Source: Kutzneria chonburiensis
GTDB taxonomy: Bacteria > Actinomycetota > Actinomycetes > Mycobacteriales > Pseudonocardiaceae
Assembly (NCBI RefSeq): GCF_028622115.1
Contig: NZ_CP097263.1
Span: 3,286,001-3,350,000, forward strand
Reading direction: 5' to 3'
DNA length: 64,000 nt
Part shown: one piece after another, positions 1-64,000 of the stretch
Numbering within the stretch: position 1 is the stretch's first letter
How the letters are laid out: each line of letters opens with the position of its first letter
Program-made: the position numbers and the translations under genes
The notes under the pieces: generated by a model
Database searches by the model: none
Seen by the model: the letters and a program-made list of their open reading frames with translations, nothing else
Told to the model about the DNA's origin: nothing

Positions 1-806
1 GCCGCCCGGCGATCGGGATGCAGCGCCACTCCCAAGGGAAAATGGTGCGACGGCGTGAGCAACACCGCGCCTGGACACGGCATCTGATCAAGCGCCGACA
101 CGTCGGCCCCGTCCCCATCCACCGGGAGCGGAACGGTGTCGAGCCCAGCCTTGGCCAACGCCTCGCGTTGGGTTTGCAGGCCGAACTCCTCGACTGCCAC
201 CGTCGTGACACCGGCCTCGGCCAGCGCGGCGGCGACGAGCCGCAAGCCTTCCGCCGCGCCGCTACACGCCACGACGTTGTCCGCCCGAGCCCGCAGGCCC
301 CTGGCGCGAGCCAGATACCGGGCGACTGCCTCGCGGAGTTCACGCCGGCCGTGCGGATCGGTGTACCCGAACGCTTCGAACGGCGCTGTGCTCACCGTCC
401 GCTTCACCGCCCGAATCCACTCGTCCCGTGGGAACGCCGACAGATCCGGCAGCCCGGGCCGGAGATTGTGCACCAGCTGCGGGCATTTCGCCGGTGGCCG
501 CGGCCGTTCCCGTTCGCCCGCCGGCTCCGCCGCCCGCTGCGCCACCTCGGTTCCGGAGCCGTGCAGCCCGGTCAGCCAGCCTTCGTTGATCAGCTCCGAG
601 TACACGCGGACCACGGTGTTGCGGCCCAGCCCGAGATCGTTGGCCAGCACTCGGCTCGACGGCAGCCGCGTCCCCGGGGCCAGCCGCCCGCTGCGGATCG
701 CCTCCCGGAAGGCATCCATGAGCCCCGCTCGCACATTGCGGCCGATGTGGCCCAGATGCAGGTCGAGGCCGGACGTCCGGGCGCTGCCGGGTCCTTGCTC
801 GGTCAT
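1..806 (-). CDS. MocR/PdxR-type GntR regulator with aminotransferase domain (partial, 3' end beyond window)
   Basis: The reading frame starts at the ATG complementary to 804-806 and stays open to the left edge, giving about 268 residues. Residues about 10-80 form a GntR winged helix (a LPSSRVLANDLGLGRNTV-type recognition helix). After a Pro/Arg-rich linker comes the start of a fold-type I aminotransferase domain, with the segment FGYTDPHGRRELREAVARYL and then CSGAAEGL and LTPSHHFPLG. This layout is that of MocR regulators, in which a PLP or amino-compound sensor controls DNA binding; the PLP-binding lysine would lie outside the window. It is transcribed away from the DoxX-cupin gene. The target pathway is unknown. 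Confidence 0.87.
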   Translation of the reverse strand, partial: MTEQGPGSARTSGLDLHLGHIGRNVRAGLMDAFREAIRSGRLAPGTRLPSSRVLANDLGLGRNTVVRVYSELINEGWLTGLHGSGTEVAQRAAEPAGERERPRPPAKCPQLVHNLRPGLPDLSAFPRDEWIRAVKRTVSTAPFEAFGYTDPHGRRELREAVARYLARARGLRARADNVVACSGAAEGLRLVAAALAEAGVTTVAVEEFGLQTQREALAKAGLDTVPLPVDGDGADVSALDQMPCPGAVLLTPSHHFPLGVALHPDRRA

Positions 807-847
807 GACGGACCACGATACGGCCCGCGCGACCGCACCGCCGGTGG

Positions 848-1780
848 TCATGAGTGGGGATCGTTGGCCTGGAGCGCGTCGCCGGTGGTGGAGACGTAGA
901 CGACCAGCAGCTTGGCCCGTTCGGTGGCGCTGGGATTGGCGGCGACGACGTGGTGGGCACCGGGCTTTTCGAACCAGTTCTCGCCCGGGTGGAACGTGGT
1001 CGCGGGATTGTCGTCGACCTGGCTGCGGACGTCCCCTGCCAGCACGTAGGCGTACACGAAAGCCTGACCGTGTCGGTGCGGCGGCGCGGCCGCGCCGGGC
1101 GGGAAGTCCACGATCTGCGAGGTGAACGTCTTGCCTTCGGCGTTCGGCAGCGCCTGCTGGAGCAGGACATTCACCTGGGGCGGCGTCGAGGCGGCCGTGG
1201 TCGCCGCCACAGGTGTGGTCTGGGTGGCCGGGCTGCACGCGGTTACGCCGGCCAGCGCGGCAACGGCCAGCAGGCGACCGGCGACCTGCGATCGCTTCCT
1301 GGCGAACATTCCGTCGACACTGAAGGCGAACCTGTCCACGGGCGCGAGGGCCAGCAGCAGGGCGGCGGCCGCAGCGGCGGGAACCGAATTGCTCAGCGGT
1401 GCTTCCCAGCCCAGGAACAGCCCCATCGACAGCGCGAAGCCCAGCAGCAGCGCGGTCGCGGCCAATGCGGACCAGCGCACGAGGATGCCGGCCAGCAATG
1501 TCAGGCCCAGCACCGTTTCCGCCGCGGTCGCGGCCCATGCGGCGGCCCCTTGGAACATGTCCGGCAGGTACGGCGAGAGGGTGTGCGTGTAGGCGGTGTA
1601 CGTGGCGAAATCGCCCCACCCGACCGCCCCGGTGTGCGGCGGGCCCCAGATGCCGAACCGGTCGGCGACGGCCGAGAGGAATCCGGCCGCCAAGGCCAGA
1701 CGTGCGAACACGGTCGCGACCGACCACACACGTTCCCGCCGGGCCGTCAGGGACAGCTCCTTCCCCCAGTGCACAACCAT
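848..1780 (-). CDS. DoxX-like membrane protein fused to a cupin domain
   Basis: 310 residues. Residues about 20-155 have four hydrophobic segments of the DoxX type (for example LALAAGFLSAVADRFGIWGP and a later LALAP helix). Residues about 195-310 are a small beta-barrel cupin with the metal-site pattern PPHRHGQAFVYAYVLAG and later HPGENWFEKPGAHH. Between them Met158 begins a stretch that looks like a lipoprotein signal (KR-rich, hydrophobic, LAGVTAC lipobox), so the second half could derive from a formerly separate exported cupin lipoprotein, but no stop separates the halves. It is divergent from a TetR gene and shares its palindrome-bearing promoter region. DoxX proteins are often linked to quinone or redox chemistry; the substrate here is unknown. 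Confidence 0.75.
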   Translation of the reverse strand: MVVHWGKELSLTARRERVWSVATVFARLALAAGFLSAVADRFGIWGPPHTGAVGWGDFATYTAYTHTLSPYLPDMFQGAAAWAATAAETVLGLTLLAGILVRWSALAATALLLGFALSMGLFLGWEAPLSNSVPAAAAAALLLALAPVDRFAFSVDGMFARKRSQVAGRLLAVAALAGVTACSPATQTTPVAATTAASTPPQVNVLLQQALPNAEGKTFTSQIVDFPPGAAAPPHRHGQAFVYAYVLAGDVRSQVDDNPATTFHPGENWFEKPGAHHVVAANPSATERAKLLVVYVSTTGDALQANDPHS

Positions 1781-1910
1781 CAGATCTCCCTGGTAGACGC
1801 ATTTTCGGCAGCCAGGAACGGGCCACCGACTCCGAAACTAGCCCGTTTTCGACGGCCGACCTGGGTCCACTCGGCCCCCAGAAACGGGAACCACTCGCGG
1901 TGGCCCAAAA

Positions 1911-1924
1911 GGACTGCGCAGTCC
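1911..1924. promoter_or_regulatory. Candidate TetR operator GGAC-N6-GTCC
   Basis: GGACTGCGCAGTCC is a perfect 14-bp palindrome in the 189-bp intergenic region between the DoxX-cupin gene and the divergent TetR gene. The same GGAC-N6-GTCC spacing recurs at 2655-2668 before the SDR gene, which suggests the TetR protein regulates itself, the fusion gene and the SDR gene. Binding is inferred, not shown. Confidence 0.45.
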
Positions 1925-1969
1925 ACTTCACTGGCCACCTTCACTGACCAAAGGGGTAGCCTCAGGCGG

Positions 1970-2584
1970 ATGAACACGCCGCCGTCCCGGCCGACGTCCC
2001 GTGGCGCCGCCACCCGCGCGCGCATCGTCGCGGCGGCGGCCGACCTGATGTACGTCAACGGCGTGAACGCGACCACGCTCGACGACGTCCGCGTCGCGAG
2101 CGACACCAGCAAGTCCCAGCTCTACAGCCACTTCCCGGACAAGACCGAACTGGTCCGCGCCGTCGTCGCGGCGCGGGCCGCGCAGATCCTCGACCGTGAA
2201 CGCGGCTACCTCCAGCACCTGAAGTCGTTCCGTGGCCTGGTCCGCTGGCGCGACGCCCTGGTGCGGCGAAATGCCTTGCAGCACGGGGCATACGGCTGCG
2301 CGCTCGGTTCGATGGCCAGCGAACTGGCCGACCAGGACGACCAGGCCCGCGCCACCCTCGCCGAGTCCTTCACGGCCTGGGAAGGGCTGCTCGCCGCCGG
2401 CCTGCGGCGGATGCGTGACAGCGGGGCCCTTCGGCCCGAGGCCGACCCGGAACGACTGGCCACCGGTCTGATGGCCGCGTTGCAGGGCGGATACCTCCTG
2501 GCCGAGACCGCGCATGACATCAGGCCCATGGAGGTCGCCCTCGACCTGGCGCTCGACCACGTGAAGTCGTTCCTCACGGCGTGA
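1970..2584 (+). CDS. TetR/AcrR family transcriptional regulator
   Basis: 204 residues from the ATG at 1970. The N-terminal HTH (residues about 14-60) reads RARIVAAAADLMYVNGVNAT...SKSQLYSHFPDKTELV, typical of TetR proteins. The C-terminal half is the helical ligand-binding domain, including GCALGSMASELADQDD, as in the YfiR/TetR_C_7-like subgroup. An ORF extending much further upstream is open only because of high GC; this start places the HTH at the usual distance. Palindromes of the same form sit in its own promoter and in that of the downstream SDR gene, 113 bp after its stop. The inducer is unknown. Confidence 0.9.
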   Translation: MNTPPSRPTSRGAATRARIVAAAADLMYVNGVNATTLDDVRVASDTSKSQLYSHFPDKTELVRAVVAARAAQILDRERGYLQHLKSFRGLVRWRDALVRRNALQHGAYGCALGSMASELADQDDQARATLAESFTAWEGLLAAGLRRMRDSGALRPEADPERLATGLMAALQGGYLLAETAHDIRPMEVALDLALDHVKSFLTA

Positions 2585-2651
2585 GTGGTTCCCGTACCGG
2601 GATCCCAAGTGGACCCCGGCCTCCGCCCCGCTGGCGGTTAGCGTGGCCGCA

Positions 2652-2671
2652 ACTGGACCGTCGAGTCCAGT
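2652..2671. promoter_or_regulatory. Candidate TetR operator upstream of SDR gene
   Basis: ACTGGAC and GTCCAGT form a perfect 7-bp inverted repeat around a 6-bp spacer, 26 bp before the SDR start codon. The core GGAC-N6-GTCC (2655-2668) matches the palindrome at 1911-1924 in arm sequence and spacing, supporting one regulator for both promoters. Confidence 0.45.
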
Positions 2672-2697
2672 GCGACCAACCACAGTGGAGTGATCAC

Positions 2698-3444
2698 ATG
2701 TCGGCACGTACAGCCCTGATCACCGGCGGCACCAGCGGGATCGGGAAGGCGACCGCCGAGATTCTGCACAACCGCGGTTACCGCGTCGCCGTCACCGGAC
2801 AGCGCCTGGAGAGCGTCGCCTGGGCCCGGTCGGAACTGCCGGAGGACGTCCTGGTCCTCCAGGCCGACTCGCGCTCGATGGCCGACACCGAGAAGGTCAT
2901 GTCCGAGGTCGGCGAGAAGTTCGGCGGCCTCACGACGCTGTTCCTCAACGCCGGCGTCAGCCGTCCGATGACCTTGGCCACCGCAGACGAGGCCGCTTAC
3001 GACGAGGTGTTCGCCGTCAACACCAAGGGCCAGTTCTTCACCTTGGCCAAGGCACTGCCCCTGCTCTCCGACGGCGCTTCCGTCATCGTCACCGTCGGCA
3101 TCGGCGCGACGCGCAGCCTCACCGGCAACAGTGTCACCGCCGGTTCGCACGGCGCTTTCCTCGCCATGATCCCCACGCTCGCCCTCGAGCTCGCCCCTCG
3201 TCGTATCCGCGTCAACGCCGTGAGCCCCGGGTTCACCGACACCCCCATGACCCGCACCTCGCTGCGCGCCCGCTCCGGCGACGTCGCCGCCACCATGGCC
3301 GCCATCGCCCAGACCAACCCCTTCGGCCGCCTCGCCGAGCCCGAGGACATCGCCCGCACCGTCGCCTTCCTCGCCTCGGACGACGCCGCCTACATCACCG
3401 GCCAGGAGATCCTGGTGTCCGGCGGCGCCGGGCTGGCCATCTGA
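2698..3444 (+). CDS. SDR-family protein lacking the usual catalytic residues
   Basis: 248 residues from the ATG at 2698. The Rossmann signature TGGTSGIG (residues 9-16), the LFLNAG motif (81-86) and the C-terminal RIRVNAVSPGFTDTPM segment are those of classical short-chain dehydrogenases. The active site is unusual: aligned by the fixed spacing to the NAVSPG segment, the catalytic Tyr is Thr147, the Lys is His151 and the Ser position is Gly134. It may bind NAD(P)(H) without classical SDR catalysis, or use another mechanism. It lies behind a GGAC-N6-GTCC palindrome shared with the TetR gene, so it is probably that regulator's target. Confidence 0.85.
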   Translation: MSARTALITGGTSGIGKATAEILHNRGYRVAVTGQRLESVAWARSELPEDVLVLQADSRSMADTEKVMSEVGEKFGGLTTLFLNAGVSRPMTLATADEAAYDEVFAVNTKGQFFTLAKALPLLSDGASVIVTVGIGATRSLTGNSVTAGSHGAFLAMIPTLALELAPRRIRVNAVSPGFTDTPMTRTSLRARSGDVAATMAAIAQTNPFGRLAEPEDIARTVAFLASDDAAYITGQEILVSGGAGLAI

Positions 3445-3449
3445 CCCGA

Positions 3450-3478
3450 GTCCGCGGCGACCGCACGGTCACGCGGAC
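3450..3478 (+). terminator. Hairpin terminator after SDR gene
   Basis: GTCCGCG (3450-3456) pairs with CGCGGAC (3472-3478), and GACCG/CGGTC pair inside it, giving a strong stem just after the SDR stop codon. There is no T-tract, as is usual in high-GC actinomycetes. Confidence 0.5.
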
Positions 3479-3524
3479 GGCAGCACCCCGATTCCTTGAC
3501 CGCCGCGGCCCCCGGGCGTAACAC

Positions 3525-3560
3525 TGAGGCGGTTGGGAGAGCGCTCTCCCAACCGCCTCA
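3525..3560. promoter_or_regulatory. 36-bp perfect palindrome, LacI-type operator candidate
   Basis: The sequence is perfectly self-complementary over 36 bp with no loop; its centre is GGGAGAGCGCTCTCCC. Such GAGCGCTC-centred palindromes are typical operators of LacI-family sugar regulators before secreted glycosidase genes in actinomycetes. It lies 54 bp before the GH3 start codon. No LacI gene is in the window, so the regulator would be encoded elsewhere. Confidence 0.55.
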
Positions 3561-3614
3561 CCTCCGGCCGCCACCGGGCTCCGACCTACCCCTCCACCCT
3601 GCGCGGGAGACGGT

Positions 3615-6600
3615 ATGCCCAGCTCACGTGGCGCGACGACGCGCCGAATCCGTCCACTGAGAATCGCCTTCGCGCTGGCCGTCGCGGCGGCGCTGGCGGC
3701 ATCGTCGCTGGTGACCACGAGCCCGTCGGCCCAGGCCGCGCCCACGCTGCTCTCCCAGGGCAAAACGGCCACCGCGTCCTCCACCGAGAACGCCGGCACC
3801 CCGGCCTCCGCCGCGGTCGACGGCAACACCGGCACCCGCTGGTCCAGCGCGGCCAGCGATCCCCAGTGGCTCCAGGTCGACCTCGGCACGACGGCGTCGA
3901 TCAGCCAGGTCTCGCTCCAGTGGGAGACGGCGTCGGCCAAGGCGTTCCAGATCCAGGTCTCGACCGACGCCACGAACTGGACCTCGGTGTACAGCACCAC
4001 CACGGGCCCCGGCGGCACGCAGACGCTCGACGTCAACGGCACCGGCCGCTACGTGCGGATGTACGGCGCGCAGCGCAACACCGGCTACGGCTACAGCCTC
4101 TGGGAATTCCAGGTCTACGGCACCGGCGCCGGCTCGTGCGGCAGCGCGAACGCCGCGCTCAACAAGACGGCGACCGCCTCGTCCACGGAGAACGCCGGCA
4201 CCCCGGCCAGCGCCGCGGTCGACGGCAACACCGGCACCCGCTGGTCCAGCGCGGCCAGCGATCCCCAATGGCTGCAAGTGGATCTGGGCAGCAGCCAGAC
4301 CGTCTGCGGCGTGTCGCTGACCTGGGAGACGGCGTTCGCGTCCGCGTTCCAGATCCAGGTCTCCGCTGACGGCGCCAACTGGTCGACCGTCTACAGCACG
4401 ACCACGGGCACCGGCGGCACACAGACGCTAGACGTCAACGGCACCGGTCGCTACGTGCGGATGTACGGCACCGCAAGGGGAACGGGCTACGGCTACAGCC
4501 TCTGGGAGTTCGGCGTCTTCACCACGGGCGGAGGCGGTGGCGGCAGCTGCGCCGACCCCGTCATCTCGGCCTACGCCCCCGTGCAGGCGTCGTCGTACGT
4601 CGGCGCGAACGCCCCGGCCGCCGCGCTGGATGGCCGCGCCACCACGCGGTGGGAAAGCGCCGCCAGCGACCCACAGTGGCTCCAGGTCGACCTCGGCGGC
4701 AACGCCGCGGTCAGCTGCGTCGTGCTGACGTGGGAGACGGCGTACGCCACGGCGTACAGCGTCGACATCTCCCCCGACGCCACGACCTGGTCCAGCATCT
4801 ACGCCACCACCGCCGGCCAAGGCGGCACCGAGACGCTGAAGATCGGCGGCACCGGCCGCTACCTCCGCATCCGTGGCACCGCGCGCGCCACCGGATACGG
4901 TTACAGCCTCTGGGAATTCCAGGTGCACGGCACCGTCGACACCTCGACCTCGACGCCGCCGCTGCTGTCCGCGCCGACCAAGGCCCCCGCCACCACCGGC
5001 CAGTTCGCGCTGTCCGCCCCCGGCAACAACGCGCTGGTGACCAACACCCGCCGGCCGACGTTCTCCTGGGCGGCAGTCGCCGGCGCCGCGCATTACCAGC
5101 TGTGGCTGAACATCAGCCGTACCGACTACGACTTCACCGCGTCCGGCAATCTGCTCGACTTCTACACCAAGGTCGCCGAGCCCGCCGGCACCAGCTACAC
5201 GCCGACGTGGGACATCTCCGACCGCTGGACGTACAGGTGGTTCGTGGTCTCGGTCGACGGCGCCGGCGGCACCAAGACGTCCAACATCAACACCTTCGGC
5301 CTGTACCTGCCGACCGTCACCGCGGCCAACGACGGCGTGCCGATCGTCAACGGGGCCCGGGACCTCAACAAGGACGGCACGATCGAGCCGTACGAGGACT
5401 GGCGGCAGCCGATCGCCACCCGCGTCGACGATCTGCTCGGGCGGATGTCGACGCAGGAGAAGGCATACCAGATGTTCTACAACAACCAGGTCCACCCGCA
5501 GTCGGGCTGGATCTTCGGACCGGCCCAGCCGCAGGACCTCGACGGTTTCCTGAAGGCCTCCGCCGGCACCCGGCTCGGCATCCCGCCGATCGCCGCCGGC
5601 GACACGATCATCGGCTACCAGACCACGTTCCCGGCGCAGAGCGCGCTGGCCGCCGGCCAGGACTACAAGCTGGACTACCAACTCGGCGACATGCAGCGCC
5701 GCGAGGAGGTCCAGGCCGGGGCCCGCGGCACGCTCGGGCCGCTGGCCGAGGTCGGCACGAAGGTGCTCTATCCCCGTATCCAGGAAGGAAACGGGGAGAA
5801 CGCCCAGGTGGCCGCGGCCCAGGTGCGGGCGCTGGTGTCCGGCATGCAGGGCGGGCCAGAGCTCAATCCGCAGTCGATCCTGGTCACCGTCAAGCACTGG
5901 CCCGGCGAGGGCGCGGGCGGCGAGGCCGGCGTGGTGTTCGACGGGACGACGATCAAGTACACGATGATCCCGTGGACGGCGGCGATCGAGGCCAACGCCG
6001 GCAGCGTGATGACCGGCTACGCCGGAGCGTCCTATTTGGACCCGAGCGGCGCCGGGGCCGGCAACAGCGCGCCGATCATCAACTACCTGCGGCAGAACAT
6101 GGGCTACACCGGGCTGGTCACCACCGACTGGCTGCCGTCGGGGGCGTGGGTGAGCGCCGCCAACGCCGGCGCGGACGTGATGGGCGGCGCCGATCCCGGG
6201 GCCGTCGGCTTCTCCCTCGACACGTTCGCCAGCAGCGTTCCGCAGTCCCGGATCGACGATTCGGTGCGGCAGATCCTCACCGTGAAGTTCAAGCTGGGCC
6301 TGTTCGAGCACCCGTACGGCGATCCCGCCAACGCCCCGTACCGGTTCCACCAGCCCGCCTATACGGCGTTGATCAACCAGGCGGCGCGGGAATCCGACAC
6401 GTTGCTCAAGAACGACGGCGTGTTGCCGGTCAAGCTCAACTCCGGTGACAACATCGTCGTCACCGGAGCGCGGGCCGCCGACGGGGCCGCGTGTTGCCTG
6501 TGGACCAGCTACTTCCACCAGGACTACGGGTCACTCGACTTCCTCGACGCCATCAAGGCCCGGGCGGCTCAATCCGGGATCAACGTGTACCAGGGCAACT

Positions 6601-7109
6601 CCCCGACACCGCCGAAACTCGCGGTCGTAGCGGTCGGCGAACCTTCGTACACGCACGCCACCGCTTGGACCAAGGAGCAGCCCTACCTGCCGGCGGACCA
6701 GGTCGCGTTGATCCAGAACTACAAGAACCAGGGCATTCCCGTGGTCGTGCTGCTGGTGTTGCCGCGCCCGTACGTGATCTCCGACTGGAACGGCCTGGCC
6801 GACGCCATCGTGGTCACCTACCGCGGCGGCGAGGAGATGGGTCCCGCGGCGGCCAGTCTCTTGTTCGGCGACTACACCCCGCGCGGCAAGCTGCCTTGGC
6901 AGTTGCCCGCCAGCCTCGACCAGGTCCTCAAGCCCGGCGGCACCGATGTCCCTGCCGACGCCGTCGAAAGCTGGGACCTGCCGTACGACCTCGGCGCCAC
7001 CGCCGCCGAGCGGGCCGACATCCGCGCCAAGATCGGCGCCGGCCAGACCGTGCCGCCCACGTACGGCAAACCGTTGTACCAGTACGGTTCTGGCCTTCAG
7101 GGCTGGTAG
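3615..7109 (+). CDS. Secreted GH3 glycosidase with three N-terminal F5/8-type C domains
   Basis: 1164 residues. A Sec signal peptide (RR-rich start, hydrophobic core, AQA-AP cleavage near residue 41) is followed by three discoidin/CBM32-like domains at about 43-175, 180-310 and 315-445, each ending in GYGYSLWEF. A beta-sandwich linker (RPTFSWAAVAGAAHYQLW) comes next, then a GH3 catalytic region from about 585. The segment GLVTTDW carries Asp838, which matches the GH3 nucleophile position; the C-terminal GH3 domain begins near LLKNDGVLPV. The first two CBM coding units are nearly identical at DNA level (3786 onward and 4188 onward, 402 bp apart), indicating recent duplication. Likely an extracellular exo-glycosidase acting on plant or fungal polysaccharide; the exact sugar is not predictable. 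Confidence 0.9.
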   Translation: MPSSRGATTRRIRPLRIAFALAVAAALAASSLVTTSPSAQAAPTLLSQGKTATASSTENAGTPASAAVDGNTGTRWSSAASDPQWLQVDLGTTASISQVSLQWETASAKAFQIQVSTDATNWTSVYSTTTGPGGTQTLDVNGTGRYVRMYGAQRNTGYGYSLWEFQVYGTGAGSCGSANAALNKTATASSTENAGTPASAAVDGNTGTRWSSAASDPQWLQVDLGSSQTVCGVSLTWETAFASAFQIQVSADGANWSTVYSTTTGTGGTQTLDVNGTGRYVRMYGTARGTGYGYSLWEFGVFTTGGGGGGSCADPVISAYAPVQASSYVGANAPAAALDGRATTRWESAASDPQWLQVDLGGNAAVSCVVLTWETAYATAYSVDISPDATTWSSIYATTAGQGGTETLKIGGTGRYLRIRGTARATGYGYSLWEFQVHGTVDTSTSTPPLLSAPTKAPATTGQFALSAPGNNALVTNTRRPTFSWAAVAGAAHYQLWLNISRTDYDFTASGNLLDFYTKVAEPAGTSYTPTWDISDRWTYRWFVVSVDGAGGTKTSNINTFGLYLPTVTAANDGVPIVNGARDLNKDGTIEPYEDWRQPIATRVDDLLGRMSTQEKAYQMFYNNQVHPQSGWIFGPAQPQDLDGFLKASAGTRLGIPPIAAGDTIIGYQTTFPAQSALAAGQDYKLDYQLGDMQRREEVQAGARGTLGPLAEVGTKVLYPRIQEGNGENAQVAAAQVRALVSGMQGGPELNPQSILVTVKHWPGEGAGGEAGVVFDGTTIKYTMIPWTAAIEANAGSVMTGYAGASYLDPSGAGAGNSAPIINYLRQNMGYTGLVTTDWLPSGAWVSAANAGADVMGGADPGAVGFSLDTFASSVPQSRIDDSVRQILTVKFKLGLFEHPYGDPANAPYRFHQPAYTALINQAARESDTLLKNDGVLPVKLNSGDNIVVTGARAADGAACCLWTSYFHQDYGSLDFLDAIKARAAQSGINVYQGNSPTPPKLAVVAVGEPSYTHATAWTKEQPYLPADQVALIQNYKNQGIPVVVLLVLPRPYVISDWNGLADAIVVTYRGGEEMGPAAASLLFGDYTPRGKLPWQLPASLDQVLKPGGTDVPADAVESWDLPYDLGATAAERADIRAKIGAGQTVPPTYGKPLYQYGSGLQGW

Positions 7110-7111
7110 CT

Positions 7112-7779
7112 CTACCGGAGCCGTGCGACCAGTGCGTCGAGTACGAGTTCGACGGCGAACTCGTACTCGGCGGCGCTGTCGAAACGGGCGAGGTCCGGGG
7201 CGGCAGCGGCGACCGCGGGGAGGCCGCTGCGCTCCAGAACGGCACGGCGCTGGGCGATGCCGGCGAGGTCGGTGGTGCCGAAGGTGGGCCCGGCGTTGAC
7301 CTCCCGTAACAGCGCGCCGACGAGGGTGGCGACGAGCATCCGCAGCAGGCGTACGGACTCCTCGACGGAACAGCCGGCGTCGAGCAGGACGGCCAGCACG
7401 GCGTCCACGGGTTCGAGGGCGGCGAGGGAAGAGAGCTGACGGGTGAGGACGAGCGAGGCGGCCTCGGGATGGGCCAGCGCCGGCTGACGGAAAGCGTAGG
7501 CGATAGCCCGCAGGTCGGCCCGCAGATCGCCGGTGCGCGCGGGCAGCGCGATGGCCCCGAGCAGGTGCTCAGCGACGGCGTCGAGCAGGCCGTCCTTGCC
7601 GTCGACATGGTTGTAGAGGCTCTTGGCGTCCACCCCGAGCACCCGCCCGACGGCCCGCATGCTGACCGCGCCGACCCCGCTCTCGTCGATGACCCGCAGG
7701 GTCGCCGTGACGATGGCGGCGCGGGACAGCTGGCTCTCGCCCTCGGCGGCCGGCCCCGACGTCCGGTGCTGGTGGTCAT
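7112..7779 (-). CDS. TetR/AcrR regulator with apparent N-terminal frameshift
   Basis: The HTH (AAIVTATLRVIDESGVGAVSMRAVGRVLGV..SLYNHVDGKDGLLDAV) and helical ligand domain, close to the TetR_C tetracycline-repressor type, are intact to a stop at 7112. The only natural start, ATG at 7779, encodes MTTSTGRRGRPP, the usual lead-in to a TetR HTH, but in another frame. The frames join if one base is added in the G/C-rich stretch around 7750; the 668-bp span is then 223 codons. Either the gene is inactivated or the sequence has a one-base error. It is divergent from the SnoaL-like gene and shares a 17-bp inverted repeat with it. Confidence 0.7.
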
Positions 7780-7809
7780 GTCCCCATGATGCCGGACAAC
7801 CTTGAGTAA

Positions 7810-7857
7810 ATCCACGGTGTGGGTATACCGTGGCCAGCGCATACCCACACCGTGGAT
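7810..7857. promoter_or_regulatory. 17-bp perfect inverted repeat, candidate TetR operator
   Basis: The arm 7810-7826 (ATCCACGGTGTGGGTAT) is exactly the reverse complement of 7841-7857, around a 14-bp spacer. It sits midway between the divergent TetR and SnoaL-like genes and ends 17 bp before the latter's ATG. Its length suggests two dimers, or a strong hairpin in the transcript. Confidence 0.55.
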
Positions 7858-7874
7858 AAAAGGGAGTGCCGCCG

Positions 7875-8429
7875 ATGTCCCGCTTCGCCCTGCCGCCCGA
7901 GGACGTGCTGCGCGCCCGCGAGAAGCTCGTGCTGGACCACTTCCACGACGAGGTCGAGCAGGACTGGGACGCCACCCTGGCCACGTTCCCGCACCCGCAC
8001 TACGAGCTGATCGCCCAGATGACCGTGCACGACGGCGACACCGAGGTCCGCGGCTACTACCACGACACCCGCGTGGCCTTCCCCGACCAGAACCACGAGA
8101 TCATCGCGCTCCGGCACGCGCACGACGCCGTGATCGTCGAGTTCTGGCTCACCGGCACGCACCGCGGCCCGCTCGGCCGGATCCCGCCGACCGGCTCGCC
8201 GCACCGCACCCGGATGACCGCGTACTTCCTCTTCGACGCCGACGAGAAGCTGGTCACCGAGCGCATCTACTTCGACCAGCTGACCATCCTCAAGCAGCTC
8301 GTCGCCGGGCTGGACAAGCGCAATCCCGCCGACCTGCTCACGCTGGGCCGCGTCGTGGCCGGCGCCCTGGCCATGTCCGGCGGCGAGCCCGACCCGCGCC
8401 TCACCGACACCCCCGCTGTCCATCTGTGA
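7875..8429 (+). CDS. SnoaL-like (NTF2 fold) protein
   Basis: 184 residues. The ATG at 7875 is preferred over an in-frame GTG at 7866 because AAAAGGGAG ends 8 bases before it. The sequence has the NTF2/SnoaL cone-fold pattern: an N-terminal helix, HDGDTEVRGYYHDTRVAFPDQNHEIIALRHAHDAVIVEFWLTGTHRGPLG, and a strand pair RMTAYFLFDADEKLVTERIYFD. Members act as polyketide cyclases, isomerases or small-molecule binding proteins. Its position opposite a TetR gene with a shared palindrome suggests it is that regulator's target; no substrate can be named. Confidence 0.78.
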   Translation: MSRFALPPEDVLRAREKLVLDHFHDEVEQDWDATLATFPHPHYELIAQMTVHDGDTEVRGYYHDTRVAFPDQNHEIIALRHAHDAVIVEFWLTGTHRGPLGRIPPTGSPHRTRMTAYFLFDADEKLVTERIYFDQLTILKQLVAGLDKRNPADLLTLGRVVAGALAMSGGEPDPRLTDTPAVHL

Positions 8430-8455
8430 GTATCCCACCAGTCCCCGACGGAATC

Positions 8456-8529
8456 GCCGGTGAAGGCGCTGTGAACGGACCATTCCCAAACTCCGAGTTG
8501 AGGAATGGTCCGTTCCGAAGTTCACCGGC
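8456..8529. terminator. Nested inverted repeat (terminator or structured repeat)
   Basis: An outer stem GCCGGTGAA/TTCACCGGC (8456-8464, 8521-8529) encloses a 14-bp perfect stem GAACGGACCATTCC (8473-8486) with 8502-8515 and a 15-base loop. It follows the SnoaL-like gene and precedes the sigma-factor gene. It probably terminates transcription, but its two-layer design could also be a small mobile repeat. Confidence 0.45.
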
Positions 8530-8584
8530 TTGACCGGCGGGCTGGGGGCGGGCGATGTAACGGATCGGGGCGAAGTCGGCAACC

Positions 8585-9133
8585 ATGAGTGTGAGCCACC
8601 AGATGACCGACCGACAGCGGGCCGCGCCACCGGCCACCGAGTTCGAACGGATCTACCGGGCGAACTTCGCCGCGATCACGGCCTACTTCGCCCGGCGGGC
8701 GACCGAGCCGCAGATCGTCGCCGACCTGACCTCGGACACCTTCGTCGCCGCCATCACCTCGTTCGCCACCTTCGACCCGCGCCGGGGGACGCCGCGGGCC
8801 TGGCTGTTCGGCATCGCCCGGCGGGTGTTCGCCGGGCACTGCGAGGACTTCCGCCGCGACCACGACGTGGTGCGGCGGCTGACCGGACACCGGCCGCTGG
8901 CGACCGACGAGACGGCGGACCTCGTCCGCCGGATCGACGCCGAGCAGCCCGGACGCGAGGCGTTCGAGCGGCTGGCCGCCCTGCGCGCCGCCGACCGCGA
9001 GGCAGTGGAGCTGGTCGACCTGGCGGGGCTGCCGGTCAAGGAAGCCGCCGTGGTGATCGGCGTGACCGCCGGGGCGCTGCGGATCCGACTGTTCCGGGCG
9101 CGTGCCCGCCTTCGCACGGAGAATGGGAGTTGA
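8585..9133 (+). CDS. ECF-type RNA polymerase sigma factor
   Basis: 182 residues. Region 2 (about residues 20-85) reads FERIYRANFAAITAYF...DLTSDTFVAAITSF...PRAWLFGIARRVF, and region 4 (about 125-178) reads LAALRAADREAVELVDLAGLPVKEAAVVIGVTAGALRIRLFRARARL, which is a standard sigma-70 group 4 arrangement without regions 1 or 3. The following membrane-anchored gene starts 5 bases after its stop and is probably its partner or anti-sigma factor. The regulon and signal are unknown. Confidence 0.87.
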   Translation: MSVSHQMTDRQRAAPPATEFERIYRANFAAITAYFARRATEPQIVADLTSDTFVAAITSFATFDPRRGTPRAWLFGIARRVFAGHCEDFRRDHDVVRRLTGHRPLATDETADLVRRIDAEQPGREAFERLAALRAADREAVELVDLAGLPVKEAAVVIGVTAGALRIRLFRARARLRTENGS

Positions 9134-9138
9134 ACCCG

Positions 9139-9714
9139 ATGAGCAGCTTCGAAGACACGCTTTGGCAGGACCTCATGCAGCAGCACGGCCAGGAACTGGC
9201 CGCTGGCAACCACATCCGCCCGCCGCAGCGGCGGCGCCCGCTGGTGGCGGCCGCGGCGCTCGCCGTCGTCGGGACCGGCGCCGTCGGGCTCGCCACCGGT
9301 ATGCTCGGCGGCACACCGGCCTATGCGGTGACCGAGCATCCGAACGGGACGGTCACGGTGACGCTCAAGGAGATCGCGGCCGCCGATCAGACCAACGCGG
9401 AACTGCGGCGGCGCGGCATCCCGATCCGGGTCATGCCGTACGCGCCGGACTGCGCCAACACCAAGTCGTACACGGTGGACGAATCCGCTCCCGAGACGGC
9501 CCTCGGCGACAACAACGGGGCGGCCGGGCTCACCCTCGACACGACGACGGTGCCGCCCGGGGACTACGCCGTGATCACCGCGCTGTCCGATGCGGACGGA
9601 AAGATCGCCGTCATGATGTCCGGCGGCCGGCCGGCGAAGGGCGAAGTGCCGTCGTGTCTTCGTGGCGACATCGCCGGCCTGGGCGTCTACCACGCGCCGA
9701 GCCCGACTCGGTGA
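9139..9714 (+). CDS. Single-pass membrane protein, probable partner of the ECF sigma factor
   Basis: 191 residues from the ATG at 9139, which has GGGAG 9 bases upstream. A short cytoplasmic N-terminus (about residues 1-32, with PPQRRRPL) is followed by one transmembrane helix (about 33-56) and an extracytoplasmic domain of about 130 residues with two cysteines (DCANTK and SCLRGD). The layout and tight linkage to the sigma gene fit an anti-sigma factor or anchored lipid-like sensor, but no zinc anti-sigma HxxxCxxC motif is visible, so the anti-sigma role is only a guess. Confidence 0.65.
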   Translation: MSSFEDTLWQDLMQQHGQELAAGNHIRPPQRRRPLVAAAALAVVGTGAVGLATGMLGGTPAYAVTEHPNGTVTVTLKEIAAADQTNAELRRRGIPIRVMPYAPDCANTKSYTVDESAPETALGDNNGAAGLTLDTTTVPPGDYAVITALSDADGKIAVMMSGGRPAKGEVPSCLRGDIAGLGVYHAPSPTR

Positions 9715-9717
9715 CGG

Positions 9718-9756
9718 GATCGGGCTGGCATGCCGCGCCGACATGCCAGCCCGATC
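9718..9756. terminator. Bidirectional terminator hairpin
   Basis: GATCGGGCTGGCATG (9718-9732) pairs perfectly with 9742-9756 around a 9-base loop, between the convergent membrane-protein gene and BNR-repeat gene. Confidence 0.7.
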
Positions 9757-9768
9757 GACCTGCGCCGG

Positions 9769-12423
9769 CTACGGCATCGTGGTTCGCCAGATGCCGCGCC
9801 CGTGGGTCGCGACGTACAGCTGCCGGCCGTCGGGGCTCGGCGTGAGATAGACCGCCGCGGACACCGGCAGGTTGGTGCCGAGCCGTGACCAGTGCCCGAG
9901 GCCGTCGATCTTGGGGTTGTCCACGAACACGCCGAGGTCGGAGGCGACGACCAAGGTGCCGTCCGGCGCGATCCGCAGCTGGTTGGCCGGGGCGTCGGGG
10001 AAGGCGTCGGAGGCGGTGTCGCCGCCGGTGACGTCGGTCCAGGTCGCGCCGCCGTTGGTGGTCTTCCAGATGTGCCCGTAGCCGGCGCCGGGGCCCTCGT
10101 TCCAGTGGCGGGAGAAGCCCGACACCGTCGCGTAGACGGTCCCGCCGGTCGGGTCGGCCGGGTCGATGGTCACGCCGGAGACGTAGCGCACCGGGAAGTC
10201 CGCCGGCAGACTGAGCTGGTGCCAGCTGCCGCCGTAGTTGGTCATGATGCCGCGGCCGAAGGCCGCGCCGGGGTTGCAGTCGCCGCACCAGGCCGCCCAG
10301 ACCACGTGGTTGCGGCTGGCGATCGCGGTGATCGAGTGCCCGGCGCCGGAATCGGCCAGCTTCTGCCAGTCGGCCCCGGAGGTGCTCTGCCACGTCTTCG
10401 TGTCGGCGTAGGCGAATTCGCCGCCGGCCACCCAGTAGCCGGCATCGGCCGAGTCGGCCGCGAACGGCGCGATGAACCGGGCGTTCGGGTCGTTCGGGCT
10501 GATGTCGGTGATGGCGGCCGGGGTGCCGTCGTCGTTGGCCGTGTAGCCGCAGTTGTTGGTCAACGACATGGCGAGGTTGGTGTACTCGCCGACGGTCTGG
10601 CAGCCGTTGTTCGGATTGACCAGCTGGTCGCCGCCGTCACCGCCGAACGGCTCGGACATCTCGCCGGCGGGGTTCAGGTTCTCGGTGACCGGCGTGTTCG
10701 TGCCGGGATAGGTGTACGTGTACTTCGCACCGGTCGGAGTGGACAGTGCGACCCCGTTGTCCTGCAAGCCGCCCCACACCGCGACGCCGCCGGAGGCCAG
10801 CGTGCCGACGCCGACCGAGTAGAACTGGAGGGTGCGCAGCGTGCCGCTGGCGTTGAGGTTGCGCCAGCCGACGGTCTGGCTGGTCGGCCGGGCGTACGCG
10901 CCGCCGTCGTTGCCGACGTACACCTCGGGGGCGCGGCCGGGCCAGGCGGAGAACGCCAGCGCATGTTGGTCGGAGTGCATCACGTTGCCGTCACAGGTGT
11001 TCTGCGCCGGTGAGTAGCTGAAGCAGTTCAGGCCGAGGTTCCAGTAGCGGCCGACGGTCCGCCAGGTGGCCCCGCCGTTCCACGACTCGTACAGCTCCTC
11101 CAGGCCGAGGTAGACGTGCTGCGGGTTGGCCGGGTCGACGGCCAGCGACTGGTCGTACCAGGCCTGCGTGCCGGGCTGGTAGCCGGCGCCGATCTCGGTC
11201 TTCTTCATCGCGGACCCGCTGTTGGCCAGCGCACTGGACGTCGCGACCTGGGCGTAGGGGCCGTTGATGTCACCGCTGCCGCTGGCGAAGACGCCGGCCA
11301 GCACGCTGTAGCCGCTCTGCCCGCCCGGGCTCTTGTTCAACAGCGTCGGCGACTCCATCACGACGTACAGCTGCGATCCGTCCGCGGAGTAGGCGAACGT
11401 GGCGTTGCCGATCTCGTGCGGGTTGATCGCGCCCTGCGGATTGGCGAGCTGCCACGTGGTGCCGCCGTCGGCCGAGTAGTAGAAGCCGTTGTAGGTGGCG
11501 CCGCCGCGCCACGCCACGTTGGCGACGAGCTTGAGACCGTGGCTGCCGGGCTGGATGACGAGGTCGTTGGCGATGTCCGCGAAGTACGAGCTCGTGCCGC
11601 ACGTCACCCCGCTGATGCCGACTCCGGCGCACGGCGCGAGAACTCGTTGCCACGCCGTGCTTTGCGTCACGGAGACCGGCCGGCGGAACACGCCCCGCGA
11701 AGTAACGGCAAAGACGTTACCTGCCTCGTGGTCGAAGCGGAGCTCGTGGATCGACGTGCTCTCCAACTCGACGCCGCCGACCCGGTCGCTCGGTGAGAAC
11801 GTGCCGCTGGCCGGATTGGCCAGTCGGTAGACGCCCGTGCCGAGGTAGTTCTCGAACGCCGTGGTCGCTTCGCCGGTGCCCAGCCACAGCGCGCCGTCCG
11901 CGGCGACCGCGAGGGAGCCGACCGACAATGCGGGCAGGCCGTCGGCAATCGGCGTCCAGGTCGCGCCGTCATCGCCGGACCGGAAGACGCCGCCGTCCGC
12001 GGCACCGGCGTAGACCACGCCGGCATGCGTCGGATCGGTGGCCAGGGCAGCAATGCGGCCGGCCGAGTAGCCCGCGCCGCCGCCGGAGTTGGACTCGACG
12101 TGGTCGCGGAAGTGCAAAGAGTCCGAATTGAACGGTTGGGTCGTCACCTCGCCGTACGTCGCCTTGGCAACCGGCATGCCCAGCACGTGGTTCCACGCGG
12201 CCCCGTAGGCACCGGGCAGCACGCTCGCGGTCGGTGAGAGCCGCTGGTCGTCGAACGAGTTGAAGGAGTCCATCAGCTCGCCGGAGTCCTCCCCGGCCTC
12301 GTGCTGAGTCGTGGACGTGGTCGGCGTCTGCGCGTGGGCCACGCCCATGGAGACGACGAGCAGGGACACCGCGCCGGCTGCCAGCAGGCGAATGCCGCGG
12401 CGCCGTTGTCGTGACAAGGCCAT
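9769..12423 (-). CDS. Secreted BNR/Asp-box beta-propeller protein
   Basis: 884 residues from the ATG at 12423, chosen because GGAGGGG lies directly upstream; an in-frame ATG 21 bases earlier lacks this. A signal peptide ends near AHA-QT. The mature protein has many propeller repeats of the sialidase/GH74/Vps10 kind: FRSGDDGATWTPIADGLP, YYSADGGTTWQLANP, LYESWNGGATWRTVG, WKTTNGGATWTDVTGG, with interleaved DPANPQHVYLG and DPTHAGVVYAG strands. A C-terminal segment SPDGRQLYVATHGRGIWR closes the propeller. Such proteins include xyloglucanases, but catalytic aspartates of GH74 cannot be assigned with confidence, so no enzymatic activity is claimed. Confidence 0.82.
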   Translation of the reverse strand: MALSRQRRRGIRLLAAGAVSLLVVSMGVAHAQTPTTSTTQHEAGEDSGELMDSFNSFDDQRLSPTASVLPGAYGAAWNHVLGMPVAKATYGEVTTQPFNSDSLHFRDHVESNSGGGAGYSAGRIAALATDPTHAGVVYAGAADGGVFRSGDDGATWTPIADGLPALSVGSLAVAADGALWLGTGEATTAFENYLGTGVYRLANPASGTFSPSDRVGGVELESTSIHELRFDHEAGNVFAVTSRGVFRRPVSVTQSTAWQRVLAPCAGVGISGVTCGTSSYFADIANDLVIQPGSHGLKLVANVAWRGGATYNGFYYSADGGTTWQLANPQGAINPHEIGNATFAYSADGSQLYVVMESPTLLNKSPGGQSGYSVLAGVFASGSGDINGPYAQVATSSALANSGSAMKKTEIGAGYQPGTQAWYDQSLAVDPANPQHVYLGLEELYESWNGGATWRTVGRYWNLGLNCFSYSPAQNTCDGNVMHSDQHALAFSAWPGRAPEVYVGNDGGAYARPTSQTVGWRNLNASGTLRTLQFYSVGVGTLASGGVAVWGGLQDNGVALSTPTGAKYTYTYPGTNTPVTENLNPAGEMSEPFGGDGGDQLVNPNNGCQTVGEYTNLAMSLTNNCGYTANDDGTPAAITDISPNDPNARFIAPFAADSADAGYWVAGGEFAYADTKTWQSTSGADWQKLADSGAGHSITAIASRNHVVWAAWCGDCNPGAAFGRGIMTNYGGSWHQLSLPADFPVRYVSGVTIDPADPTGGTVYATVSGFSRHWNEGPGAGYGHIWKTTNGGATWTDVTGGDTASDAFPDAPANQLRIAPDGTLVVASDLGVFVDNPKIDGLGHWSRLGTNLPVSAAVYLTPSPDGRQLYVATHGRGIWRTTMP

Positions 12424-12536
12424 TGACCCCTCCGATATGGGCACGACGATGTGCTCATCTCACGTGCTACAGCGCCGGCCTGGCCGTTTGTGTCACACCT
12501 CCCCGCTGACCTGCGCACATCGACATCTGCCACCGG

Positions 12537-13013
12537 TCACGGCAGCAGGGGTGGCCCCACGATCTGGATGCCGTGCCGGGCGGCGATCCGCGTGAGTTCG
12601 GCCGGCGCGGGGACGTCGGCCGGAACGTTCAGCGGCGTGCCGACCTCGGCGACGAAACGATCAAATCCGGCCGGCGTGTGCAGGGTGAGGAAACGCGCCG
12701 AGCCGGACACGACGACGAAGCCGTGCGGCAGACCCCGTGGCAGCAGAGCCAATCCCCCAGCGCCGACCGCGTGGGCCTCCGATCCCACCTCTACCCGCAG
12801 CTCGCCGTCGAGCACGAGGAAGGTCTCCTCGTCGGCCTCGTGCAGGTGCAGCGGGGACATGTAGCCACGCTCGCCGGCGTGTTCCAGCACCGCGAACCGG
12901 CCGGCGGTGTCCTCCGCACCGATCCGGGCCCGCACGACGGCGCCGAGGAAGTTCACCGCGGCCTGGGTGTCGGGGTCGGTCACCACGGTGACGGCTCGTG
13001 AGGTGTCGGTCAT
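12537..13013 (-). CDS. Cupin-domain protein
   Basis: 158 residues from the ATG at 13013. The single cupin has the first motif PLHLHEADEETFLVLDGELRVEVG and the second LPRGLPHGFVVVSGSARFL, so the metal-binding His/Glu pattern is mostly present. It resembles quercetin dioxygenase-like cupins of unknown substrate. It is divergent from a GlxA-family AraC regulator 110 bp away, a common pairing in actinomycetes, and is probably controlled by it. Confidence 0.85.
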   Translation of the reverse strand: MTDTSRAVTVVTDPDTQAAVNFLGAVVRARIGAEDTAGRFAVLEHAGERGYMSPLHLHEADEETFLVLDGELRVEVGSEAHAVGAGGLALLPRGLPHGFVVVSGSARFLTLHTPAGFDRFVAEVGTPLNVPADVPAPAELTRIAARHGIQIVGPPLLP

Positions 13014-13123
13014 GGTCTGTCGCTTTCCCTTCGTAGTGGCATCGGTGACCCGCCGGGCACGAATTCGGCGCCGGTCGACCGTCGATGCGCTGCCACAATT
13101 CGTATGGCCGATAAAATCGCGCC

Positions 13124-14083
13124 ATGGGCCGCCATCAGGTCGCCGTCCTCGCGCTCGACGGCGTCTATCCCTTCGAACTGGGCATCCCGGCACGCATCCT
13201 CGGCGCCGCCGACGACCGGTACGACGTCGTGGTCTGCTCGCCCGACGGCCGCCCCATCGAGACCAACGCCGGTTTCTCGGTGACCCCGCACCACGGTTGC
13301 GAGATCATCGCCACCGCCGACACCACGATCGTGGCCCCGGTCGACCCGTATCGGCTGACCCGCGAGCCGCCGCCGGGCATCGCCGCCGTGCTGGAGCGGC
13401 GCAAGCCCGGCAGCCGTATCGCCTCCATCTGCACCGGTGGCTTCGTGCTGGCCGCGGCCGGCCTGCTCGACGGACGGCCGGCGACCACGCACTGGGAGTG
13501 CGCGCCGCTGTTCCGCCGCTGGTATCCGCACGTCGAACTGGACGAAGGGGTCCTTTTCGTCGACGACGGCGACCTGCTGACGTCGGCCGGCGCGGCGTCC
13601 GGAGTGGACCTCTGCCTGCACCTGATCCGTACCGACCACGGCACCGATCTGGCCAACCGGGCGGCCCGGCGCTGTGTGGTGCCGCCCTTCCGTGACGGCG
13701 GCCAGGCCCAGTACATCGAGCGTCCGGTGCCGGACGACGGCGGCATGTCGACCTCGCCGACCCGGCAGTGGGCGCTGCACCACCTCGGGCAACCGCTCAC
13801 CCTGCAACGGCTGGCCCAGCACGCCCATATGAGCACGCGCACCTTCGTCCGTCGTTTCCGGGACGAAACCGGTATGACGCCTCGACAGTGGCTGATCGGC
13901 CAGCGTCTGAACCGGGCGCGGCACCTGCTGGAGGCGAGCGATCTGCCGGTGGAGCGGATCGCCACCGAGATCGGCTTCGCCACCGCCGCCTCCCTTCGCC
14001 AGCACATGAGTGCCGAGTTCGGCGTGTCCCCGCTGGCCTACCGGCGGACCTTCCGGGCCGTCGAGCCGGCCGCCGGTCAGTGA
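13124..14083 (+). CDS. GlxA-family AraC-type regulator (DJ-1/PfpI plus HTH)
   Basis: 319 residues. Residues about 4-170 form a DJ-1/PfpI-like domain (QVAVLALDGVYPFELGIPARIL, SICTGGFVLAAAGLLDGRPATTHW, TSAGAASGVDLCLHLI), with the nucleophile-elbow Cys in ICTGGF. Residues about 225-310 form the double-HTH AraC domain (LQRLAQHAHMSTRTFVRRF...PVERIATEIGFATAASLRQHM). Such proteins sense small molecules through the first domain. It is divergent from the cupin gene. Its 3' end overlaps that of the convergent hydrolase gene by 7 bp. Confidence 0.92.
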   Translation: MGRHQVAVLALDGVYPFELGIPARILGAADDRYDVVVCSPDGRPIETNAGFSVTPHHGCEIIATADTTIVAPVDPYRLTREPPPGIAAVLERRKPGSRIASICTGGFVLAAAGLLDGRPATTHWECAPLFRRWYPHVELDEGVLFVDDGDLLTSAGAASGVDLCLHLIRTDHGTDLANRAARRCVVPPFRDGGQAQYIERPVPDDGGMSTSPTRQWALHHLGQPLTLQRLAQHAHMSTRTFVRRFRDETGMTPRQWLIGQRLNRARHLLEASDLPVERIATEIGFATAASLRQHMSAEFGVSPLAYRRTFRAVEPAAGQ

Positions 14084-14979
14084 CCGAGGAACGCGTTCAC
14101 CTCAGCGGCGAACTCCACGGGGTACTGGAACAGGAATCCGTGGCCGGCGTCCGGGTAGATGCTCAGCCGGGCGTTCGGCAGGTGCTCGGCCAGCAGATAG
14201 GTGTTCTTGGTCGGCACCATCTCGTCGTTGTCGCCGTTGGCCACCAGCACCGGGTGCTCGATCGACGCCAGCCGCTGCAACCGTGTGTCGTCCCGTACGC
14301 CCCAGCCGGCGATGGCGGTCAGCTGCGCGTCGCGGACGGCGAGCGTGGCCGGGGCGTCCCGCTCAGCGGTGCGCAGCGCCAGCCGCTTGAGGAACTCCAC
14401 GCCCAATGCCTGGCTGGAGGCCGACTTCTCGAAGAACAGGACGAGCAACCCTTGAGCCGTGGCGTCGTCGGCCAGGGCCGTGTCGCGAATGGCACCCGCC
14501 GTGTACTGGTGGATGTCCCGCCCGCCTCGCGGCGCGGTGCCGGCCAGCACCAGACGGCGGAGCTGCCACGGCCGCAGCAGCGCCACCTCCTGGGCGATGA
14601 AGCCGCCCAGCGAGAAGCCCAGCAGATCGAACCGTCGCACGCCCAGCGCGTCGAGGAAGGCCAACACGTTGTGGGCCATCTCGTCGACCGTGTTGGGCGT
14701 GACGCCGGTCGAGCCGCCGACGCCGGCGAGGTCGACCAGGATCACCTCCCGCTCGGTGACGAAGTTGTCGACGAGGTCGGGGTCCCAGTTGTCGAGTGTT
14801 GCCCGGAAGTGGACCAGGCAGAGCAGCGGCACGTCGCTCTCGTTGGCCACGCCGAAGCGGCGGTAGCGGTAGGTGACGCCGTCGGCCGCCTCGACGTGGA
14901 GGTTGGGCGCGGTGAGCTGGCTGTGGACGGGCACGGTGCTGTCCTTTTCGGACGGTGGGATGGACGTGGCAGCGGTCAT
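14077..14979 (-). CDS. Alpha/beta hydrolase
   Basis: 300 residues. The nucleophile elbow LLGFSLGGFIAQE gives the Ser; the Asp of NGDNDEMVP and the His of DAGHGFLF complete the triad. An HFRATLDNWDPDLVD oxyanion region precedes them. The protein has no signal peptide, so it is cytoplasmic. The start codon overlaps the stop of the enoyl-CoA hydratase gene by 4 bp (ATGA), making it the last gene of a three-gene operon with the SnoaL-like gene. The operon could hydrolyse or rearrange a small ester or CoA thioester, but the substrate is not evident. Confidence 0.87.
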   Translation of the reverse strand: MTAATSIPPSEKDSTVPVHSQLTAPNLHVEAADGVTYRYRRFGVANESDVPLLCLVHFRATLDNWDPDLVDNFVTEREVILVDLAGVGGSTGVTPNTVDEMAHNVLAFLDALGVRRFDLLGFSLGGFIAQEVALLRPWQLRRLVLAGTAPRGGRDIHQYTAGAIRDTALADDATAQGLLVLFFEKSASSQALGVEFLKRLALRTAERDAPATLAVRDAQLTAIAGWGVRDDTRLQRLASIEHPVLVANGDNDEMVPTKNTYLLAEHLPNARLSIYPDAGHGFLFQYPVEFAAEVNAFLGH

Positions 14980-15785
14980 CGGCGCGGGCCGATCCGGTCG
15001 CCCATGTTCAGTTCCAGGTCGAGCACGGCCTCGGGCGGCAGCGCCCCGGCCCGCCCGAGCCGCTCCTGCACGAAGTCCCGGGTGAACAGCTGGATGAACC
15101 GCTCGTGCGTTGCGGCCAGGCTTTCGGCGCTGGGCGTGGGGATCTCGTGGCCGAGGATCTCCTTGACCGCGCGCAACGCCTCGGCGTCGAAGAAGGCGAT
15201 GCGCCGCGCGAACCGGTCGACGACGGCGTCGAGTTCGGCGTCGGGCACGGCGCGGTTGACCCAGCCGTACCGTTCGGCCGTGTCCGCGTCGTAGTCCTCG
15301 CCCGACGCGACGACCTCCAGCGCACGGGCCCGGCCGATCAGCTGTCCGAGCCGTTCGATGCCGCCGCAGCCGGGAATGATCCCGTTGCCGATCTCGAGCT
15401 GGCCCAGCACCGCGTGCTCACGGCTGGCGAAACGCACATCGAGCGCGGTGAGGAACTCGTTGCCGATGCCACGGGCCCGTCCGCGCACGGAGCCGACGGT
15501 GATGTAGCGGGCATCCTGCAACCGTTCGACGATGTCGAACCAGGTCGGCATGCCGGGCCCGTGCTCGCCGATCCGGCCCAGATCGAGATGGGCCAGGAAG
15601 AAGTCGGGGTGGGCGCTGTCGAAGACCACGACCTTGACGTCGCGGTCCGCTTCGAGCCGATCGAGCACGTCGACCAGGTCGGACTCGACGTCGGGGTCAT
15701 AGAGGTTGACGGGCGGATTGTCGAAGGTCACCCGCCAGTAGGCCGGGCCGACCTGCTCGGCCCGGACGGTGCTGGTCACGGACAT
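14976..15785 (-). CDS. Enoyl-CoA hydratase/isomerase family protein
   Basis: 269 residues. The crotonase core is visible: KVVVFDSAHPDFFLAHLDL, the oxyanion strand TVGSVRGRARGIGNEFLTALDVRFAS, and LEIGNGIIPGCGGIERLGQLIGRARALEVVASGEDYDADTAERYGWVNRAVP. The catalytic glutamates of hydratases would fall at the LEIG and PGCGG segments; only the first is obvious, so the reaction (hydration, isomerisation or other) is open. It lies between the SnoaL-like and hydrolase genes in one operon. Confidence 0.87.
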   Translation of the reverse strand: MSVTSTVRAEQVGPAYWRVTFDNPPVNLYDPDVESDLVDVLDRLEADRDVKVVVFDSAHPDFFLAHLDLGRIGEHGPGMPTWFDIVERLQDARYITVGSVRGRARGIGNEFLTALDVRFASREHAVLGQLEIGNGIIPGCGGIERLGQLIGRARALEVVASGEDYDADTAERYGWVNRAVPDAELDAVVDRFARRIAFFDAEALRAVKEILGHEIPTPSAESLAATHERFIQLFTRDFVQERLGRAGALPPEAVLDLELNMGDRIGPRR

Positions 15786-15811
15786 GGGTTGGTCCTGTTT
15801 CTCATGGGGCG

Positions 15812-16189
15812 TCAGAACATCGTGTTGTCGTTGGCGCTCTCGTCCGGCACGGGCTGCATGACGTCCCAGTGTTCGACGATCTTGCCGTCGGCCAGGCGCC
15901 AGATGTCGGCCACGGCCAGGCCGCGGTCGCCCGGCTGCAGATGCATGTTGCTGTGGGTGACCACCAGGTCCTGCTCGGCGATGGCGCGCCTGATGTCCAG
16001 GCGCAGTTCCGGGAAACGGCCCCGCATCTGGTGCACGTAGGCGATGAAACCGTCGGCGCCGTCGGGGGCCTGTGGGTTGTGCTGGGTGTAGGTCGCGCCG
16101 AGGTGGGCGGCGGCCAACTCGGGTTCACCGTCGTTGAACGCCTGTCTGTAGAAGGCGAGCACGGTTGCGGTGTTGTCCGCTGGCGACAT
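15812..16189 (-). CDS. SnoaL-like polyketide cyclase-family protein
   Basis: 125 residues from the ATG at 16189. The sequence VLAFYRQAFNDGEPELAAAHLGATYTQHNPQAPDGADGFIAYV...LRLDIRRAIAEQDLVVTHSNMHLQPGDRGLAVADIWRLADGKIVEHWDVMQP is a full-length SnoaL/NTF2-like protein with the C-terminal VEHWDVMQ strand typical of the family. It is the first gene of the operon with the enoyl-CoA hydratase and the hydrolase, 26 bp before the former. Confidence 0.83.
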   Translation of the reverse strand: MSPADNTATVLAFYRQAFNDGEPELAAAHLGATYTQHNPQAPDGADGFIAYVHQMRGRFPELRLDIRRAIAEQDLVVTHSNMHLQPGDRGLAVADIWRLADGKIVEHWDVMQPVPDESANDNTMF

Positions 16190-16289
16190 GGACGACTTTC
16201 CTTTCCGGGGGCGGCCGAAACAGCATCTCCGGGGACGGTGTCGCCCTGCCAACGCCGGAAAAGTCAATTACCGCTGGAAACACGCCAAC

Positions 16290-16322
16290 GGACGGGCCGG
16301 CGCGGGGGTCGCCGGCCCGTCC
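16290..16322 (-). terminator. Terminator hairpin downstream of GH92 gene
   Basis: GGACGGGCCGGCG (16290-16302) pairs perfectly with 16310-16322 around a 7-base loop, 15 bp past the stop codon of the GH92 gene. Confidence 0.7.
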
Positions 16323-16337
16323 GAGGTCACACCCTGG

Positions 16338-19163
16338 TCAGCTGTAGACCTCGAATTCGTAGATGCGGGCGGCGCCGCCGGTCCCCTGCTCGGGGGTCAG
16401 CACGGTGAGCTTGAGATACCGGGCGGTCAGGTTCACGGCATGGGTGGTGACGCCGGCGGTGTTGCCCCGCTGCTGAACGATGGTCGTCCAGGAAGTGCCG
16501 TCGGAAGACGCCTGGATGTCGTAGTCACGGGTGTTCCAACTGGCGCTCTCGCCGCCGGCACCGGCGTGCTGGAGGGTGATGGTCCGGACGGGAGTGGCGC
16601 CGCCGAGGTCGACCTGCCACCACTTGCTGCTGCCGGTCGAACACCACTTGTCGCTGGTGCCACCGGACACGCTGCCGTTGACGGCCTTGGCGGGACCCTC
16701 GTTGCTGTTGCAGGAAGAGTCCGAAGTGGCCGGTTTGTTCAACGCCACATCGGTCGCGGTCGCGGCGGTGTCGAAGGACGGCGGGGCGTCGGCGGCCGCG
16801 CTGCCCCACGAGGTGTTGGCAGTGATGCCCAACGTCATGTCGACGGTGCCGCCGCTGCTGATCACGGATTCGGGCAGCCAAGGCTTGGTCGAGGTGACAC
16901 CGTTGAGCCGCAGGCTCTGGATGTACGGGGCGTTGGTGCCGGACCCGGTGGCGTTGAGGGTGAGGGTGACGCCGTTGCCACGGTGCACGACGACCTGGCT
17001 GAACAACGGACTGGCCAGCAACAGGTCGGCCCGGCCGGGGGCCAGCGGATACAAGCCCATGGCGGCGAAGACGTACCACGAAGACATGGCCCCGAGGTCG
17101 TCCTGGCCGGGAATGCCGCCGGGACCGTTGGACCACAAGGTGTTGACGACCTGACGCACGGTCTGCTGGGTCTTGTACGGCTGCCCGGCGAAGTCGTACA
17201 GCCACGGCGTCCCGATCGACGGCTCGTTGCTCAGATCCGAATGCTTGCCGTCCGAACTGGACAGTGCCCAGCTGCCGTCGGCGTTGTGGAAGAACCCGTC
17301 GAGACGGCCGACGGCCGACGCTGTGCCGCCCATCTTGGTGAACAAACCCTTGGCGTTGAAGGGAACCATCCACGTGTACTGGGCGGCGGTGCCCTCGGCG
17401 AACCCGTCGTCGCTGGCCGGGTCGAAGGACTGCCAGGTCCCCGCGGAGTCGCGCTGCTGGATGTAGCCGGTGGCCGGGTTGAAGACGTTCTTCCAGTTCT
17501 GGGCCCGATTCAGGAACTGGCTGCCGACGCTCGCGTTGCCGAGTCGTTGCGCCAGCTGGGAAATGCCGAAGTCGGCGGAGACGTCCTCAAGGGTCTCCCC
17601 CGCGCCGCCCCAGGCGTGCCCGTCCGACGGGACGTAACCGATCGACAGGTACTTGTCCAGCGACGGCCGCTCGCCGACGACCATGACGTTCCAGCCGTCG
17701 TCGCTCTGATCGGCGGCGGTCACGGTGGTGGCGGCGTGCACCATGGAGGTCAGCGCCCCGGCGGCGTCGAAGGAGGTGCCGCCGAAGGCGTAGATGCTGG
17801 ACACGGCGGCATGCGCGGGGTCGCCGGTCATCACGTGGGTGCCGCCCTGGTTGTGGGTCCAGCGGTCCCAGACGCCGTTGTTCTGGTTGGCCTGGTTGTA
17901 CAGCGACTGGGCGATGTCCGCGCCGACGTCGGGCCGCAGCAGGGTCACCAGCTGGAGCTGGTCCCGATACACGTCCCAGCCGGAGAAGTTGGCGTACTGC
18001 GCGTGCTGGGTGCCGCCGACCGTATGGACCTTTTGGTCCATTCCGGGGTACTGACCGTTGACGTCGCTGAACACGTTGGGGTGCAACAGGGAGTGGTAGA
18101 GCGCGGTGTAGAAGGTCGCCTGCTGGGCCGCACTGCCGCCGGTGATCTCGATCCGGTTCAGCTCCGCGTTCCAGGCGTCGTGGGCGCGTTGTCGCACGGT
18201 GTCGAAGGAGGTGCCGGCGGGGTTCTCGGTGTCGAGGTTGGCCTTGGCGTTGGCCAGACTGACGTACGAGATGCCGACCCGCATGCCCACGGTCTGCCCC
18301 TGGCTGAGGTCGAACGTGACGTAGCCGCCGGAGCCCTTGCCGGCGACCGGCCAGCCGTTCGTGCCGTACGTGGTGCCGCCGCTGGCGCTGGTGCCGCCGG
18401 CCGTGCGGGTGCCGTCCTGCCAGGTTCCGGTGGCGCTGAACGGTTTGTCGAACGCGGCGTAGAAGTACAGCGTGTAGTAGCTGCGCCGATCGACGGTGTT
18501 GATGTACCCACAGAAGTTCCCGCTCGTGACCGAGCCGCTGATGGCCTGGTTGCCCGCGTCGATCGTGGTCTGGGCGGCGCTGCTGCCGACCTCCGAGTTC
18601 GACGTGCGGACCAGCAGCGACGCGGTTTTCCCGCTGGGGTAGGTGAAGCGGCCGGCGCCGCTGTGCGTGGTGGCCGAAAGTTCCACGTTCACGCCGGAGT
18701 CGAGGCCGACCCGGTAGTAGCCGGCGGTGCCGGTCTCGTTGGCGTGGGCGAAACCGCTGGCGTAGGTGGCGTCGGTCTTGTCCGAGCTCGGGGACGTGGA
18801 CACCGCTCCCGGGAACGGCAGGATCGGCACGTCGCCGGAGCCGCCCGCGCAGCCGGTGCCGGACATGTGGGTGAGGCTGAAGCCGCGCACCCGGGTCACG
18901 TTGTAGTCGTAGCCGCCGGGCTGCGGCGTCCGGGTCTGGTCGCCCCTGGTGTTCTCCGGGCTCCACTGCACCATGCCGTACGGGCTGTCGGCGCCGGGGA
19001 AGGTCTCGCCGCTGTTGCTGGTGCCGACGAGGGTGTTGACGGCGGCGGCCGGGTCGGCGACCGCCGCGGACGCGGCCGGCGCGGCGACACCGGCGGCGGC
19101 GAGTGCGACGCCGACCGCCAGCGAGATCGACCACCTCAGGCGTCGGGATCGGGCTAGGTCCAT
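16338..19163 (-). CDS. Secreted GH92 alpha-mannosidase with C-terminal F5/8-type C domain
   Basis: 941 residues. A signal peptide (RRLRW start, ASA-AVA cleavage near residue 33) precedes a GH92 domain from about 40 to 790. Family motifs include GETFPGADSPYGMVQWSPENT, GFSLTHMSGTGCAGGSGDVPI, FSGWDVYRDQLQLV and NEPSIGTPWLYDFAGQPYKTQ. Residues about 800-941 are a discoidin/CBM32-type module (NKPATSDSSCNSNEGPAKAV...KWWQVDLGG). GH92 enzymes are calcium-dependent exo-alpha-mannosidases acting on N-glycans or yeast mannan, so this enzyme probably scavenges mannose outside the cell. A weak LacI-type palindrome lies 35 bp upstream. Confidence 0.93.
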   Translation of the reverse strand: MDLARSRRLRWSISLAVGVALAAAGVAAPAASAAVADPAAAVNTLVGTSNSGETFPGADSPYGMVQWSPENTRGDQTRTPQPGGYDYNVTRVRGFSLTHMSGTGCAGGSGDVPILPFPGAVSTSPSSDKTDATYASGFAHANETGTAGYYRVGLDSGVNVELSATTHSGAGRFTYPSGKTASLLVRTSNSEVGSSAAQTTIDAGNQAISGSVTSGNFCGYINTVDRRSYYTLYFYAAFDKPFSATGTWQDGTRTAGGTSASGGTTYGTNGWPVAGKGSGGYVTFDLSQGQTVGMRVGISYVSLANAKANLDTENPAGTSFDTVRQRAHDAWNAELNRIEITGGSAAQQATFYTALYHSLLHPNVFSDVNGQYPGMDQKVHTVGGTQHAQYANFSGWDVYRDQLQLVTLLRPDVGADIAQSLYNQANQNNGVWDRWTHNQGGTHVMTGDPAHAAVSSIYAFGGTSFDAAGALTSMVHAATTVTAADQSDDGWNVMVVGERPSLDKYLSIGYVPSDGHAWGGAGETLEDVSADFGISQLAQRLGNASVGSQFLNRAQNWKNVFNPATGYIQQRDSAGTWQSFDPASDDGFAEGTAAQYTWMVPFNAKGLFTKMGGTASAVGRLDGFFHNADGSWALSSSDGKHSDLSNEPSIGTPWLYDFAGQPYKTQQTVRQVVNTLWSNGPGGIPGQDDLGAMSSWYVFAAMGLYPLAPGRADLLLASPLFSQVVVHRGNGVTLTLNATGSGTNAPYIQSLRLNGVTSTKPWLPESVISSGGTVDMTLGITANTSWGSAAADAPPSFDTAATATDVALNKPATSDSSCNSNEGPAKAVNGSVSGGTSDKWCSTGSSKWWQVDLGGATPVRTITLQHAGAGGESASWNTRDYDIQASSDGTSWTTIVQQRGNTAGVTTHAVNLTARYLKLTVLTPEQGTGGAARIYEFEVYS

Positions 19164-19197
19164 GGCATCTCCTCGAGACGCTCGGGCGGCGGCCGGC

Positions 19198-19211
19198 TGA
19201 CAACGTTGACG
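19198..19211. promoter_or_regulatory. Weak LacI-like operator candidate
   Basis: TGACAACGTTGACG centres on the 8-bp palindrome CAACGTTG and approximates the TGNCAACGTTGNCA form recognised by some LacI regulators. It lies 35 bp before the GH92 start codon. The outer positions are imperfect. Confidence 0.25.
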
Positions 19212-19332
19212 GCATCGAGCATCGGCATCGCCCCGGCGATCGGACAGAGCCGAAATTTCGCCCCGGCCGAAAGTGGTCTGGGCCTGTTCAGCCGATTGAC
19301 GTTAGGCTGGCCCGAATTCGGCGAGGGGTCAG

Positions 19333-20220
19333 ATGTCCGGACCGTTCCACGTGGTGCTGCGCGACGCGATCCGGCAGCGGGGACTGCCGTTGCAGCGGTT
19401 GCGCGCCCGGCTGGCCGAGCGGGGCATCCGGGTCGGCATCGCCAGCCTCAGCGACTGGCAGCACGGTCGGGCCTGGCCGCAGCAGGCCAACTCGCTGCGG
19501 GCGATCGGCGCGCTGGAGGAGATCCTCGGCCTGCCCGACCGCACCCTCACCGGCCTGCTGGCCGGCCGCCCGACCACCCCGTTCCTGCCCCGGCAGGGCG
19601 TGGACGAGTCCACCGGACCGATCAGCGAGCTGCTGGACCAGCTGCCCGGTTCGCGCGCGTGGGACCTGGACACGCTGACCACCGAGCACATCGTCACGGT
19701 CGACGAGCACCGCTGTCCCTCGCTCGTCACCGTCCGCAGCCTCGTCCGCGCGCGCAAGGACGGCGTGGATCGGTTGGTGGTGCGGTACTTCGCCGCCGCC
19801 ACGGGCGACGTCGACCGGGTCACCGTCCGCCCGACGCGCAACTGCCACACCGGCCGGATCCTGCGGCACCACACCGGTCGCGTGATGGTCGCCGAGCTGC
19901 TGTTCGGCCAGCCGCTGCGGGCCGGGGACACGTGGATCTTCGAGGTCGAGCTGGCCGACCCGACCGCCCAGGCCCGGTCGGACTTCGCCCACGGCTTCCG
20001 CCGGATGGAGGGCAACTACCTGCTGGAGGTCCGTTTCCACCCCACGGCACTGCCCAGCCACGTCAACGGCTACCTCAGGGCCGACCTGTACACCGAGAGC
20101 CACCGGCTCACCGATCTCCGCCTGACCAACCACAACGCCGTGCACCTCACGGCGGCCGACATGACCGCCGGGGTGCTGGGCATCCAGTGGGAGTGGCCGC
20201 TACGCGCCGGCTCCGCGTAG
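19333..20220 (+). CDS. HTH-domain protein of unknown function
   Basis: 295 residues. Residues about 5-80 resemble an XRE-like HTH (VVLRDAIRQRGLPLQRLRARLAERGIRVGIASLSDWQHGRAWP...LRAIGALEEILGLP). The remaining 200 residues form a predominantly beta domain with strands such as VRYFAAATGDVDRVTVRPTRNCHTGRI and NYLLEVRFHPTALPSHVNGY, which I do not recognise. No membrane segment or signal peptide is visible. It overlaps the convergent TetR gene by 21 bp. Probably a transcriptional regulator with a sensory C-terminal domain. Confidence 0.65.
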   Translation: MSGPFHVVLRDAIRQRGLPLQRLRARLAERGIRVGIASLSDWQHGRAWPQQANSLRAIGALEEILGLPDRTLTGLLAGRPTTPFLPRQGVDESTGPISELLDQLPGSRAWDLDTLTTEHIVTVDEHRCPSLVTVRSLVRARKDGVDRLVVRYFAAATGDVDRVTVRPTRNCHTGRILRHHTGRVMVAELLFGQPLRAGDTWIFEVELADPTAQARSDFAHGFRRMEGNYLLEVRFHPTALPSHVNGYLRADLYTESHRLTDLRLTNHNAVHLTAADMTAGVLGIQWEWPLRAGSA

Positions 20221-20739
20221 GAAGGTCTCGACGACCACGTCAGCCGCCTGCGCGGCGCTGAGTTCGGACAACTCCCGGCCGCCCAGGGCCAGCAGCTGCC
20301 CGAGCACCGCGCCCAGCCAGCCCTCGGGCAGGCCGGATCGGAGCACGCCCTCGTCGACGGCCCGCCGCAGGAACGCGTCCACGTCGGCGACCACACGATC
20401 GCGGCGCTCGCGGGCCCCGGGATCGGCCTTCCACCGCCCCAGGTCCACGGGCCATTTGCGGTTCACGCCGATGATCTCCTCGACGTACCGGTGCAGCGCC
20501 ACCACCACCGACGCCTCGGGCAGCCGCGCGACCTCGACGGCCTGCTCGATGGCCGCCAGGCGGGCCTGATACACCGCCGCCAGCAGCTCCTCGCGCCCGG
20601 CGAACCGGCGGTAGACGGTCCGGCGGTCCACGTCGGCCTCGGCCGCGATCATCGCGACGGTGGTGCCGGGATCGGCGGCGAGCATGCGCGCCGCCGTGGT
20701 CAGCACGAGTTCGAGATTGCGCGCGGCGTCAGTCCTCAC
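20200..20739 (-). CDS. TetR/AcrR family regulator
   Basis: 179 residues from a GTG start at 20739. The HTH is clear (LELVLTTAARMLAADPGTTVAMIAAEADVDRRTVYRRFAGREELLAAV), followed by a short helical ligand domain. It is divergent from the aldehyde dehydrogenase gene with 108 bp between the starts, so it is likely to control that gene. Confidence 0.9.
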   Translation of the reverse strand: MRTDAARNLELVLTTAARMLAADPGTTVAMIAAEADVDRRTVYRRFAGREELLAAVYQARLAAIEQAVEVARLPEASVVVALHRYVEEIIGVNRKWPVDLGRWKADPGARERRDRVVADVDAFLRRAVDEGVLRSGLPEGWLGAVLGQLLALGGRELSELSAAQAADVVVETFLRGAGA

Positions 20740-20847
20740 GGCACTGAAGGTACACGGACTGAGACCTTACGACCGTGCTCTGCCTCACTACAGTGGCATA
20801 ATCCTCAGTAAGTGCTACATTGATGTGACAGATCCGAGGAGGCAGAC

Positions 20848-22296
20848 GTGATCACCTACGACCAGCTCTTCATCGGCGGCACCTGGGCCACCCCCAGCAG
20901 CGCCGCCCGGCTCGACATCGTGTCCCCGCACGACCAGTCGGTCCTCGGCCGCGCCGTGCAGGCGCTGCCCGCGGACGTCGACCGGGCCGTCGCCGCCGCC
21001 CGTCAGGCCTTCGACCAGGGGCCGTGGCCGCACCTCGCCCCGGCCGAGCGCATCGCAGTGCTGCGCCGACTGGCCAAGCTGCGGGAAGAGCACGCCGACG
21101 AGATCGCCGCGCTGATCTCGGCCGAGAACGGCTCCGCGCTCTGGTTCACCAAGGCCGGCCAGCCGGGACTGAGCCGGCAGGCCAACGCCTACCTGGCCGC
21201 CGCCGAGCAGTTCGACTGGTCGCGGCCCCTGGAGCCGTCCGACCCGAGCTCCCCGTTCCGCTCGATCGTGCGCCGCGAGGCGATCGGCGTCGTCGCCGCG
21301 ATCATCCCCTGGAACTCGCCGTTCTCCGCGGCCCTGGCGAAGGTCATCCCGGCCCTGATCGCCGGCAACACCGTCGTGCTCAAGGTCTCCCCCGAGAACA
21401 CGCTGAGCATGAACCTGCTGGCCCGGCTGCTGGCCGACGCCGGCCTGCCCGACGGCGTGGTCAGCGTGCTGCCGGCCGACCGCGAGACCAGCGAATACCT
21501 GGTCAAGCACCCCGACGTGGACAAGATCTCGTTCACCGGGTCGACCCGCGCCGGCCGCCGCATCGCCTCGCTGGCCGGCGAGCAGCTCAAGCGGGTCAGC
21601 CTGGAGCTGGGCGGCAAGTCCGCCGCGATCATCCTGCCCGACGCCGACCTGCCCGCGGTGATCAACGGCCTGAAGTTCGGCTCGCTGCTCAACAACGGCG
21701 AGTCCTGCATCGCGCAGACCCGCATCCTGGCCCCGCGCAGCCGCTACGACGAGGTGGTCGACGGTCTGAAGGAGATGATGGAGGGCCTGCACGTCGGCGA
21801 CCCGTCCGAGGACGCGACCTTCATCGGCCCGATGGTCCGCCGCGACCAGCAGGAGCGCGTACTGGACTACGTGCGTACCGGCATCGAGGAAGGCGCCCGG
21901 CTGGTCACCGGCGGCCCGCACGTCCCGCCGGGGCTGGAGGGCGGCTACTACGTCACTCCGACCCTGTTCGCCGACGTCGACAACGGCATGCGCATCGCCC
22001 AGGAGGAGATCTTCGGCCCCGTGCTGGTCGTCATCCCCTACGACGACGAGGACGACGCCGTCCGCATCGCCAACGACTCCGAGTACGGCCTGTCCGGCGG
22101 CGTGTGGTCGGCCGACCCGCGGCACGCGCTGGACGTCGCCGGTCGGATGCGCACCGGCACCGTCACCATCAACGGCGCCACGGTCGGTTTCGACGGCCCG
22201 TTCGGCGGTTTCAAGGCCAGCGGCCTCGGTCGCGAGTACGGCTCGGTCGGCATCGGCACCTATACCGAGTACAAGACCGTGACCCTGCCGGCGTGA
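20848..22296 (+). CDS. NAD(P)-dependent aldehyde dehydrogenase
   Basis: 482 residues from a GTG start with GAGGAGG about 8 bases upstream. The family motifs are complete: PWNSPF, the cofactor strand KVSPENTLSMN, FTGSTRAGRRIA, the general-base Glu in SLELGGKSAAI, and the nucleophile Cys in NNGESCIAQTRI. EEIFGPVLVVIPY and the C-terminal FGGFKASGLGREYG follow. It oxidises an aldehyde to a carboxylic acid; the substrate is unknown. The divergent TetR gene probably represses it. Confidence 0.93.
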   Translation: MITYDQLFIGGTWATPSSAARLDIVSPHDQSVLGRAVQALPADVDRAVAAARQAFDQGPWPHLAPAERIAVLRRLAKLREEHADEIAALISAENGSALWFTKAGQPGLSRQANAYLAAAEQFDWSRPLEPSDPSSPFRSIVRREAIGVVAAIIPWNSPFSAALAKVIPALIAGNTVVLKVSPENTLSMNLLARLLADAGLPDGVVSVLPADRETSEYLVKHPDVDKISFTGSTRAGRRIASLAGEQLKRVSLELGGKSAAIILPDADLPAVINGLKFGSLLNNGESCIAQTRILAPRSRYDEVVDGLKEMMEGLHVGDPSEDATFIGPMVRRDQQERVLDYVRTGIEEGARLVTGGPHVPPGLEGGYYVTPTLFADVDNGMRIAQEEIFGPVLVVIPYDDEDDAVRIANDSEYGLSGGVWSADPRHALDVAGRMRTGTVTINGATVGFDGPFGGFKASGLGREYGSVGIGTYTEYKTVTLPA

Positions 22297-22409
22297 CGGC
22301 GACCGACTCGACAGGCAGGAAAGTCTTCCCGGGAAGCGGCAGGCGGCGGTGTTTCCGGCCGCCCCTGCCCGGTGTCGCAGCTACCCTCCGATTGTTCAGG
22401 GGGTGAGAC

Positions 22410-25061
22410 ATGCCGCTGCTGGAGCGTGAGACGGAACGGGCGCGGATCGCCGAGCTGGTCGACGGCATTCGCGATCGCGGCGGGGCACTGCTGGTCAGAG
22501 GCGAGGCGGGCATCGGCAAGTCGGCGCTGCTGGCGACCATCGAAGCGCCCGATCTGCGCACGTTGACGGCGACCGGCGTCGAAGCCGAGCACCACCTGCC
22601 CTACTCGGGCCTGCACCAGCTGCTGTTTCCGCTCCGCGACGAGATCCACGGCCTGGCCTCGACCCAGCGGGAAGCGCTGCGCACCGCGCTGGGCCTGGCC
22701 GACGGTCCGAGGCCGGAGATCTATCTGGTCGGCATGGCCGTGCTCAACCTGCTGGCGCAGGCCGCCTCGGCGCGGCCGCTGCTGTTGGTCGTGGACGACC
22801 TCCAGTGGCTCGATCTCAACAGCCAAGAGGTGCTCGCTTTCGTCGCGCGCCGATTGGAATCCGAGCCGATCGTGCTAGTGGCGGCGTTTCGCGACGACGA
22901 ACCGTCCCGAATGGACACTGCGGGCCTGCCGACGTTACGGCCGGGCCCGCTGTCCCCCGGCGGCGCGGCGACTCTGGTTGACGCCGTCGCACCGAACCTG
23001 TCGCTGGCCGATCGGGCCCGCGTGCTCGCCGCAGCCGGCGGCAATCCGTTGGCGCTACGGGAACTGTGCCACGGCGAGCTGCCGGCGACGAGCCTGGAGC
23101 ACAGCTTCGGCGCTCGCCTGCACGCCTTGCCTCATGACACCCGCAAGTGTCTGGTCATCGCGGCGGTCAACGACACCAACGTGCTGGCCGAGACGCTCAA
23201 CGCGGCCAAGGCGGAGCTGGCCGCGTTGAGCCCGGCGGTCGCCGCCGGGCTGATCATCGTGACCACGAATACCGTGGAGTTCCGGCATCCGCTGATCCGG
23301 TCGGCGATCATCAAGCACACCGATCCGTGTGAACGACACGCGGCGCAGCGGGCGCTGGCCGAGGTGCTCGGCCACGAACGGGACCGCCAGATCTGGCATC
23401 GGGCCGCCGCCACCACCGAACCGGACGACGTCATCGCCGCCGAGCTGGAGGAAAGCGCCGACCGGGCGTGGCGGCGCGGCGGCAACGAACTGGCGGTGTC
23501 GTGCCTCGAACGGGCGGCGCAGCTGAGCGCGTGCCCCGATCAGCGGGCCTTCCGGTTCCTCCGGGCCGCGGGCTTCGCGGTCGAGGCGTACCGGCCGGAT
23601 CTCGTCGACAAGCTGCTCGCCGAGGCGTCGAGCCTTGACCTCGACCAGCGACAGCGGGCGCTGGTCACGTGGATGCCGACGACGTTCGACGAGGGCGGTC
23701 ATGGTGGCCGGATCGCCATCGGTGAGCTGGTCGACCTGGCAACCGGGCTGTACGTCGAGGACGGCCGGCCCGGGGCCGCGCTGTGGGTGCTGTGGAGCAC
23801 CGCCACCCGCTGCTTCTGGCTCGACCCCGACCCGCACGAGCGTCGCCGGATCATCGAGGCGGCCGATCGGCTGCCGATCGACCCGTGCGATCCCCGAGTC
23901 GTGGCGATCAACGCCCACGTCGTTCCGTTCGAACGCGGCGAATCCGTGCTGACCGGCCTGCACGGGCAGACCCACCGGATGCGGCGCGACTCGCTGGTGG
24001 ACCGCTTTCTCGCCGACGCCGCACTGCATGCCGGCGCGTTCGACCTGTCGGCGCGGTTCGCCGGCGCTGCCCTGCCCGCGCTGCGCGCACGCGGTTGCCT
24101 GCCGTTCGTCGTGTCGGCGCTGTGCACGCAGGCGTGGAGTTGCGCGCGCCTCGGTGATCTGGTGACCGCGCAGCGCGCCGCCGATGAGGCCTCGCGTCTG
24201 ATCGAAGACAACACGGTGTCCTTCGTGCCCGGCCTTGTGTTGGCCGTACAGGCGGAAATTGCCGCCCTGCAAGGGAATTCCTGTGACGAGCTCGCCTGTG
24301 CGGCGGAACGGATCGGCCTCACCGCCGGGGCCCGGCCGGTGCTGGCCACCGTGCAGCTGGCGCGGGGCATCGCCGCGCTCGGCGAACACCGCTACACCGA
24401 TGCCTTCCTGCACCTGATGCGACTACACGACCCGTCCGATCCGTGCCACCAGATGGCGTTGCGCTGGTACGCCATGGCCGAGCTGGTCGAAGCCGCCGCC
24501 CACTGCGACGAACTGGGCACGGTCGAGAAGCTGTTGCCGGAGCTGGAGATGCACGCCGCGACTTCCCCATCGCCCGCGCTCCACATTGGACTTCGCTACG
24601 CGCGTGCCGTGATGGCCCCGGACCATGAGGCGGAAAAGCTGTACCGGGCCGCGCTCGACGCCGACCTGTGCGCGTGGCCGTTGGAACGGGGTCGCGTGCA
24701 GCTCGCCTACGGCGAGTGGCTGCGCCGGCAGCGGCGCATCGCCGACTCCCGTCCGCAACTTCGTGCCGCCCGTGAGACCTTCGACGCGCTCGGCGTCACG
24801 CGCTGGGCCGAGCGTGCCCGCCGTGAGCTGCGCGCCACCGGGGAGAGCGGTGCTGCGCAGCCTTCCGACTGCGTCGCCGACCTCACGCCGCAGGAGCTGA
24901 CCATCGCCCGACTCGCCGGTCAGGGCCTGACCAACCGGGAGATCGGCGCGCACCTGCGCCTGTCCCACCGGACCGTGGGCACGCATCTGCACCGGTTGTT
25001 CCCCAAGCTGGGCATCACCTCTCGGGGCGAGCTGCGAGACGTCATGCGTCAGATGACGTAG
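22410..25061 (+). CDS. LAL-type LuxR family ATP-binding regulator
   Basis: 883 residues. An N-terminal AAA/STAND ATPase has the Walker A LLVRGEAGIGKSALL (about residues 29-43) and Walker B LLLVVDDLQWLD (about 124-135). A long central alpha-helical region of TPR-like repeats follows. The last about 65 residues are a LuxR HTH (LTPQELTIARLAGQGLTNREIGAHLRLSHRTVGTHLHRLFPKLG). Large ATP-binding LuxR proteins integrate a ligand and ATP state to activate nearby or distant operons. It stands alone, 113 bp after the aldehyde dehydrogenase gene. Confidence 0.92.
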   Translation: MPLLERETERARIAELVDGIRDRGGALLVRGEAGIGKSALLATIEAPDLRTLTATGVEAEHHLPYSGLHQLLFPLRDEIHGLASTQREALRTALGLADGPRPEIYLVGMAVLNLLAQAASARPLLLVVDDLQWLDLNSQEVLAFVARRLESEPIVLVAAFRDDEPSRMDTAGLPTLRPGPLSPGGAATLVDAVAPNLSLADRARVLAAAGGNPLALRELCHGELPATSLEHSFGARLHALPHDTRKCLVIAAVNDTNVLAETLNAAKAELAALSPAVAAGLIIVTTNTVEFRHPLIRSAIIKHTDPCERHAAQRALAEVLGHERDRQIWHRAAATTEPDDVIAAELEESADRAWRRGGNELAVSCLERAAQLSACPDQRAFRFLRAAGFAVEAYRPDLVDKLLAEASSLDLDQRQRALVTWMPTTFDEGGHGGRIAIGELVDLATGLYVEDGRPGAALWVLWSTATRCFWLDPDPHERRRIIEAADRLPIDPCDPRVVAINAHVVPFERGESVLTGLHGQTHRMRRDSLVDRFLADAALHAGAFDLSARFAGAALPALRARGCLPFVVSALCTQAWSCARLGDLVTAQRAADEASRLIEDNTVSFVPGLVLAVQAEIAALQGNSCDELACAAERIGLTAGARPVLATVQLARGIAALGEHRYTDAFLHLMRLHDPSDPCHQMALRWYAMAELVEAAAHCDELGTVEKLLPELEMHAATSPSPALHIGLRYARAVMAPDHEAEKLYRAALDADLCAWPLERGRVQLAYGEWLRRQRRIADSRPQLRAARETFDALGVTRWAERARRELRATGESGAAQPSDCVADLTPQELTIARLAGQGLTNREIGAHLRLSHRTVGTHLHRLFPKLGITSRGELRDVMRQMT

Positions 25062-25165
25062 GCGGTGTACGTCGACCGTGATGAGCTCACCGGTTTCGGC
25101 CCGACTGTGGCCGGATGCGTGGCGTGGCCGCGGTTTTCCGTAGCGCAGCGCTTACGTTTCCTACC

Positions 25166-26737
25166 ATGAAACGAAGAATAGGCGTGATTGCTGCGCTGGT
25201 GCCGCTCGCGGTGCTGGTGCCGCTGCCGGTGGCCGCGGCGAGCACCGGCACGTGCGCCGGCCTGCCGGTCGCGACCCCGGCCGGCACCACGGTCGAGTCC
25301 GTCGCGGCCGTGCACAAACCCGGTGGCACGGTGACGTTCCCGGACACCGTTCTCGGGCCGACGCCGCCGATCAGCGGCGTGCCGTCCTACTGCGAGTTCA
25401 CCGTCACGGTGAGCCACCCGGGTGCGGGCGACCACGTGCACACGACGATCGACCTGCCCGACACGGGTTGGACCGGCCGGTTCCAGGCGGTCGGCGGAAG
25501 TGCTTACGCCGCCGGCGATTTCATCGGCAACGGCCTCGTGCAGGCGGTGAAGGACGGCTACGCCGCGGGCACCACCGACGCCGGCCTGTCCGGCAATCCC
25601 CTCGACACCAGTTGGGGCCTGACCGCCGACGGCCACGTGAACCAGGGGCTGCTCACCAACTTCGCCTACCGCTCCGCGCATGACCTCGCCGTGGTCGGCA
25701 AGGACGTAACCGCACAGTTCTACGGCCGCGCCGCCTCGTACGCGTACTGGAACGGCTGTTCCACCGGCGGCCGTGAGGGTTACGCCGAGGCACAGCGCTT
25801 TCCCGACGACTTCGACGGCATCCAGGCCAGCGCACCGGCCGTGCACTGGGCGCAGTTCGCCGTCGCCACCCTGTGGCCGGCCGTGGTGATGAACCAGGAA
25901 CACGACATCCTGGCGCCCTGCGAAACCGACGCCTTCACCCGGGCGGCCGTGGCCCAGTGCGCCAGCGCCGACGGTCTCATCGACCAGCCCGCGCAGTGCG
26001 ACTTCGACCCGCGTTCGCTGATCGGCCAGCAGATTGTCTGTGACGGCAAGCAGATCACCATCTCGGCGCGGGACGCCGAGGTCGTCGGCAAGATCTGGGA
26101 CGGTCCCACCGACGAGCGCGGCCGGCACCTCTGGGGTGGCCTGCCCAAGGGCGCGAGCTTCGCCGGCATCGCCGGCACCATGTCCAATCCCGACGGGTCC
26201 CTGAGCGCGCCCGGCTTCATCGTCGCCACCGGCTGGGTGCAGACCTTCCTGCTGCACCAGACCTCCCTCGACGTCTCCAAGATCACCTACGACCGGTTCG
26301 CCGCCCTGTTCCGGCAGTCCGTGGCCCAGTACGACGGCGTGATCGGCACCGCCGACCCCGACCTGTCCCGGTTCCGGGCCGCCGGCGGCAAGCTGCTGAC
26401 CACCGTCGGCACCGCCGACCAGCTGATCCCGACCAACGGCCTGTTCGACTACCGCCGTCAGGTGGACCGGCTTTTCGGTGGCACGCAACGGGTCGACAAC
26501 TTCTACCGGGTGTTCGTCGTGCCCGGCGGCTTCCACTGCGTCGGCGGCGCCGGCGCCACGCCGACCGATCCGCTCAAGGCAGTCGTCGACTGGGTCGAGC
26601 ACGACAAGGCCCCGGCCACCCTGCCCGCCGCCAACCCGGCCGGCACGGTCACGCGCGACCTCTGCCGTTACCCCAAGGTCTCGCGCTATCTCGGTCACGG
26701 CGACCCCGCGGCCGCCAGCAGCTACCGCTGCGTCTGA
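25166..26737 (+). CDS. Secreted tannase/feruloyl esterase-family protein
   Basis: 523 residues from the ATG at 25166, which starts a signal peptide (MKRRIGVIAALVPLAVLVPL, cleavage near AAA-STG). The tannase-family core includes YAAGTTDAGLSG, the nucleophile elbow YWNGCSTGGREGYAEAQRFP, ADGLIDQPAQCDFDP, and the C-terminal GFHCVGGAGATPTDPLKAVVDWVEHDKAP that carries the catalytic His. These extracellular enzymes release ferulate or gallate from plant cell-wall or tannin esters. A 10-12 residue change could shift specificity, so the exact substrate is open. Confidence 0.87.
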   Translation: MKRRIGVIAALVPLAVLVPLPVAAASTGTCAGLPVATPAGTTVESVAAVHKPGGTVTFPDTVLGPTPPISGVPSYCEFTVTVSHPGAGDHVHTTIDLPDTGWTGRFQAVGGSAYAAGDFIGNGLVQAVKDGYAAGTTDAGLSGNPLDTSWGLTADGHVNQGLLTNFAYRSAHDLAVVGKDVTAQFYGRAASYAYWNGCSTGGREGYAEAQRFPDDFDGIQASAPAVHWAQFAVATLWPAVVMNQEHDILAPCETDAFTRAAVAQCASADGLIDQPAQCDFDPRSLIGQQIVCDGKQITISARDAEVVGKIWDGPTDERGRHLWGGLPKGASFAGIAGTMSNPDGSLSAPGFIVATGWVQTFLLHQTSLDVSKITYDRFAALFRQSVAQYDGVIGTADPDLSRFRAAGGKLLTTVGTADQLIPTNGLFDYRRQVDRLFGGTQRVDNFYRVFVVPGGFHCVGGAGATPTDPLKAVVDWVEHDKAPATLPAANPAGTVTRDLCRYPKVSRYLGHGDPAAASSYRCV

Positions 26738-26744
26738 CCCGTAC

Positions 26745-26771
26745 GGGCCGCGCCGCACCCCGGCGCGGCCC
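26745..26771 (+). terminator. Terminator hairpin after esterase gene
   Basis: GGGCCGCGCCG (26745-26755) pairs perfectly with 26761-26771 around the loop CACCC, 7 bp past the esterase stop codon. Confidence 0.7.
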
Positions 26772-26874
26772 GGCGGTCGCATGACGTACCGGCGTTCAGT
26801 CACGCGCCGGATGTGGAGCTACTCTCGGGTCAAGTACCGTTCCGGCGTCCAACTCCCCGGAACGGAGGTGCCCG

Positions 26875-27750
26875 ATGGTCACGCGCACCGTGGCCGTGGT
26901 CGCGCCGGCCGGCGCTTCGCCGCTGGAGATCGCCATCGTGCAGCAGGTGTTCGGCGATCGTGTGCTGGCCGCCGTCAACGCGCCGGATCGCTACGACGTC
27001 GTCCTGTGCCGGGAAGTCCCCGCGACCGCCGACACCGTTGTGATTCCTACCATCGACGATTCCCTGACGTGCCCTCCCCTGCTGGCGGCGCTGCGCGCTG
27101 CCCATGCGCGGAAGGCACGCCTGGTGGCGTTCGGCACCGGCGTCTTCCTGCTCGGCCACGCCGGCCTGCTCGACGGTCGTCGGGCCACCACACACTGGAT
27201 GCACGCGCAGCGCCTCCGCGAGCAGTTCCGCCTGTCCCGGTTGGAAACCGGGACTGCCCACGTCACCGCCGGCAGCGTGCACACCTCGCCCGGCGGCTTG
27301 GCCGCCGCGCAAGTGACGCTGCACCTGCTGGCCATGGACATCGGCGCCACGCGGGCCGACGCCGTCGGCCGGATCCTGTCCGGTTTGGACGTCCCGTCCT
27401 GGGAGGACGCCACCCAGCTGGATCTGGCGTCGCTCAAGGCCTGGCTACGCGATCACCTCCACGAGCCGCTCACCCTGTCCCGCGTCGCCGCCCACGCCTA
27501 CATCAGCGAGCGCGGCCTGGCCCGCAAATTCCGCCAGGCCGTCGGAACCAGCGTGTTCGACTGGGTCAACCGGGAGCGCGTGGCCCGGGTCCGGACCATG
27601 CTGGAGTCGACGGACCTCCTGGTGTCCGACATCGCCGGCATGGTCGGTTTCGGCTCCCCGGAGACATTGCGCCGCAACTTCGAGAAGTACGTCGGCACGA
27701 CCGCGACCGACTACCGCCGCATCGCCCGCGTCGGCTCGCGGACGCGGTGA
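26875..27750 (+). CDS. GlxA-family AraC-type regulator
   Basis: 291 residues, ATG preceded by GGAGGTG. A DJ-1/PfpI domain (VAVVAPAGASPLEIAIVQQVFG, VAFGTGVFLLGHAGLLDGRRATTHWMHAQRL) precedes an AraC double HTH (LSRVAAHAYISERGLARKFRQAVG...LVSDIAGMVGFGSPETLRRNFEKYVGTTATDYRR). The usual elbow Cys is replaced (GTGVF instead of CTG), so the first domain is probably a ligand sensor only. It lies between the esterase gene and the small secreted protein gene, and may regulate either. Confidence 0.92.
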   Translation: MVTRTVAVVAPAGASPLEIAIVQQVFGDRVLAAVNAPDRYDVVLCREVPATADTVVIPTIDDSLTCPPLLAALRAAHARKARLVAFGTGVFLLGHAGLLDGRRATTHWMHAQRLREQFRLSRLETGTAHVTAGSVHTSPGGLAAAQVTLHLLAMDIGATRADAVGRILSGLDVPSWEDATQLDLASLKAWLRDHLHEPLTLSRVAAHAYISERGLARKFRQAVGTSVFDWVNRERVARVRTMLESTDLLVSDIAGMVGFGSPETLRRNFEKYVGTTATDYRRIARVGSRTR

Positions 27751-27917
27751 TCCGGGATCACCGCGAGCACTGGCCGGTGTCGACGCGGCCGTCGCCGGAA
27801 CGCCGACGACACCGGAACCGATCGGCGTCCACCTTTTCGACGGTGCTGGAATGGCTTGCGACACCCGGCAGGAGTGGCGAAAGTGTTGGCAGCAATCACA
27901 CCTGCCTTGGGGGGCTC

Positions 27918-28310
27918 ATGATCAGCATGAAGAAGGTCGTCACCGCCGGGATGCTGGCCGTGGCACTGACGGCGACGACCGGCGCGGTCGCGTCCGCCGC
28001 GCCGGCGGGCTCGCGGGTCAACACGTGCAACGGTGCCAACTGGTGCAGCAGCGGCGTCGGCACGGCGGGCGGCGGCACCGTGTGGGTCGACTTCAGCGTC
28101 AGCAACGGCAGCGGACAGGCGACCATCAGCGGCATCGTGTGCCCCGCAGTCGGCAGCATCTGCGGGACCTGCCAGACGTACAAGGAGTACGTGCCCTATC
28201 ACGGCACCTACGATTGCGGCGCGCTCGTGCACCCCGGTGACACGGTCTCCACGTCCGTGCACTTCTACGACGGCAGCCACGCGGACATCACGGTCGGCTG
28301 GCACCAGTAA
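27918..28310 (+). CDS. Small secreted protein of unknown function
   Basis: 130 residues from the ATG at 27918; an ATG at 27927 is also possible. A signal peptide (MKKVVTAGMLAVALTATTGAVASAAP) is followed by a Gly/Ser-rich beta-type mature domain of about 100 residues with five cysteines (NTCNGANWCSSG, ICGTCQ, DCG), likely two disulfides. No family is recognised. It ends 1 bp before the stop of the convergent WD40 protein gene. Confidence 0.72.
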   Translation: MISMKKVVTAGMLAVALTATTGAVASAAPAGSRVNTCNGANWCSSGVGTAGGGTVWVDFSVSNGSGQATISGIVCPAVGSICGTCQTYKEYVPYHGTYDCGALVHPGDTVSTSVHFYDGSHADITVGWHQ

Positions 28311-31300
28311 TCAGCACAGGGGCCGGTACGGGGCTCCGTTCACGTACTGGTCCCATTCCTGCTGCGACAGGGTCGGCCCGGACAGCTTGCAGAGCAGGGT
28401 GGCCGCGGCGGCGGGGTCGGTCTGCCAGAACTGGACTGATTGGTCCACACTGCCGGTGGCGAGCTGCGCGCCGTCGGGGGTGAAGGCGAGTCCTCGCGTG
28501 AAGGCGGTGTGGCCGGTGAACGTGGCCAGCGGCGCGGGGGCGTGGAGGTCGGCGAGGTCCCACAGGCGGGCGGTGCCGTCGTCGGCGGCGGTGGCGAGCA
28601 GGTGGCCGTCGGGGCTGAACTGGACCGCCTGTACGGTGCCGGCCTGGGTGAGCACGGCGAGGGCGACGGGCTGCGCACCGGTGACGTCCCACAGCCGGAC
28701 GGTGTGGTCGTCGCCGCCGATGGCCAGGGTCCGCCCGTCCGGCGAGTAGGCGACAGTGTTGATTGCGTTGGCCTGCCACGGAAGTTTCATGCCGTGGCCG
28801 GGCTTACGCGGATCGTGGACGTCCCACAGCTGGGCGGTGTAGTCGTCACTGCCGCTGGCGAGCGTGCGCCCGTCGGGCGAGAAAGCGAGACCCCGCAAGG
28901 TGTTCTCGTGTCTGGTGAGCTTGGACAGCTGCGTCGGGCTGCGGGGGTCGGCGACGGACCAGAGGGTGATCACCCGGCTGTCGCCGCCGGCCGCCAACGT
29001 CTTCCCGGACGGGTCGAACGCGAGCGTCTCGATCGATTTGTCGCCGGGGCTGAACGTGGCCAGCGGGGTCGGGCCGGTCATGCTCCACAGCCGGACGACC
29101 CCGTCCTGTCCGCCGGTGGCGAGCAGGGTGCCGTCGGGGCTGAAGGCGGCCCCGTCGACCGGTCCGGCGCCGGCGGGCAGTCGGGTGAACGTGTCACCGT
29201 TGCGCACCTCGACCGAGCCGTCCTCCTCGCCGATCACCAGCGCGCCGCCATGTGGTTGGTACGCAAGCGAATCGATGCCGGCGGCACGGGAGAACGTCGG
29301 CGGGGGCATCCGCCACAACCACACCATGCCGACGTCGTCACCGGTGACGAGCAGCCGCCCGCCGTCGGCGAACGCCGCGCCGCGGGCCGGCGCCGGCACG
29401 TGCAGGGTGGTGATGGACGTGGCGTCGTCGGCGTCCCAAATGCGCACGGTCTGGTCGTCGCCGACCGCGGCGATCGTCCGCCCGTCGGGGCTGAACGTCA
29501 GGTGGTGGACGGTGAGGGTGTTCTTCGCGAGCTGACCCGTACGCACCGGGTGGGCCGGATCGGTGACCGACCAGAAGTCGATGGTCTTGTCGTCGCTGCC
29601 GATGACGGCCCGCCCGTCGGCGGCGAACGCGATCGACATGACGGCGGCGGAATGGCTGCCGAGAACGACCCCGGTGCGGTTCGGGCCGGTGAGGTCCCAG
29701 AGCCGGGCGGTGAAGTCCTTGCTGCCGCTGAGCAACACCCGTGTGTGCGGCGCGAAGGCCAGCGTCACCACCTTGTCGGTGTGGCCGGTCAGCGTGCCGA
29801 GCGCGGTGGGCTTGGCCGGATCGGTGGTGTCCCACAAGGCGATCGTGCCGTCGGCGTGGCCGAGGGCCAGCAGTTTCCCGTCGTCGGTCAACGCGGCGGA
29901 CTCGACCGGCGGCCCGTCCGGGAGCACGCCGACCGGCGCCGGGTTCGGCCCCAGCCGCCGCAACTGGGTCTGGCCCTTCTCGCCGGAGGTCACCAGCAGG
30001 GTGCCGGCCAGTGCGATGGCCGTGACCTGGGTCGGGCCGGGAATCGTGGCCACCGGGTCAAGGGCGTCGGCGGCAGTGACCGACCAGATCCGGGTCGAGC
30101 CGTCCTCGCCCGACGTGACGACCGTGCGGCCGTCCGGTGTCACGACCACCCGGGTGACCGAGTTGGGCTGCGCGGCCAGCTGCCGGACCGGGGTCGAGCC
30201 GGAGGAGGCAAGCACGGCGCTGCGGGCTTCCGGGGTGTCCGCGACCCGGTAGGCGGCCAGGCTCAGCCGCGTGGCCAGCGCCGGGTCGGTCGAGCGCAGG
30301 CCGTCGGCCTGCGTGGCGACGGCACGGGAGATCGCGAGGTCACGCTGGTGGGTCGCGGTGTTGTTCTGGACGACGGCGACGACCGTGGCGCTCACCGCGA
30401 CCAGGCTCATCACCGTGAGCCCGGCTACCAGCCGCCGCAGTCGCCGGGTCCGACGCCGGGCGGCGAGCACGGTGGCGTCGCGCTGGGCGATGGCGGCGTC
30501 CAGGAAGTCCTGCTCCACCTCGCCGAGCCGGCCGCGATGCCCGCTGGCCCAGTCCGACACCAGGTCCAGCCGCGGGCCTCGGTAGAGCAGGCTGGCATGG
30601 CGCTGTTCACGGTCCCAGGTCTCCGCCGCTTCCCGCAGCTGCTGGTGCAGCCGCAGGCCAGAGCGGTCCGACTCGATCCAGTCGTGCAGTCGCGGCCACG
30701 CCTGCAACAGGGCCTCGTGCGCGATCGTCACGGTGTCGGCGTCGACGGTGAGCAGGCGCGCTGCGGCCAGCGACGCCACGGCGCTCTCCACGTGATCCGG
30801 GTCAGGCAGCTGGCGGTGCAGCGCCGCGCGGTCCCCGAGTCGCCGGGAGTCCTGCTCCTGCTCACCGACGCGGACCAGGTGCAGCAGCAGCGCGCGGGCC
30901 GCGTCCCGGGTCTGCGGTGGCAGCGCGGCGTACGCCCGTTCCGCTGTCTCGGCCACTGCGTTGCCGATGCCGCCGGTCCGGCGGTAACCGGCCACGGTGA
31001 GGGTCGTCTCCTCGCGTTCCTGCCACGTCGCCAGCAGGGCGTGCGAAAGGAGCGGCAGCGCGTTCGGCCCGACCTCGGCCAACAGCACGTCGACCAGGCC
31101 CGGCTCCAGCGTCAGCCCGGCCAGCTCGGCCGGCCGGGAGATCGCGGCCCGCAGCTGCGCCCCGGTCATCGGGCCGACAGTGACCTGGTTGTGGCGCAGC
31201 GCGTCGAGCAGCTCGGGGTGGTTCAGGCAGCGGTCGTAGAAGTCCGCGCGCATCGCCAGCACGACCAGCGCCCGGCCGGTGGCCGCGATCCCGGTCAGCA

Positions 31301-31970
31301 CGCTGACGAACGCCGCTCGTACGGCTTCGTCGCCGCAGAGCGTGAACAGCTCCTCGAACTGGTCGACGACCAGCACGATCCGCTCGGCGCCAGTCCTGGG
31401 CACCTTCTCGGCCTGCCGGGCCAGTTCGGCGCCGGGGTCGTCGGTCGGCGTCATCGTCAACACCGGCCAGCCGGCCGAGCCGGGCAGGGCGTCCTGGGCC
31501 AGCGCCGGCAGCAGCGCCGCGTGCACGAGCGAGGACTTGCCGACGCCGGAGGGCCCGACCAAGATCGCCGGCTTGCCGTTGCGCAGCGCGCCGGCGGCCC
31601 GGCCGAGGATCTCCTGCGCGGTTTCCTCACGTCCGAAGAACCACCGCGCGTCGGCCTCGTCGAAGGCGGCCAGCCCTCGGTACGGGCAGACGTCCGTGCG
31701 GGCCGGGCGCTGCTCGGCGGCGAGCAGCCGGACGAGGTGCCCGCCGGCGTCAAGGGCGTCGTCGAGGCGGCCGGCGAGGTCCGGCGAGGCCGGCTTGGCG
31801 CCGTTCTCGATCTTGCTCAGGTAGCCCTTGCTGTAGTGCGTGAGCTCCGCCAGTTGCGTCAGCGACAAGCCCCGGCCGGTGCGGACGCGTCGCAGCTCCC
31901 GACCGAACGGAGGCGCGGCAACATCGTTGCGAAAGCCCTGGTCAACCACGGTTTCCCTGTCTCCCCCCAT
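28311..31970 (-). CDS. HTH-nSTAND ATPase-WD40 repeat signalling protein
   Basis: 1219 residues from the ATG at 31970; upstream in-frame ATGs at 31988 and 32021 are possible. An XRE HTH (about 23-60: LRRVRTGRGLSLTQLAELTHYSKGYLSKIENG) is followed by an nSTAND1 ATPase with Walker A GPSGVGKS (about 139-146) and VVDQFEELF Walker B. One transmembrane helix (LVAGLTVMSLVAVSATVVAVV, about 480) precedes some 14 WD40 blades (repeats such as FSPDGTLLATGGQDGVVRLWSM). The class senses a signal through the propeller and switches the ATPase; effectors are not obvious here. No partner genes for a defence system are adjacent. Confidence 0.9.
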   Translation of the reverse strand: MGGDRETVVDQGFRNDVAAPPFGRELRRVRTGRGLSLTQLAELTHYSKGYLSKIENGAKPASPDLAGRLDDALDAGGHLVRLLAAEQRPARTDVCPYRGLAAFDEADARWFFGREETAQEILGRAAGALRNGKPAILVGPSGVGKSSLVHAALLPALAQDALPGSAGWPVLTMTPTDDPGAELARQAEKVPRTGAERIVLVVDQFEELFTLCGDEAVRAAFVSVLTGIAATGRALVVLAMRADFYDRCLNHPELLDALRHNQVTVGPMTGAQLRAAISRPAELAGLTLEPGLVDVLLAEVGPNALPLLSHALLATWQEREETTLTVAGYRRTGGIGNAVAETAERAYAALPPQTRDAARALLLHLVRVGEQEQDSRRLGDRAALHRQLPDPDHVESAVASLAAARLLTVDADTVTIAHEALLQAWPRLHDWIESDRSGLRLHQQLREAAETWDREQRHASLLYRGPRLDLVSDWASGHRGRLGEVEQDFLDAAIAQRDATVLAARRRTRRLRRLVAGLTVMSLVAVSATVVAVVQNNTATHQRDLAISRAVATQADGLRSTDPALATRLSLAAYRVADTPEARSAVLASSGSTPVRQLAAQPNSVTRVVVTPDGRTVVTSGEDGSTRIWSVTAADALDPVATIPGPTQVTAIALAGTLLVTSGEKGQTQLRRLGPNPAPVGVLPDGPPVESAALTDDGKLLALGHADGTIALWDTTDPAKPTALGTLTGHTDKVVTLAFAPHTRVLLSGSKDFTARLWDLTGPNRTGVVLGSHSAAVMSIAFAADGRAVIGSDDKTIDFWSVTDPAHPVRTGQLAKNTLTVHHLTFSPDGRTIAAVGDDQTVRIWDADDATSITTLHVPAPARGAAFADGGRLLVTGDDVGMVWLWRMPPPTFSRAAGIDSLAYQPHGGALVIGEEDGSVEVRNGDTFTRLPAGAGPVDGAAFSPDGTLLATGGQDGVVRLWSMTGPTPLATFSPGDKSIETLAFDPSGKTLAAGGDSRVITLWSVADPRSPTQLSKLTRHENTLRGLAFSPDGRTLASGSDDYTAQLWDVHDPRKPGHGMKLPWQANAINTVAYSPDGRTLAIGGDDHTVRLWDVTGAQPVALAVLTQAGTVQAVQFSPDGHLLATAADDGTARLWDLADLHAPAPLATFTGHTAFTRGLAFTPDGAQLATGSVDQSVQFWQTDPAAAATLLCKLSGPTLSQQEWDQYVNGAPYRPLC

Positions 31971-32076
31971 GAAGAGGCAACCGCACATTCGTAGCCGCGG
32001 TGCCCCCGGCGCTGCCACCATGCTCGGTGTCCGCGGGCCCAGGCTAGCGGACGCCGATCACTCTTCTGGGGGACCG

Positions 32077-32655
32077 TTGTCACTCCATATCCACATCCAT
32101 TGCACGGACACCGATCTGGGCGGTCTGACGTTCACCGCCAGACCCGACTCGCTGGGAGAAGTCCTACTCGCGTTACACGCCCTTCAGGCCGCTCCGGCGA
32201 CACCGGTGGACTGCCGGACGCCGGGCGTCTGTCCGAACTGCGCGTCGCCGGCGAGGGGCACGGCGACGAGGGTCGTCAGCTCGGACCGTCCTTCGCCCGC
32301 CACGCACCGGCCGGCTCGCGGGCCGGGCATTGCGGTGCTCGATCGCGCTCGGCCGGCGCTGGTGCGTCGAGTTGTTCAGGACGATGTGGGTCCTGTGGCT
32401 CCGTCGGGTCCGTCCGAGGCGCTCGCCGCGTTGCTTGGCAAGACGCGTGCACAACTGCTGGTCGCTGCTAGTTGTGGCGCTACTACGACTGAGTTGGGCA
32501 AGAGCGCGGGCATCAGCCCCGCGTCGGCCAGCTACCACGCGACAATTCTGCGCAATGCTGGTCTGATTTCGTCGCGGCGGGTCGGTGTTGCGGTGCTGCA
32601 CCAGCTGACGGAGCTGGGGCGTGAGCTGATCGGGCGGCAGCCGGCGGTCGTCTGA
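32077..32655 (+). CDS. Winged-helix (ArsR-like) regulator with divergent N-terminus
   Basis: 192 residues from the TTG at 32077, chosen because GGGGGA sits 4 bases upstream; an in-frame ATG at 32020 is the alternative. The C-terminal 70 residues are a winged HTH (ALLGKTRAQLLVAASCGATTTELGKSAGISPASASYHATILRNAGLISSRRVGVAVLHQLTELG). The N-terminal part has a strand (LHIHIHCTDTDLGGLTFTA), two cysteines in CRTPGVCPNCAS, and low-complexity sequence. It is divergent from the WD40 gene, whose expression it may control. Confidence 0.62.
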   Translation: MSLHIHIHCTDTDLGGLTFTARPDSLGEVLLALHALQAAPATPVDCRTPGVCPNCASPARGTATRVVSSDRPSPATHRPARGPGIAVLDRARPALVRRVVQDDVGPVAPSGPSEALAALLGKTRAQLLVAASCGATTTELGKSAGISPASASYHATILRNAGLISSRRVGVAVLHQLTELGRELIGRQPAVV

Positions 32656-32682
32656 CGTCTGACGGGGTTTGTTTGGTTTGGG

Positions 32683-32716
32683 CGCGTGGATTTATTCGGT
32701 GTGGTCGCGTGGATTT
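32683..32716 (+). repeat. Short tandem direct repeat at the left hairpin element
   Basis: CGCGTGGATTT occurs at 32683-32693 and again at 32706-32716, 23 bp apart, followed both times by GGTGTGG (in the first copy after a 4-base insert). The second copy is the left arm of the hairpin element. Confidence 0.6.
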
Positions 32717-32826
32717 GGTGTGGAGCCTCTGCGCGATGGCCCAAGGGCTAAAAGCGGGCAGGACGAGCCTGCCCTTGGCCTGTCAATTGTACGCCATCGC
32801 GCCCCTCCACACAAAATCCACGCGAC
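32704..32826 (+). repeat. Left copy of an inverted hairpin element flanking the HNH gene
   Basis: 123 bp that fold back on themselves: GTCGCGTGGATTT (32704-32716) pairs with 32814-32826, and GGTGTGGAG and GCGCGATGGC continue the stem with small bulges. Inside are GGGCAGG/CCTGCCC and CCAAGGGC/GCCCTTGG pairs. Its 107-bp core (32712-32818) matches the reverse complement of 34207-34313 with a single mismatch, while the outer stem bases differ between copies but remain self-complementary. It ends 115 bp before the HNH start codon. Confidence 0.85.
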
Positions 32827-32941
32827 TAGTCGGAGTTGCCGTGTTGTGGTGTGGCGGGGAAGAAAGAAAAGCCTTTCTGCCTGGCGGGATTCACCCGTTA
32901 GGGATTCGTGTTCGATCTTGTGTTCGAGTATTCTCAGAAGT

Positions 32942-34084
32942 ATGGAACTCACCCGCGACATCGAGAACAGGGAACCCACCGGGGCCATGTTCGATCTGGT
33001 GGTGGGCGTGGATCCCGCGAGCCTGACCCAAGAACAGCTGGTCAATTTTGTGGGGGCGGCCCGGAAGGTGCGGGCCGTGTGTGAATGGGCCGAACATGAG
33101 GCCCTCAACCACATCGACGACCTCACCGAATTGGCGATGGCCACGAAGGTCTCGGAGCCGGCGCTGGCCCGCTCGCAAGAGGTCGCCGCCGCCCTGGAGA
33201 CTCATCCTGCGCTGGCGGCGCGGTTCCGCCGGGGTGAGATCGACCTCGCCCGGTTCGCGGCCGTGTGGGAGCGGACCCGCCACCTGTCCGACCCGGCCCA
33301 GGTCGCCGAAGTCGACGGAGCCCTGGCCGAGGAGGCCGGCGGTATGACCCGGACGCAGGTGTGTCGCAAGGCCACCGCGCTGGTCGCCAAGGCCGATCCG
33401 GATGGCTATGAGCAGCGCTGCCACAAGGCTAAGGACGACCGGCAGGTCGGGCTCTCTGCCTTGCCCGACGGCATGGCCAAACTGACCTGGATCCTCCCCG
33501 CTGTCGAGGCCCACCAGCTGTTCCAGCAGATCTGCGCCGACGCCAAGTCGCTGCCGAAGGACGAGCGCACCACCGACCAGAAGCGCTCGGATGTGCTCTG
33601 GGACCGTCTGCGGGGCAAGCACACCAACTGGAACGTCCGCACCTTTGTGACGATCTCGATGGAGACCCTGCTCGGGTTGACCAACGACCCCGGCCAGCTC
33701 GCTGGTTATGGCCCCATCGCCGCCGAGGCAGCACGGGAACTCGCGATGCACGGCCCGTTCCGAGGGCTCCTGCTGGATGAGTACCAGCAGATCTCCGCGA
33801 TCAGCACCGACACCTACCGGCCCACGGCGCTGATGAAAGAGACGTCCGTTGCTCGGGCCGGCGGGACCTGCACCGCACCCGGCTGCACCCTCCCCATCCA
33901 GGAACACGACCACATCACCCCCTGGCCCACAGGCCGCACCCAAGCGACCAACCTGCAGGGGCTCTGCACCTGGCACCACCACCGCAAACACGACAACTAC
34001 ACAGTGACCCAGGATTCAGACGGCACCACCCACTGGATCACCCCGGCCGGCCGCCACCACACCACCCGCCCCCTGCGGCACTAA
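32942..34084 (+). CDS. DUF222/13E12-family HNH endonuclease
   Basis: 380 residues from the ATG at 32942. An N-terminal helical DUF222 region (LVNFVGAARKVRAVCEWAEHEAL, then RGEIDLARFAAVWERTRHLSDP) precedes a C-terminal HNH nuclease: CTAPGCT...EHDHITPW...NLQGLCTWHHHRKH, with both zinc-type cysteines and the DH and H residues of the active site present. Such genes are multicopy and mobile-looking in mycobacteria and related actinomycetes, but their biology is poorly known. Here the gene lies exactly between inverted copies of a hairpin element, which suggests a mobile unit with gene and ends. Confidence 0.9.
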   Translation: MELTRDIENREPTGAMFDLVVGVDPASLTQEQLVNFVGAARKVRAVCEWAEHEALNHIDDLTELAMATKVSEPALARSQEVAAALETHPALAARFRRGEIDLARFAAVWERTRHLSDPAQVAEVDGALAEEAGGMTRTQVCRKATALVAKADPDGYEQRCHKAKDDRQVGLSALPDGMAKLTWILPAVEAHQLFQQICADAKSLPKDERTTDQKRSDVLWDRLRGKHTNWNVRTFVTISMETLLGLTNDPGQLAGYGPIAAEAARELAMHGPFRGLLLDEYQQISAISTDTYRPTALMKETSVARAGGTCTAPGCTLPIQEHDHITPWPTGRTQATNLQGLCTWHHHRKHDNYTVTQDSDGTTHWITPAGRHHTTRPLRH

Positions 34085-34200
34085 CCGGGCAACGGGCACC
34101 GGGAAAAGGACTTCCCACAGCCACCACAAAAAGGGTGCACAGCGGGATTCAAAACCTAGCCACCGCCGTTCCTTCACACACCGATCGCCAACTCCCGAAT

Positions 34201-34319
34201 TGGGTCGATTTTGTGCGGAGGGGCGCGATGGCGTACAATTGACAGGCCAAGGGCAGGCTCGTCCTGCCCGCTTTTAGCCCTTGGGCCATCGCGCAGAGGC
34301 TCCACACCAAATCGACCCA
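34201..34319 (-). repeat. Right copy of the inverted hairpin element
   Basis: TGGGTCGATTT (34201-34211) pairs with 34309-34319 to close a 119-bp hairpin. Bases 34207-34313 match the reverse complement of the left core with one mismatch (106 of 107). The outer stem is TGGGTC in place of GTCGCGTG, so both strands of the stem have changed together. The element begins 117 bp after the HNH stop codon and is oriented opposite to the left copy. Confidence 0.85.
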
Positions 34320-34658
34320 TAAACCGAAGAACCCCCGAGAAACTACACGGCACGCGCACCAAACCCAACCCCAGCAAAGGGCGGGCGGGTGGGCCACCAA
34401 ACCCAACCCACAAACCCACCCAACACCGCCACACACACCACCTCACCCCAACAGCGCCTCCACCCCATCCACACCCGCCTGACGCCACACCCCATATCGG
34501 ACAATCCGAACTTCCAGGACGACTGTCCCCATTAGACAGTCAAGTAATCGATTCCGATGCAACGCCACCGTACCTACCGGCGATTATTCAGCCGGGCGGG
34601 CGGCTGCCGCCCTGCGCACGGCCCGGGGCGTGCGTTCCCCAGCGTTGAGGAGGAAGCC
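34320..34658. other. Non-coding C/A-rich tract before the sedolisin gene
   Basis: The stretch 34085-34658 has no credible gene. After the right hairpin copy, bases 34321-34500 are strongly C/A-rich on the plus strand with almost no T (CCAAACCCAACCC-like words), unlike the G/C-balanced DNA around. The rest, 34501-34658, must hold the promoter of the sedolisin gene, whose GAGGAGG ribosome site is at 34647-34653. I see no RNA gene or ORF of note. Confidence 0.5.
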
Positions 34659-36095
34659 ATGGCGTTACGTCCGGTTCGATGGCTCGCGGCGGCGACGGTG
34701 GTCGCCACCGGTGCCTTGAGCCTGGTGGTCGGCACCACGGCCGGTGCACTCACCACAGCAGCCACAACAGCGACAGCAGCCACAGCAGCCACAACAGCGA
34801 CAGCAGCGGCACCGGCCACGGCGCCGCACCCGTTCCACAGCGACCCGAGCAACGGCAAGGCCCTGGCCACGCCGCCGACCACCTCGTTCTGCCTGGCCAA
34901 CTTCGGCATCCACTGCTACCAGCCGTTCCAGCTGACCAAGGCCTACAACCTGGCGGCGCTGCACGACCACGGTATCGACGGCCGGGGCAAGACGATCGTG
35001 ATCGTGGACGCGTTCGGCTCGCCGACGATCGCCCACGACCTCCAGGTGTTCGACCAGACCTTCGGCCTGCCCGACCCGCCGTCGTTCACGGTCCGCCAGG
35101 ACGCCGGCCCGGTGCCGCCGTTCGACCCGACCAACAGCGACATGGCCGGCTGGGCCTTCGAGACCACTCTGGACGTGGAGTGGGCGCATGTCTTCGCGCC
35201 CGGCGCGAAGATCCTGCTCGAGGCGACGCCGGTGTCGGAAACCGAAGGCGTGCAGGGCTTCCCGGAGATCGTCAAGGCCGAGAACTACGCCATCGACCAC
35301 CATCTCGGCGACGTCATCTCGCAGAGCTTCGGCGCGACCGAGCAGACCTTCCCGAACAACGGCGCGATCATGAGCCTGCGGTCGGCCTTCCTGAACGCGG
35401 CCAACCACAACGTGACCGTGCTGGCCAGCTCCGGTGACGACGGCGCGACCGACTTCCAGCTCAACCTCACCGACCTGTACACGATGCGGGTCAACAGCTG
35501 GCCCTCGGCCGACCCGCTGGTGACGTCCATCGGCGGCACCATGCTGACCCTGGACGACAACGGCAACCGCACGCAGCCCGACGTGGTCTGGAACGACCTC
35601 AACTCGGTCGGCGGCGGGGCCGGCGGCGGCGGCCAGTCCTCGGTGTTCCCGCGGCCGAACTTCCAGAACGACGTCCGCTCGGTGACCGGCAACCACCGCG
35701 GCACCCCGGACATCTCGCTGAGCGCGGCGGTGGACGGCGCGGTCGTGGTGTATTACACGTTCGACCCCACCCGTGTCGGCTACCACCTGGTCGGCGGCAC
35801 GAGCGAGGCGAGCCCGGAGTTCGCCGGCGTGGTGGCGATGGCCGACCAGCTGGCCGGCCACGACCTCGGCAACATCAACAACCGGCTCTACCTGCTGTCC
35901 CACGCCCGCAACCTGACCGGCGAGGTGGACGTGACGCAAGGCAACAACACCTTCGGCCCGTTCACCAACAGCGACGGCACCACGCACACCGTCGTCGGCT
36001 TCGACGCCGGCCCGGGCTACGACCTGGCCAGCGGCAACGGCACGATCGACGCAGCCAAGTTCGTCCCGGCGCTCGCGTTCACGCCGAACTTCTAG
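34659..36095 (+). CDS. Secreted sedolisin (S53) family serine-carboxyl protease
   Basis: 478 residues, ATG preceded by GAGGAGG. A signal peptide (residues 1-30) leads into an Ala/Thr-rich linker coded by CAGCCACAACAGCGA-type tandem repeats (34754-34815). The catalytic region shows the S53 pattern: Glu and Asp in FETTLDVEWAH, the oxyanion Asp in ASSGDDGATD, and the Ser of LVGGTSEASPEFAG. The usual large prodomain is short here (residues about 50-100). Sedolisins are acid-active extracellular proteases. It ends just before a bidirectional terminator that separates it from the biosynthetic cluster. Confidence 0.9.
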   Translation: MALRPVRWLAAATVVATGALSLVVGTTAGALTTAATTATAATAATTATAAAPATAPHPFHSDPSNGKALATPPTTSFCLANFGIHCYQPFQLTKAYNLAALHDHGIDGRGKTIVIVDAFGSPTIAHDLQVFDQTFGLPDPPSFTVRQDAGPVPPFDPTNSDMAGWAFETTLDVEWAHVFAPGAKILLEATPVSETEGVQGFPEIVKAENYAIDHHLGDVISQSFGATEQTFPNNGAIMSLRSAFLNAANHNVTVLASSGDDGATDFQLNLTDLYTMRVNSWPSADPLVTSIGGTMLTLDDNGNRTQPDVVWNDLNSVGGGAGGGGQSSVFPRPNFQNDVRSVTGNHRGTPDISLSAAVDGAVVVYYTFDPTRVGYHLVGGTSEASPEFAGVVAMADQLAGHDLGNINNRLYLLSHARNLTGEVDVTQGNNTFGPFTNSDGTTHTVVGFDAGPGYDLASGNGTIDAAKFVPALAFTPNF

Positions 36096-36102
36096 TTCCT
36101 CA

Positions 36103-36137
36103 CGACTGAGGGGCCGGTATCACCGGCCCCTCAGTCG
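36103..36137. terminator. Bidirectional terminator between protease gene and biosynthetic operon
   Basis: CGACTGAGGGGCCGGT (36103-36118) pairs perfectly with 36122-36137 around a 3-base loop. It ends inside the last codons of the flavin reductase gene on the minus strand, so it ends transcription from both sides. Confidence 0.75.
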
Positions 36138-36619
36138 GCGAGGCGACGAAACCGACTGGCATGGAACACAAGCGGCGCGGTGTCGGCGTCAAAGGCCAAG
36201 CGGTGCACGGAAAGCAACGCCAGATGATGGTCGCCGGCGACGATCTCACGGTGCGGGGAGCATTCCAGCCAGGCACTCGCGCCGGCGAGCAACACGGCAC
36301 CGTCATCCGTTGACCACCAAGGAAGCCCGGCAAAACGATCAGCCGTACGGGAAGCCAGCCGGCGGCACATGTCCTCGTGACCACTGGCCAGAACGCTGAT
36401 ACCGATACGAGGTACACACCGCAGCAACGGCCAACTGCCGGACGTGGTCGCTATGCAGACCGAAACCAGCGGCGGATCCAGCGACACAGAAGTGAAGGAG
36501 TTGGCGGCGAGGCCGATCGGCTCCCCGGCAACAAGACCGGCGACGGCGGTGACCCCGGTCGGGAAAGCGCCGAAGACCTGGCGGAGCGTCGTGGGATCGA
36601 GGTGCTGAGCCAACGTCAC
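36131..36619 (-). CDS. Flavin reductase (HpaC/ActVB-like)
   Basis: 162 residues from a GTG start that overlaps the preceding stop by GTGA. The sequence LRQVFGAFPTGVTAVAGLVAGEPIGLAANSFTSVSLDPPLVSVCIA...WPLLRCVPRIGISVLA is a full-length flavin reductase-like domain, binding FMN at the NSFTSVSLDPPL loop. It would supply reduced flavin to a luciferase-type monooxygenase. As last gene of operon A it is the partner of the monooxygenase at 48857-49909, matching the BtrO/BtrV pairing of butirosin. Confidence 0.92.
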   Translation of the reverse strand: MTLAQHLDPTTLRQVFGAFPTGVTAVAGLVAGEPIGLAANSFTSVSLDPPLVSVCIATTSGSWPLLRCVPRIGISVLASGHEDMCRRLASRTADRFAGLPWWSTDDGAVLLAGASAWLECSPHREIVAGDHHLALLSVHRLAFDADTAPLVFHASRFRRLAD

Positions 36620-36942
36620 GGGACACGCTCCGGTGTCGCGAGAATGGACGAGAGGACAACGGCATCCGCGCAGTCGGCGTCGACGATGACCACGCGGCAG
36701 CCGGCACGGGCATAGGCGGCGAGTTCCCGAGCGACGATCATCGGGTCGCCGACCAGATAGTGCCCCAGCCGATGCGTACGAGCGTCGACACCGGCCAGCC
36801 AGCGGACGTCGGCGGCGGTCCGGGCCATGGTCCGCAGCATGCGGTCGGCCCGGTTGAGCGGCAACCGCTGGTAGGCGGCGAGCCAGGCCTCGTCCTCCGA
36901 CCCGCGGACGACGAGGCCCAGCCGCACGACCGGCGCGGTCAT
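36616..36942 (-). CDS. C-terminal fragment of a luciferase-family (SsuD-like) monooxygenase
   Basis: 108 residues, fully open from ATG 36942 (overlapping the NRPS stop as TGATG). The segments VRLGLVVRGSEDEAWLAAYQRL and HYLVGDPMIVARELAAYARAGCRVVIVDA match the C-terminal quarter of SsuD-like FMNH2-dependent monooxygenases; the N-terminal two-thirds with the barrel and flavin site is absent. It stays in the overlapping chain of operon A, so it may be translated as a free-standing subdomain, or it is a decayed gene held in the operon. It could help the complete monooxygenase at 48857. Confidence 0.6.
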   Translation of the reverse strand: MTAPVVRLGLVVRGSEDEAWLAAYQRLPLNRADRMLRTMARTAADVRWLAGVDARTHRLGHYLVGDPMIVARELAAYARAGCRVVIVDADCADAVVLSSILATPERVP

Positions 36943-39900
36943 CAGGCCCCGTCCGACACTTCCGCGACGAGCGTGGCAATGGTGTCCCACAACGACCGGG
37001 GCGTCCGGAACATGTCGACGATCTGGAAGTCGTCCGGAATGGTGATGCCGTAGTTCTGCTCGATCGCCACGAGCAGCCCGACGGTCCCGAACGACCCCAG
37101 CCCGGAGTCGGACAGCGGCACGTCCGCGGTGAATTTCCCTTGGAAGCCAACGGTATCCAGCGCGTTGCGCAGCAACGCCTCGAATTCGTCGTCCCACGGC
37201 CGCTCCCCCGCCGGCTCCGCGACGGCCACCGGCGCGGGCAGCCGATCACGGTCCACGGCACCATCCGCAGTCAACGGCCAGTCCTCAACGCGGATCAGCA
37301 CGTCCGGGATCAACGTCCGAGCCAGCCGCCCAGCAGCCAGCGCCCGCCGCAGGGCGTCCTCATCAAACGCAGCACCCTCCACCACACGGACGTAGCCGAT
37401 GAGCTTGTCGTTACGCAGCAACACAAAGCTGTCCGACACCGACGGCTGCGCGTCGAGCAGCTCCCGCGTCCGGTACAGCTCAACGGCCTCGATCGGCCCC
37501 AGCTTCTCCACCGTGCCGTCGTCCCGAAACCGGGCGAGCTCCCCTGTTCGCCCTTCGGGACCCCACAACTCCCCGACCACGCCCGTAGCCACCGGCCGCT
37601 GCACGTCGTCGAGCACCTGCTCGGGCCCCGACCGAAGCTCGGCCGCCGGCAGGCACGGCGCGTCGGCGGATCCGTCCGGGCCGAGGGACATCTCCTCCAA
37701 CACCGTCCGGTACAGGCTGACCAGCCGGTCGGCGGCGGCCCGGCTCAGGCAGTGGTTGGTGGTGTTGAGCTTGAGCAGCCCGACGATGGTGAAGACGTGC
37801 AGCGCGAACTCGTTGTCGTTGTCGTTGAGGGTCCGGTCCTCCTCGATCAGCTCCCGGTCGACCTGGTGGAAGTCGAGGTAGTTGAAGAACACCTCGAGCA
37901 GCCGCCCGCCCGGGTCGGCCTCCTGCTGGATGACCTGCATCGGGAAGACCCGGTGCGGCCACATCCCGGTCAGCCCGTCGTACACGGCCCGCACCAGCTC
38001 GCCCCACGTCCGCACGCCGCCAGGCATCGGGAACGGCAGCGTGTTCAGGTACATGCCCAGCACCCGGTCCGCGCCGACGACCTCGGGCCGGGCGTCGCAG
38101 ACGAGTCCGGTGAAGAACTCGCGCCGGCCGCTGATCATGCTCATGACCTTGAGGTGCGCGGCCAGCAGCACCGCCTTCATCGACGTGCGGGTCACGCTGG
38201 CCAGTCGGCGCAGGTCGGCGTCCAGGTCACGGAAGTCGACCATGTGCTGGTACCGGTCGCGCGGCGTCTCCGGGCCGTCCCGCCAGGCCGACGGCAGCAC
38301 GGCATCCACCCGGCCTTCGACCACGCCACGCCAGTAGTCGCGGTCGCGTTCCGACTGCCGCGCCGCCGCCTCGGACGCGATGTAGTCGGCGTACCGGAAG
38401 GGCACCGGATCCGGTTCGACGGGCGTGCCGCCGCCACGAATCGCTTGGTAGCCGGTGAGAATCTCCATCAGCATGGTGTGGAAGCTCCAGCCCTCCAGGA
38501 CCGGATGGCATTCCGTGATGGTGATCCACCAGTGCGGCGAGTCGTCCGAGGTGTGCGCGGCCACGCGGATCAGCGGCGCGACGGCCAGATCCATGGACCG
38601 GCCGCGTTCCTGCGCCGCGAACGCCGTCATCTCGGGCAGCCAGCCGTCCGGGCCGACCTGGTGGTGGTGCAGGCCGACGGCAATGGTCGCCTTGCGGTGC
38701 ACCAGTTGCAGCGGCGTCGAGTAGCTGTTCAGGTCGAACGTCGTGCGCAGCACCTCGTGCCGATCCACCACGAGCTGCACAGCTTGTTGCAGCGCAACGG
38801 TATCCAGCCGCACTTCGTCGCGGATCAGGTAGGACGTGCTGTCCTGGTACGTGTTGACGTCCGGCCGGGCGCGCAGCTCGATCAGCATGCCGAGCTGCAT
38901 CGCGGCCAGCGGATAGGCGTCCACGACGTCGTCCGGCAGCGCGGCCCGGTCCTCGGCGGTGATCTGCGCGAACGGCTCGACCAGCGCGAACTGCTCGGAC
39001 GGGCCCTGCTGCGCCGCACAGGCCTGGGCCAGCTCCTCGATGGTCTGGTGCTCGAAGATGTCGGCGGCGGACACGTCCAGCCCGTCGGCCTTGAGCTTGC
39101 CGGCCAGGGCCACCGCCCGCAGCGAGTCGCCGCCGACGTCGAAGAAGTTGTCCCGGACGTCGACGTTGTCGGTCGCCAGCACCTCGCACCACGTCCGATG
39201 GATGCCGGCCAGCAGCTCCGCCGGCACGCTGACCTGCGGCGCGGCATCGGCAATCTCAGCCACCCGACGTTCCGGCAGCAAGCCGAGCAGCCGCCCGTGG
39301 ATCTGGGCTAACGGCTCCCCCGCATCGGCGATCACGGCGTCGAACAGCGCCTCGAAGTAGGCCGCCCAGCCGCGGGCTGTCGTCTCGTCGATCACGGCGG
39401 CGGCGTACTCCAGCACCGCCGACAGCTCCGTGCCCGGGCCTTCGAGCACGTGCAGGGTGAGGTCGAACTTGGCCGCCGGCTCGGCGGACAGGCCGAGTTC
39501 CTCGGTGCGCAGGCCCTCGAACCGGAAGGCGCTCGGCTGGTCGGCCGCGTCCATGTCGAAACCGGCCTGGAACAGCGGATTCGTGCCGGTGCCGCGGGCC
39601 GGGTTGACCTCGTCGACGACCAAGACGAACGGGGCCGTCCGGTGGTCGAGGGCGTCAAGGAAGCATTCTCTGACCTGAGTCAGAAGATCCGCGAAGCTCT
39701 GGTCCTTCTCGTGCCACGACCGGACGACGACGGTGTTGACCAGGTAGCCGATGAGGTCGTCCAGCTCGGGGACGGTCCGCGCCGACACCGGCACGCCGAC
39801 GGTCACGTCGTCGCTGCCGGAGATCTTGGCCAGCAGCGCGTGATACGCCGCCAACAGCACCATGTACGGCGAAGCGCGATGCTCGGCCGCCAACGCCAGC

Positions 39901-40664
39901 ACGGCTTCCGCGGTCGCCGGCTTGATCGCCACGTCGACCACGCCGCCACGCCAGTCGGGCTTCGCCGTCCGCGCCCGGTCCAGAGGTAACGGTAACTCCG
40001 TTACGTCGGCCAGGGCATCCCGCCAGTAGTCCAGGTCCGGCCGCAGCGCCCCGCTCGCCTTGGCGGCGATCTCCCAGGCCGCGAAGTCGGCGTACTGAAC
40101 GTCCACATCGGACAGTTCGCGCCCCGTGTACACCGCGCTCACCTCGGCGGCGATCTGTTGGTACGACACAGCATCGCAGGCGATGTGGTGGATCGTGACG
40201 ACCACGAGATGCAGCTCGGGATCGACCCGCAGCACAGTAACCCGGACCGGGTGCTGCGCGGTGAGATCGAACGGCTTGGTCCGCTCCCAGTCGGCGATCT
40301 GCCGGGCCCGGTCCTCGCCGCCGGCAACGTCGATGATCCGCAGTTCGAACCGCCCGGCCGGGTCGACGGTCTGCACCGGCTCGCCGTCGTCGGCGTACCG
40401 GGTCCGCAGGATCTCGTGCCGGGCAACGACTTCCTCCCACGCCCGGCGCAGGCGTTCGACGTCGAGCGGCCCGGTCAGGCGCAGCACCCAGCTCATCAGG
40501 TAGGCCGGGCTCGCCGGGTCGATCTGGTGCAGCACCCACATCTGCCGCTGGCCGGCCGACAGCGGCAGCGGCCGGCTCCGGTCGGCCGCCGGGATCGTGC
40601 GGCGCGCAGCGGCGGCCTGCAACCGTTGCTGGACAAGGGCTTTCAGCTTGCCGTCGAGCGCCAT
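36942..40664 (-). CDS. NRPS, C-T-C-(remnant A)-T, without a working adenylation domain
   Basis: 1240 residues from the ATG at 40664 (TGATG overlap with the upstream NRPS). The first condensation domain (about 33-450) has HHIACDA at 159-165. A carrier (about 478-553) has Ser514 in FFDVGGDSL. A second C domain (about 565-985) has ECHPVLEGWS, with first His replaced by Cys and Asp by Glu; His720 is kept. Residues about 1010-1140 match only the C-terminal part of an A domain (TGELARFRDDGTVEKLGP...) and end in DGAVDRDRLP, where the catalytic Lys of the usual NGKVDR is Ala. A last carrier has Ser1191 in SGLGSFG. Amino acids must be supplied in trans. Confidence 0.92.
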   Translation of the reverse strand: MALDGKLKALVQQRLQAAAARRTIPAADRSRPLPLSAGQRQMWVLHQIDPASPAYLMSWVLRLTGPLDVERLRRAWEEVVARHEILRTRYADDGEPVQTVDPAGRFELRIIDVAGGEDRARQIADWERTKPFDLTAQHPVRVTVLRVDPELHLVVVTIHHIACDAVSYQQIAAEVSAVYTGRELSDVDVQYADFAAWEIAAKASGALRPDLDYWRDALADVTELPLPLDRARTAKPDWRGGVVDVAIKPATAEAVLALAAEHRASPYMVLLAAYHALLAKISGSDDVTVGVPVSARTVPELDDLIGYLVNTVVVRSWHEKDQSFADLLTQVRECFLDALDHRTAPFVLVVDEVNPARGTGTNPLFQAGFDMDAADQPSAFRFEGLRTEELGLSAEPAAKFDLTLHVLEGPGTELSAVLEYAAAVIDETTARGWAAYFEALFDAVIADAGEPLAQIHGRLLGLLPERRVAEIADAAPQVSVPAELLAGIHRTWCEVLATDNVDVRDNFFDVGGDSLRAVALAGKLKADGLDVSAADIFEHQTIEELAQACAAQQGPSEQFALVEPFAQITAEDRAALPDDVVDAYPLAAMQLGMLIELRARPDVNTYQDSTSYLIRDEVRLDTVALQQAVQLVVDRHEVLRTTFDLNSYSTPLQLVHRKATIAVGLHHHQVGPDGWLPEMTAFAAQERGRSMDLAVAPLIRVAAHTSDDSPHWWITITECHPVLEGWSFHTMLMEILTGYQAIRGGGTPVEPDPVPFRYADYIASEAAARQSERDRDYWRGVVEGRVDAVLPSAWRDGPETPRDRYQHMVDFRDLDADLRRLASVTRTSMKAVLLAAHLKVMSMISGRREFFTGLVCDARPEVVGADRVLGMYLNTLPFPMPGGVRTWGELVRAVYDGLTGMWPHRVFPMQVIQQEADPGGRLLEVFFNYLDFHQVDRELIEEDRTLNDNDNEFALHVFTIVGLLKLNTTNHCLSRAAADRLVSLYRTVLEEMSLGPDGSADAPCLPAAELRSGPEQVLDDVQRPVATGVVGELWGPEGRTGELARFRDDGTVEKLGPIEAVELYRTRELLDAQPSVSDSFVLLRNDKLIGYVRVVEGAAFDEDALRRALAAGRLARTLIPDVLIRVEDWPLTADGAVDRDRLPAPVAVAEPAGERPWDDEFEALLRNALDTVGFQGKFTADVPLSDSGLGSFGTVGLLVAIEQNYGITIPDDFQIVDMFRTPRSLWDTIATLVAEVSDGA

Positions 40665-43600
40665 CAGGCCTCCTCCCCGGTCTCGAGTTCCGCCTGCATG
40701 AGCCGCTCGATCTCGGCGGCCAAGCCGGCTGCCGTCGGCTGGTCGAAGAACGACCGCATCGAGACGTCCACGTCGAACGTCGTCTGCACCCGCCACAGCA
40801 GGCGGGCCACCAGCAGCGAGGTGCCGCCCTTGGCCAGCACGTCGTCGTCGAGCTCGATGTCCTCGCGCTTGAGCAGCTCGCGGATGAACTGCAACGCCGC
40901 CTCCTGGAGCGGACTTCGCTTCTCCGTCAGCACGGCACCCACCTCCAGGTCGGGATCCTCGGCGAAACGCTCGGCGAGCGCCCGCAGTTCGGTCGCCAGG
41001 CTGGTCGCCGTGGCCTTGTCGTAGAGCGCGGACGCGTATTCCAGGGCGCCGCCGTAGCGGCCGTCCGCCGTCGGCCACACGGTGAGCGACAGGTCGGTCC
41101 GGGCGACCGTCCAGGCCTCGCCGAGCAGCTCGCTGTCCCGCTCGTGGCGCTGCTGCCCGACCAGGTCGTCCCCGGCGAGCGTGAAATAGGCCTGGTACAA
41201 CGGGGTTCGCGACAGGTCGCGGCCGGTCGACACCGCGTCCACCACGGCTTCGAACGGGGCCGCGTGCCGGGCAAAGCCTTCCCGGCAGGCGTGTTCCACC
41301 TCGGCCAGCGCCTCGGCGAACGTCAGGTCCGGCGTCAGGCCGGCGCGGATCACCACCACGTCGATGAACAGCCCGACCAGGTCGTGCAGCTCCGGACGGG
41401 TCCGGCCGGCATGCGGCGATCCGACGCCGAAATCCCAGCTGCCCGCCGCCCTCGCGAGCAGAATCGTCCACAGGGTAAGGAAAACTACGTACGGCGTCGC
41501 CCCGGCACTGCGCCCGATGGCCAGCAGTTCCGCCGCCGGCAGGTCGACGCCGACCGCGGCGCCGTCGATGCTGCGCCGGGCGTCCCGTGTCCGCATGGTC
41601 GGCAGTTCGAGCACCGGCAGGTCGGCCAGCGTCTCACGCCAGTAGGCGAGCTGCTCGGCCAGCAGCTCCTTGGTGACCTGATTCCGTTGCCAGGCCACGG
41701 CATCGACGTACCGCAGCGGCAACGCCGGCGGCTTTGCGCCGGCCAGAAAGGAACGCAGCTCCTGCTCCAGGATCCGCGCACTCCAGCCGTCACAGATGAT
41801 GTGCTGACACACCAACAGAAGCAGCTGCTCATCGCCGCCGTCACGGACCAGCGTCGCCCGGAACAGCGGCGCCCAGCGCAGGTCGAAGCCGTAGGACAGC
41901 TCCCGGGTGACGATCTTGCCGACCTGGTCCGTCGTCGTGTCGACGCATCGCAGGGGCACCTCGACCCACGGTTCGACCACGGCCACCAGCCCGTCGGCGT
42001 CCATCGAGTACCGCGTCCGCAGCACCTCGTGCCGGGCCATGAGCTCGGCCAATGCCGTCTCCACAGCCTCCTCGGCGACGTCCGCCGGCAGCCACACCAG
42101 CATCGGCAGCAGGTATTCGGGGCTGCCGGGGTCCATCTGATCCAGCAGCCAGAAGCGCTCCTGAGCGTGCGACAGGGCCAGGCGGGCGCCGGCCGGCAGC
42201 ACCTCGATCGGCTGCGCCTCGACCGCCTTGCTCAGCAGCCGCGCCTGGTCCCGAACGGTCGACGCATAGTGCAACTCACGGAAGTCGAGGGCCAGTCCGG
42301 ATGCCTCGGTCAGTGCGGCGGCGAGCCGGGTCATCAGCAGCGAATGCCCGCCCAGCCGAAAGAAGTCGTCGTCAAGGCCGATCTGCTCCACGTCGAGCAG
42401 CTGCCGCCAGGCCGCCAGCACGATGCGTTCCTCGGCGGTCGTCGCGCCAGTGGTCGGCGTACCGGACGACCAGTCCGGTTCCGGCAGCCGCGCCCGGTCC
42501 GTCTTGCCGCTGGACGTGCGGGGCAACGCATCCACCGTGGTCACGATGGTCGGCACCAGCGCCGACGGCAGCCGTTCCCGCAGGTGGGCCGTTAGCCCGT
42601 CGGTCCGCGACGCCACCACCCAGGCCGCGAGCCGTTGCGCGCCATGCGGGTCGGTGACCGCCTTGACCGCGGCCTCGACGACCTCGGGATGCGACTCCAG
42701 GGCCGCCTCGACCTCGCCCGGCTCGACCCGGACGCCGTTGATCTTGACCTGGCCATCGGCCCGGCCGGCGAACTCCAGCGCGCCGTCGTCAAGGATCCGG
42801 ACCATGTCCCCGGTTCGGTACCGCCGGGAACCGGGGGGACCGTCCGGATCGGGCCCGAAGCGCTCGGCCGTCTGCGCCGGATCGCGGTGATAGCCACGGC
42901 CGACGCCGGCGCCACCGGCATACAGCTCGTCGTCCACCACCTGGACACGGGTGTTGTCGATGGGCCGGCCGATCGGCACCGGACCGGTCTCCTGCGCCCG
43001 GTCGAACCACGCCGACAGGACGTCGATCGAGCACTCGGTGGGCCCGTACGTGTTGAGGATCCGCACGTCCACCCGCTCCAGCACGCGCTGGCACAGCTCG
43101 GCCTGCAACGCCTCGCCGGCCGAGCAGATCACCCGCAGACTCGCGCAGGAGGAAAGATCGGCCTCGACGGCCAGCAGCCGCAACATGGTCGGCACGACCT
43201 GCAACACGGTGATCTGGCGCTCCCGGATCGACCGCACGAGCTCGCCGGCGTCCCGCCCGGCCGCAGCCCGGCCGAAGGTCACCGCCGCGCCGCAGATCAG
43301 CGGCGCGAAGATCTCCCAGCCGGCCGCGTCGAAGGTCAGCGGCGTCTTCTGCAGCACCCGGTCGTCGGCGGTCAGCCCGAGCGTCCGCACGCCCCACTGC
43401 ACCCGGTTGGCGATGCCTTCGTGCTCGACGACCACCCCCTTGGGGCTCCCCGTCGAGCCTGAGGTGAAGATCATGTACGCCGCTCGGCGGGCCGTCGTCA
43501 GCCGGTACGGCAGCGGCACGAAGTCGGTGGTGCCGACCAACTGCGTCACCGTGACACCGAAGCCCAGCCGATCGGCCGCCCGCTGATCGTCGACGATGAT

Positions 43601-43909
43601 CAGCGCCGGGTCGGCCAGTGCGATCACGTCACGCAGGCGCGTGGCCGGGGCCATCGGGTCGAGCGGCACGTAGCAGGCTCCGGCCAGCCAGATGCCCAGC
43701 AGGCAGGCCACCATGTCCGGCCCCGGCGAGACCAGCACGCCGACCATCGACTCGACACCGACGCCGCGTTCGGTCAGCCCGTACGCGATGCGGCGCGCCG
43801 TCCGCACCAGCTCGCGGTAGCTGAGGTCGCCCCGGTCGGACCGCACGGCGGTCGCGTCCGGGCACTCCCCGGCCCGCTCAAGGACGAGCTCCGGCAGCAG
43901 CGGCGTCAT
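40664..43909 (-). CDS. NRPS, A-T-C-T, Gln-like adenylation code
   Basis: 1081 residues from ATG 43909 (ATGA overlap with the MbtH gene). The A domain (about 5-500) has all cores: [22 protein letters not shown], and the active Lys in [11 protein letters not shown]. The hand-read specificity residues are D-A-W-Q-C-A-T-I-D-K, close to the known Gln code DAWQFGLIDK. A carrier (Ser523 in LGGHSL), a C domain (QHIICDGWS at 702-711; first His is Gln) and a second carrier (Ser1031 in GGTSL) follow. No terminal thioesterase is fused. It would load Gln or an isostere such as 3-ureidoalanine. Confidence 0.93.
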
Positions 43910-44076
43910 GGCCGGGCGCTCAGCGGTCGCATGTCGGTCCACACCTCGGCGATGTGGGCCAGGCACTCGTCCTTGCCGCCGGTGTACCCGACGGCGCGCC
44001 AGCCGGCCGGCGGCTGCCGGTCGGCCGGCCACAGCGAGTACTGCTCCTCGTGGTTGACGACCACCTGGTGGTTCAC
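43906..44076 (-). CDS. MbtH-like NRPS chaperone
   Basis: 56 residues from a GTG start at 44076, overlapping the preceding stop by GTGA and the next start by ATGA. It shows the family signature: [21 protein letters not shown]...[19 protein letters not shown]. MbtH proteins bind A domains and are needed for their folding or activity. It lies between the two A-domain genes of operon A and probably serves both. It is short but complete for the family. Confidence 0.95.
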
Positions 44077-45908
44077 CGCTTCTCCCCACTGCTCTCGACC
44101 AAGGCCCGGGTGTCGACTTTTCCGTTGGCCGTCAACGGGAATCCGTCGACCAGCACGATCTCGGCCGGCACCATGTGCGCGGGCAGCTCGGCGGCCAGGT
44201 CGGCCCGCAGCCGCTCCGGCGCCGACACACTGCCCCGCACGAACGCCGTCAGCCGCGGCGGCCGGCGCGGTTGCTCGACCGCGATCACCACCGCGTCCTC
44301 GACCTCGGGCCGCCGCCGCAACGTCTCCTGGATCTCGCCCAGCTCCACCCGATAGCCGCGGATCTTCACCTGCCCGTCGCCGCGCCCGAGGAACTCCAGG
44401 TCCCCGGTCGGCTGCCAGCGCGCCCGGTCGCCGGTCCGGTACAGGCGCGCGCCGGGCGGCCCGTACGGATCCGGCACGAACCTGGTCGCGGTCAGGGCCG
44501 GATCGCCCAGGTAGCCACGGGACACGCCGAGGCCGCCGATGTGCACCTCGCCCGGCACGCCGACCGGGGCCGGCTCCAGGTCCTCGGTCAGCACGTACAT
44601 GCTGGTGTTGGGAATGGCCTGGCCCAACGGGATCAGGCCGTCGCCGCGATCATCGGTGATCACCTGGCCGGAGTTGCCGACGGTGATCTCGGTCGGCCCG
44701 TACTCGGTGGCCACCGGCGTGCCGGCCAGCTCGGTCCAGCGCCGGGCCAGCTCGGTCGGGAACGCGTCACCGGCGGCGATCACCAGGCCGGCCACGCCGC
44801 GGGCCTCGTCGGCACCGAGATCGAGGGTGAGCAGGTTGAGGTGGCCCGGGGTCATCTTGAGGAAGCTGTACGGTGCGCCGGCGACGAGCAGCGCGCCGAG
44901 ATCGGCCGTGTCGAGTGGATCCGGCAGCAGGTCGACGGTCTGGCCGACCAGCAGCGGCGTCAGCAGGCTCGGGATGCCGAGATCGAAGGTGATCGACGTG
45001 AAGAACGCCGACCCGCCGGTGCCGCGCGCCGCGTACTCGTCGACCGTCCACAGTAGATAGTTGACGAGATTGCCGTGTTCGACCATCACGCCCTTGGGCG
45101 TGCCGGTCGAGCCGGACGTGTAGATCACGTACGCGAGTTGTCGCGCCCCAACGGAAACATCGATCGGCCCGTCAGCCATCGGCTGTTCTTCGTCCAGGAG
45201 CAGCAGTTTCGCGCTGCCCACCACGCCGAGGTGCTCGCTTCTCGTCACCACCAGCGCCGCGTCGGCCGCCTCGATCATGCGGTGCAATCGTTGCGGGGGA
45301 AGCTCCGGATCCAGCGGCAGGTAGGCCCCGCCGGCCTTCCAGATGCCCAGGATCACCGGCAGCAGGTCGGCCGACCGCCGCAGGCACACCCCGACCGGCG
45401 ACTCCGTGGTCACGCCCAATCCGTTGAGCCGCCAAGCAAACTGGTTCGAGCGGTGATCCAGCTCCCGATAGCTGATCGACTCACCGTCCACCCGCACGGC
45501 AATGGCGTCCGGCGTCCGCGCCACCTGCGCCTGGAACAGGTCGATCACCGTCTCCGGCCCGCGCTCGGCACTCGGCCCCACGCTCCAGCGGCTGAGCACG
45601 GATTCCCGTTCAGCAGCGGGCAAGTAGTCACCATCAGCCAGCGCCGCCCGGTACAGCTCGGCCAGCCTGGCCGCGCCAAACCCATGCAGCGTAAGCACTC
45701 CGTTGCGCGCGGCAACACAGAGCGCGTATCGCTCGTCGATCGACCCGGTGGTGAACAAGGCCTGCTCTCCGGCCGAATCATCGGTCACCACACTCAGCAC
45801 CCGGTGGTGGGCCGCCAGCACGTCCTGCGACTCGTCGTAGGGCACCTCGACGGTCTCGACCTCGGCCGACCGCCACGCCGTCGGCAGCCGGAAATTCGTC
45901 ACGCTCAC
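44073..45908 (-). CDS. Free-standing NRPS adenylation domain, Asn-like code
   Basis: 611 residues from a GTG start (GTGA overlap). About 110 N-terminal residues are a shrunken C-domain tail ([28 protein letters not shown]). The A domain then runs from [16 protein letters not shown] to [11 protein letters not shown] with all core motifs ([13 protein letters not shown]-type, [27 protein letters not shown]). The hand-read code D-L-P-K-I-A-E-V-G-K resembles the Asn code DLTKLGEVGK. No carrier follows, so the aminoacyl adenylate must be passed to a carrier in trans, probably that of the T-TE protein or a neighbouring NRPS. The asparagine oxygenase-like gene nearby supports an Asn or hydroxy-Asn building block. 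Confidence 0.92.
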
Positions 45909-46636
45909 GCTTCGCCTCCCACCAGCTGCCCGATCACCGCGCCGGCCTCGGCGAGCACATAGTGGCCCGCGTCCAGCAGCCGCAGCTCGAACCCGGCCGT
46001 CGTCTCGGCTTCCCAGGCGGACATGGCTTCTTGGCTGACGAACTCGTCGCGCCGACCGCCGATCACCGTGATCGGCACGTCCAGCGCCGGCCCCGGCGAG
46101 TACGCCAGCCGTTCGATCACTCGGTAGTCGGCACGCAGGATCCGCTCGAACATGTCCATCAGCTCGGGATCGGCCAGCACTTCTTCGGCCATGCCGCCGT
46201 ACTTGACCACTCGCCGCAGCAGTTCGCCTCGCGGCAGCAGGTGCAATGGGTCGTCGATCTGGCGCACCGTGGGGCCTTCGGCCGACGACAGCACGACCCG
46301 CTCCGGCAGGGCCGCGCCGCGATCACGCAGCCGCCGCACGAACTCGTACGCCAGCACACTGCCCGAGCAGTGCCCCACCACGAAGAACGGCACGTCCAGC
46401 AACGGCGCGACAATGGGCTCCAACTGGTCGAGCAGTTCCCGGCCGTCCTCGACCAGCGGCTCACGCAGCCGGTTCTCCCGCCCCGGCGGCCGCACCGCGC
46501 ACAGTTCGACGTCTTCGGGCAGGTGGTCGAGCCACGAGTTGAAGGCCGCCGCGCCCGCGCCGACGTGCGGGAAGCAGATCAGGCGCAGCCTCGGCGACGC
46601 CGCCCGGCGCGGCCGGGCTATCCACCGGTTGTTCAT
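45905..46636 (-). CDS. Type II thioesterase
   Basis: 243 residues from ATG 46636 (ATGA overlap). The sequence begins RLRLICFPHVGAGAAAFNSWLDHLPEDVELCAVRPPGRENRLREPL, has the nucleophile elbow GHCSGSVLAYE, and closes with DAGHYVLAE carrying the His. Stand-alone type II thioesterases of NRPS clusters free wrongly loaded carriers. It may also be the enzyme that releases the peptide, since the thioesterase of the T-TE protein lacks its Ser. Confidence 0.94.
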   Translation of the reverse strand: MNNRWIARPRRAASPRLRLICFPHVGAGAAAFNSWLDHLPEDVELCAVRPPGRENRLREPLVEDGRELLDQLEPIVAPLLDVPFFVVGHCSGSVLAYEFVRRLRDRGAALPERVVLSSAEGPTVRQIDDPLHLLPRGELLRRVVKYGGMAEEVLADPELMDMFERILRADYRVIERLAYSPGPALDVPITVIGGRRDEFVSQEAMSAWEAETTAGFELRLLDAGHYVLAEAGAVIGQLVGGEA

Positions 46637-47628
46637 GCTGCCAACGCCTTTCTCATGGCCCGCGCCACCATCGGGTCGCCGATGACGGCGTGCGGGGATT
46701 CGAGTCCGTAGTCGACGCGGAGGATCTCCAGCTCCTTCGCGCCGGCGCGCAGTGCCTGCTCGGTCGGGCCATCCGCGTCCATGACGTCGTCGAACAGCAA
46801 CGTCGGGACGTTCAGCTCGTGGTATCGGTAGCTGCGCGCCGCCGTCTCCAGCTGAGCCCAAACCCGTTGTCGCGCCGGCAGATCCGCCGGCCGCACGGTG
46901 TCGTCATACCAACCGGCGGCGCGCATCTCGGCGTGGATCTGCTCGACGCTCTCACCACCGCCAAGCCCGAACCGTGCCGCGATCGCCGCGATCCGCTCGT
47001 GCAGCAACCGATCCGTATCGGCCACCGGACCGCCGGCCGGCTTCACCAACGCCAGCAACGCCACGTCCTTCAATCGACACGCCATCTCGTACGCCACCAC
47101 CGCGCCCTGGCCGAAACCCGCCAGCCGATACGGCCCCGCTGCCTGTTCCCGCCGCACGGCCGTCACGAACTGCTCTGCCATGTTCCCGGCCAGCAAACGA
47201 AAAGCTCTTACCGGCCGCTCACTCCCCCAGCCCGCGATCGCCGCCCGTTCGGCCTCGACATGACTGTCCGAGTGCACGACATACAACGCATCGCCCACCC
47301 CGTCAGCGACGGCCTCGATCCGCGGCTCCACGGCTCCGGCCGGCGAATCCGCAAGCAGCGCCGGCACTTCGACCACCGAGGACGCACCCACCGTCAGGCT
47401 CTCGGCAAGCCGAGCCGGGCTCGGATTCCTCAACGCGACGGAACTCCGCAGCGGCAGCCCGTAACCTCGGGCCGCCACCACCACGTCGATCATCGCCAGC
47501 GAATCGCCGCCCAGGTCGAAGAAATCGTCGTAGGGCGAGACCTCGCGACCGAAGTAGCCGCTCCAGATCTCGCAGATCAGGTGTTGCACCGCGTGGCAGG
47601 ACAGCCGTACGGAGTCCAGTTCGGTCAT
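46633..47628 (-). CDS. Carrier-thioesterase didomain with missing nucleophile Ser
   Basis: 331 residues from the ATG at 47628. Residues about 8-75 are a carrier with Ser43 in FFDLGGDSLAMIDVV. Residues about 100-331 are a thioesterase fold, but the elbow is AGFGQGAVVAY (residues 170-180) where family members have GxSxG; the Ser position is Gly173. A His remains in the SPHAVIGD segment. As first gene of operon A it could be a docking carrier for the free A domain, with a thioesterase-like domain used for binding, not hydrolysis. Confidence 0.9.
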   Translation of the reverse strand: MTELDSVRLSCHAVQHLICEIWSGYFGREVSPYDDFFDLGGDSLAMIDVVVAARGYGLPLRSSVALRNPSPARLAESLTVGASSVVEVPALLADSPAGAVEPRIEAVADGVGDALYVVHSDSHVEAERAAIAGWGSERPVRAFRLLAGNMAEQFVTAVRREQAAGPYRLAGFGQGAVVAYEMACRLKDVALLALVKPAGGPVADTDRLLHERIAAIAARFGLGGGESVEQIHAEMRAAGWYDDTVRPADLPARQRVWAQLETAARSYRYHELNVPTLLFDDVMDADGPTEQALRAGAKELEILRVDYGLESPHAVIGDPMVARAMRKALAA

Positions 47629-47802
47629 CCCGCAACCCTTTCCTCGGCGCTGTCCTCCCCGAATCCTGCTGTGGCACGGGGTTTCCAGCCAGGCATCCGC
47701 ACCGGCAAGTGGTCGGGACCAAGTTGCCGGTCCACTGCCTGGAGACCGTGCGGGCGGGCCAGCGACAGTCAACGCATTTCCCGGCGAGAATGGAGACCTG
47801 CG
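47629..47802. promoter_or_regulatory. Divergent promoter region of operon A and the oxygenase gene
   Basis: This 174-bp gap separates the start of operon A from the oxygenase gene on the other strand and should hold both promoters. A GGAG ribosome site (47792-47795) serves the oxygenase TTG start. I see no convincing -35/-10 pair or palindrome. Confidence 0.45.
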
Positions 47803-48786
47803 TTGACGACTGCGCTCACCGATCGTCCCGGTGAAACCTTCGGCCTGGCGCTCAGCGACCACGAGCGTTCGGCCTTGCACACCTTGGCCGAGCGACTCAC
47901 CCACACCCCGCCGGCCCTGGTCGACGACGCCGGCTGGGTCGACCTCGCCCGTACCGCCAGCTGCCAGCTCCCGTCTCGGCTCAGCGAGGCCATCCGCGCC
48001 TTCCGCCACGATCCCGGCATCGACGGGACCTTGACGATCAGCAATCTCCCCATCGCCGCCGACCGCCTGCCGCCGACACCCACCGTCAAGGACTCCGTCG
48101 AGCGCGCCGCCACCATCGCCGCCGCCACCGCCATGCTGTTGGGCCAGCAGCTCGGCGAGGTCATCGCCTACCGTGACGAGAAGCACGGCGCGTTGGTGCA
48201 GAACGTCATCCCCGTGCGGTCTTTGGCCACCACCCAGAGCAACGGCGGCTCCGTGCCGCTCGAGCTCCACACCGAGAACGCCTTCCACCCCCACCGCCCC
48301 GACTACGTCGGCCTCCTGTGCCTTCGCCCCGCCCACCAGGACCGCGTCGGCACCCAGGTCGCCGCCATCCGCCGCGCTCTGCCCCTGCTCGACGACGCCG
48401 ACGTCACCACCCTCCGCGAGCCTCGCTTCTCCACCGCCGCCCCGCCCTCTTTCCGTTCCGCCGACACCTCTTCCCCCAGCGCCGTCCTCCTCGGCGACCC
48501 CGAGGACCCCGACATCTGCGTCGACTTCTCCGCCACCACCGCCCTCGACGACAAGGCCGCCCAGGCCCTCTCCCGCCTCCGTGACGCCCTCGTCGAGGTC
48601 CGCACCGACCTCGTGCTCCGCCCCAGCGACATGGTCTTCGTCGACAACCGACTCGTCGTCCACGGCCGCGTCGCCTTCACCCCCCGTTACGACGGCCACG
48701 ACCGTTGGCTGCACCGCGTCTTCGTCCACCTCGACCCCCGCCGCAGCCGCCCGTCCCGCCCCGACAACGGCCCCGTGCTGACCTGA
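47803..48786 (+). CDS. Fe(II)/2-oxoglutarate oxygenase of the AsnO/VioC (CAS-like) type
   Basis: 327 residues from the TTG at 47803, preferred for the GGAG 7 bases upstream; the frame is open far upstream without similarity. The facial triad is visible: His156 and Glu158 in LELHTENAFHPHRPDY, and His287 in VFVDNRLVVHGRVAFTPRYDG, with Arg305 in WLHRVF for 2-oxoglutarate. Positions nearly equal those of AsnO (His155, Glu157, His287). The AsnO/VioC group beta-hydroxylates free Asn or Arg. Together with the Asn-like A domain this points to beta-hydroxyasparagine, though another substrate is possible. It is transcribed opposite operon A and ends at a 24-bp stem terminator. Confidence 0.9.
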   Translation: MTTALTDRPGETFGLALSDHERSALHTLAERLTHTPPALVDDAGWVDLARTASCQLPSRLSEAIRAFRHDPGIDGTLTISNLPIAADRLPPTPTVKDSVERAATIAAATAMLLGQQLGEVIAYRDEKHGALVQNVIPVRSLATTQSNGGSVPLELHTENAFHPHRPDYVGLLCLRPAHQDRVGTQVAAIRRALPLLDDADVTTLREPRFSTAAPPSFRSADTSSPSAVLLGDPEDPDICVDFSATTALDDKAAQALSRLRDALVEVRTDLVLRPSDMVFVDNRLVVHGRVAFTPRYDGHDRWLHRVFVHLDPRRSRPSRPDNGPVLT

Positions 48787-48793
48787 CCCCAAT

Positions 48794-48846
48794 GCAGGGA
48801 AGGACGCCTTACCTGCATTGGATGCAGGTAAGGCGTCCTTCCCTGC
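48794..48846. terminator. Bidirectional terminator with 24-bp perfect stem
   Basis: 48794-48817 is perfectly complementary to 48823-48846, with loop TTGGA, between the convergent oxygenase and monooxygenase genes. The core GGAAGGACGCCTTACC is of a type often seen between genes in Pseudonocardiales. Confidence 0.8.
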
Positions 48847-48856
48847 GTGACCGGGG

Positions 48857-49909
48857 TCACGCGTGGGCGATGCGCGAGCGGAGGTCGCCGAGGTGGTGGA
48901 GGTTGCGGAGCACGGTGTCCTGCTCGACGCCGAAGTCGATGAGGCAGGCGATCTCGTCGACGCCGATGGACCGCAAGCGGCGGACCACCTCGACGCCGTC
49001 GTCGACGGTGCCGAAGAGGCCGGCGTCGTTGAAGTAGCGGTCGAAGGACAGCCGGACCATGAACTCCTTGTCCCGGGCGGGCAGACGGCTGAGGTCGAAG
49101 TCGCCGGGGGCGGCGCCGACGGTGTCACGGGCGATGAGGTCGATGGAGCTGCGCAGGTAGTTGCTGAAAGGCTCGCGAACGGTGTCGCGGACCTGGTCGC
49201 GGTCGGTGCCGATCATGGTGTGGAGCATGACGGCGACGTGTCCGCGGGCGTCGGGGCCGCGGGTGGCGGCGAGCTCGGAACGGTAGAGGGCGATGTTGGA
49301 CGCCAAGGCGTCGTGGCTCTGGCCGAGCTGGTGGGTGAGCATGCCGGCGCCCATCCGCCCGGCGGTGCGGAAGGTGTCGGGCGAGCCGGCGGCGGTGATC
49401 CAGATAGGCAGCTCGGGCTGGACGGGCGGCGGATAGAGGCGCACGGCGGTGTGCCCGCCCTCGGCGTCGGGGAACTTGACCTCGTCGCCACGCCACAACT
49501 GCCGAACGGTCTCGACCGAATCGAACATGATCTGCTTGCGGTCGGCATGGTTCTCGGGCCGCACCACGAAGTCGACCTTGTGCCAACCGGAGGCGAAGGA
49601 CACGCCGACGCGCCCGTTGGACAGGTTGTCGACGACGGACCACTCCTCGGCGATACGGGCCGGATGGTGCAACGGCGCGACGACGCTGCCGGCCCGGATG
49701 CCGACGCGCTCGGTCACGGCGGCCAACGCGGCGCCGATCACGGCGGCGTTGGGGTACTGCCCGCCGAAGGAGTGGAAATGCCGCTCGGGCGTCCACACCG
49801 CCGAGAAGCCGTTGGCGTCGGCGAAACGGGCGCTGGCCAGCAGCAGGTCGTAACAGCCTGCCGTGGCGGCGGTGTCGGCGAAGAAGAACAGACTGAGATC
49901 CATGGTCAT
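48857..49909 (-). CDS. Luciferase-family (MupA/Atu3640-type) FMNH2-dependent monooxygenase
   Basis: 350 residues from ATG 49909, which overlaps the corrected stop of the preceding dehydrogenase gene (ATGA). It opens with MDLSLFFFADTA and shows the family run DANGFSAVWTPERHFHSFGGQYPNAAV, RAGSVVAPLHHPARIAEEWSVVDNLSNGRVGVSFASGWHKVDFV, and LPIWITAAGSPDTF. This subfamily hydroxylates carrier-bound or amino-compound substrates in NRPS/PKS clusters. Last gene of operon B. Its reductant supplier would be the flavin reductase at 36131. BtrO of butirosin, which hydroxylates gamma-glutamyl-GABA-ACP, is the functional analogue I propose. Confidence 0.93.
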   Translation of the reverse strand: MTMDLSLFFFADTAATAGCYDLLLASARFADANGFSAVWTPERHFHSFGGQYPNAAVIGAALAAVTERVGIRAGSVVAPLHHPARIAEEWSVVDNLSNGRVGVSFASGWHKVDFVVRPENHADRKQIMFDSVETVRQLWRGDEVKFPDAEGGHTAVRLYPPPVQPELPIWITAAGSPDTFRTAGRMGAGMLTHQLGQSHDALASNIALYRSELAATRGPDARGHVAVMLHTMIGTDRDQVRDTVREPFSNYLRSSIDLIARDTVGAAPGDFDLSRLPARDKEFMVRLSFDRYFNDAGLFGTVDDGVEVVRRLRSIGVDEIACLIDFGVEQDTVLRNLHHLGDLRSRIAHA

Positions 49910-51053
49910 CCTTTGGAGTTCGGGCGTCGGCCCTTCAGGTAAGCCTTGGCGACGTGCTGGCGCTGGATGTCGGTGGTGCCCTCCATGAACTCGAAGGAGC
50001 AGACGTCACGGGTCCACTTCTCCAGCAGCGGATGCGCCACGATCGCCTCGGGGGTAGCGATCGCACCGCCCAACGGCTGACCTCGTGCCCCAACGCGGCG
50101 GCGGCCGACTTGGCCACGCTCGACGGCCCGGCGGCATTGCGGTCCCGGTCGACCGAGGCGGCGGCGGTGTACACGAGCTGCCGGCACGCCTCCAGGCGAG
50201 CGGCAAGATCGTCGGCACCGGGGACGAGGGGCCGCTCGGCCCGTACGAGATCGACCAGCGCCAGACCGGTGCCGACGGCCAAGGCGGCGACGTGGGCCCG
50301 CATCGTGTTGAACACGCGAACAGCGCCCCACAACCCGCGACGGGTAGCGGGCAGGTGCCCGCCGAGCAGCATCTCCGTCGGTACCGGGACGTCCTGCATA
50401 CGCATCTCGCCCAGGCACGCGCCGCGCAGCCCGACCATGTCCAGCGGCGTCGTCACGAACCCGGGCGCGCCGGCCTCGACAATGGCCGCACGGATGGACA
50501 GCGGACCGCTGCCGGTACGGGCGAACACGACACCGATCGCGCCGCGTGATCCGTTGCCGATGTACTTCTTGGTGCCGGTCAGCCGGTACAGGTCGGGACT
50601 TTCCTGCCGCAGCGCGGTTTCCAGCCCGGCGGCGTCGTTGCCCCGGTCCGGCTCGGTCATGCCGAAGAACGACCAGGTGGCGCCGTCGGCCAACGCGCCG
50701 TAGAAGTGCTCCTGCTGCGCGGCGTTGCCCAACTGGTCGACGAGCACGCCGGCCAGACTCGACCCCGGCGCGGCGAGCACCATGCCGGGATCGCCGTACG
50801 CGAACTCCAGCGACCACACGATGCCTTGCAGGCAGGTTCCCGGCGAGAATTCGTGCCGGCCGATGCGCGGCGGGCCGTCGGTCAACCGCAGCGGGATCAT
50901 GAACTCGCGGATCAGCCTGAACGCCGCCACATCGAGATGGGGCTTCATGTCGTACGGGTCGGCGTCCACCGCGAGGGCGTGTTCTCGCAGCTCAGCGGCC
51001 ATATCGGCGCTGGCCCCGCGCAGCGCGCGGAACTTGTCGTCGAGCTCGAACAC
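49906..51053 (-). CDS. Acyl-CoA dehydrogenase-like protein with apparent frameshift
   Basis: Starts at GTG 51053. About 335 residues follow the ACAD pattern (WSFFGMTEPDRGNDAAGLETAL, LTGTKKYIGNGSRGAIGVVFAR, MRAHVAALAVGTGLALVDLVRAERPL), then the frame turns to Arg/Ser-rich nonsense after SRWAVRSLPP. The other frame supplies EAIVAHPLLEKWTRDVCSFEFMEGTTDIQRQHVAKAY and a stop at 49906 that overlaps the next start by ATGA. One added base in the run of five G at 50050-50054 restores a 382-residue protein. So this is either an inactivated gene, a slippage site, or a sequencing error. It would oxidise an ACP-bound acyl or aminoacyl chain together with the half-size partner upstream. Confidence 0.85.
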
Positions 51054-51056
51054 CGG

Positions 51057-51599
51057 TCACCACCCGCCTTCCGCGTCGCGGGCGATCCAGACGTCCGCGA
51101 CCAGCGTGGACACGTACAGGCTGCGCACCGGGTGGTCGGCGATGTAGCCCTCGGCCCCGAAGAACTTGGTGACCGTCCAGCCGGCCTCGGTCAGCCACTC
51201 GTGCCGGGCCGCGGCCGGGGCGTCGTCGGCCAGTGACGACGCCAGTTCGGCACCGGTGATCACGTCGGCCAGGGCGCCGATGACCAGCTGCTGCTCGATC
51301 AGCGGCACGCCGGCGAAACTGCGACCGGACAACCGCATCACGGCCAGTTCCAGCATCTGTCGCAGCACAGCCAGCCGGACCTCGGCCAATGCGGCGGCCC
51401 GCCGGCCGGTGAGCCCGGGGCCGTCGGCGCCGGGAATCCGTACCAGCGCCAAACCCTCCCGCGCGGCCAGGTTGTTGGGTACGACCTCAGCGTCGTCGGG
51501 CACCTCGGAGACCGGCACCACGGCGACGCCCCGAGGGGCGAAAGCCGCGATGTCCAACCCGGCAAGCACATCGGCCAGACCGGGAGCCAATACGGTCAT
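51057..51599 (-). CDS. Half-size acyl-CoA dehydrogenase-like protein
   Basis: 180 residues from ATG 51599 (ATGA overlap). It has a divergent N-terminal stretch of about 70 residues and a helical region LAEVRLAVLRQMLELAVMRLSGRSFAGVPLIEQQLVIGALADVITGAELASSL that matches only the C-terminal four-helix domain of acyl-CoA dehydrogenases. FAD-binding strands are missing. It precedes the full-length relative by 3 bp, which suggests the two form a hetero-oligomer, as seen in some split ACADs. A stand-alone activity is doubtful. Confidence 0.75.
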   Translation of the reverse strand: MTVLAPGLADVLAGLDIAAFAPRGVAVVPVSEVPDDAEVVPNNLAAREGLALVRIPGADGPGLTGRRAAALAEVRLAVLRQMLELAVMRLSGRSFAGVPLIEQQLVIGALADVITGAELASSLADDAPAAARHEWLTEAGWTVTKFFGAEGYIADHPVRSLYVSTLVADVWIARDAEGGW

Positions 51600-52387
51600 A
51601 ACAGCGCCCCCGGTCTCACTCCGGCCTGGAACAGGCGGCCGGCATGCGGGTCGTAGTCGGCGACGACCACTGGCGAATCGGTCGGCCAGTGCTCGGCGGC
51701 CGCCGCCCACGCGCTCGTGCACAGCTGCCGCGATGGTCCGGCGACGATCCCGTGCCGCGTCAGGAACTCGTCACCGAGCCTGACGGCGAGCATGTGACCG
51801 GCCACCACGCGAGCGCAGGGATTCTGTTGCAGCACAAGGGTTACAGCATCGACCACGTCGACAACCGGCTGCTCGGACACGAAGTCCAACACGACTCCGT
51901 CGTCGATGCCCGTGCACAACAACACCGCGCTGTCACGGACGTCGTTGTCATCCGTGTCCGGATCCCGATACGGAATCGTCGACTGGTCGAACACGAACAC
52001 CGCCCCATCCCTCAGCTCGCCCGCCACCTGCATCGACCGCAGGATCCGCAATGCCGTGAACGGCGCCCCGACGCCCTGACCGGCAACCGAGAACACGGTC
52101 GGGCTGCCGTCGCAGTGCTCGGTCAGAAAACACCCGGCGACCTCGACCACCTTGAGATCGGGCAGGTGGTAGGCCAGCACCGCGGCGTCCAGCGGCGGCA
52201 GATCCAAGCCCGCCACCAGTTCGGTGCTCATCTGGATGAACGAGTTGCCGCCGCCCCGCGCGTGCCGGTCCCAGTCGGGACGCACGCCGAACTCGGCCAG
52301 ATAGTCCGTCATGAACCGCGATTCCACAGTGGACGGAACATGCGCGCGGTCGGCGAAGGCCCGGACGGCCGGGCGGCGCAGCCACAT
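51596..52387 (-). CDS. Thiolase-fold (KASIII-like) protein without the active-site Cys
   Basis: 263 residues. The pattern DAAVLAYHLPDLKVVEVAGCFLTEH...TVFSVAGQGVGAPFTALRILRSMQVAGELRDGAVFVFDQST...VRDSAVLLCTG follows the N-terminal half of a ketoacyl synthase III, but the position of the nucleophilic Cys (as in AACSG) is Gly in AGQGVG. The C-terminal half is shortened. It lies between the ACP gene (3 bp) and a dehydrogenase-like gene. It may act as a partner or scaffold for the KASIII domain of the carbamoyltransferase fusion. The assignment is by pattern only. Confidence 0.55.
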   Translation of the reverse strand: MWLRRPAVRAFADRAHVPSTVESRFMTDYLAEFGVRPDWDRHARGGGNSFIQMSTELVAGLDLPPLDAAVLAYHLPDLKVVEVAGCFLTEHCDGSPTVFSVAGQGVGAPFTALRILRSMQVAGELRDGAVFVFDQSTIPYRDPDTDDNDVRDSAVLLCTGIDDGVVLDFVSEQPVVDVVDAVTLVLQQNPCARVVAGHMLAVRLGDEFLTRHGIVAGPSRQLCTSAWAAAAEHWPTDSPVVVADYDPHAGRLFQAGVRPGALL

Positions 52388-52390
52388 CGG

Positions 52391-52666
52391 TCAGCCCACC
52401 GGCTCCTGGGCGGCGGCGAGGCAGCTCGCCACGTACCCGGTCAGCGTGCCGAAGGTGTCGAACGCCTCCGCGGTCAGCTCGTCCGGGTCGATCAGCAGGC
52501 CGACCGAGTCCTCGAGGGACATCAGCAGGTCGATGACGCTGGTCGAGTCCAGGCCGAGGTCGCCGAACAACCGGGTGTCGTCGGTCAGCTCGGGCAGGTC
52601 CTTCTCCAGCACGTCGACCAGCGCCTGCTTGACCACGGCGCGCGTGTCGTCGTCGATGTCCGGCAT
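52391..52666 (-). CDS. Stand-alone acyl carrier protein
   Basis: 91 residues. Four-helix ACP with the phosphopantetheine Ser41 in LFGDLGLDSTSVIDLLMSLED. It sits 3 bp after the decarboxylase gene and 3 bp before the thiolase-like gene, within operon B. Together with the ATP-grasp ligase and decarboxylase it recalls BtrI of butirosin, onto which glutamate is loaded and decarboxylated to GABA. I infer it carries the omega-amino acid of this pathway. Confidence 0.95.
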   Translation of the reverse strand: MPDIDDDTRAVVKQALVDVLEKDLPELTDDTRLFGDLGLDSTSVIDLLMSLEDSVGLLIDPDELTAEAFDTFGTLTGYVASCLAAAQEPVG

Positions 52667-52669
52667 GGT

Positions 52670-53926
52670 TCAGACTCCTTCGTGAGTGCTCAGGTCGGGA
52701 TGGGTGGACTGCTTGGCCAGCACGTCGTCCACGGTGTCGCGGCGGCGGACCAGGTAGGTCCGGCCGTGCCGCACCACGACCTCGGCCGGGTGGCCGTGGC
52801 TGAGGAAGTACACCGGCGACGCCGACGGCCCGTACGCACCGGAGCGCCGCACGCCGAGCAGATCGCCGGCTTCCAGCGACGGCAGCCGAGCGCCCTTGGC
52901 GACGGTGTCGTTGGGCGTGCACAGCGGCCCGGTGACGTTCCAGCTTTCGGTGGACTCGGCCGACCGGGACAGCAGCTCGATCGGGAAGTTGCGCTTGACG
53001 AACGAGCCGATGCCGACCGCCGCCATGTGGTGGTGGGTCCCGCCGTCGGTGACGGCGAACTTCTCCCCCATCGACTCCTTCACGTAGCGCACGCGCATCA
53101 GGTACGTGCCGGCGTCGGCCGTGAGATACCGCCCCGACTCCATGATCATCCGTGTGTCGGGGTGGGCCGCGGTGAACCGCTCGATCAGCGGGTTGAGCTC
53201 CTTGGTCAGCGCCGCGAGGTCCAGGTCCTGCTCACCGTCGAAGTAGGCGACGCCGAGGCCGCCGCCGATGTCCACGGCGTCCAGCCGGATCCCGGTGGCG
53301 GCCGCGATCCGCTCGGCCAGGTCCAGGATGTACGCGGTGTTCTTGACGACCACGTCCGCGTCCAGGATCCGCGTGCCCAGATACGCCTGCACACCGGCCA
53401 CATCGGCATGCGCGAACTCGCCCAGCGACGGCCCGGCGGCCAGCACGGTCGCCTCGTCGATACCGAACTGGCGGGGCTTGCCGCCCATCGTCAGCCGCGA
53501 GCCCTTCACGGAGAACGCCGGGTTGACCCGCAGCAGCACCCGCTGCCGCACGCCCCGCCGCCCCGCTGCCTCGTCGATCTGCGCCAGCTCCGGCAAGGAT
53601 TCGCAGACCAGCGCATAGATACCGGCCTCGATGCACGCCTCGATCTCCGCCGGACTCTTGCCCGGCCCGAGGAAGACGATGTCGCCGGGATCGGTGCCGG
53701 CGGCCAACACCGTGCGCAGCTCGGCCAGCGAAGACACCTCGGCCCGGGCACCGGCGGCCCGCAGCACGTCGTAGACGCCACGGTTGGGGTTGGACTTCAG
53801 CGAGAAGAAGACCTCCAGCGCCGGATGCAGCGCCGCTCGCAGCTCCCTGAGGTGCTGGTTCAGGTGGTCGCCGTCGTACACGTAGGTCGGGGTGCCGTGC
53901 TCCGCGGCTATCTGGTTCCAGTTCAC
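52670..53926 (-). CDS. Fold-type III PLP decarboxylase (LysA/BtrK-like)
   Basis: 418 residues from GTG 53926 (GTGA overlap). The PLP lysine is Lys44 in VFFSLKSNPNRGV; GGGLGVAYFDGE binds the phosphate, ESGRYLTADAGTYLMRVRYVKE follows, and the dimer-partner Cys lies in TGPLCTPNDTVAKG. The family decarboxylates meso-diaminopimelate, ornithine/lysine or, in BtrK, glutamate bound to an ACP. The neighbouring ATP-grasp and ACP genes favour an ACP-bound substrate. A lysine- or ornithine-derived cadaverine or putrescine cannot be excluded. Confidence 0.93.
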   Translation of the reverse strand: MNWNQIAAEHGTPTYVYDGDHLNQHLRELRAALHPALEVFFSLKSNPNRGVYDVLRAAGARAEVSSLAELRTVLAAGTDPGDIVFLGPGKSPAEIEACIEAGIYALVCESLPELAQIDEAAGRRGVRQRVLLRVNPAFSVKGSRLTMGGKPRQFGIDEATVLAAGPSLGEFAHADVAGVQAYLGTRILDADVVVKNTAYILDLAERIAAATGIRLDAVDIGGGLGVAYFDGEQDLDLAALTKELNPLIERFTAAHPDTRMIMESGRYLTADAGTYLMRVRYVKESMGEKFAVTDGGTHHHMAAVGIGSFVKRNFPIELLSRSAESTESWNVTGPLCTPNDTVAKGARLPSLEAGDLLGVRRSGAYGPSASPVYFLSHGHPAEVVVRHGRTYLVRRRDTVDDVLAKQSTHPDLSTHEGV

Positions 53927-55260
53927 GGCGTCTCCACCATCCCTCGCAGGGCCGACTCCGCGTCGGCGCTGATCGTCCGGACCTCGTCCACGCTGTCGCC
54001 GACGCAGATCGCGTACACCCGCCCGTACGCACCGGCCCCGGCCAGCACGGCGGCGTTCAGCGTGGAGAAGTTGTTCACCAGCACGCCCCGCCCGCCCTCG
54101 AACAGCAGCGATCCCAGCGCGGCGCGGACCTCGTCGAAGCTGTGCGCCCGCGCCGGCTTCAGGTCGAACGTCCCGGCCAGGGCGAAACGACCCTCGCCGA
54201 CCAGCCGTTCGGCCACCCGGTTCTGGTAGGTCGCCATGTTGAACCGGGCGTTGATCTCCAGACAGGGGTAGAGCGTGCCGTCGACGCCGAGCATGGCGTC
54301 CACTCCTACGACGCCGTAATACCCATCAGCCGATAAGGTCTTACCGAGCACCGAGGCAGCCGCCTCCAGCTCGCCGACCTGGGCGGCGCTGAGCGCCGGC
54401 GGGAACAGGTGGCCGCGGTGCACGCCGTTCTCGGTGAAGGCGGTCTTGACGGTTTCGAAGCGGATTTCGCCGCCGCGGCCGAGGATGAACTGGTAGTTCA
54501 GGTCGGCGACCTTGTCGATCCAGCTCTCCACGACCAGCGAGACGGTGTCCGAGCCGCGGCGCTGGAGCAGCCGCAGCAGCTGCGAGGCACGCTTGGGGCT
54601 GTCCAGCACGACCATGCCGCGGCCGGAAACGCCGAGCGATTCCTTGACCACGACCCGGGTGCCTTCGCCGGCGTGGGTGTCGAGGGCCGCGGCGAGCTCG
54701 TCGAGCGTGCGGCACTCGGCCCCGGGCACGGCCGTCAGACCGGCGGCGTTGACCAGCTCGCGGCTGTAGATCTTGCCGTTGACCTGCTTGCACACGCCGG
54801 CGCTCGGCGCGGCCAGCGGCAGGCCGGTAACCGCGGCCAGCCTTTCCTCGTCGGCCGAGACGCCCAACGGCATCAGGTACGTGCGGCCGTCGGCCATCGA
54901 GGCGAGTTCGGCCAGCAGCCGTGGCGAGGCCAGGACGTCGCCGGTGATGGACCGCTGGGGCTCGTTGTTGTCCACGACCAGCTGCCGGCCGGCGGCGACG
55001 CCCAGGCCGCGCAGGTAGTCCGCGTGGCCGGGATCGAGCGGGCCCTTGAGGACAACGGCGTCGTGGTCGTCGGCCAGCAGGACGCCGACCTCCTCCATAC
55101 GATTCACCATGGCGGCGGAGAACGACAGGCCGGCGCCGGGCAGACCGGGCTCGTCCTGGCCCCAGGCGCGCTCGACCTCGAAGTTGTTGAGGTAGACGAA
55201 TCTCGCGGTCGGATCGCCGACCAGCGCCGTCTTCAGTCTCGCGGTGAAGCTGTCAGCCAT
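53923..55260 (-). CDS. ATP-grasp amino acid ligase (BtrJ-like candidate)
   Basis: 445 residues. A pre-ATP-grasp region of about 150 residues is followed by the ATP-grasp fold: VCKQVNGKIYSRELVNAAGLTAVPG, RVVVKESLGVSGRGMVVLD, LVVESWIDKVADLNYQFIL, and the metal/ATP end DGYYGVVGVDAMLG...YPCLEINARFNM. ATP-grasp enzymes join a carboxylate to an amine or thiol. Placed between a decarboxylase and an ACP gene, it probably loads an amino acid onto the ACP or protects its amino group, as BtrJ does with glutamate. The substrate is an inference. Confidence 0.92.
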   Translation of the reverse strand: MADSFTARLKTALVGDPTARFVYLNNFEVERAWGQDEPGLPGAGLSFSAAMVNRMEEVGVLLADDHDAVVLKGPLDPGHADYLRGLGVAAGRQLVVDNNEPQRSITGDVLASPRLLAELASMADGRTYLMPLGVSADEERLAAVTGLPLAAPSAGVCKQVNGKIYSRELVNAAGLTAVPGAECRTLDELAAALDTHAGEGTRVVVKESLGVSGRGMVVLDSPKRASQLLRLLQRRGSDTVSLVVESWIDKVADLNYQFILGRGGEIRFETVKTAFTENGVHRGHLFPPALSAAQVGELEAAASVLGKTLSADGYYGVVGVDAMLGVDGTLYPCLEINARFNMATYQNRVAERLVGEGRFALAGTFDLKPARAHSFDEVRAALGSLLFEGGRGVLVNNFSTLNAAVLAGAGAYGRVYAICVGDSVDEVRTISADAESALRGMVETP

Positions 55261-57118
55261 GGTCTTCCCCTGTTCGCACGACGGCGGCGGCGAACGTGCC
55301 GCCCTGGCCGGCCGATGCCAGCAACACCGTGTCGCCCGGTGTGGTCGCCCCCTCGGCGCGCGCGGTCGCCAGGTTGACGAACGGATCGGCCGAGAAGCAG
55401 TGCCCCATCCGCGGGATGTTCTCCAGGTAGATCCGGGTCAGCGGCAGGCCGAGCAGCCGGGCGGTTTCGCTCCACGAGAACCGGTTCACGTTGTGCGGCA
55501 ACACCAGTGACACGTCGTCGAGCGTGATCCCGGCGTCCTGCACGGCATCCCGCATGACCGCGGCGAGTGCCGGGACGTAGCTCTCGTGGTAGCGGCCCTG
55601 CTGCTCCGGCGTCATGTCGCCGGCCGCGTGGAACTGGCCGAGCGTGCGCTGCGCCAGGCCCAACACCGTGTCGCCGGGGCCGTCCAACGACACCAGGGCG
55701 GCCGCGGCGGCGTCGCCGAGGATGGTGGTGTTCGGAATGTGTTGCATCACCGACGACACCACCTTCTCGCCGATGAGGATCAGTGCGGTGCTGCCGGGCG
55801 GTTCGTCGCGGAGCAGCGCCTCGACTGTCTTCAGCGCGTACAGGCCGGTGACGCAGCTCTGATGGGCCATGGTGAACGCCCGCGCGTCGTCGAGACCGAG
55901 CTTCTCCCGCACGGTGTCCATGTGGCGCAGGTACGGCGGCACGATGTGCTGCACGGTGTGCGCGTGGACGACGTAGCGGACCAGCGAGCGGTCCGTGCCG
56001 CCGAGCGCCTCCTCGCCGGCAGCGAGCAGGATGTCCACCACCGACAGCGGGCCGACGGTGGTGATCCGGTCCAGGCCGAAGAACCGGGTGAACAGCCGGA
56101 CTTCCTTGGCCGACAGGTCGAGCGGGTCACGCAGGTCCGGCACCGTGAAGCTGTCCTCGGGCACGAACGGCACGATCTTACGCAGGCGCAGCACAACGGC
56201 CCCGTTCCCGGCGACGCACCACTCCAGCACCGCCATCGCGCTGTGCATCTTGTTCTCGGCCTGGTCGAAGGCGATGCTGCGCGGCCCGTCGAGCACCTCG
56301 GCCACGACCTCCTCGCCGCGGTGGGCCGGCAGGTCGTGCATGAACACGGCGTCCGGGAAGCGGTCCATCAACTCGGTCGTCACCTGGAACGGCGCGAACA
56401 CGGTGCGCCAGTGGGGATCCGGCTTGGTGGTGCCGGTCGTCTGCCACCGGGTCGTGTAGACGACGTCGAACATCGACAGGTCATCGAGATCGTGCTGTTC
56501 GTGCACGATGGCACCGCTGGAGGCCGCCAACTTCGCCGCGCGCTCACGGATGTCTTGCGTGAGGCCATATCCCGGCGGCGTACGCAGTTCCAGGTGCGTG
56601 CCGCGGTAGCGGGTGAGGCCGAGCGCAAGCGCCGCGGCGGTGTTGTTGCCCTCGCCCACGTAGAGGATGCGCAGGCCCTCGATCTCGCCGAAGCGCCCGG
56701 CCAGCGTGGTCAGGTCGGCCAGTGCCTGGGTCGGGTGCTCGTCGGCGCTCATGGCGTTGACCACGGCCATTCGGTCCTGGTCGGCCCAAGCCCGCATTTC
56801 CTCGGGGTCGTCGGCCGTGCGGGCGACCAAGGCGTCGAGCATGCGGGAGAACACGCGGCCGGTGTCCTCGCTGCTCTCCCCCGTGTTCAACTGAAGGTCG
56901 TCGGGGCCGAAGGCGATCACGTTCGCACCGAGCCTGAGCGCGGCCGCCGAGAAGGCGGTCCGGGTGCGGGTCGAGGTCTTGCGGAAGTAGATGCCCACGA
57001 CCTTGCCGGCCAGCGGGCTGTCCGGCCGTGACCGGGACGGTTCCGCGCCGCGCGCGACGATGTCGTGCAGCTCGTCGTCGGACAGGTCGTCCAGCGAGAT
57101 CAGATGCCGTGCTACCAC
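55253..57118 (-). CDS. Carbamoyltransferase-KASIII fusion protein
   Basis: 621 residues from GTG 57118. Residues 1-305 are an ornithine/aspartate carbamoyltransferase: carbamoyl phosphate site SxRTR at 49-53, HPTQALADL at 128-136, VGEGNNTAAALALG, and HDLPAHRGEEV at 261-271, where the ornithine-binding Cys of HCLP is Asp262. Residues about 308-621 are a ketoacyl-synthase III: Cys422 in AHQSCVTGLYAL, His542 in VLPHNVNRFSW, and His573 in MGHCFSADPF where Asn is usual. No stop or start separates the halves. It lies between the diaminopropionate genes and the ATP-grasp gene. I infer carbamoylation of diaminopropionate, followed by acyl transfer. Confidence 0.92.
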   Translation of the reverse strand: MVARHLISLDDLSDDELHDIVARGAEPSRSRPDSPLAGKVVGIYFRKTSTRTRTAFSAAALRLGANVIAFGPDDLQLNTGESSEDTGRVFSRMLDALVARTADDPEEMRAWADQDRMAVVNAMSADEHPTQALADLTTLAGRFGEIEGLRILYVGEGNNTAAALALGLTRYRGTHLELRTPPGYGLTQDIRERAAKLAASSGAIVHEQHDLDDLSMFDVVYTTRWQTTGTTKPDPHWRTVFAPFQVTTELMDRFPDAVFMHDLPAHRGEEVVAEVLDGPRSIAFDQAENKMHSAMAVLEWCVAGNGAVVLRLRKIVPFVPEDSFTVPDLRDPLDLSAKEVRLFTRFFGLDRITTVGPLSVVDILLAAGEEALGGTDRSLVRYVVHAHTVQHIVPPYLRHMDTVREKLGLDDARAFTMAHQSCVTGLYALKTVEALLRDEPPGSTALILIGEKVVSSVMQHIPNTTILGDAAAAALVSLDGPGDTVLGLAQRTLGQFHAAGDMTPEQQGRYHESYVPALAAVMRDAVQDAGITLDDVSLVLPHNVNRFSWSETARLLGLPLTRIYLENIPRMGHCFSADPFVNLATARAEGATTPGDTVLLASAGQGGTFAAAVVRTGEDHG

Positions 57119-58116
57119 CGCGCCACCTCCGCGAAGAAGTCCGGTACCGCCTGGGCGCAGCCGGTCGCCACGCCGGTCGTGAAGATCTCCAGCCCGACCG
57201 CGATGTCCAGCACACCGAGCCCGAACGGCGAGAAGATGCGCGGCTTGTCCCGGCCGAGCGTGATCTCGCCGAGCAGCAGCTCGGCCAGCGTGCCGTCGAT
57301 GAAGTCCCGGTGTCCGAGCTGCTGCTCGGCCAGGTGCGGCGACGTGTCGGCGTTCAGGCAGTGATCGACGTCGTCGAGTACGTTGTGAGCGGCGGCAATG
57401 ATGTCCGGGCCGATATCGCGCAGCGACACGTTGAGCACCGTTTGGCCGGGCGCAAACGCTTCCGGGTCAACGATGTACGGCTCGCCGGCGGTCGTGGCGA
57501 GCACCACGATGTCGGCCCGGTCAACCGCATCGGCCAAATTCGTACCAACAGAACTGCTGTAGCCCAACGACTCCGTGTACCGGGCGGCCTTGCCGGCGTA
57601 GTCGGCCACGGCGTCGTGGATCACGACTTCGGAGATCTCCCAGTCCAATGCACGCAGGAACTCCAGGATGTTGCGCGAGATCACGCCCGCGCCGACGACA
57701 GCGACCTTCCGCGCCACCCGAGAGCCGTGCAGCGCCTCCGCCCCGAGCACGGCCGATGCCGCCGTCCGCGCGGCGCTGATCTGCGCCGCTTCGAGGCAGG
57801 CGAACGGGTAGCCGGTCTCGAAGTCGTTGAGCAGCAACACGGCCGAGGCCCGCGGGATGTTGCGGGAGACGTTGTCCGGGAAGCTGCCGATCCACTTGAT
57901 ACCGGCAACGCCGGGTTCGCCGCGCACCAGCGCCGGCAGGGCGATGATCCGGGCGTTCGGCTTCTCCGGGAACCGCAGGAAGTAGCTGCGCGGGTTGATC
58001 GTCTCGCCGCGGTGGTGGGCGAGGTAGGTGTCCCGGACGCGGGCGTACAGCTCCGGCCGCGACTTCTCGATGACGGCACGGATGTCCTTGCCGCCCAACA
58101 CATGGAACGAGAACAC
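57112..58116 (-). CDS. sbnB: SbnB-like 2,3-diaminopropionate synthase subunit
   Basis: 334 residues from GTG 58116. Ornithine cyclodeaminase/mu-crystallin family: Rossmann core RVARKVAVVGAGVISRNILEFLRALDW and SVGTNLADAVDRADIVVLATTAGEPYI, with INPRSYFLRFPEKPNARIIALPALV and GVAGIKWIGSFPDN in the N-terminal part. SbnB oxidises N-(1-amino-1-carboxyethyl)-glutamate to release L-2,3-diaminopropionate, 2-oxoglutarate and NADH. It follows SbnA by 7 bp and overlaps the next gene by 7 bp. Confidence 0.95.
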   Translation of the reverse strand: MFSFHVLGGKDIRAVIEKSRPELYARVRDTYLAHHRGETINPRSYFLRFPEKPNARIIALPALVRGEPGVAGIKWIGSFPDNVSRNIPRASAVLLLNDFETGYPFACLEAAQISAARTAASAVLGAEALHGSRVARKVAVVGAGVISRNILEFLRALDWEISEVVIHDAVADYAGKAARYTESLGYSSSVGTNLADAVDRADIVVLATTAGEPYIVDPEAFAPGQTVLNVSLRDIGPDIIAAAHNVLDDVDHCLNADTSPHLAEQQLGHRDFIDGTLAELLLGEITLGRDKPRIFSPFGLGVLDIAVGLEIFTTGVATGCAQAVPDFFAEVARW

Positions 58117-58123
58117 GGCCGGC

Positions 58124-59107
58124 TCAGCTCCTCACGGTCGACAGCTCGGCGGGGGCGTCGTGCAGGCAGTCCGGGCCGAACCGGCCGGCCACCCAGGCGT
58201 CGTCGTAGATCGTGCGCGCGTACCGGTCCCCGAAGTCGGGCGAGACGCCCACCACGCACGAGCCGGCCGGCAGTTCGGGCGCACGGCGCCGGATCGCCGA
58301 CACCACCGAGCCGGTCGAGCCGCCGGCGAACAGCCCGTGCTCACGGGCCAGCCAGCGACAGGTCCTGATGGTGTCCACTTCGGACACCTGGATCAGCTCG
58401 TCGACCAGCTCCGGCCGGAACAACTCCGGCCGCCGGCTGGCGCCGATGCCGGGGATGTACCGCGGGCCGGCCGGCGTGCCGAAGCTCACCGAGCCTTCCG
58501 CGTCCACGGCGATGATCCGGGTCGACGGCGATACCCGGCGGAAGTGCCGGACGCAGCCCATCAGCGTGCCGGCGGTGCCGGTGCCGACGAACAGGTAGTC
58601 CACCCGGGGCAGCTCGGCGGTGATCGACGCGGCGGTGTGCCGCTCGTGGGCCATCCAGTTGCGCGGATTCACGTACTGGTTGAGCCACACCAGAAGCGGG
58701 TCCGAAGCGACACGGCGCTCGATGTAGGAGATGCGGCTGCCGAGGTAGCCGCCGCTGGCGTCGCGCTCGTCCACCTCGACGACCTCGGCCCCCAGCGCCC
58801 GCATGACCTCCACGCTCTGCGGCGAGGTGTTCGGGTCGGTGACGCACAGGAAGTGGTAGCCCTTGCTGGCCGACACCATGGCCAGCGCGATGCCCAGGCT
58901 GCCCGACGACGACTCGATCAGGCTGCCGCCGGGCCGCAGCACACCCCGTCGCTCGGCGTCGGAGACCATGCTCACGGCGACCTTCAGCTTGATCGAGCCC
59001 GCCGGGTTCAGGCCCTCCATCTTCAGGTAGACCTCGACACCGGCCGGCTCGCGCAGCCGCAGGAAGACATCGTCCGGGACCATCTCGTAGGCGTGTTCAT
59101 ATATCAC
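58124..59107 (-). CDS. sbnA: SbnA-like diaminopropionate biosynthesis synthase
   Basis: 327 residues from GTG 59107, chosen because MIYEHAYEM is the family's usual start. Cysteine-synthase fold: PLP lysine Lys40 in LNPAGSIKLKVAV, SSSGSLGIALAMV, LFVGTGTAGTLMGCVRHF, AVDAEGSVSFG, and FAGGSTGSVVSAI. SbnA joins O-phosphoserine and glutamate. With SbnB it makes L-2,3-diaminopropionate, as in staphyloferrin B. First gene of operon B. The frame is open for 200 bp upstream without similarity. Confidence 0.95.
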   Translation of the reverse strand: MIYEHAYEMVPDDVFLRLREPAGVEVYLKMEGLNPAGSIKLKVAVSMVSDAERRGVLRPGGSLIESSSGSLGIALAMVSASKGYHFLCVTDPNTSPQSVEVMRALGAEVVEVDERDASGGYLGSRISYIERRVASDPLLVWLNQYVNPRNWMAHERHTAASITAELPRVDYLFVGTGTAGTLMGCVRHFRRVSPSTRIIAVDAEGSVSFGTPAGPRYIPGIGASRRPELFRPELVDELIQVSEVDTIRTCRWLAREHGLFAGGSTGSVVSAIRRRAPELPAGSCVVGVSPDFGDRYARTIYDDAWVAGRFGPDCLHDAPAELSTVRS

Positions 59108-59267
59108 CGCTACCCGCCTCAGATCAGTGAATGTCGCCGTGCCGCCGACGATCAACGTCCCGCCAGCGTAGGAGCGCGGCCGGGCCGGCGACAGGCAAGC
59201 AGCGGGCAGCAAAGTTGCCGGACGCCGTTCCTGGCCCCGGCCCCCGTGCCCCTGCGCTACTGGCTCC
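59108..59267. promoter_or_regulatory. Divergent promoter region of operons B and C
   Basis: 160 bp between the starts of sbnA (minus) and the free condensation domain (plus). It should hold two promoters. No clear operator palindrome is seen; TTGCCGGACGCCG at 59215 onward could be part of a -35 region, but this is weak. Confidence 0.4.
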
Positions 59268-60650
59268 ATGCAACCTCCGGCCATCCGAAAGACTGGACGT
59301 GAACTCACGCTCGCCCAGCAGGCGCTGTGGTTTCTCCAGGAGCTCGCGCCGGACAGCAGCGCCTACAACGTGTCCGGCGCGGTGAACCTGCATTTCGAGG
59401 TCGACGTCGAGCTGATGGCGACGGCGGTGCGGCGGACGATCGCCGCGCATGCCGTGCTGGACTGCGTGTTCCGGCCGGTCGCCGGCGAGGTCCGCCGCCT
59501 GCCCAGCCGTACCCCGTTCTCGTTGGACGTGCACGAGCTGGCGCTCAAGGACGACAAGCTCGAGGAGTTCGCGCTGGGCCTGGTGCGGCGGCCGTTCCGG
59601 CTGGCCCGGGACCGGCCGATCCGCATCGCCTTGCTGCGGCGGGAGAACGGCCCCGACATCCTGCTGCTGGCCGCGCACCACATCGTCATGGACATGGCCT
59701 CCCAGCTGCTGACGTTCCGCGAGATCCTGTCCACGTACTCGGCACTGCGCGCCGGCACCGAACCCACTCCCACGGCCGCCGCGGAGTTCGACGAGTTCGT
59801 CGACCGGCAGCGGACGTATCTGGAGTCGTCGAAGGCCGACGCGGCGCGGAAGTACTGGCAGGGTCAGCTGACCGACGTCCCGGACAACGAGATCCCCACC
59901 GACCTGCCGCGGCCCGACGTGTACCAGTTCGCCGGCTCCGCGGTCGAGTTCGGGTTGTCGGGCAAGCTCATGGCTGATGTCGAGCTGGCGGCATCAGCCC
60001 GGAACACCACGACGTTCGCGTTCCTGTTCTCGGTGTTCCAGCTGCTCCTGCACGTCTACAGTAGACAGACGGATCTGCTCATCGGCTACCCCGCGACGCT
60101 GCGGGCCGGCAGCCGGTTCCGCGAGTCGATCGGCTACTTCGTCAACACGCTGCCGTTGCGCGCGCGCATCGACCCGGACGCCTCGTTCGACACGTTGCTG
60201 GGCAACACCATCGACCAGTTGTGGCGCGGGCTGATGCACCGGCAGTTCCCGTTCGCCCTGATGCCGCGGCTGGTCGACGCCAAGCGTGAGCCCGATCGCG
60301 CCGGCCTGATCGAGGTGATGTTCGTGCTGACGGCCGAGGATCCGGCCGACCCGCTCGCCGCCTCGCTGGCCCCGGGCGCCCGGGTCGAGCACGCCGGGCT
60401 CGAGCTGTCCGAGTACTACCTGCCCCAGCAGCAGGGCCAGTTCGACCTGACGCTCCAGGTGCAGCACAGCGGCGGCCTCGCGCGCGCCGAACTCAAGTAC
60501 AACACCTCGCTGTTCACCGAGCAGACGGCCCGCAGCCTGGCCGACGACTTCGTCGACCTGCTCGACGCCGCGGCCGCCGGCGCCCTGCCGGCCCGGCTGC
60601 GGGAGATCACCGACGGCGGTTACACCCCGGTTGAGGCGGAGGAAAGATGA
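59268..60650 (+). CDS. Stand-alone NRPS condensation domain
   Basis: 460 residues. A complete C domain: LTLAQQALWFLQELAPDSSAYNVSGAV, AAHAVLDCVFRP, the active motif AAHHIVMDMAS (HHxxxDM, last Gly is Met), YPATLRAGSRFRESIGYFVNTLPLRARI and FPFALMPRLV. Free C domains act on a carrier-bound donor and acceptor in trans. The downstream carrier starts inside its stop (ATGA overlap). It would couple the ligase-loaded amino acid to an NRPS-bound chain, probably on the A-less NRPS at 36942. Confidence 0.93.
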   Translation: MQPPAIRKTGRELTLAQQALWFLQELAPDSSAYNVSGAVNLHFEVDVELMATAVRRTIAAHAVLDCVFRPVAGEVRRLPSRTPFSLDVHELALKDDKLEEFALGLVRRPFRLARDRPIRIALLRRENGPDILLLAAHHIVMDMASQLLTFREILSTYSALRAGTEPTPTAAAEFDEFVDRQRTYLESSKADAARKYWQGQLTDVPDNEIPTDLPRPDVYQFAGSAVEFGLSGKLMADVELAASARNTTTFAFLFSVFQLLLHVYSRQTDLLIGYPATLRAGSRFRESIGYFVNTLPLRARIDPDASFDTLLGNTIDQLWRGLMHRQFPFALMPRLVDAKREPDRAGLIEVMFVLTAEDPADPLAASLAPGARVEHAGLELSEYYLPQQQGQFDLTLQVQHSGGLARAELKYNTSLFTEQTARSLADDFVDLLDAAAAGALPARLREITDGGYTPVEAEER

Positions 60651-60910
60651 GACAGGACACGGAAATCGACCCGGCCCGACTCGCGCAGGTGCGCGACGTG
60701 GTGGCCGAGGTCTTCTCCGCCGAACCGGCCGCGGTCGCGGCGGCGGGCTCGTTCGAGGACGACCTCGACACGAACTCGCTGCTCGCCGTGGACCTGTGCG
60801 TCCGCCTCGAGGCGGATTTCGGCATCAGCATCAGCAACGACGAACTGCCGCAGCTCATGACCGACCTGCGCACCGTGTACGAGTTCGTCGCCGACAAGGC
60901 GAAGTGGTGA
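60647..60910 (+). CDS. Stand-alone carrier protein of the aa:CP ligase
   Basis: 87 residues, ATGA overlap with the C-domain gene. The phosphopantetheine Ser44 lies in SFEDDLDTNSLLAVDLCVRLEADFGISIS. Aminoacyl carrier proteins next to seryl-tRNA-synthetase-like ligases in other bacteria have this size and context. It receives the amino acid from the ligase gene that follows. Confidence 0.93.
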   Translation: MRQDTEIDPARLAQVRDVVAEVFSAEPAAVAAAGSFEDDLDTNSLLAVDLCVRLEADFGISISNDELPQLMTDLRTVYEFVADKAKW

Positions 60911-61767
60911 TGGGGACGATGATCGAGACGACCACCCTGGCGGATCCGATCGAGCGGCTGGCCGACGGCGGCTGGCTGCGGCCGACCGGCGGGCCGGGAC
61001 TGCTCAGCTTCACGCCGAAGTTCGAGACCGTGATGGCCGGCCTGCAGGCCGCGCTGACCGCGGCCGATCCGACGGGATCGGCCGGCCCGACCTGGCACCC
61101 GCCGGTGGTGCCGCTGGCCAATATCGAACGGGCCCAGTACACCGAGGCGTTCCCGCACCTGCTGGGCTCCGTGCACGCGCTCTCCTCCCAGGACCAGGAC
61201 GCCGACCGGACGCCCACCGATGTCGTTCTCGCGCCGGCGGTCTGCTACTCCGTCTATCCGGAGGTGGCCAACAGTGTCGTCGAGGGGCCGCTGTACTTCG
61301 ACGCCGCCGGCTACTGCTACCGCCACGAGGCGACCGCCGAGCTCGGCCGGTTCCGGTCCTTCCGCATGCGGGAGTTCGTCATCGTCGGTGACGCGTCGGC
61401 GGCCTGGCAGTGGCGCGACGCCTGGATCGCCCGCTGCGAGGCGCTGTTCAGCCGGCTCGGGCTGACGCCGGTCGTGACGCCGGCCAGCGACCCGTTCTTC
61501 GGTCCCGGCGGCCGGTTCATGAAGTCCAGCCAGATCGAGCAGAACCTGAAGTTCGAGTTCGTGGTGGCGCTGCACGACGACGACCCCGGCACGGCCATCG
61601 CCTCGGCCAACTGCCACAAGGAGCATCTGGGCGAGCGGTTCGCCATCGACCACGCGGACGGCGGCCCGGCGCACAGCTCCTGCATGGCGTTCGGCCTGGA
61701 GCGGACGGCGTTGGCGCTGATCCACGCGCACGGCGACGACCTGGCCGACTGGCCGACACTGGTCTGA
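60910..61767 (+). CDS. Amino acid:carrier-protein ligase (class II aaRS-like)
   Basis: 285 residues from ATG 60910 (TGATG overlap). It matches the catalytic core of class II synthetases without a tRNA-binding domain: PAVCYSVYPEVANSVVEGPLYFDAAGYCYRHEATAELGRFRSFRMREFVIVGD (motif 2) and SCMAFGLERTALALI (motif 3), plus SANCHKEHLGERF, which holds zinc- or substrate-binding residues. Such SerRS-like ligases activate Gly, Ala or a related small amino acid and load it on a dedicated carrier. The carrier gene directly before it supports this role. The amino acid cannot be read from sequence alone. Confidence 0.92.
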   Translation: MGTMIETTTLADPIERLADGGWLRPTGGPGLLSFTPKFETVMAGLQAALTAADPTGSAGPTWHPPVVPLANIERAQYTEAFPHLLGSVHALSSQDQDADRTPTDVVLAPAVCYSVYPEVANSVVEGPLYFDAAGYCYRHEATAELGRFRSFRMREFVIVGDASAAWQWRDAWIARCEALFSRLGLTPVVTPASDPFFGPGGRFMKSSQIEQNLKFEFVVALHDDDPGTAIASANCHKEHLGERFAIDHADGGPAHSSCMAFGLERTALALIHAHGDDLADWPTLV

Positions 61768-61770
61768 GCA

Positions 61771-61811
61771 CGAGAACGGGCCGGCGGTCTTCGACCGCCG
61801 GCCCGTTCTCG
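61771..61811. terminator. Bidirectional terminator with 19-bp stem
   Basis: 61771-61789 (CGAGAACGGGCCGGCGGTC) is perfectly complementary to 61793-61811 with loop TTC, between the convergent ligase and regulator genes. Confidence 0.8.
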
Positions 61812-61816
61812 TTGTG

Positions 61817-63001
61817 TCAGAAGCCGACAACCTGCTCCTGGAGATCCAGTGCCACCTCATCCACATAGGGCGCGAGCCGGTAGCGGTAGCGGTCCGTGGC
61901 GTCGGCGACGATCAGCGACGCCTCCAGCAGCTCCGACAGCAGCATCAACGGGTTCCGCACCGGTATCGGCAGCACGTCGTCCACGGTGAACAGTGGCGTC
62001 GGCAGCATGGCCAGGCTGCGCAACAACGTGCGGTGATCCTCGGTCAGCAGGTCCAGGTCCCACCGCAGGCTCTCGGCCAGGGAACGCTGATGCCGCAACA
62101 AGGCGTGGTCGTTCGTCCACAGCATCTGCGTCGACGGGCCGTGGGCCAGCAACGCCGTCACCGGGATCGTCCGCAGCCGTTCAGCGGCGAACTCCAGCCA
62201 GCGCGGCAGGCCACCGAGCCGCCGGCACAGCTCGGCGACCAGCGGGAGTTCGTCGGCCGACCACGCGTCCGCGCCCACGTGCCGCAGCATCAGCTCTTCG
62301 CCTTCCACCGTGAGCGGCCGGATCTCGCAGTTGACACCGAGGCGCTCCGTGAGCTTGCGGCGGGCCGTGGTCAGCACGTGCAGGCCGAGGTAGCGGCCGA
62401 GCAGCTCCTTGGTGACGGCGGTGACGCTGTCCGGAATGTGTTCGGCGTTGTCCAGCACCAGCAGCAGGTCGGCCGCCCGCTCGTCGGTCCGGTCCCAGCC
62501 AAGCTGCTGGCGCACGCGCTGCCGGACCGTGGTGGTCTGGTCACCGAGACGTTCCGACGGGACATCGCCGAGCTCCACGACGACAACGCCGTCGCGGAAA
62601 CTCGGGCCGACCTCGGCGGCAATGCTCAGTGCGAGGCGCGTCTTGCCAACGCCGCCGGGGCCGATGAACGTGGTCAACCGGTTGGCCCGCACCGTCTGCG
62701 CCAGCCGCTCGTGCTCCGCGCGCGGACCGACCAGCGCCGTCGGCAATGGCTGCGGACCACGCCATCGAAGCTGGTCCGGGGCCGGCTCAGGCGTGTCCTT
62801 GACGCCGAGCGCGTCGGCCAGCAGATCGACCGACGAGCGGCGCGGCGACTGCACCCAGCCGAGCTCCAGGTTCCGGATCGTCCGGACGCTCAGTCCGGAC
62901 CGCTCGGCCAGCTCCTCCTGCGTCCAGCCGCGTTCCTCGCGCAGCGCCGCGATCCGCGTCGCGTCCCAGGTGTTCCGGCGGATTCCCAGCACAGGCATCA
63001 T
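61817..63001 (-). CDS. XRE-HTH regulator with NB-ARC-like ATPase domain
   Basis: 394 residues from ATG 63001 (a second ATG follows at once). An XRE HTH (IAALREERGWTQEELAERSGLSVRTIRNLELGWVQSP, about 17-53) precedes a STAND-type ATPase: Walker A LTTFIGPGGVGKTRLALSI (about 110-128) and Walker B ADLLLVLDNAEHI. The C-terminal part is helical and short; the long TPR region of related regulators is missing. It overlaps the ABC gene by 4 bp and so is co-transcribed with it. Likely the cluster regulator. Confidence 0.9.
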   Translation of the reverse strand: MMPVLGIRRNTWDATRIAALREERGWTQEELAERSGLSVRTIRNLELGWVQSPRRSSVDLLADALGVKDTPEPAPDQLRWRGPQPLPTALVGPRAEHERLAQTVRANRLTTFIGPGGVGKTRLALSIAAEVGPSFRDGVVVVELGDVPSERLGDQTTTVRQRVRQQLGWDRTDERAADLLLVLDNAEHIPDSVTAVTKELLGRYLGLHVLTTARRKLTERLGVNCEIRPLTVEGEELMLRHVGADAWSADELPLVAELCRRLGGLPRWLEFAAERLRTIPVTALLAHGPSTQMLWTNDHALLRHQRSLAESLRWDLDLLTEDHRTLLRSLAMLPTPLFTVDDVLPIPVRNPLMLLSELLEASLIVADATDRYRYRLAPYVDEVALDLQEQVVGF

Positions 63002-64000
63002 CGGTACCCTCTGGATTGAAGTTCGTAGAGCTCGGCGTACATGCCGCCGCCGGCCATCAGTTCCTGGTGGCTGCCGACCTCACGCACCCGGCCCTGGTCG
63101 AGCACGACGATCAGATCGGCCATGCCGACGGTCGAGAACCGGTGCGACACCAGCAGCGTGACGGTGCTGCGCTGCCTGGCCGTACGAGCGGCGGCCGCGA
63201 AGCGCTCGAACAGCATGTGTTCGGTATGGGCATCGAGCGCGGCGGTCGGCTCGTCGAAGACGACCAGCAGCGGATCCGTGCGCATCAGGCCACGGGCCAG
63301 CGCCAGCTTCTGCCACTGCCCGCCGGACAGCTCGACGCCGTCGTCCCACCGGGTGCCCAGCTGCGTCTCCAAGCCCTGCGGCAGGCTCTGGACGACACTG
63401 GAAGCACCGGCTCGTTCCACCGCCGCGCCGACGGCCACCAGGTCGTCGATCCGCGGCAGGTCACCGACGCCGACCGACTCCCGCACCGGGAACTCCAGCT
63501 TGGCGAAGTCCTGGAACGCGGCGGCGCACCGCTGCTGCCAGTGCGCGGTGTCGAATGCAGCCATGTCGGCGCCGTCGACCAGGATCTGCCCGGACTCCGG
63601 CTTGCCGAACCCGCTCAGCAGCTTCACCAACGTCGTCTTGCCAGCCCCGTTGTCGCCGACCAGGGCGACGACCGCGCCGGCCGGCAACCGCACCGACACG
63701 CCGTCCAGCACCGGTTTGCCGGGGTAGCCGAAGCGCACATCCCACAGCTCGATGCCGTCGTGCAGAGTCTCGGGCACGGCCTCGGAGCCGGTGCGTCGCG
63801 TGCCGGCGGCATACTGCTTGAGCCACATGAATCGCTGGCCGACCCTCAGCACGAACAGGAAGTCGGTGCCGTACATGACGGCCGTGCCGACAGTGGACGT
63901 CATCTGCGCCGCCAGGCCCACCACCAGCACGACATCGCCGGCGGTGGCGTTGTGGTTGACGACGTGCATCAGCGCCAGGCCGATCGCGCCGATGTAAGCC
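62998..64000 (-). CDS. ABC exporter, permease-ATPase (partial, 5' end beyond window)
   Basis: The window holds the last 333 residues or so. Parts of the membrane domain (AGDVVLVVGLAAQMTSTVGTAVMYGTDFLFVL) precede a complete ATPase: Walker A ALVGDNGAGKTTLVKL, Q-loop FQDFAKLEF, signature VELSGGQWQKLALARGL, Walker B PLLVVFDEPTAALDA and the His of LLVSHRFSTV. This is a half-size exporter, likely for the peptide product. It is followed by the regulator gene with a 4-bp overlap. The start lies outside the window. Confidence 0.93.
   Translation of the reverse strand, partial: AYIGAIGLALMHVVNHNATAGDVVLVVGLAAQMTSTVGTAVMYGTDFLFVLRVGQRFMWLKQYAAGTRRTGSEAVPETLHDGIELWDVRFGYPGKPVLDGVSVRLPAGAVVALVGDNGAGKTTLVKLLSGFGKPESGQILVDGADMAAFDTAHWQQRCAAAFQDFAKLEFPVRESVGVGDLPRIDDLVAVGAAVERAGASSVVQSLPQGLETQLGTRWDDGVELSGGQWQKLALARGLMRTDPLLVVFDEPTAALDAHTEHMLFERFAAAARTARQRSTVTLLVSHRFSTVGMADLIVVLDQGRVREVGSHQELMAGGGMYAELYELQSRGYR

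What the first reader, a model, noticed from the sequence alone, without database searches (positions are those of the whole stretch)
36131..64000. NRPS cluster combining diaminopropionate, carbamoyl, omega-amino-acid ACP and aa:CP-ligase modules
Three operons supply building blocks by four different routes: SbnA/SbnB diaminopropionate, a carbamoyltransferase fusion, an ATP-grasp/decarboxylase/ACP set, and a synthetase-like ligase with its own carrier and C domain. The NRPS core itself has only two intact A domains for five NRPS carriers (T-TE, A-T-C-T and C-T-C-T), plus two stand-alone carriers. I do not recognise this set as a described pathway.
Basis: partly seen in the sequence, partly recalled or inferred. 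Interest (0 to 1): 0.82.

Follow-up and report, generated by a model that had tools for sequence, protein, structure and literature searches.

The report
Orphan peptide cluster, ureidoalanine plus dehydro-beta-alanine
A soil-type actinomycete carries an unassigned gene cluster, shared in the same make-up with five other sequenced actinomycetes, that most likely builds a small polar peptide from two unusual building blocks (beta-ureidoalanine and dehydro-beta-alanine) whose combination I did not find described.

Summary
In detail: window 36131-64000 is one NRPS cluster (continuing to about 66613) with two intact A domains, five NRPS carriers and two free carriers. The reading 'four routes' needs correction. 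(1) SbnA, SbnB and the carbamoyltransferase form one route: the enzyme carries the published diaminopropionate-transcarbamylase signature (TRWQTTG, HDLP), so the block is L-beta-ureidoalanine. (2) ATP-grasp, BtrK-like decarboxylase, ACP, a KAS III pair and an acyl-CoA-dehydrogenase pair form a cassette, complete in 45 of 80 named loci; by bolagladin/enamidonin precedent it makes a beta-alanyl/dehydro-beta-alanyl unit. (3) An aa:CP ligase with carrier and C domain is separate. The carbamoyltransferase fusion is local: separate genes in 5 of 5 orthologous clusters (Streptomyces x2, Kitasatospora, Actinacidiphila x2). Both A-domain codes (Asn-like, Gln-like) are identical in all six clusters; the last module lacks intact A motifs in all six. 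The window copy has a broken dehydrogenase frame and a remnant of a second luciferase-like gene, so it may be decaying or misassembled. Paper searches in an open library found no described cluster of this content. New variant of a known kind.

The parts
36131..36601 (-). flavin reductase (likely partner of a luciferase-like monooxygenase)
   Evidence: Flavin_Reduct E 1.6e-32; 60-61% match in 2 of 5 relatives, one weaker 39% match, none in 2 in the stretches read
36616..36942 (-). 108-aa remnant of a second luciferase-like monooxygenase
   Evidence: no Pfam hit; aligns at 32-37% to the C-terminal part of a 335-347 aa protein in K. paracochleata and SM10; the K. paracochleata protein is Bac_luciferase E 2.8e-26
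36942..40664 (-). NRPS C-T-C-(A remnant)-T
   Evidence: 2 Condensation, 2 PP-binding; no A3/A5/A10 motif here and in 5 of 5 relatives (sequences read for 3 of the 5)
40664..43909 (-). NRPS A-T-C-T; A code DAWQCATID (Gln-like; proposed beta-ureidoalanine)
43906..44076 (-). MbtH-like protein
   Evidence: PF03621 E 1.7e-20; matched in 5 of 5 relatives, in A. epipremni as the end of the A-domain protein
44073..45908 (-). free-standing A domain; code DLPKIAEVG (Asn-like)
45905..46636 (-). thioesterase (type II-like)
   Evidence: Thioesterase E 1.5e-35; 64-68% in 4 of 5 relatives
46633..47628 (-). T-TE protein
   Evidence: PP-binding and weak Thioesterase; 41-46% in 5 of 5 relatives, a fragment in Tue 6430
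47875..48786 (+). AsnO-family Fe/2OG oxygenase, proposed asparagine 3-hydroxylase
   Evidence: TauD E 2.8e-15; best solved structure asparagine oxygenase 2og5, 261 bits, next clavaminate synthase 153, CmnC 115, VioC 113; 67-73% in 5 of 5 relatives
48857..49909 (-). MupA/Atu3671-family luciferase-like monooxygenase
   Evidence: TIGR04020 471 bits, cut-off 244; 59-66% in 5 of 5
49906..51053 (-). acyl-CoA-dehydrogenase homologue, reading frame broken near a run of C
   Evidence: N part in ORF 49935-51053, C part in another frame; relatives have one open frame of 380-399 aa
51057..51599 (-). second, short acyl-CoA-dehydrogenase-like subunit (ACAD2)
   Evidence: model pLDDT 92.7, Foldseek best hits acyl-CoA dehydrogenases, best E 6.3e-5; 49-58% in 5 of 5
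51596..52387 (-). KAS III-like partner, no Cys in the active-site segment of the window protein (KS2)
   Evidence: model pLDDT 94.9; Foldseek PqsD, FabH, ChlB3; 5 of 44 homologues have a Cys at one column of that segment
52391..52666 (-). free-standing ACP of the cassette
   Evidence: PP-binding E 6e-10
52670..53926 (-). BtrK-like PLP decarboxylase, proposed to act on a carrier-bound amino acid
   Evidence: best solved structure BtrK 313 bits, next diaminopimelate decarboxylase 178
53923..55260 (-). ATP-grasp ligase, proposed amino acid:ACP ligase
   Evidence: PreAtp-grasp, ATP-grasp; 164 relatives in the genome-contig scan
55253..57118 (-). diaminopropionate transcarbamylase (56200-57118) fused to KAS III-like acyltransferase KS1 (55253-56199)
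   Evidence: motifs TTRWQTTG and HDLP; KS1 Cys 86 of 86, Asp 85 of 86, His 76 of 86 homologues; separate genes in 5 of 5 relatives
57112..58116 (-). SbnB
   Evidence: TIGR03944 392 bits
58124..59083 (-). SbnA
   Evidence: TIGR03945 399 bits
59268..60650 (+). free-standing C domain
   Evidence: Condensation E 1.6e-72
60647..60910 (+). free-standing carrier (ACP2)
   Evidence: acyl carrier protein models, best E 2.3e-12 but below cut-off; no match in 1 of 5 relatives, A. epipremni
60910..61767 (+). class-II synthetase-like amino acid:[carrier protein] ligase
   Evidence: PRK07080 E 7e-83 (278 bits, cut-off 357); best solved structure Bll0957-type ligase, 207 bits
61817..63001 (-). HTH-type regulator with ATPase-like part
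   Evidence: HTH_3 E 2.4e-13; 53-59% in 5 of 5
62998..64000 (-). ABC exporter subunit 1 (continues to about 64770; second ABC gene about 64763-66613 beyond the window)
   Evidence: ABC_tran; both matched in 5 of 5 relatives, 65-71% where the frame is whole

Best explanation
An orphan NRPS cluster for a small polar peptide. L-2,3-diaminopropionate is made by SbnA/SbnB and carbamoylated by the diaminopropionate transcarbamylase to L-beta-ureidoalanine. Asparagine is 3-hydroxylated by the AsnO-type enzyme. The two intact A domains load these two residues (Gln-like code: ureidoalanine; Asn-like code: Asn or 3-hydroxy-Asn). In parallel the ATP-grasp enzyme loads an acidic amino acid (most likely Asp) by its side-chain carboxyl on the free ACP, the BtrK-like enzyme decarboxylates it to beta-alanyl-ACP, the KAS III pair transfers an acyl group to or from it, and the dehydrogenase pair makes dehydro-beta-alanyl. 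A class-II synthetase-like ligase loads a further small amino acid on a carrier, perhaps the one whose own A domain has decayed. The luciferase-like monooxygenase with a flavin reductase hydroxylates a carrier-bound residue; TE releases and two ABC subunits export. Shown: gene content, motifs, shared make-up in six clusters, missing A motifs in the last module. Inferred: all substrates, the order of steps, the product.
For: The signature (T/S)RWQTTG + HDLP published for diaminopropionate transcarbamylase (PMC4581275, passages) is in the window and 5 of 5 orthologues; over the 29 proteins read, TTRWQTTG is in 24 and HDLP in 29. Of 24 other loci of this subfamily, 19 hold NRPS sequence and 10 an SbnA relative of at least 40% identity within the stretch read, e.g. 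SbnA-SbnB-MbtH-NRPS-NRPS-transcarbamylase on a Streptomyces plasmid. A codes of type DxxQxAxxD and DL[PT]KxxExG occur in 6 and 9 of 29 A domains of those loci (from 5 and 6 loci; one plasmid gives 2 and 4 of them) against 0 and 0 of 39 in control loci. KS1 keeps a Cys/His/Asp set in most homologues, as reported for AfcL (PMC12186527, passages). AsnO is the best match of the oxygenase. Six clusters with the same make-up.
Against: No product is known to me for any of the six clusters. The dehydro-beta-alanine systems in the papers read load Asp with a VinN-type A domain; here an ATP-grasp enzyme takes that place, and the best characterised relative of the decarboxylase (BtrK) works on glutamyl-ACP, so the unit could be a C4 one. 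No fatty-acyl ligase was seen among the genes scanned in the window cluster, so the acyl donor for KS1 is unknown. That the enamidonin-type loci make enamidonins is my reading of A codes, not shown. The code assignments rest on recalled Asn and Gln codes, and the two could be swapped. 14 of 24 transcarbamylase loci showed no SbnA relative of 40% in the stretch read. The window copy has a broken dehydrogenase frame, only a remnant of the second luciferase-like gene and lacks the small phosphopantetheinyl-transferase-like gene that 4 of 5 relatives have there (family tested in one of them), so this copy may not work.
Confidence: 0.6

Rival explanations
1. The cassette makes a C4 unit: the ATP-grasp enzyme loads glutamate, the BtrK-like decarboxylase gives 4-aminobutyryl-ACP, the dehydrogenases give 4-aminocrotonyl or the luciferase-like enzyme and flavin reductase hydroxylate it, as in the butirosin side chain.
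For: Decarboxylase is closest to BtrK (313 bits); ATP-grasp, decarboxylase, ACP, luciferase-like monooxygenase and flavin reductase are all present; butirosin pathway recalled.
Against: A luciferase-like gene of this kind was the best match in only 6 of 80 stretches with the ATP-grasp gene, one of them at 23%. The cassette also lies beside NRPSs with the enamidonin residue set, whose known products carry dehydro-beta-alanine. The bolagladin decarboxylase BolN is also described as BtrK-like.
Confidence: 0.25
2. The carbamoyltransferase acts on the cassette, not on diaminopropionate: it carbamoylates beta-alanyl-ACP, giving a 3-ureidoacrylyl starter, and the fusion to KS1 reflects that.
For: It is fused to KS1 in the window and adjacent to KS1 in 5 of 5 relatives.
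Against: The same subfamily lies in 24 other loci, in none of which KS1, decarboxylase or ATP-grasp was found, in several directly beside SbnA/SbnB; it carries the diaminopropionate signature; it is a separate gene in the relatives.
Confidence: 0.07
3. A tuberactinomycin-like pathway: diaminopropionate, ureido group and dehydrogenase make beta-ureidodehydroalanine in the peptide, as proposed for viomycin.
For: SbnA, SbnB, a transcarbamylase, an acyl-CoA-dehydrogenase homologue and a module without own A domain are shared features.
Against: The oxygenase is AsnO-type, not VioC/CmnC (261 against 113-115 bits); no capreomycidine-synthase-like PLP enzyme among the genes scanned; the dehydrogenase pair travels with the cassette in many clusters without transcarbamylase in the stretch read (55 of 80 loci have each dehydrogenase, 5 of 80 the transcarbamylase).
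Confidence: 0.08
4. The window copy is a decaying cluster or carries assembly errors, so this strain makes no product.
For: Broken dehydrogenase frame beside a run of C; 108-aa remnant of the second luciferase-like gene; fused transcarbamylase/KS1; A remnant.
Against: The other cluster genes read as open frames and key motifs are kept; A motifs are missing in all relatives too, and the second luciferase-like gene was found in only 2 of 5. Could coexist with the best explanation.
Confidence: 0.3

Closest known systems
Bolagladin pathway (Burkholderia gladioli, BolC/N/O/M/P/Q; PMC7756342, passages)
   Same: Free ACP, BtrK-like decarboxylase, two KAS III homologues and an acyl-CoA dehydrogenase are proposed to make an N-acyl dehydro-beta-alanyl starter for an NRPS
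   Different: Asp is loaded by a VinN-like A domain there, an ATP-grasp enzyme stands here; lipodepsipeptide with citrate-primed fatty acid; no diaminopropionate or ureido residue in the structure reported
Enamidonin / autucedine / olenamidonin lipopeptides (PMC11204786, passages; autucedine paper seen only as a reference)
   Same: Diaminopropionate plus dehydro-beta-alanine; actinomycete loci with the same ATP-grasp cassette, SbnA/SbnB and a DxWExTADD A code (e.g. G777, G778, L105, L138)
   Different: No transcarbamylase found in those stretches; their A codes are absent from the window; fatty-acyl chain
Zwittermicin A and viomycin/capreomycin ureidoalanine route (PMC4581275, PMC6022934, passages)
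   Same: A diaminopropionate transcarbamylase with HDLP and (T/S)RWQTTG
   Different: AsnO-type instead of VioC/CmnC-type oxygenase here; other differences of those clusters only recalled
Streptomyces sp. NBC_01244 plasmid cluster (NZ_CP108489.1)
   Same: SbnA-SbnB-MbtH-NRPS-NRPS-transcarbamylase (70%), A codes DAWQFATID and DLPKVAEVG
   Different: Much longer NRPSs, no KS1, decarboxylase or ATP-grasp match in the 50 kb read; product unknown to me
Butirosin side-chain pathway (BtrI/J/K/O/V, recalled)
   Same: ATP-grasp, decarboxylase, ACP, luciferase-like monooxygenase, flavin reductase
   Different: NRPS instead of aminoglycoside genes; KAS III and dehydrogenase pairs not part of butirosin as recalled

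Membership tests
L-2,3-diaminopropionate transcarbamylase | (T/S)RWQTTG in the 240s loop and HDLP motif | tested here: met
   TTRWQTTG and HDLP in window and 5 of 5 orthologues; signature from PMC4581275
L-2,3-diaminopropionate transcarbamylase | carbamoyl-phosphate motifs SxRT and HPxQ | tested here: met
   STRT and HPTQ
L-2,3-diaminopropionate transcarbamylase | activity on diaminopropionate | not testable with these tools
   needs enzyme assay
dehydro-beta-alanine starter cassette (bolagladin type) | free ACP, BtrK-like decarboxylase, KAS III homologues, acyl-CoA dehydrogenase | tested here: met
   the window's dehydrogenase frame is broken
dehydro-beta-alanine starter cassette (bolagladin type) | VinN-like A domain that loads Asp on the free ACP | tested here: not met
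   an ATP-grasp enzyme stands in that place; so a variant, not a plain member
dehydro-beta-alanine starter cassette (bolagladin type) | dehydro-beta-alanine in the product | not testable with these tools
   no product known
enamidonin-type cluster | NRPS with Dap, Phe, Dap, Gly A domains | tested here: not met
   window codes DLPKIAEVG and DAWQCATID only
tuberactinomycin cluster | VioC/CmnC-type Arg hydroxylase | tested here: not met
   oxygenase closest to AsnO, 261 against 113-115 bits
AsnO-type asparagine hydroxylase | AsnO as closest solved relative within the TauD-like family | tested here: met
amino acid:[carrier protein] ligase | SerRS-like catalytic domain without tRNA-binding domain | tested here: met
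   285 aa, Bll0957-type ligase best structure, 207 bits, type-2 SerRS next with 48
amino acid:[carrier protein] ligase | NCBIfam model PRK07080 at its cut-off | tested here: not met
   278 bits against a cut-off of 357: a relative of that model, not an equivalog by it
amino acid:[carrier protein] ligase | identity of amino acid and of cognate carrier | tested here: inconclusive
   carrier comparison gives no clear partner; ACP2 missing in A. epipremni
butirosin side-chain pathway | glutamate as substrate of ATP-grasp and decarboxylase | not testable with these tools
   decarboxylase closest to BtrK but substrate undecided

The most novel reading that the evidence does not exclude
A peptide assembly line in which residue loading and an amide bond are partly taken over by non-NRPS enzymes: the KAS III pair passes an aminoacyl group (loaded by the class-II synthetase-like ligase) rather than a fatty acid onto or from ACP-bound beta-alanine, and the same ligase replaces the decayed A domain of the last NRPS module, giving a new peptide class that joins ureidoalanine, 3-hydroxyasparagine and dehydro-beta-alanine.
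Probability: 0.2. Interest if true: 0.72.

Novelty: new variant of a known kind. Interest (0 to 1): 0.5.

Why it matters
It ties an orphan cluster family, seen in the window's genome and five named genomes of three further genera (with a fragment in a Micromonospora), to testable building blocks. It points to an ATP-grasp alternative to A-domain loading in the dehydro-beta-alanine cassette that looks widespread (164 relatives of the ATP-grasp gene in one scan). And it proposes A-domain codes for beta-ureidoalanine that one assay could check and that would help to read the many transcarbamylase-bearing NRPS clusters (matches in 63 of 390 family genomes, its own included).

Tried and rejected
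Carbamoylation of the ACP-bound unit as the reason for the fusion: rejected because no KS1, decarboxylase or ATP-grasp match was found in 24 of 24 other loci of the subfamily and the genes are separate in relatives. Tuberactinomycin-like reading: rejected on the AsnO match. First guess that KS2 is a truncated gene: not kept, its model is a confident thiolase-fold domain, though relatives start 10-27 residues earlier. Attempt to find the cognate carrier of the aa:CP ligase by carrier similarity: led nowhere. tRNA and Rfam scans of the window: nothing. KS2 as query in a phylum sample matched only 3 of 396 genomes, its own included, which first suggested rarity; the family sample (78 of 390, own included) and the genome-contig scan showed the opposite for the cassette.

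Paper searches for the content of the cluster or its routes: (0 papers); by compound name. Only an open-access PMC library was searched; supplements and MIBiG were not available; the autucedine and kutzneridine papers were seen only as references. Read as passages only: PMC7756342, PMC12186527, PMC11204786, PMC12843350, PMC4581275, PMC6022934, PMC12400406, PMC10880069; no whole text.

Rows dropped or limits: the search for related loci kept 80 of 164 relatives; many loci are cut at 10 kb flanks or contig ends, so presence counts in the 80 are lower bounds. One of 24 transcarbamylase loci (L208) gave no protein in the motif table; L188 was left out of counts because it overlaps L212. Three of the 29 proteins there show neither motif variant of the 240s loop and two read TSRWQTMG. 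A domains were taken only if they show a YGPTE-like motif, so degenerate ones are not counted; the 29 and 39 A domains are not independent (one plasmid gives 7 of the 29; the 39 come from cassette loci and a few other NRPS loci, some genomes twice under two loci) and the controls are not a random sample. Genes in relatives were called by a simple codon-composition script, which can miss small genes (it missed MbtH in the window).

Full report
WHAT IS THERE. The window lies in a 10.4 Mb single-contig genome of the family Pseudonocardiaceae (inferred: contigs of same-family genomes have the same lengths as named records, e.g. Actinophytocola oryzae 777762, Umezawaea endophytica 244584, Amycolatopsis vastitatis 411806). 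From 36131 to the right end, and on to about 66613 (L005), lies one NRPS cluster.

ORTHOLOGOUS CLUSTERS. One scan of genome contigs with an alignment of the ATP-grasp protein found 164 relatives, 80 kept. Five of the 80 (Streptomyces sp. SM10, Streptomyces sp. Tue 6430, Kitasatospora paracochleata DSM 41656, Actinacidiphila epipremni, A. guanduensis; 66-69% identity of the query protein) hold the transcarbamylase and the same gene order around it. Their wider surroundings contain SbnA, SbnB, transcarbamylase, KS1, ATP-grasp, decarboxylase, ACP, KS2, ACAD2, ACAD, luciferase-like monooxygenase, C domain, aa:CP ligase, regulator, two ABC genes, AsnO, T-TE, A, MbtH, A-T-C-T and C-T-C-T in 5 of 5. 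TE is in 4 of 5 and ACP2 in 4 of 5; the flavin reductase (60-61%) and the second luciferase-like gene are in 2 of 5. Several frames are broken in the draft of Tue 6430. In 5 of 5 the NRPS block lies on the strand opposite to the supply operon, whereas in the window both are on the minus strand. A Micromonospora contig holds a fragment (L123). In 390 family genomes KS2 relatives were found in 78, its own included, the others at 27-42% identity. In 5 of 5 relatives transcarbamylase and KS1 are separate genes; in the window they read as one frame with a short linker.

ROUTE 1, BETA-UREIDOALANINE. A review of transcarbamylases gives (T/S)RWQTTG plus HDLP as the mark of diaminopropionate transcarbamylase, known from zwittermicin and viomycin biosynthesis, against DxxxSMG and mostly HCLP in ornithine enzymes (PMC4581275, passages read; also PMC6022934, passages). 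The window protein and its 5 orthologues read TTRWQTTG and HDLP; over all 29 proteins read, TTRWQTTG is in 24 and HDLP in 29. The subfamily is common: 63 of 390 family genomes, its own included, have a match at E <= 1e-62, and 28 Streptomyces plasmid records carry relatives, those listed at 54-72%. Of 24 such loci, 19 hold NRPS sequence and 10 an SbnA relative of at least 40% within the stretch read; in none was the cassette found. On one plasmid the order is SbnA-SbnB-MbtH-NRPS-NRPS-transcarbamylase. So diaminopropionate and carbamoyl are most simply one route, not two.

ROUTE 2, THE ATP-GRASP CASSETTE. Decarboxylase: best solved structure BtrK, 313 bits, next 178. KS1: over 86 homologues Cys is kept in 86, the Asp of a GH....D motif in 85, the His of PHN in 76, resembling the Cys/His/Asp set described for the acyltransferase AfcL (PMC12186527, passages); CerJ and ChlB3 are among its structure hits. 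KS2 of the window has no Cys in the active-site segment; 5 of 44 homologues have one at a column there; its model (pLDDT 94.9) matches PqsD, FabH and ChlB3. ACAD2's model (pLDDT 92.7) matches acyl-CoA dehydrogenases. All seven parts are in 45 of 80 loci. The bolagladin paper (PMC7756342, passages) proposes the same logic for an N-acyl dehydro-beta-alanine starter. Against it: BtrK itself acts on glutamyl-ACP, and no dehydro-beta-alanine system in the papers read is said to use an ATP-grasp loader.

ROUTE 3, aa:CP LIGASE. PRK07080 (278 bits, below its cut-off of 357), best structure a Bll0957-type ligase. Its carrier is undecided: ACP2 is adjacent, but no match exists in A. epipremni, and the last NRPS carrier sits behind an A region without A3, A5 and A10 motifs in 5 of 5 relatives (three of them read in full). 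Loading in trans has a precedent in capreomycin, there by another module's A domain (PMC12400406, passages).

A-DOMAIN CODES. DLPKIAEVG and DAWQCATID are identical in the window and all 5 relatives. Codes of these types are in 9 and 6 of 29 A domains in transcarbamylase loci (6 and 5 loci) and in 0 and 0 of 39 in control loci; samples are small and not independent. With AsnO present, I assign the Asn-like code to Asn or 3-hydroxy-Asn and the Gln-like code to beta-ureidoalanine, a Gln isostere; the reverse is possible.

STATE OF THE WINDOW COPY. The dehydrogenase frame is broken near a run of C; the second luciferase-like gene is a 108-aa remnant; the small phosphopantetheinyl-transferase-like gene of 4 of 5 relatives is missing (family tested in K. 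paracochleata only). Sequencing error and decay cannot be told apart here.

NOVELTY. Each route is known or close to known. Their union was seen in 5 of 80 cassette loci and 0 of 24 transcarbamylase loci, and no paper found in the searches for it (listings and passages only) describes it. New variant of a known kind.

Noticed in passing
window 32942-34084 (+) and genome 3373485-3374627 (-): Two DUF222-type genes, 93-94% identical in DNA, flank the cluster in opposite orientation; 15 copies of at least 91%, all in the first 3.9 Mb, and one of 78% were listed in the genome.
   Followed up: partly
L010 (G107), with similar gene rows in L035 (G540) and L040 (G499): A different cluster type pairs KS1-ACP-KS2 with an aa:CP ligase; in L010 the neighbours are an AurF-type oxygenase, a phosphopantetheinyl transferase and an LCM methyltransferase (not scanned in the other two).
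   Followed up: no
L053+L032 (G672) and L038 (G617): Cassette versions without ATP-grasp match in which an A domain and a carrier lie near KS1 and KS2, so the loader may be exchangeable.
   Followed up: no
L031, L073, L075, L077, L079, L080, L081, L084 (Amycolatopsis): A conserved larger cluster with the cassette, a second KS1-like gene and a row of small genes of about 117-193 aa recurs.
   Followed up: no
window 28311-31988: nSTAND1 NTPase with ten WD40 repeats, about 1225 aa.
   Followed up: no
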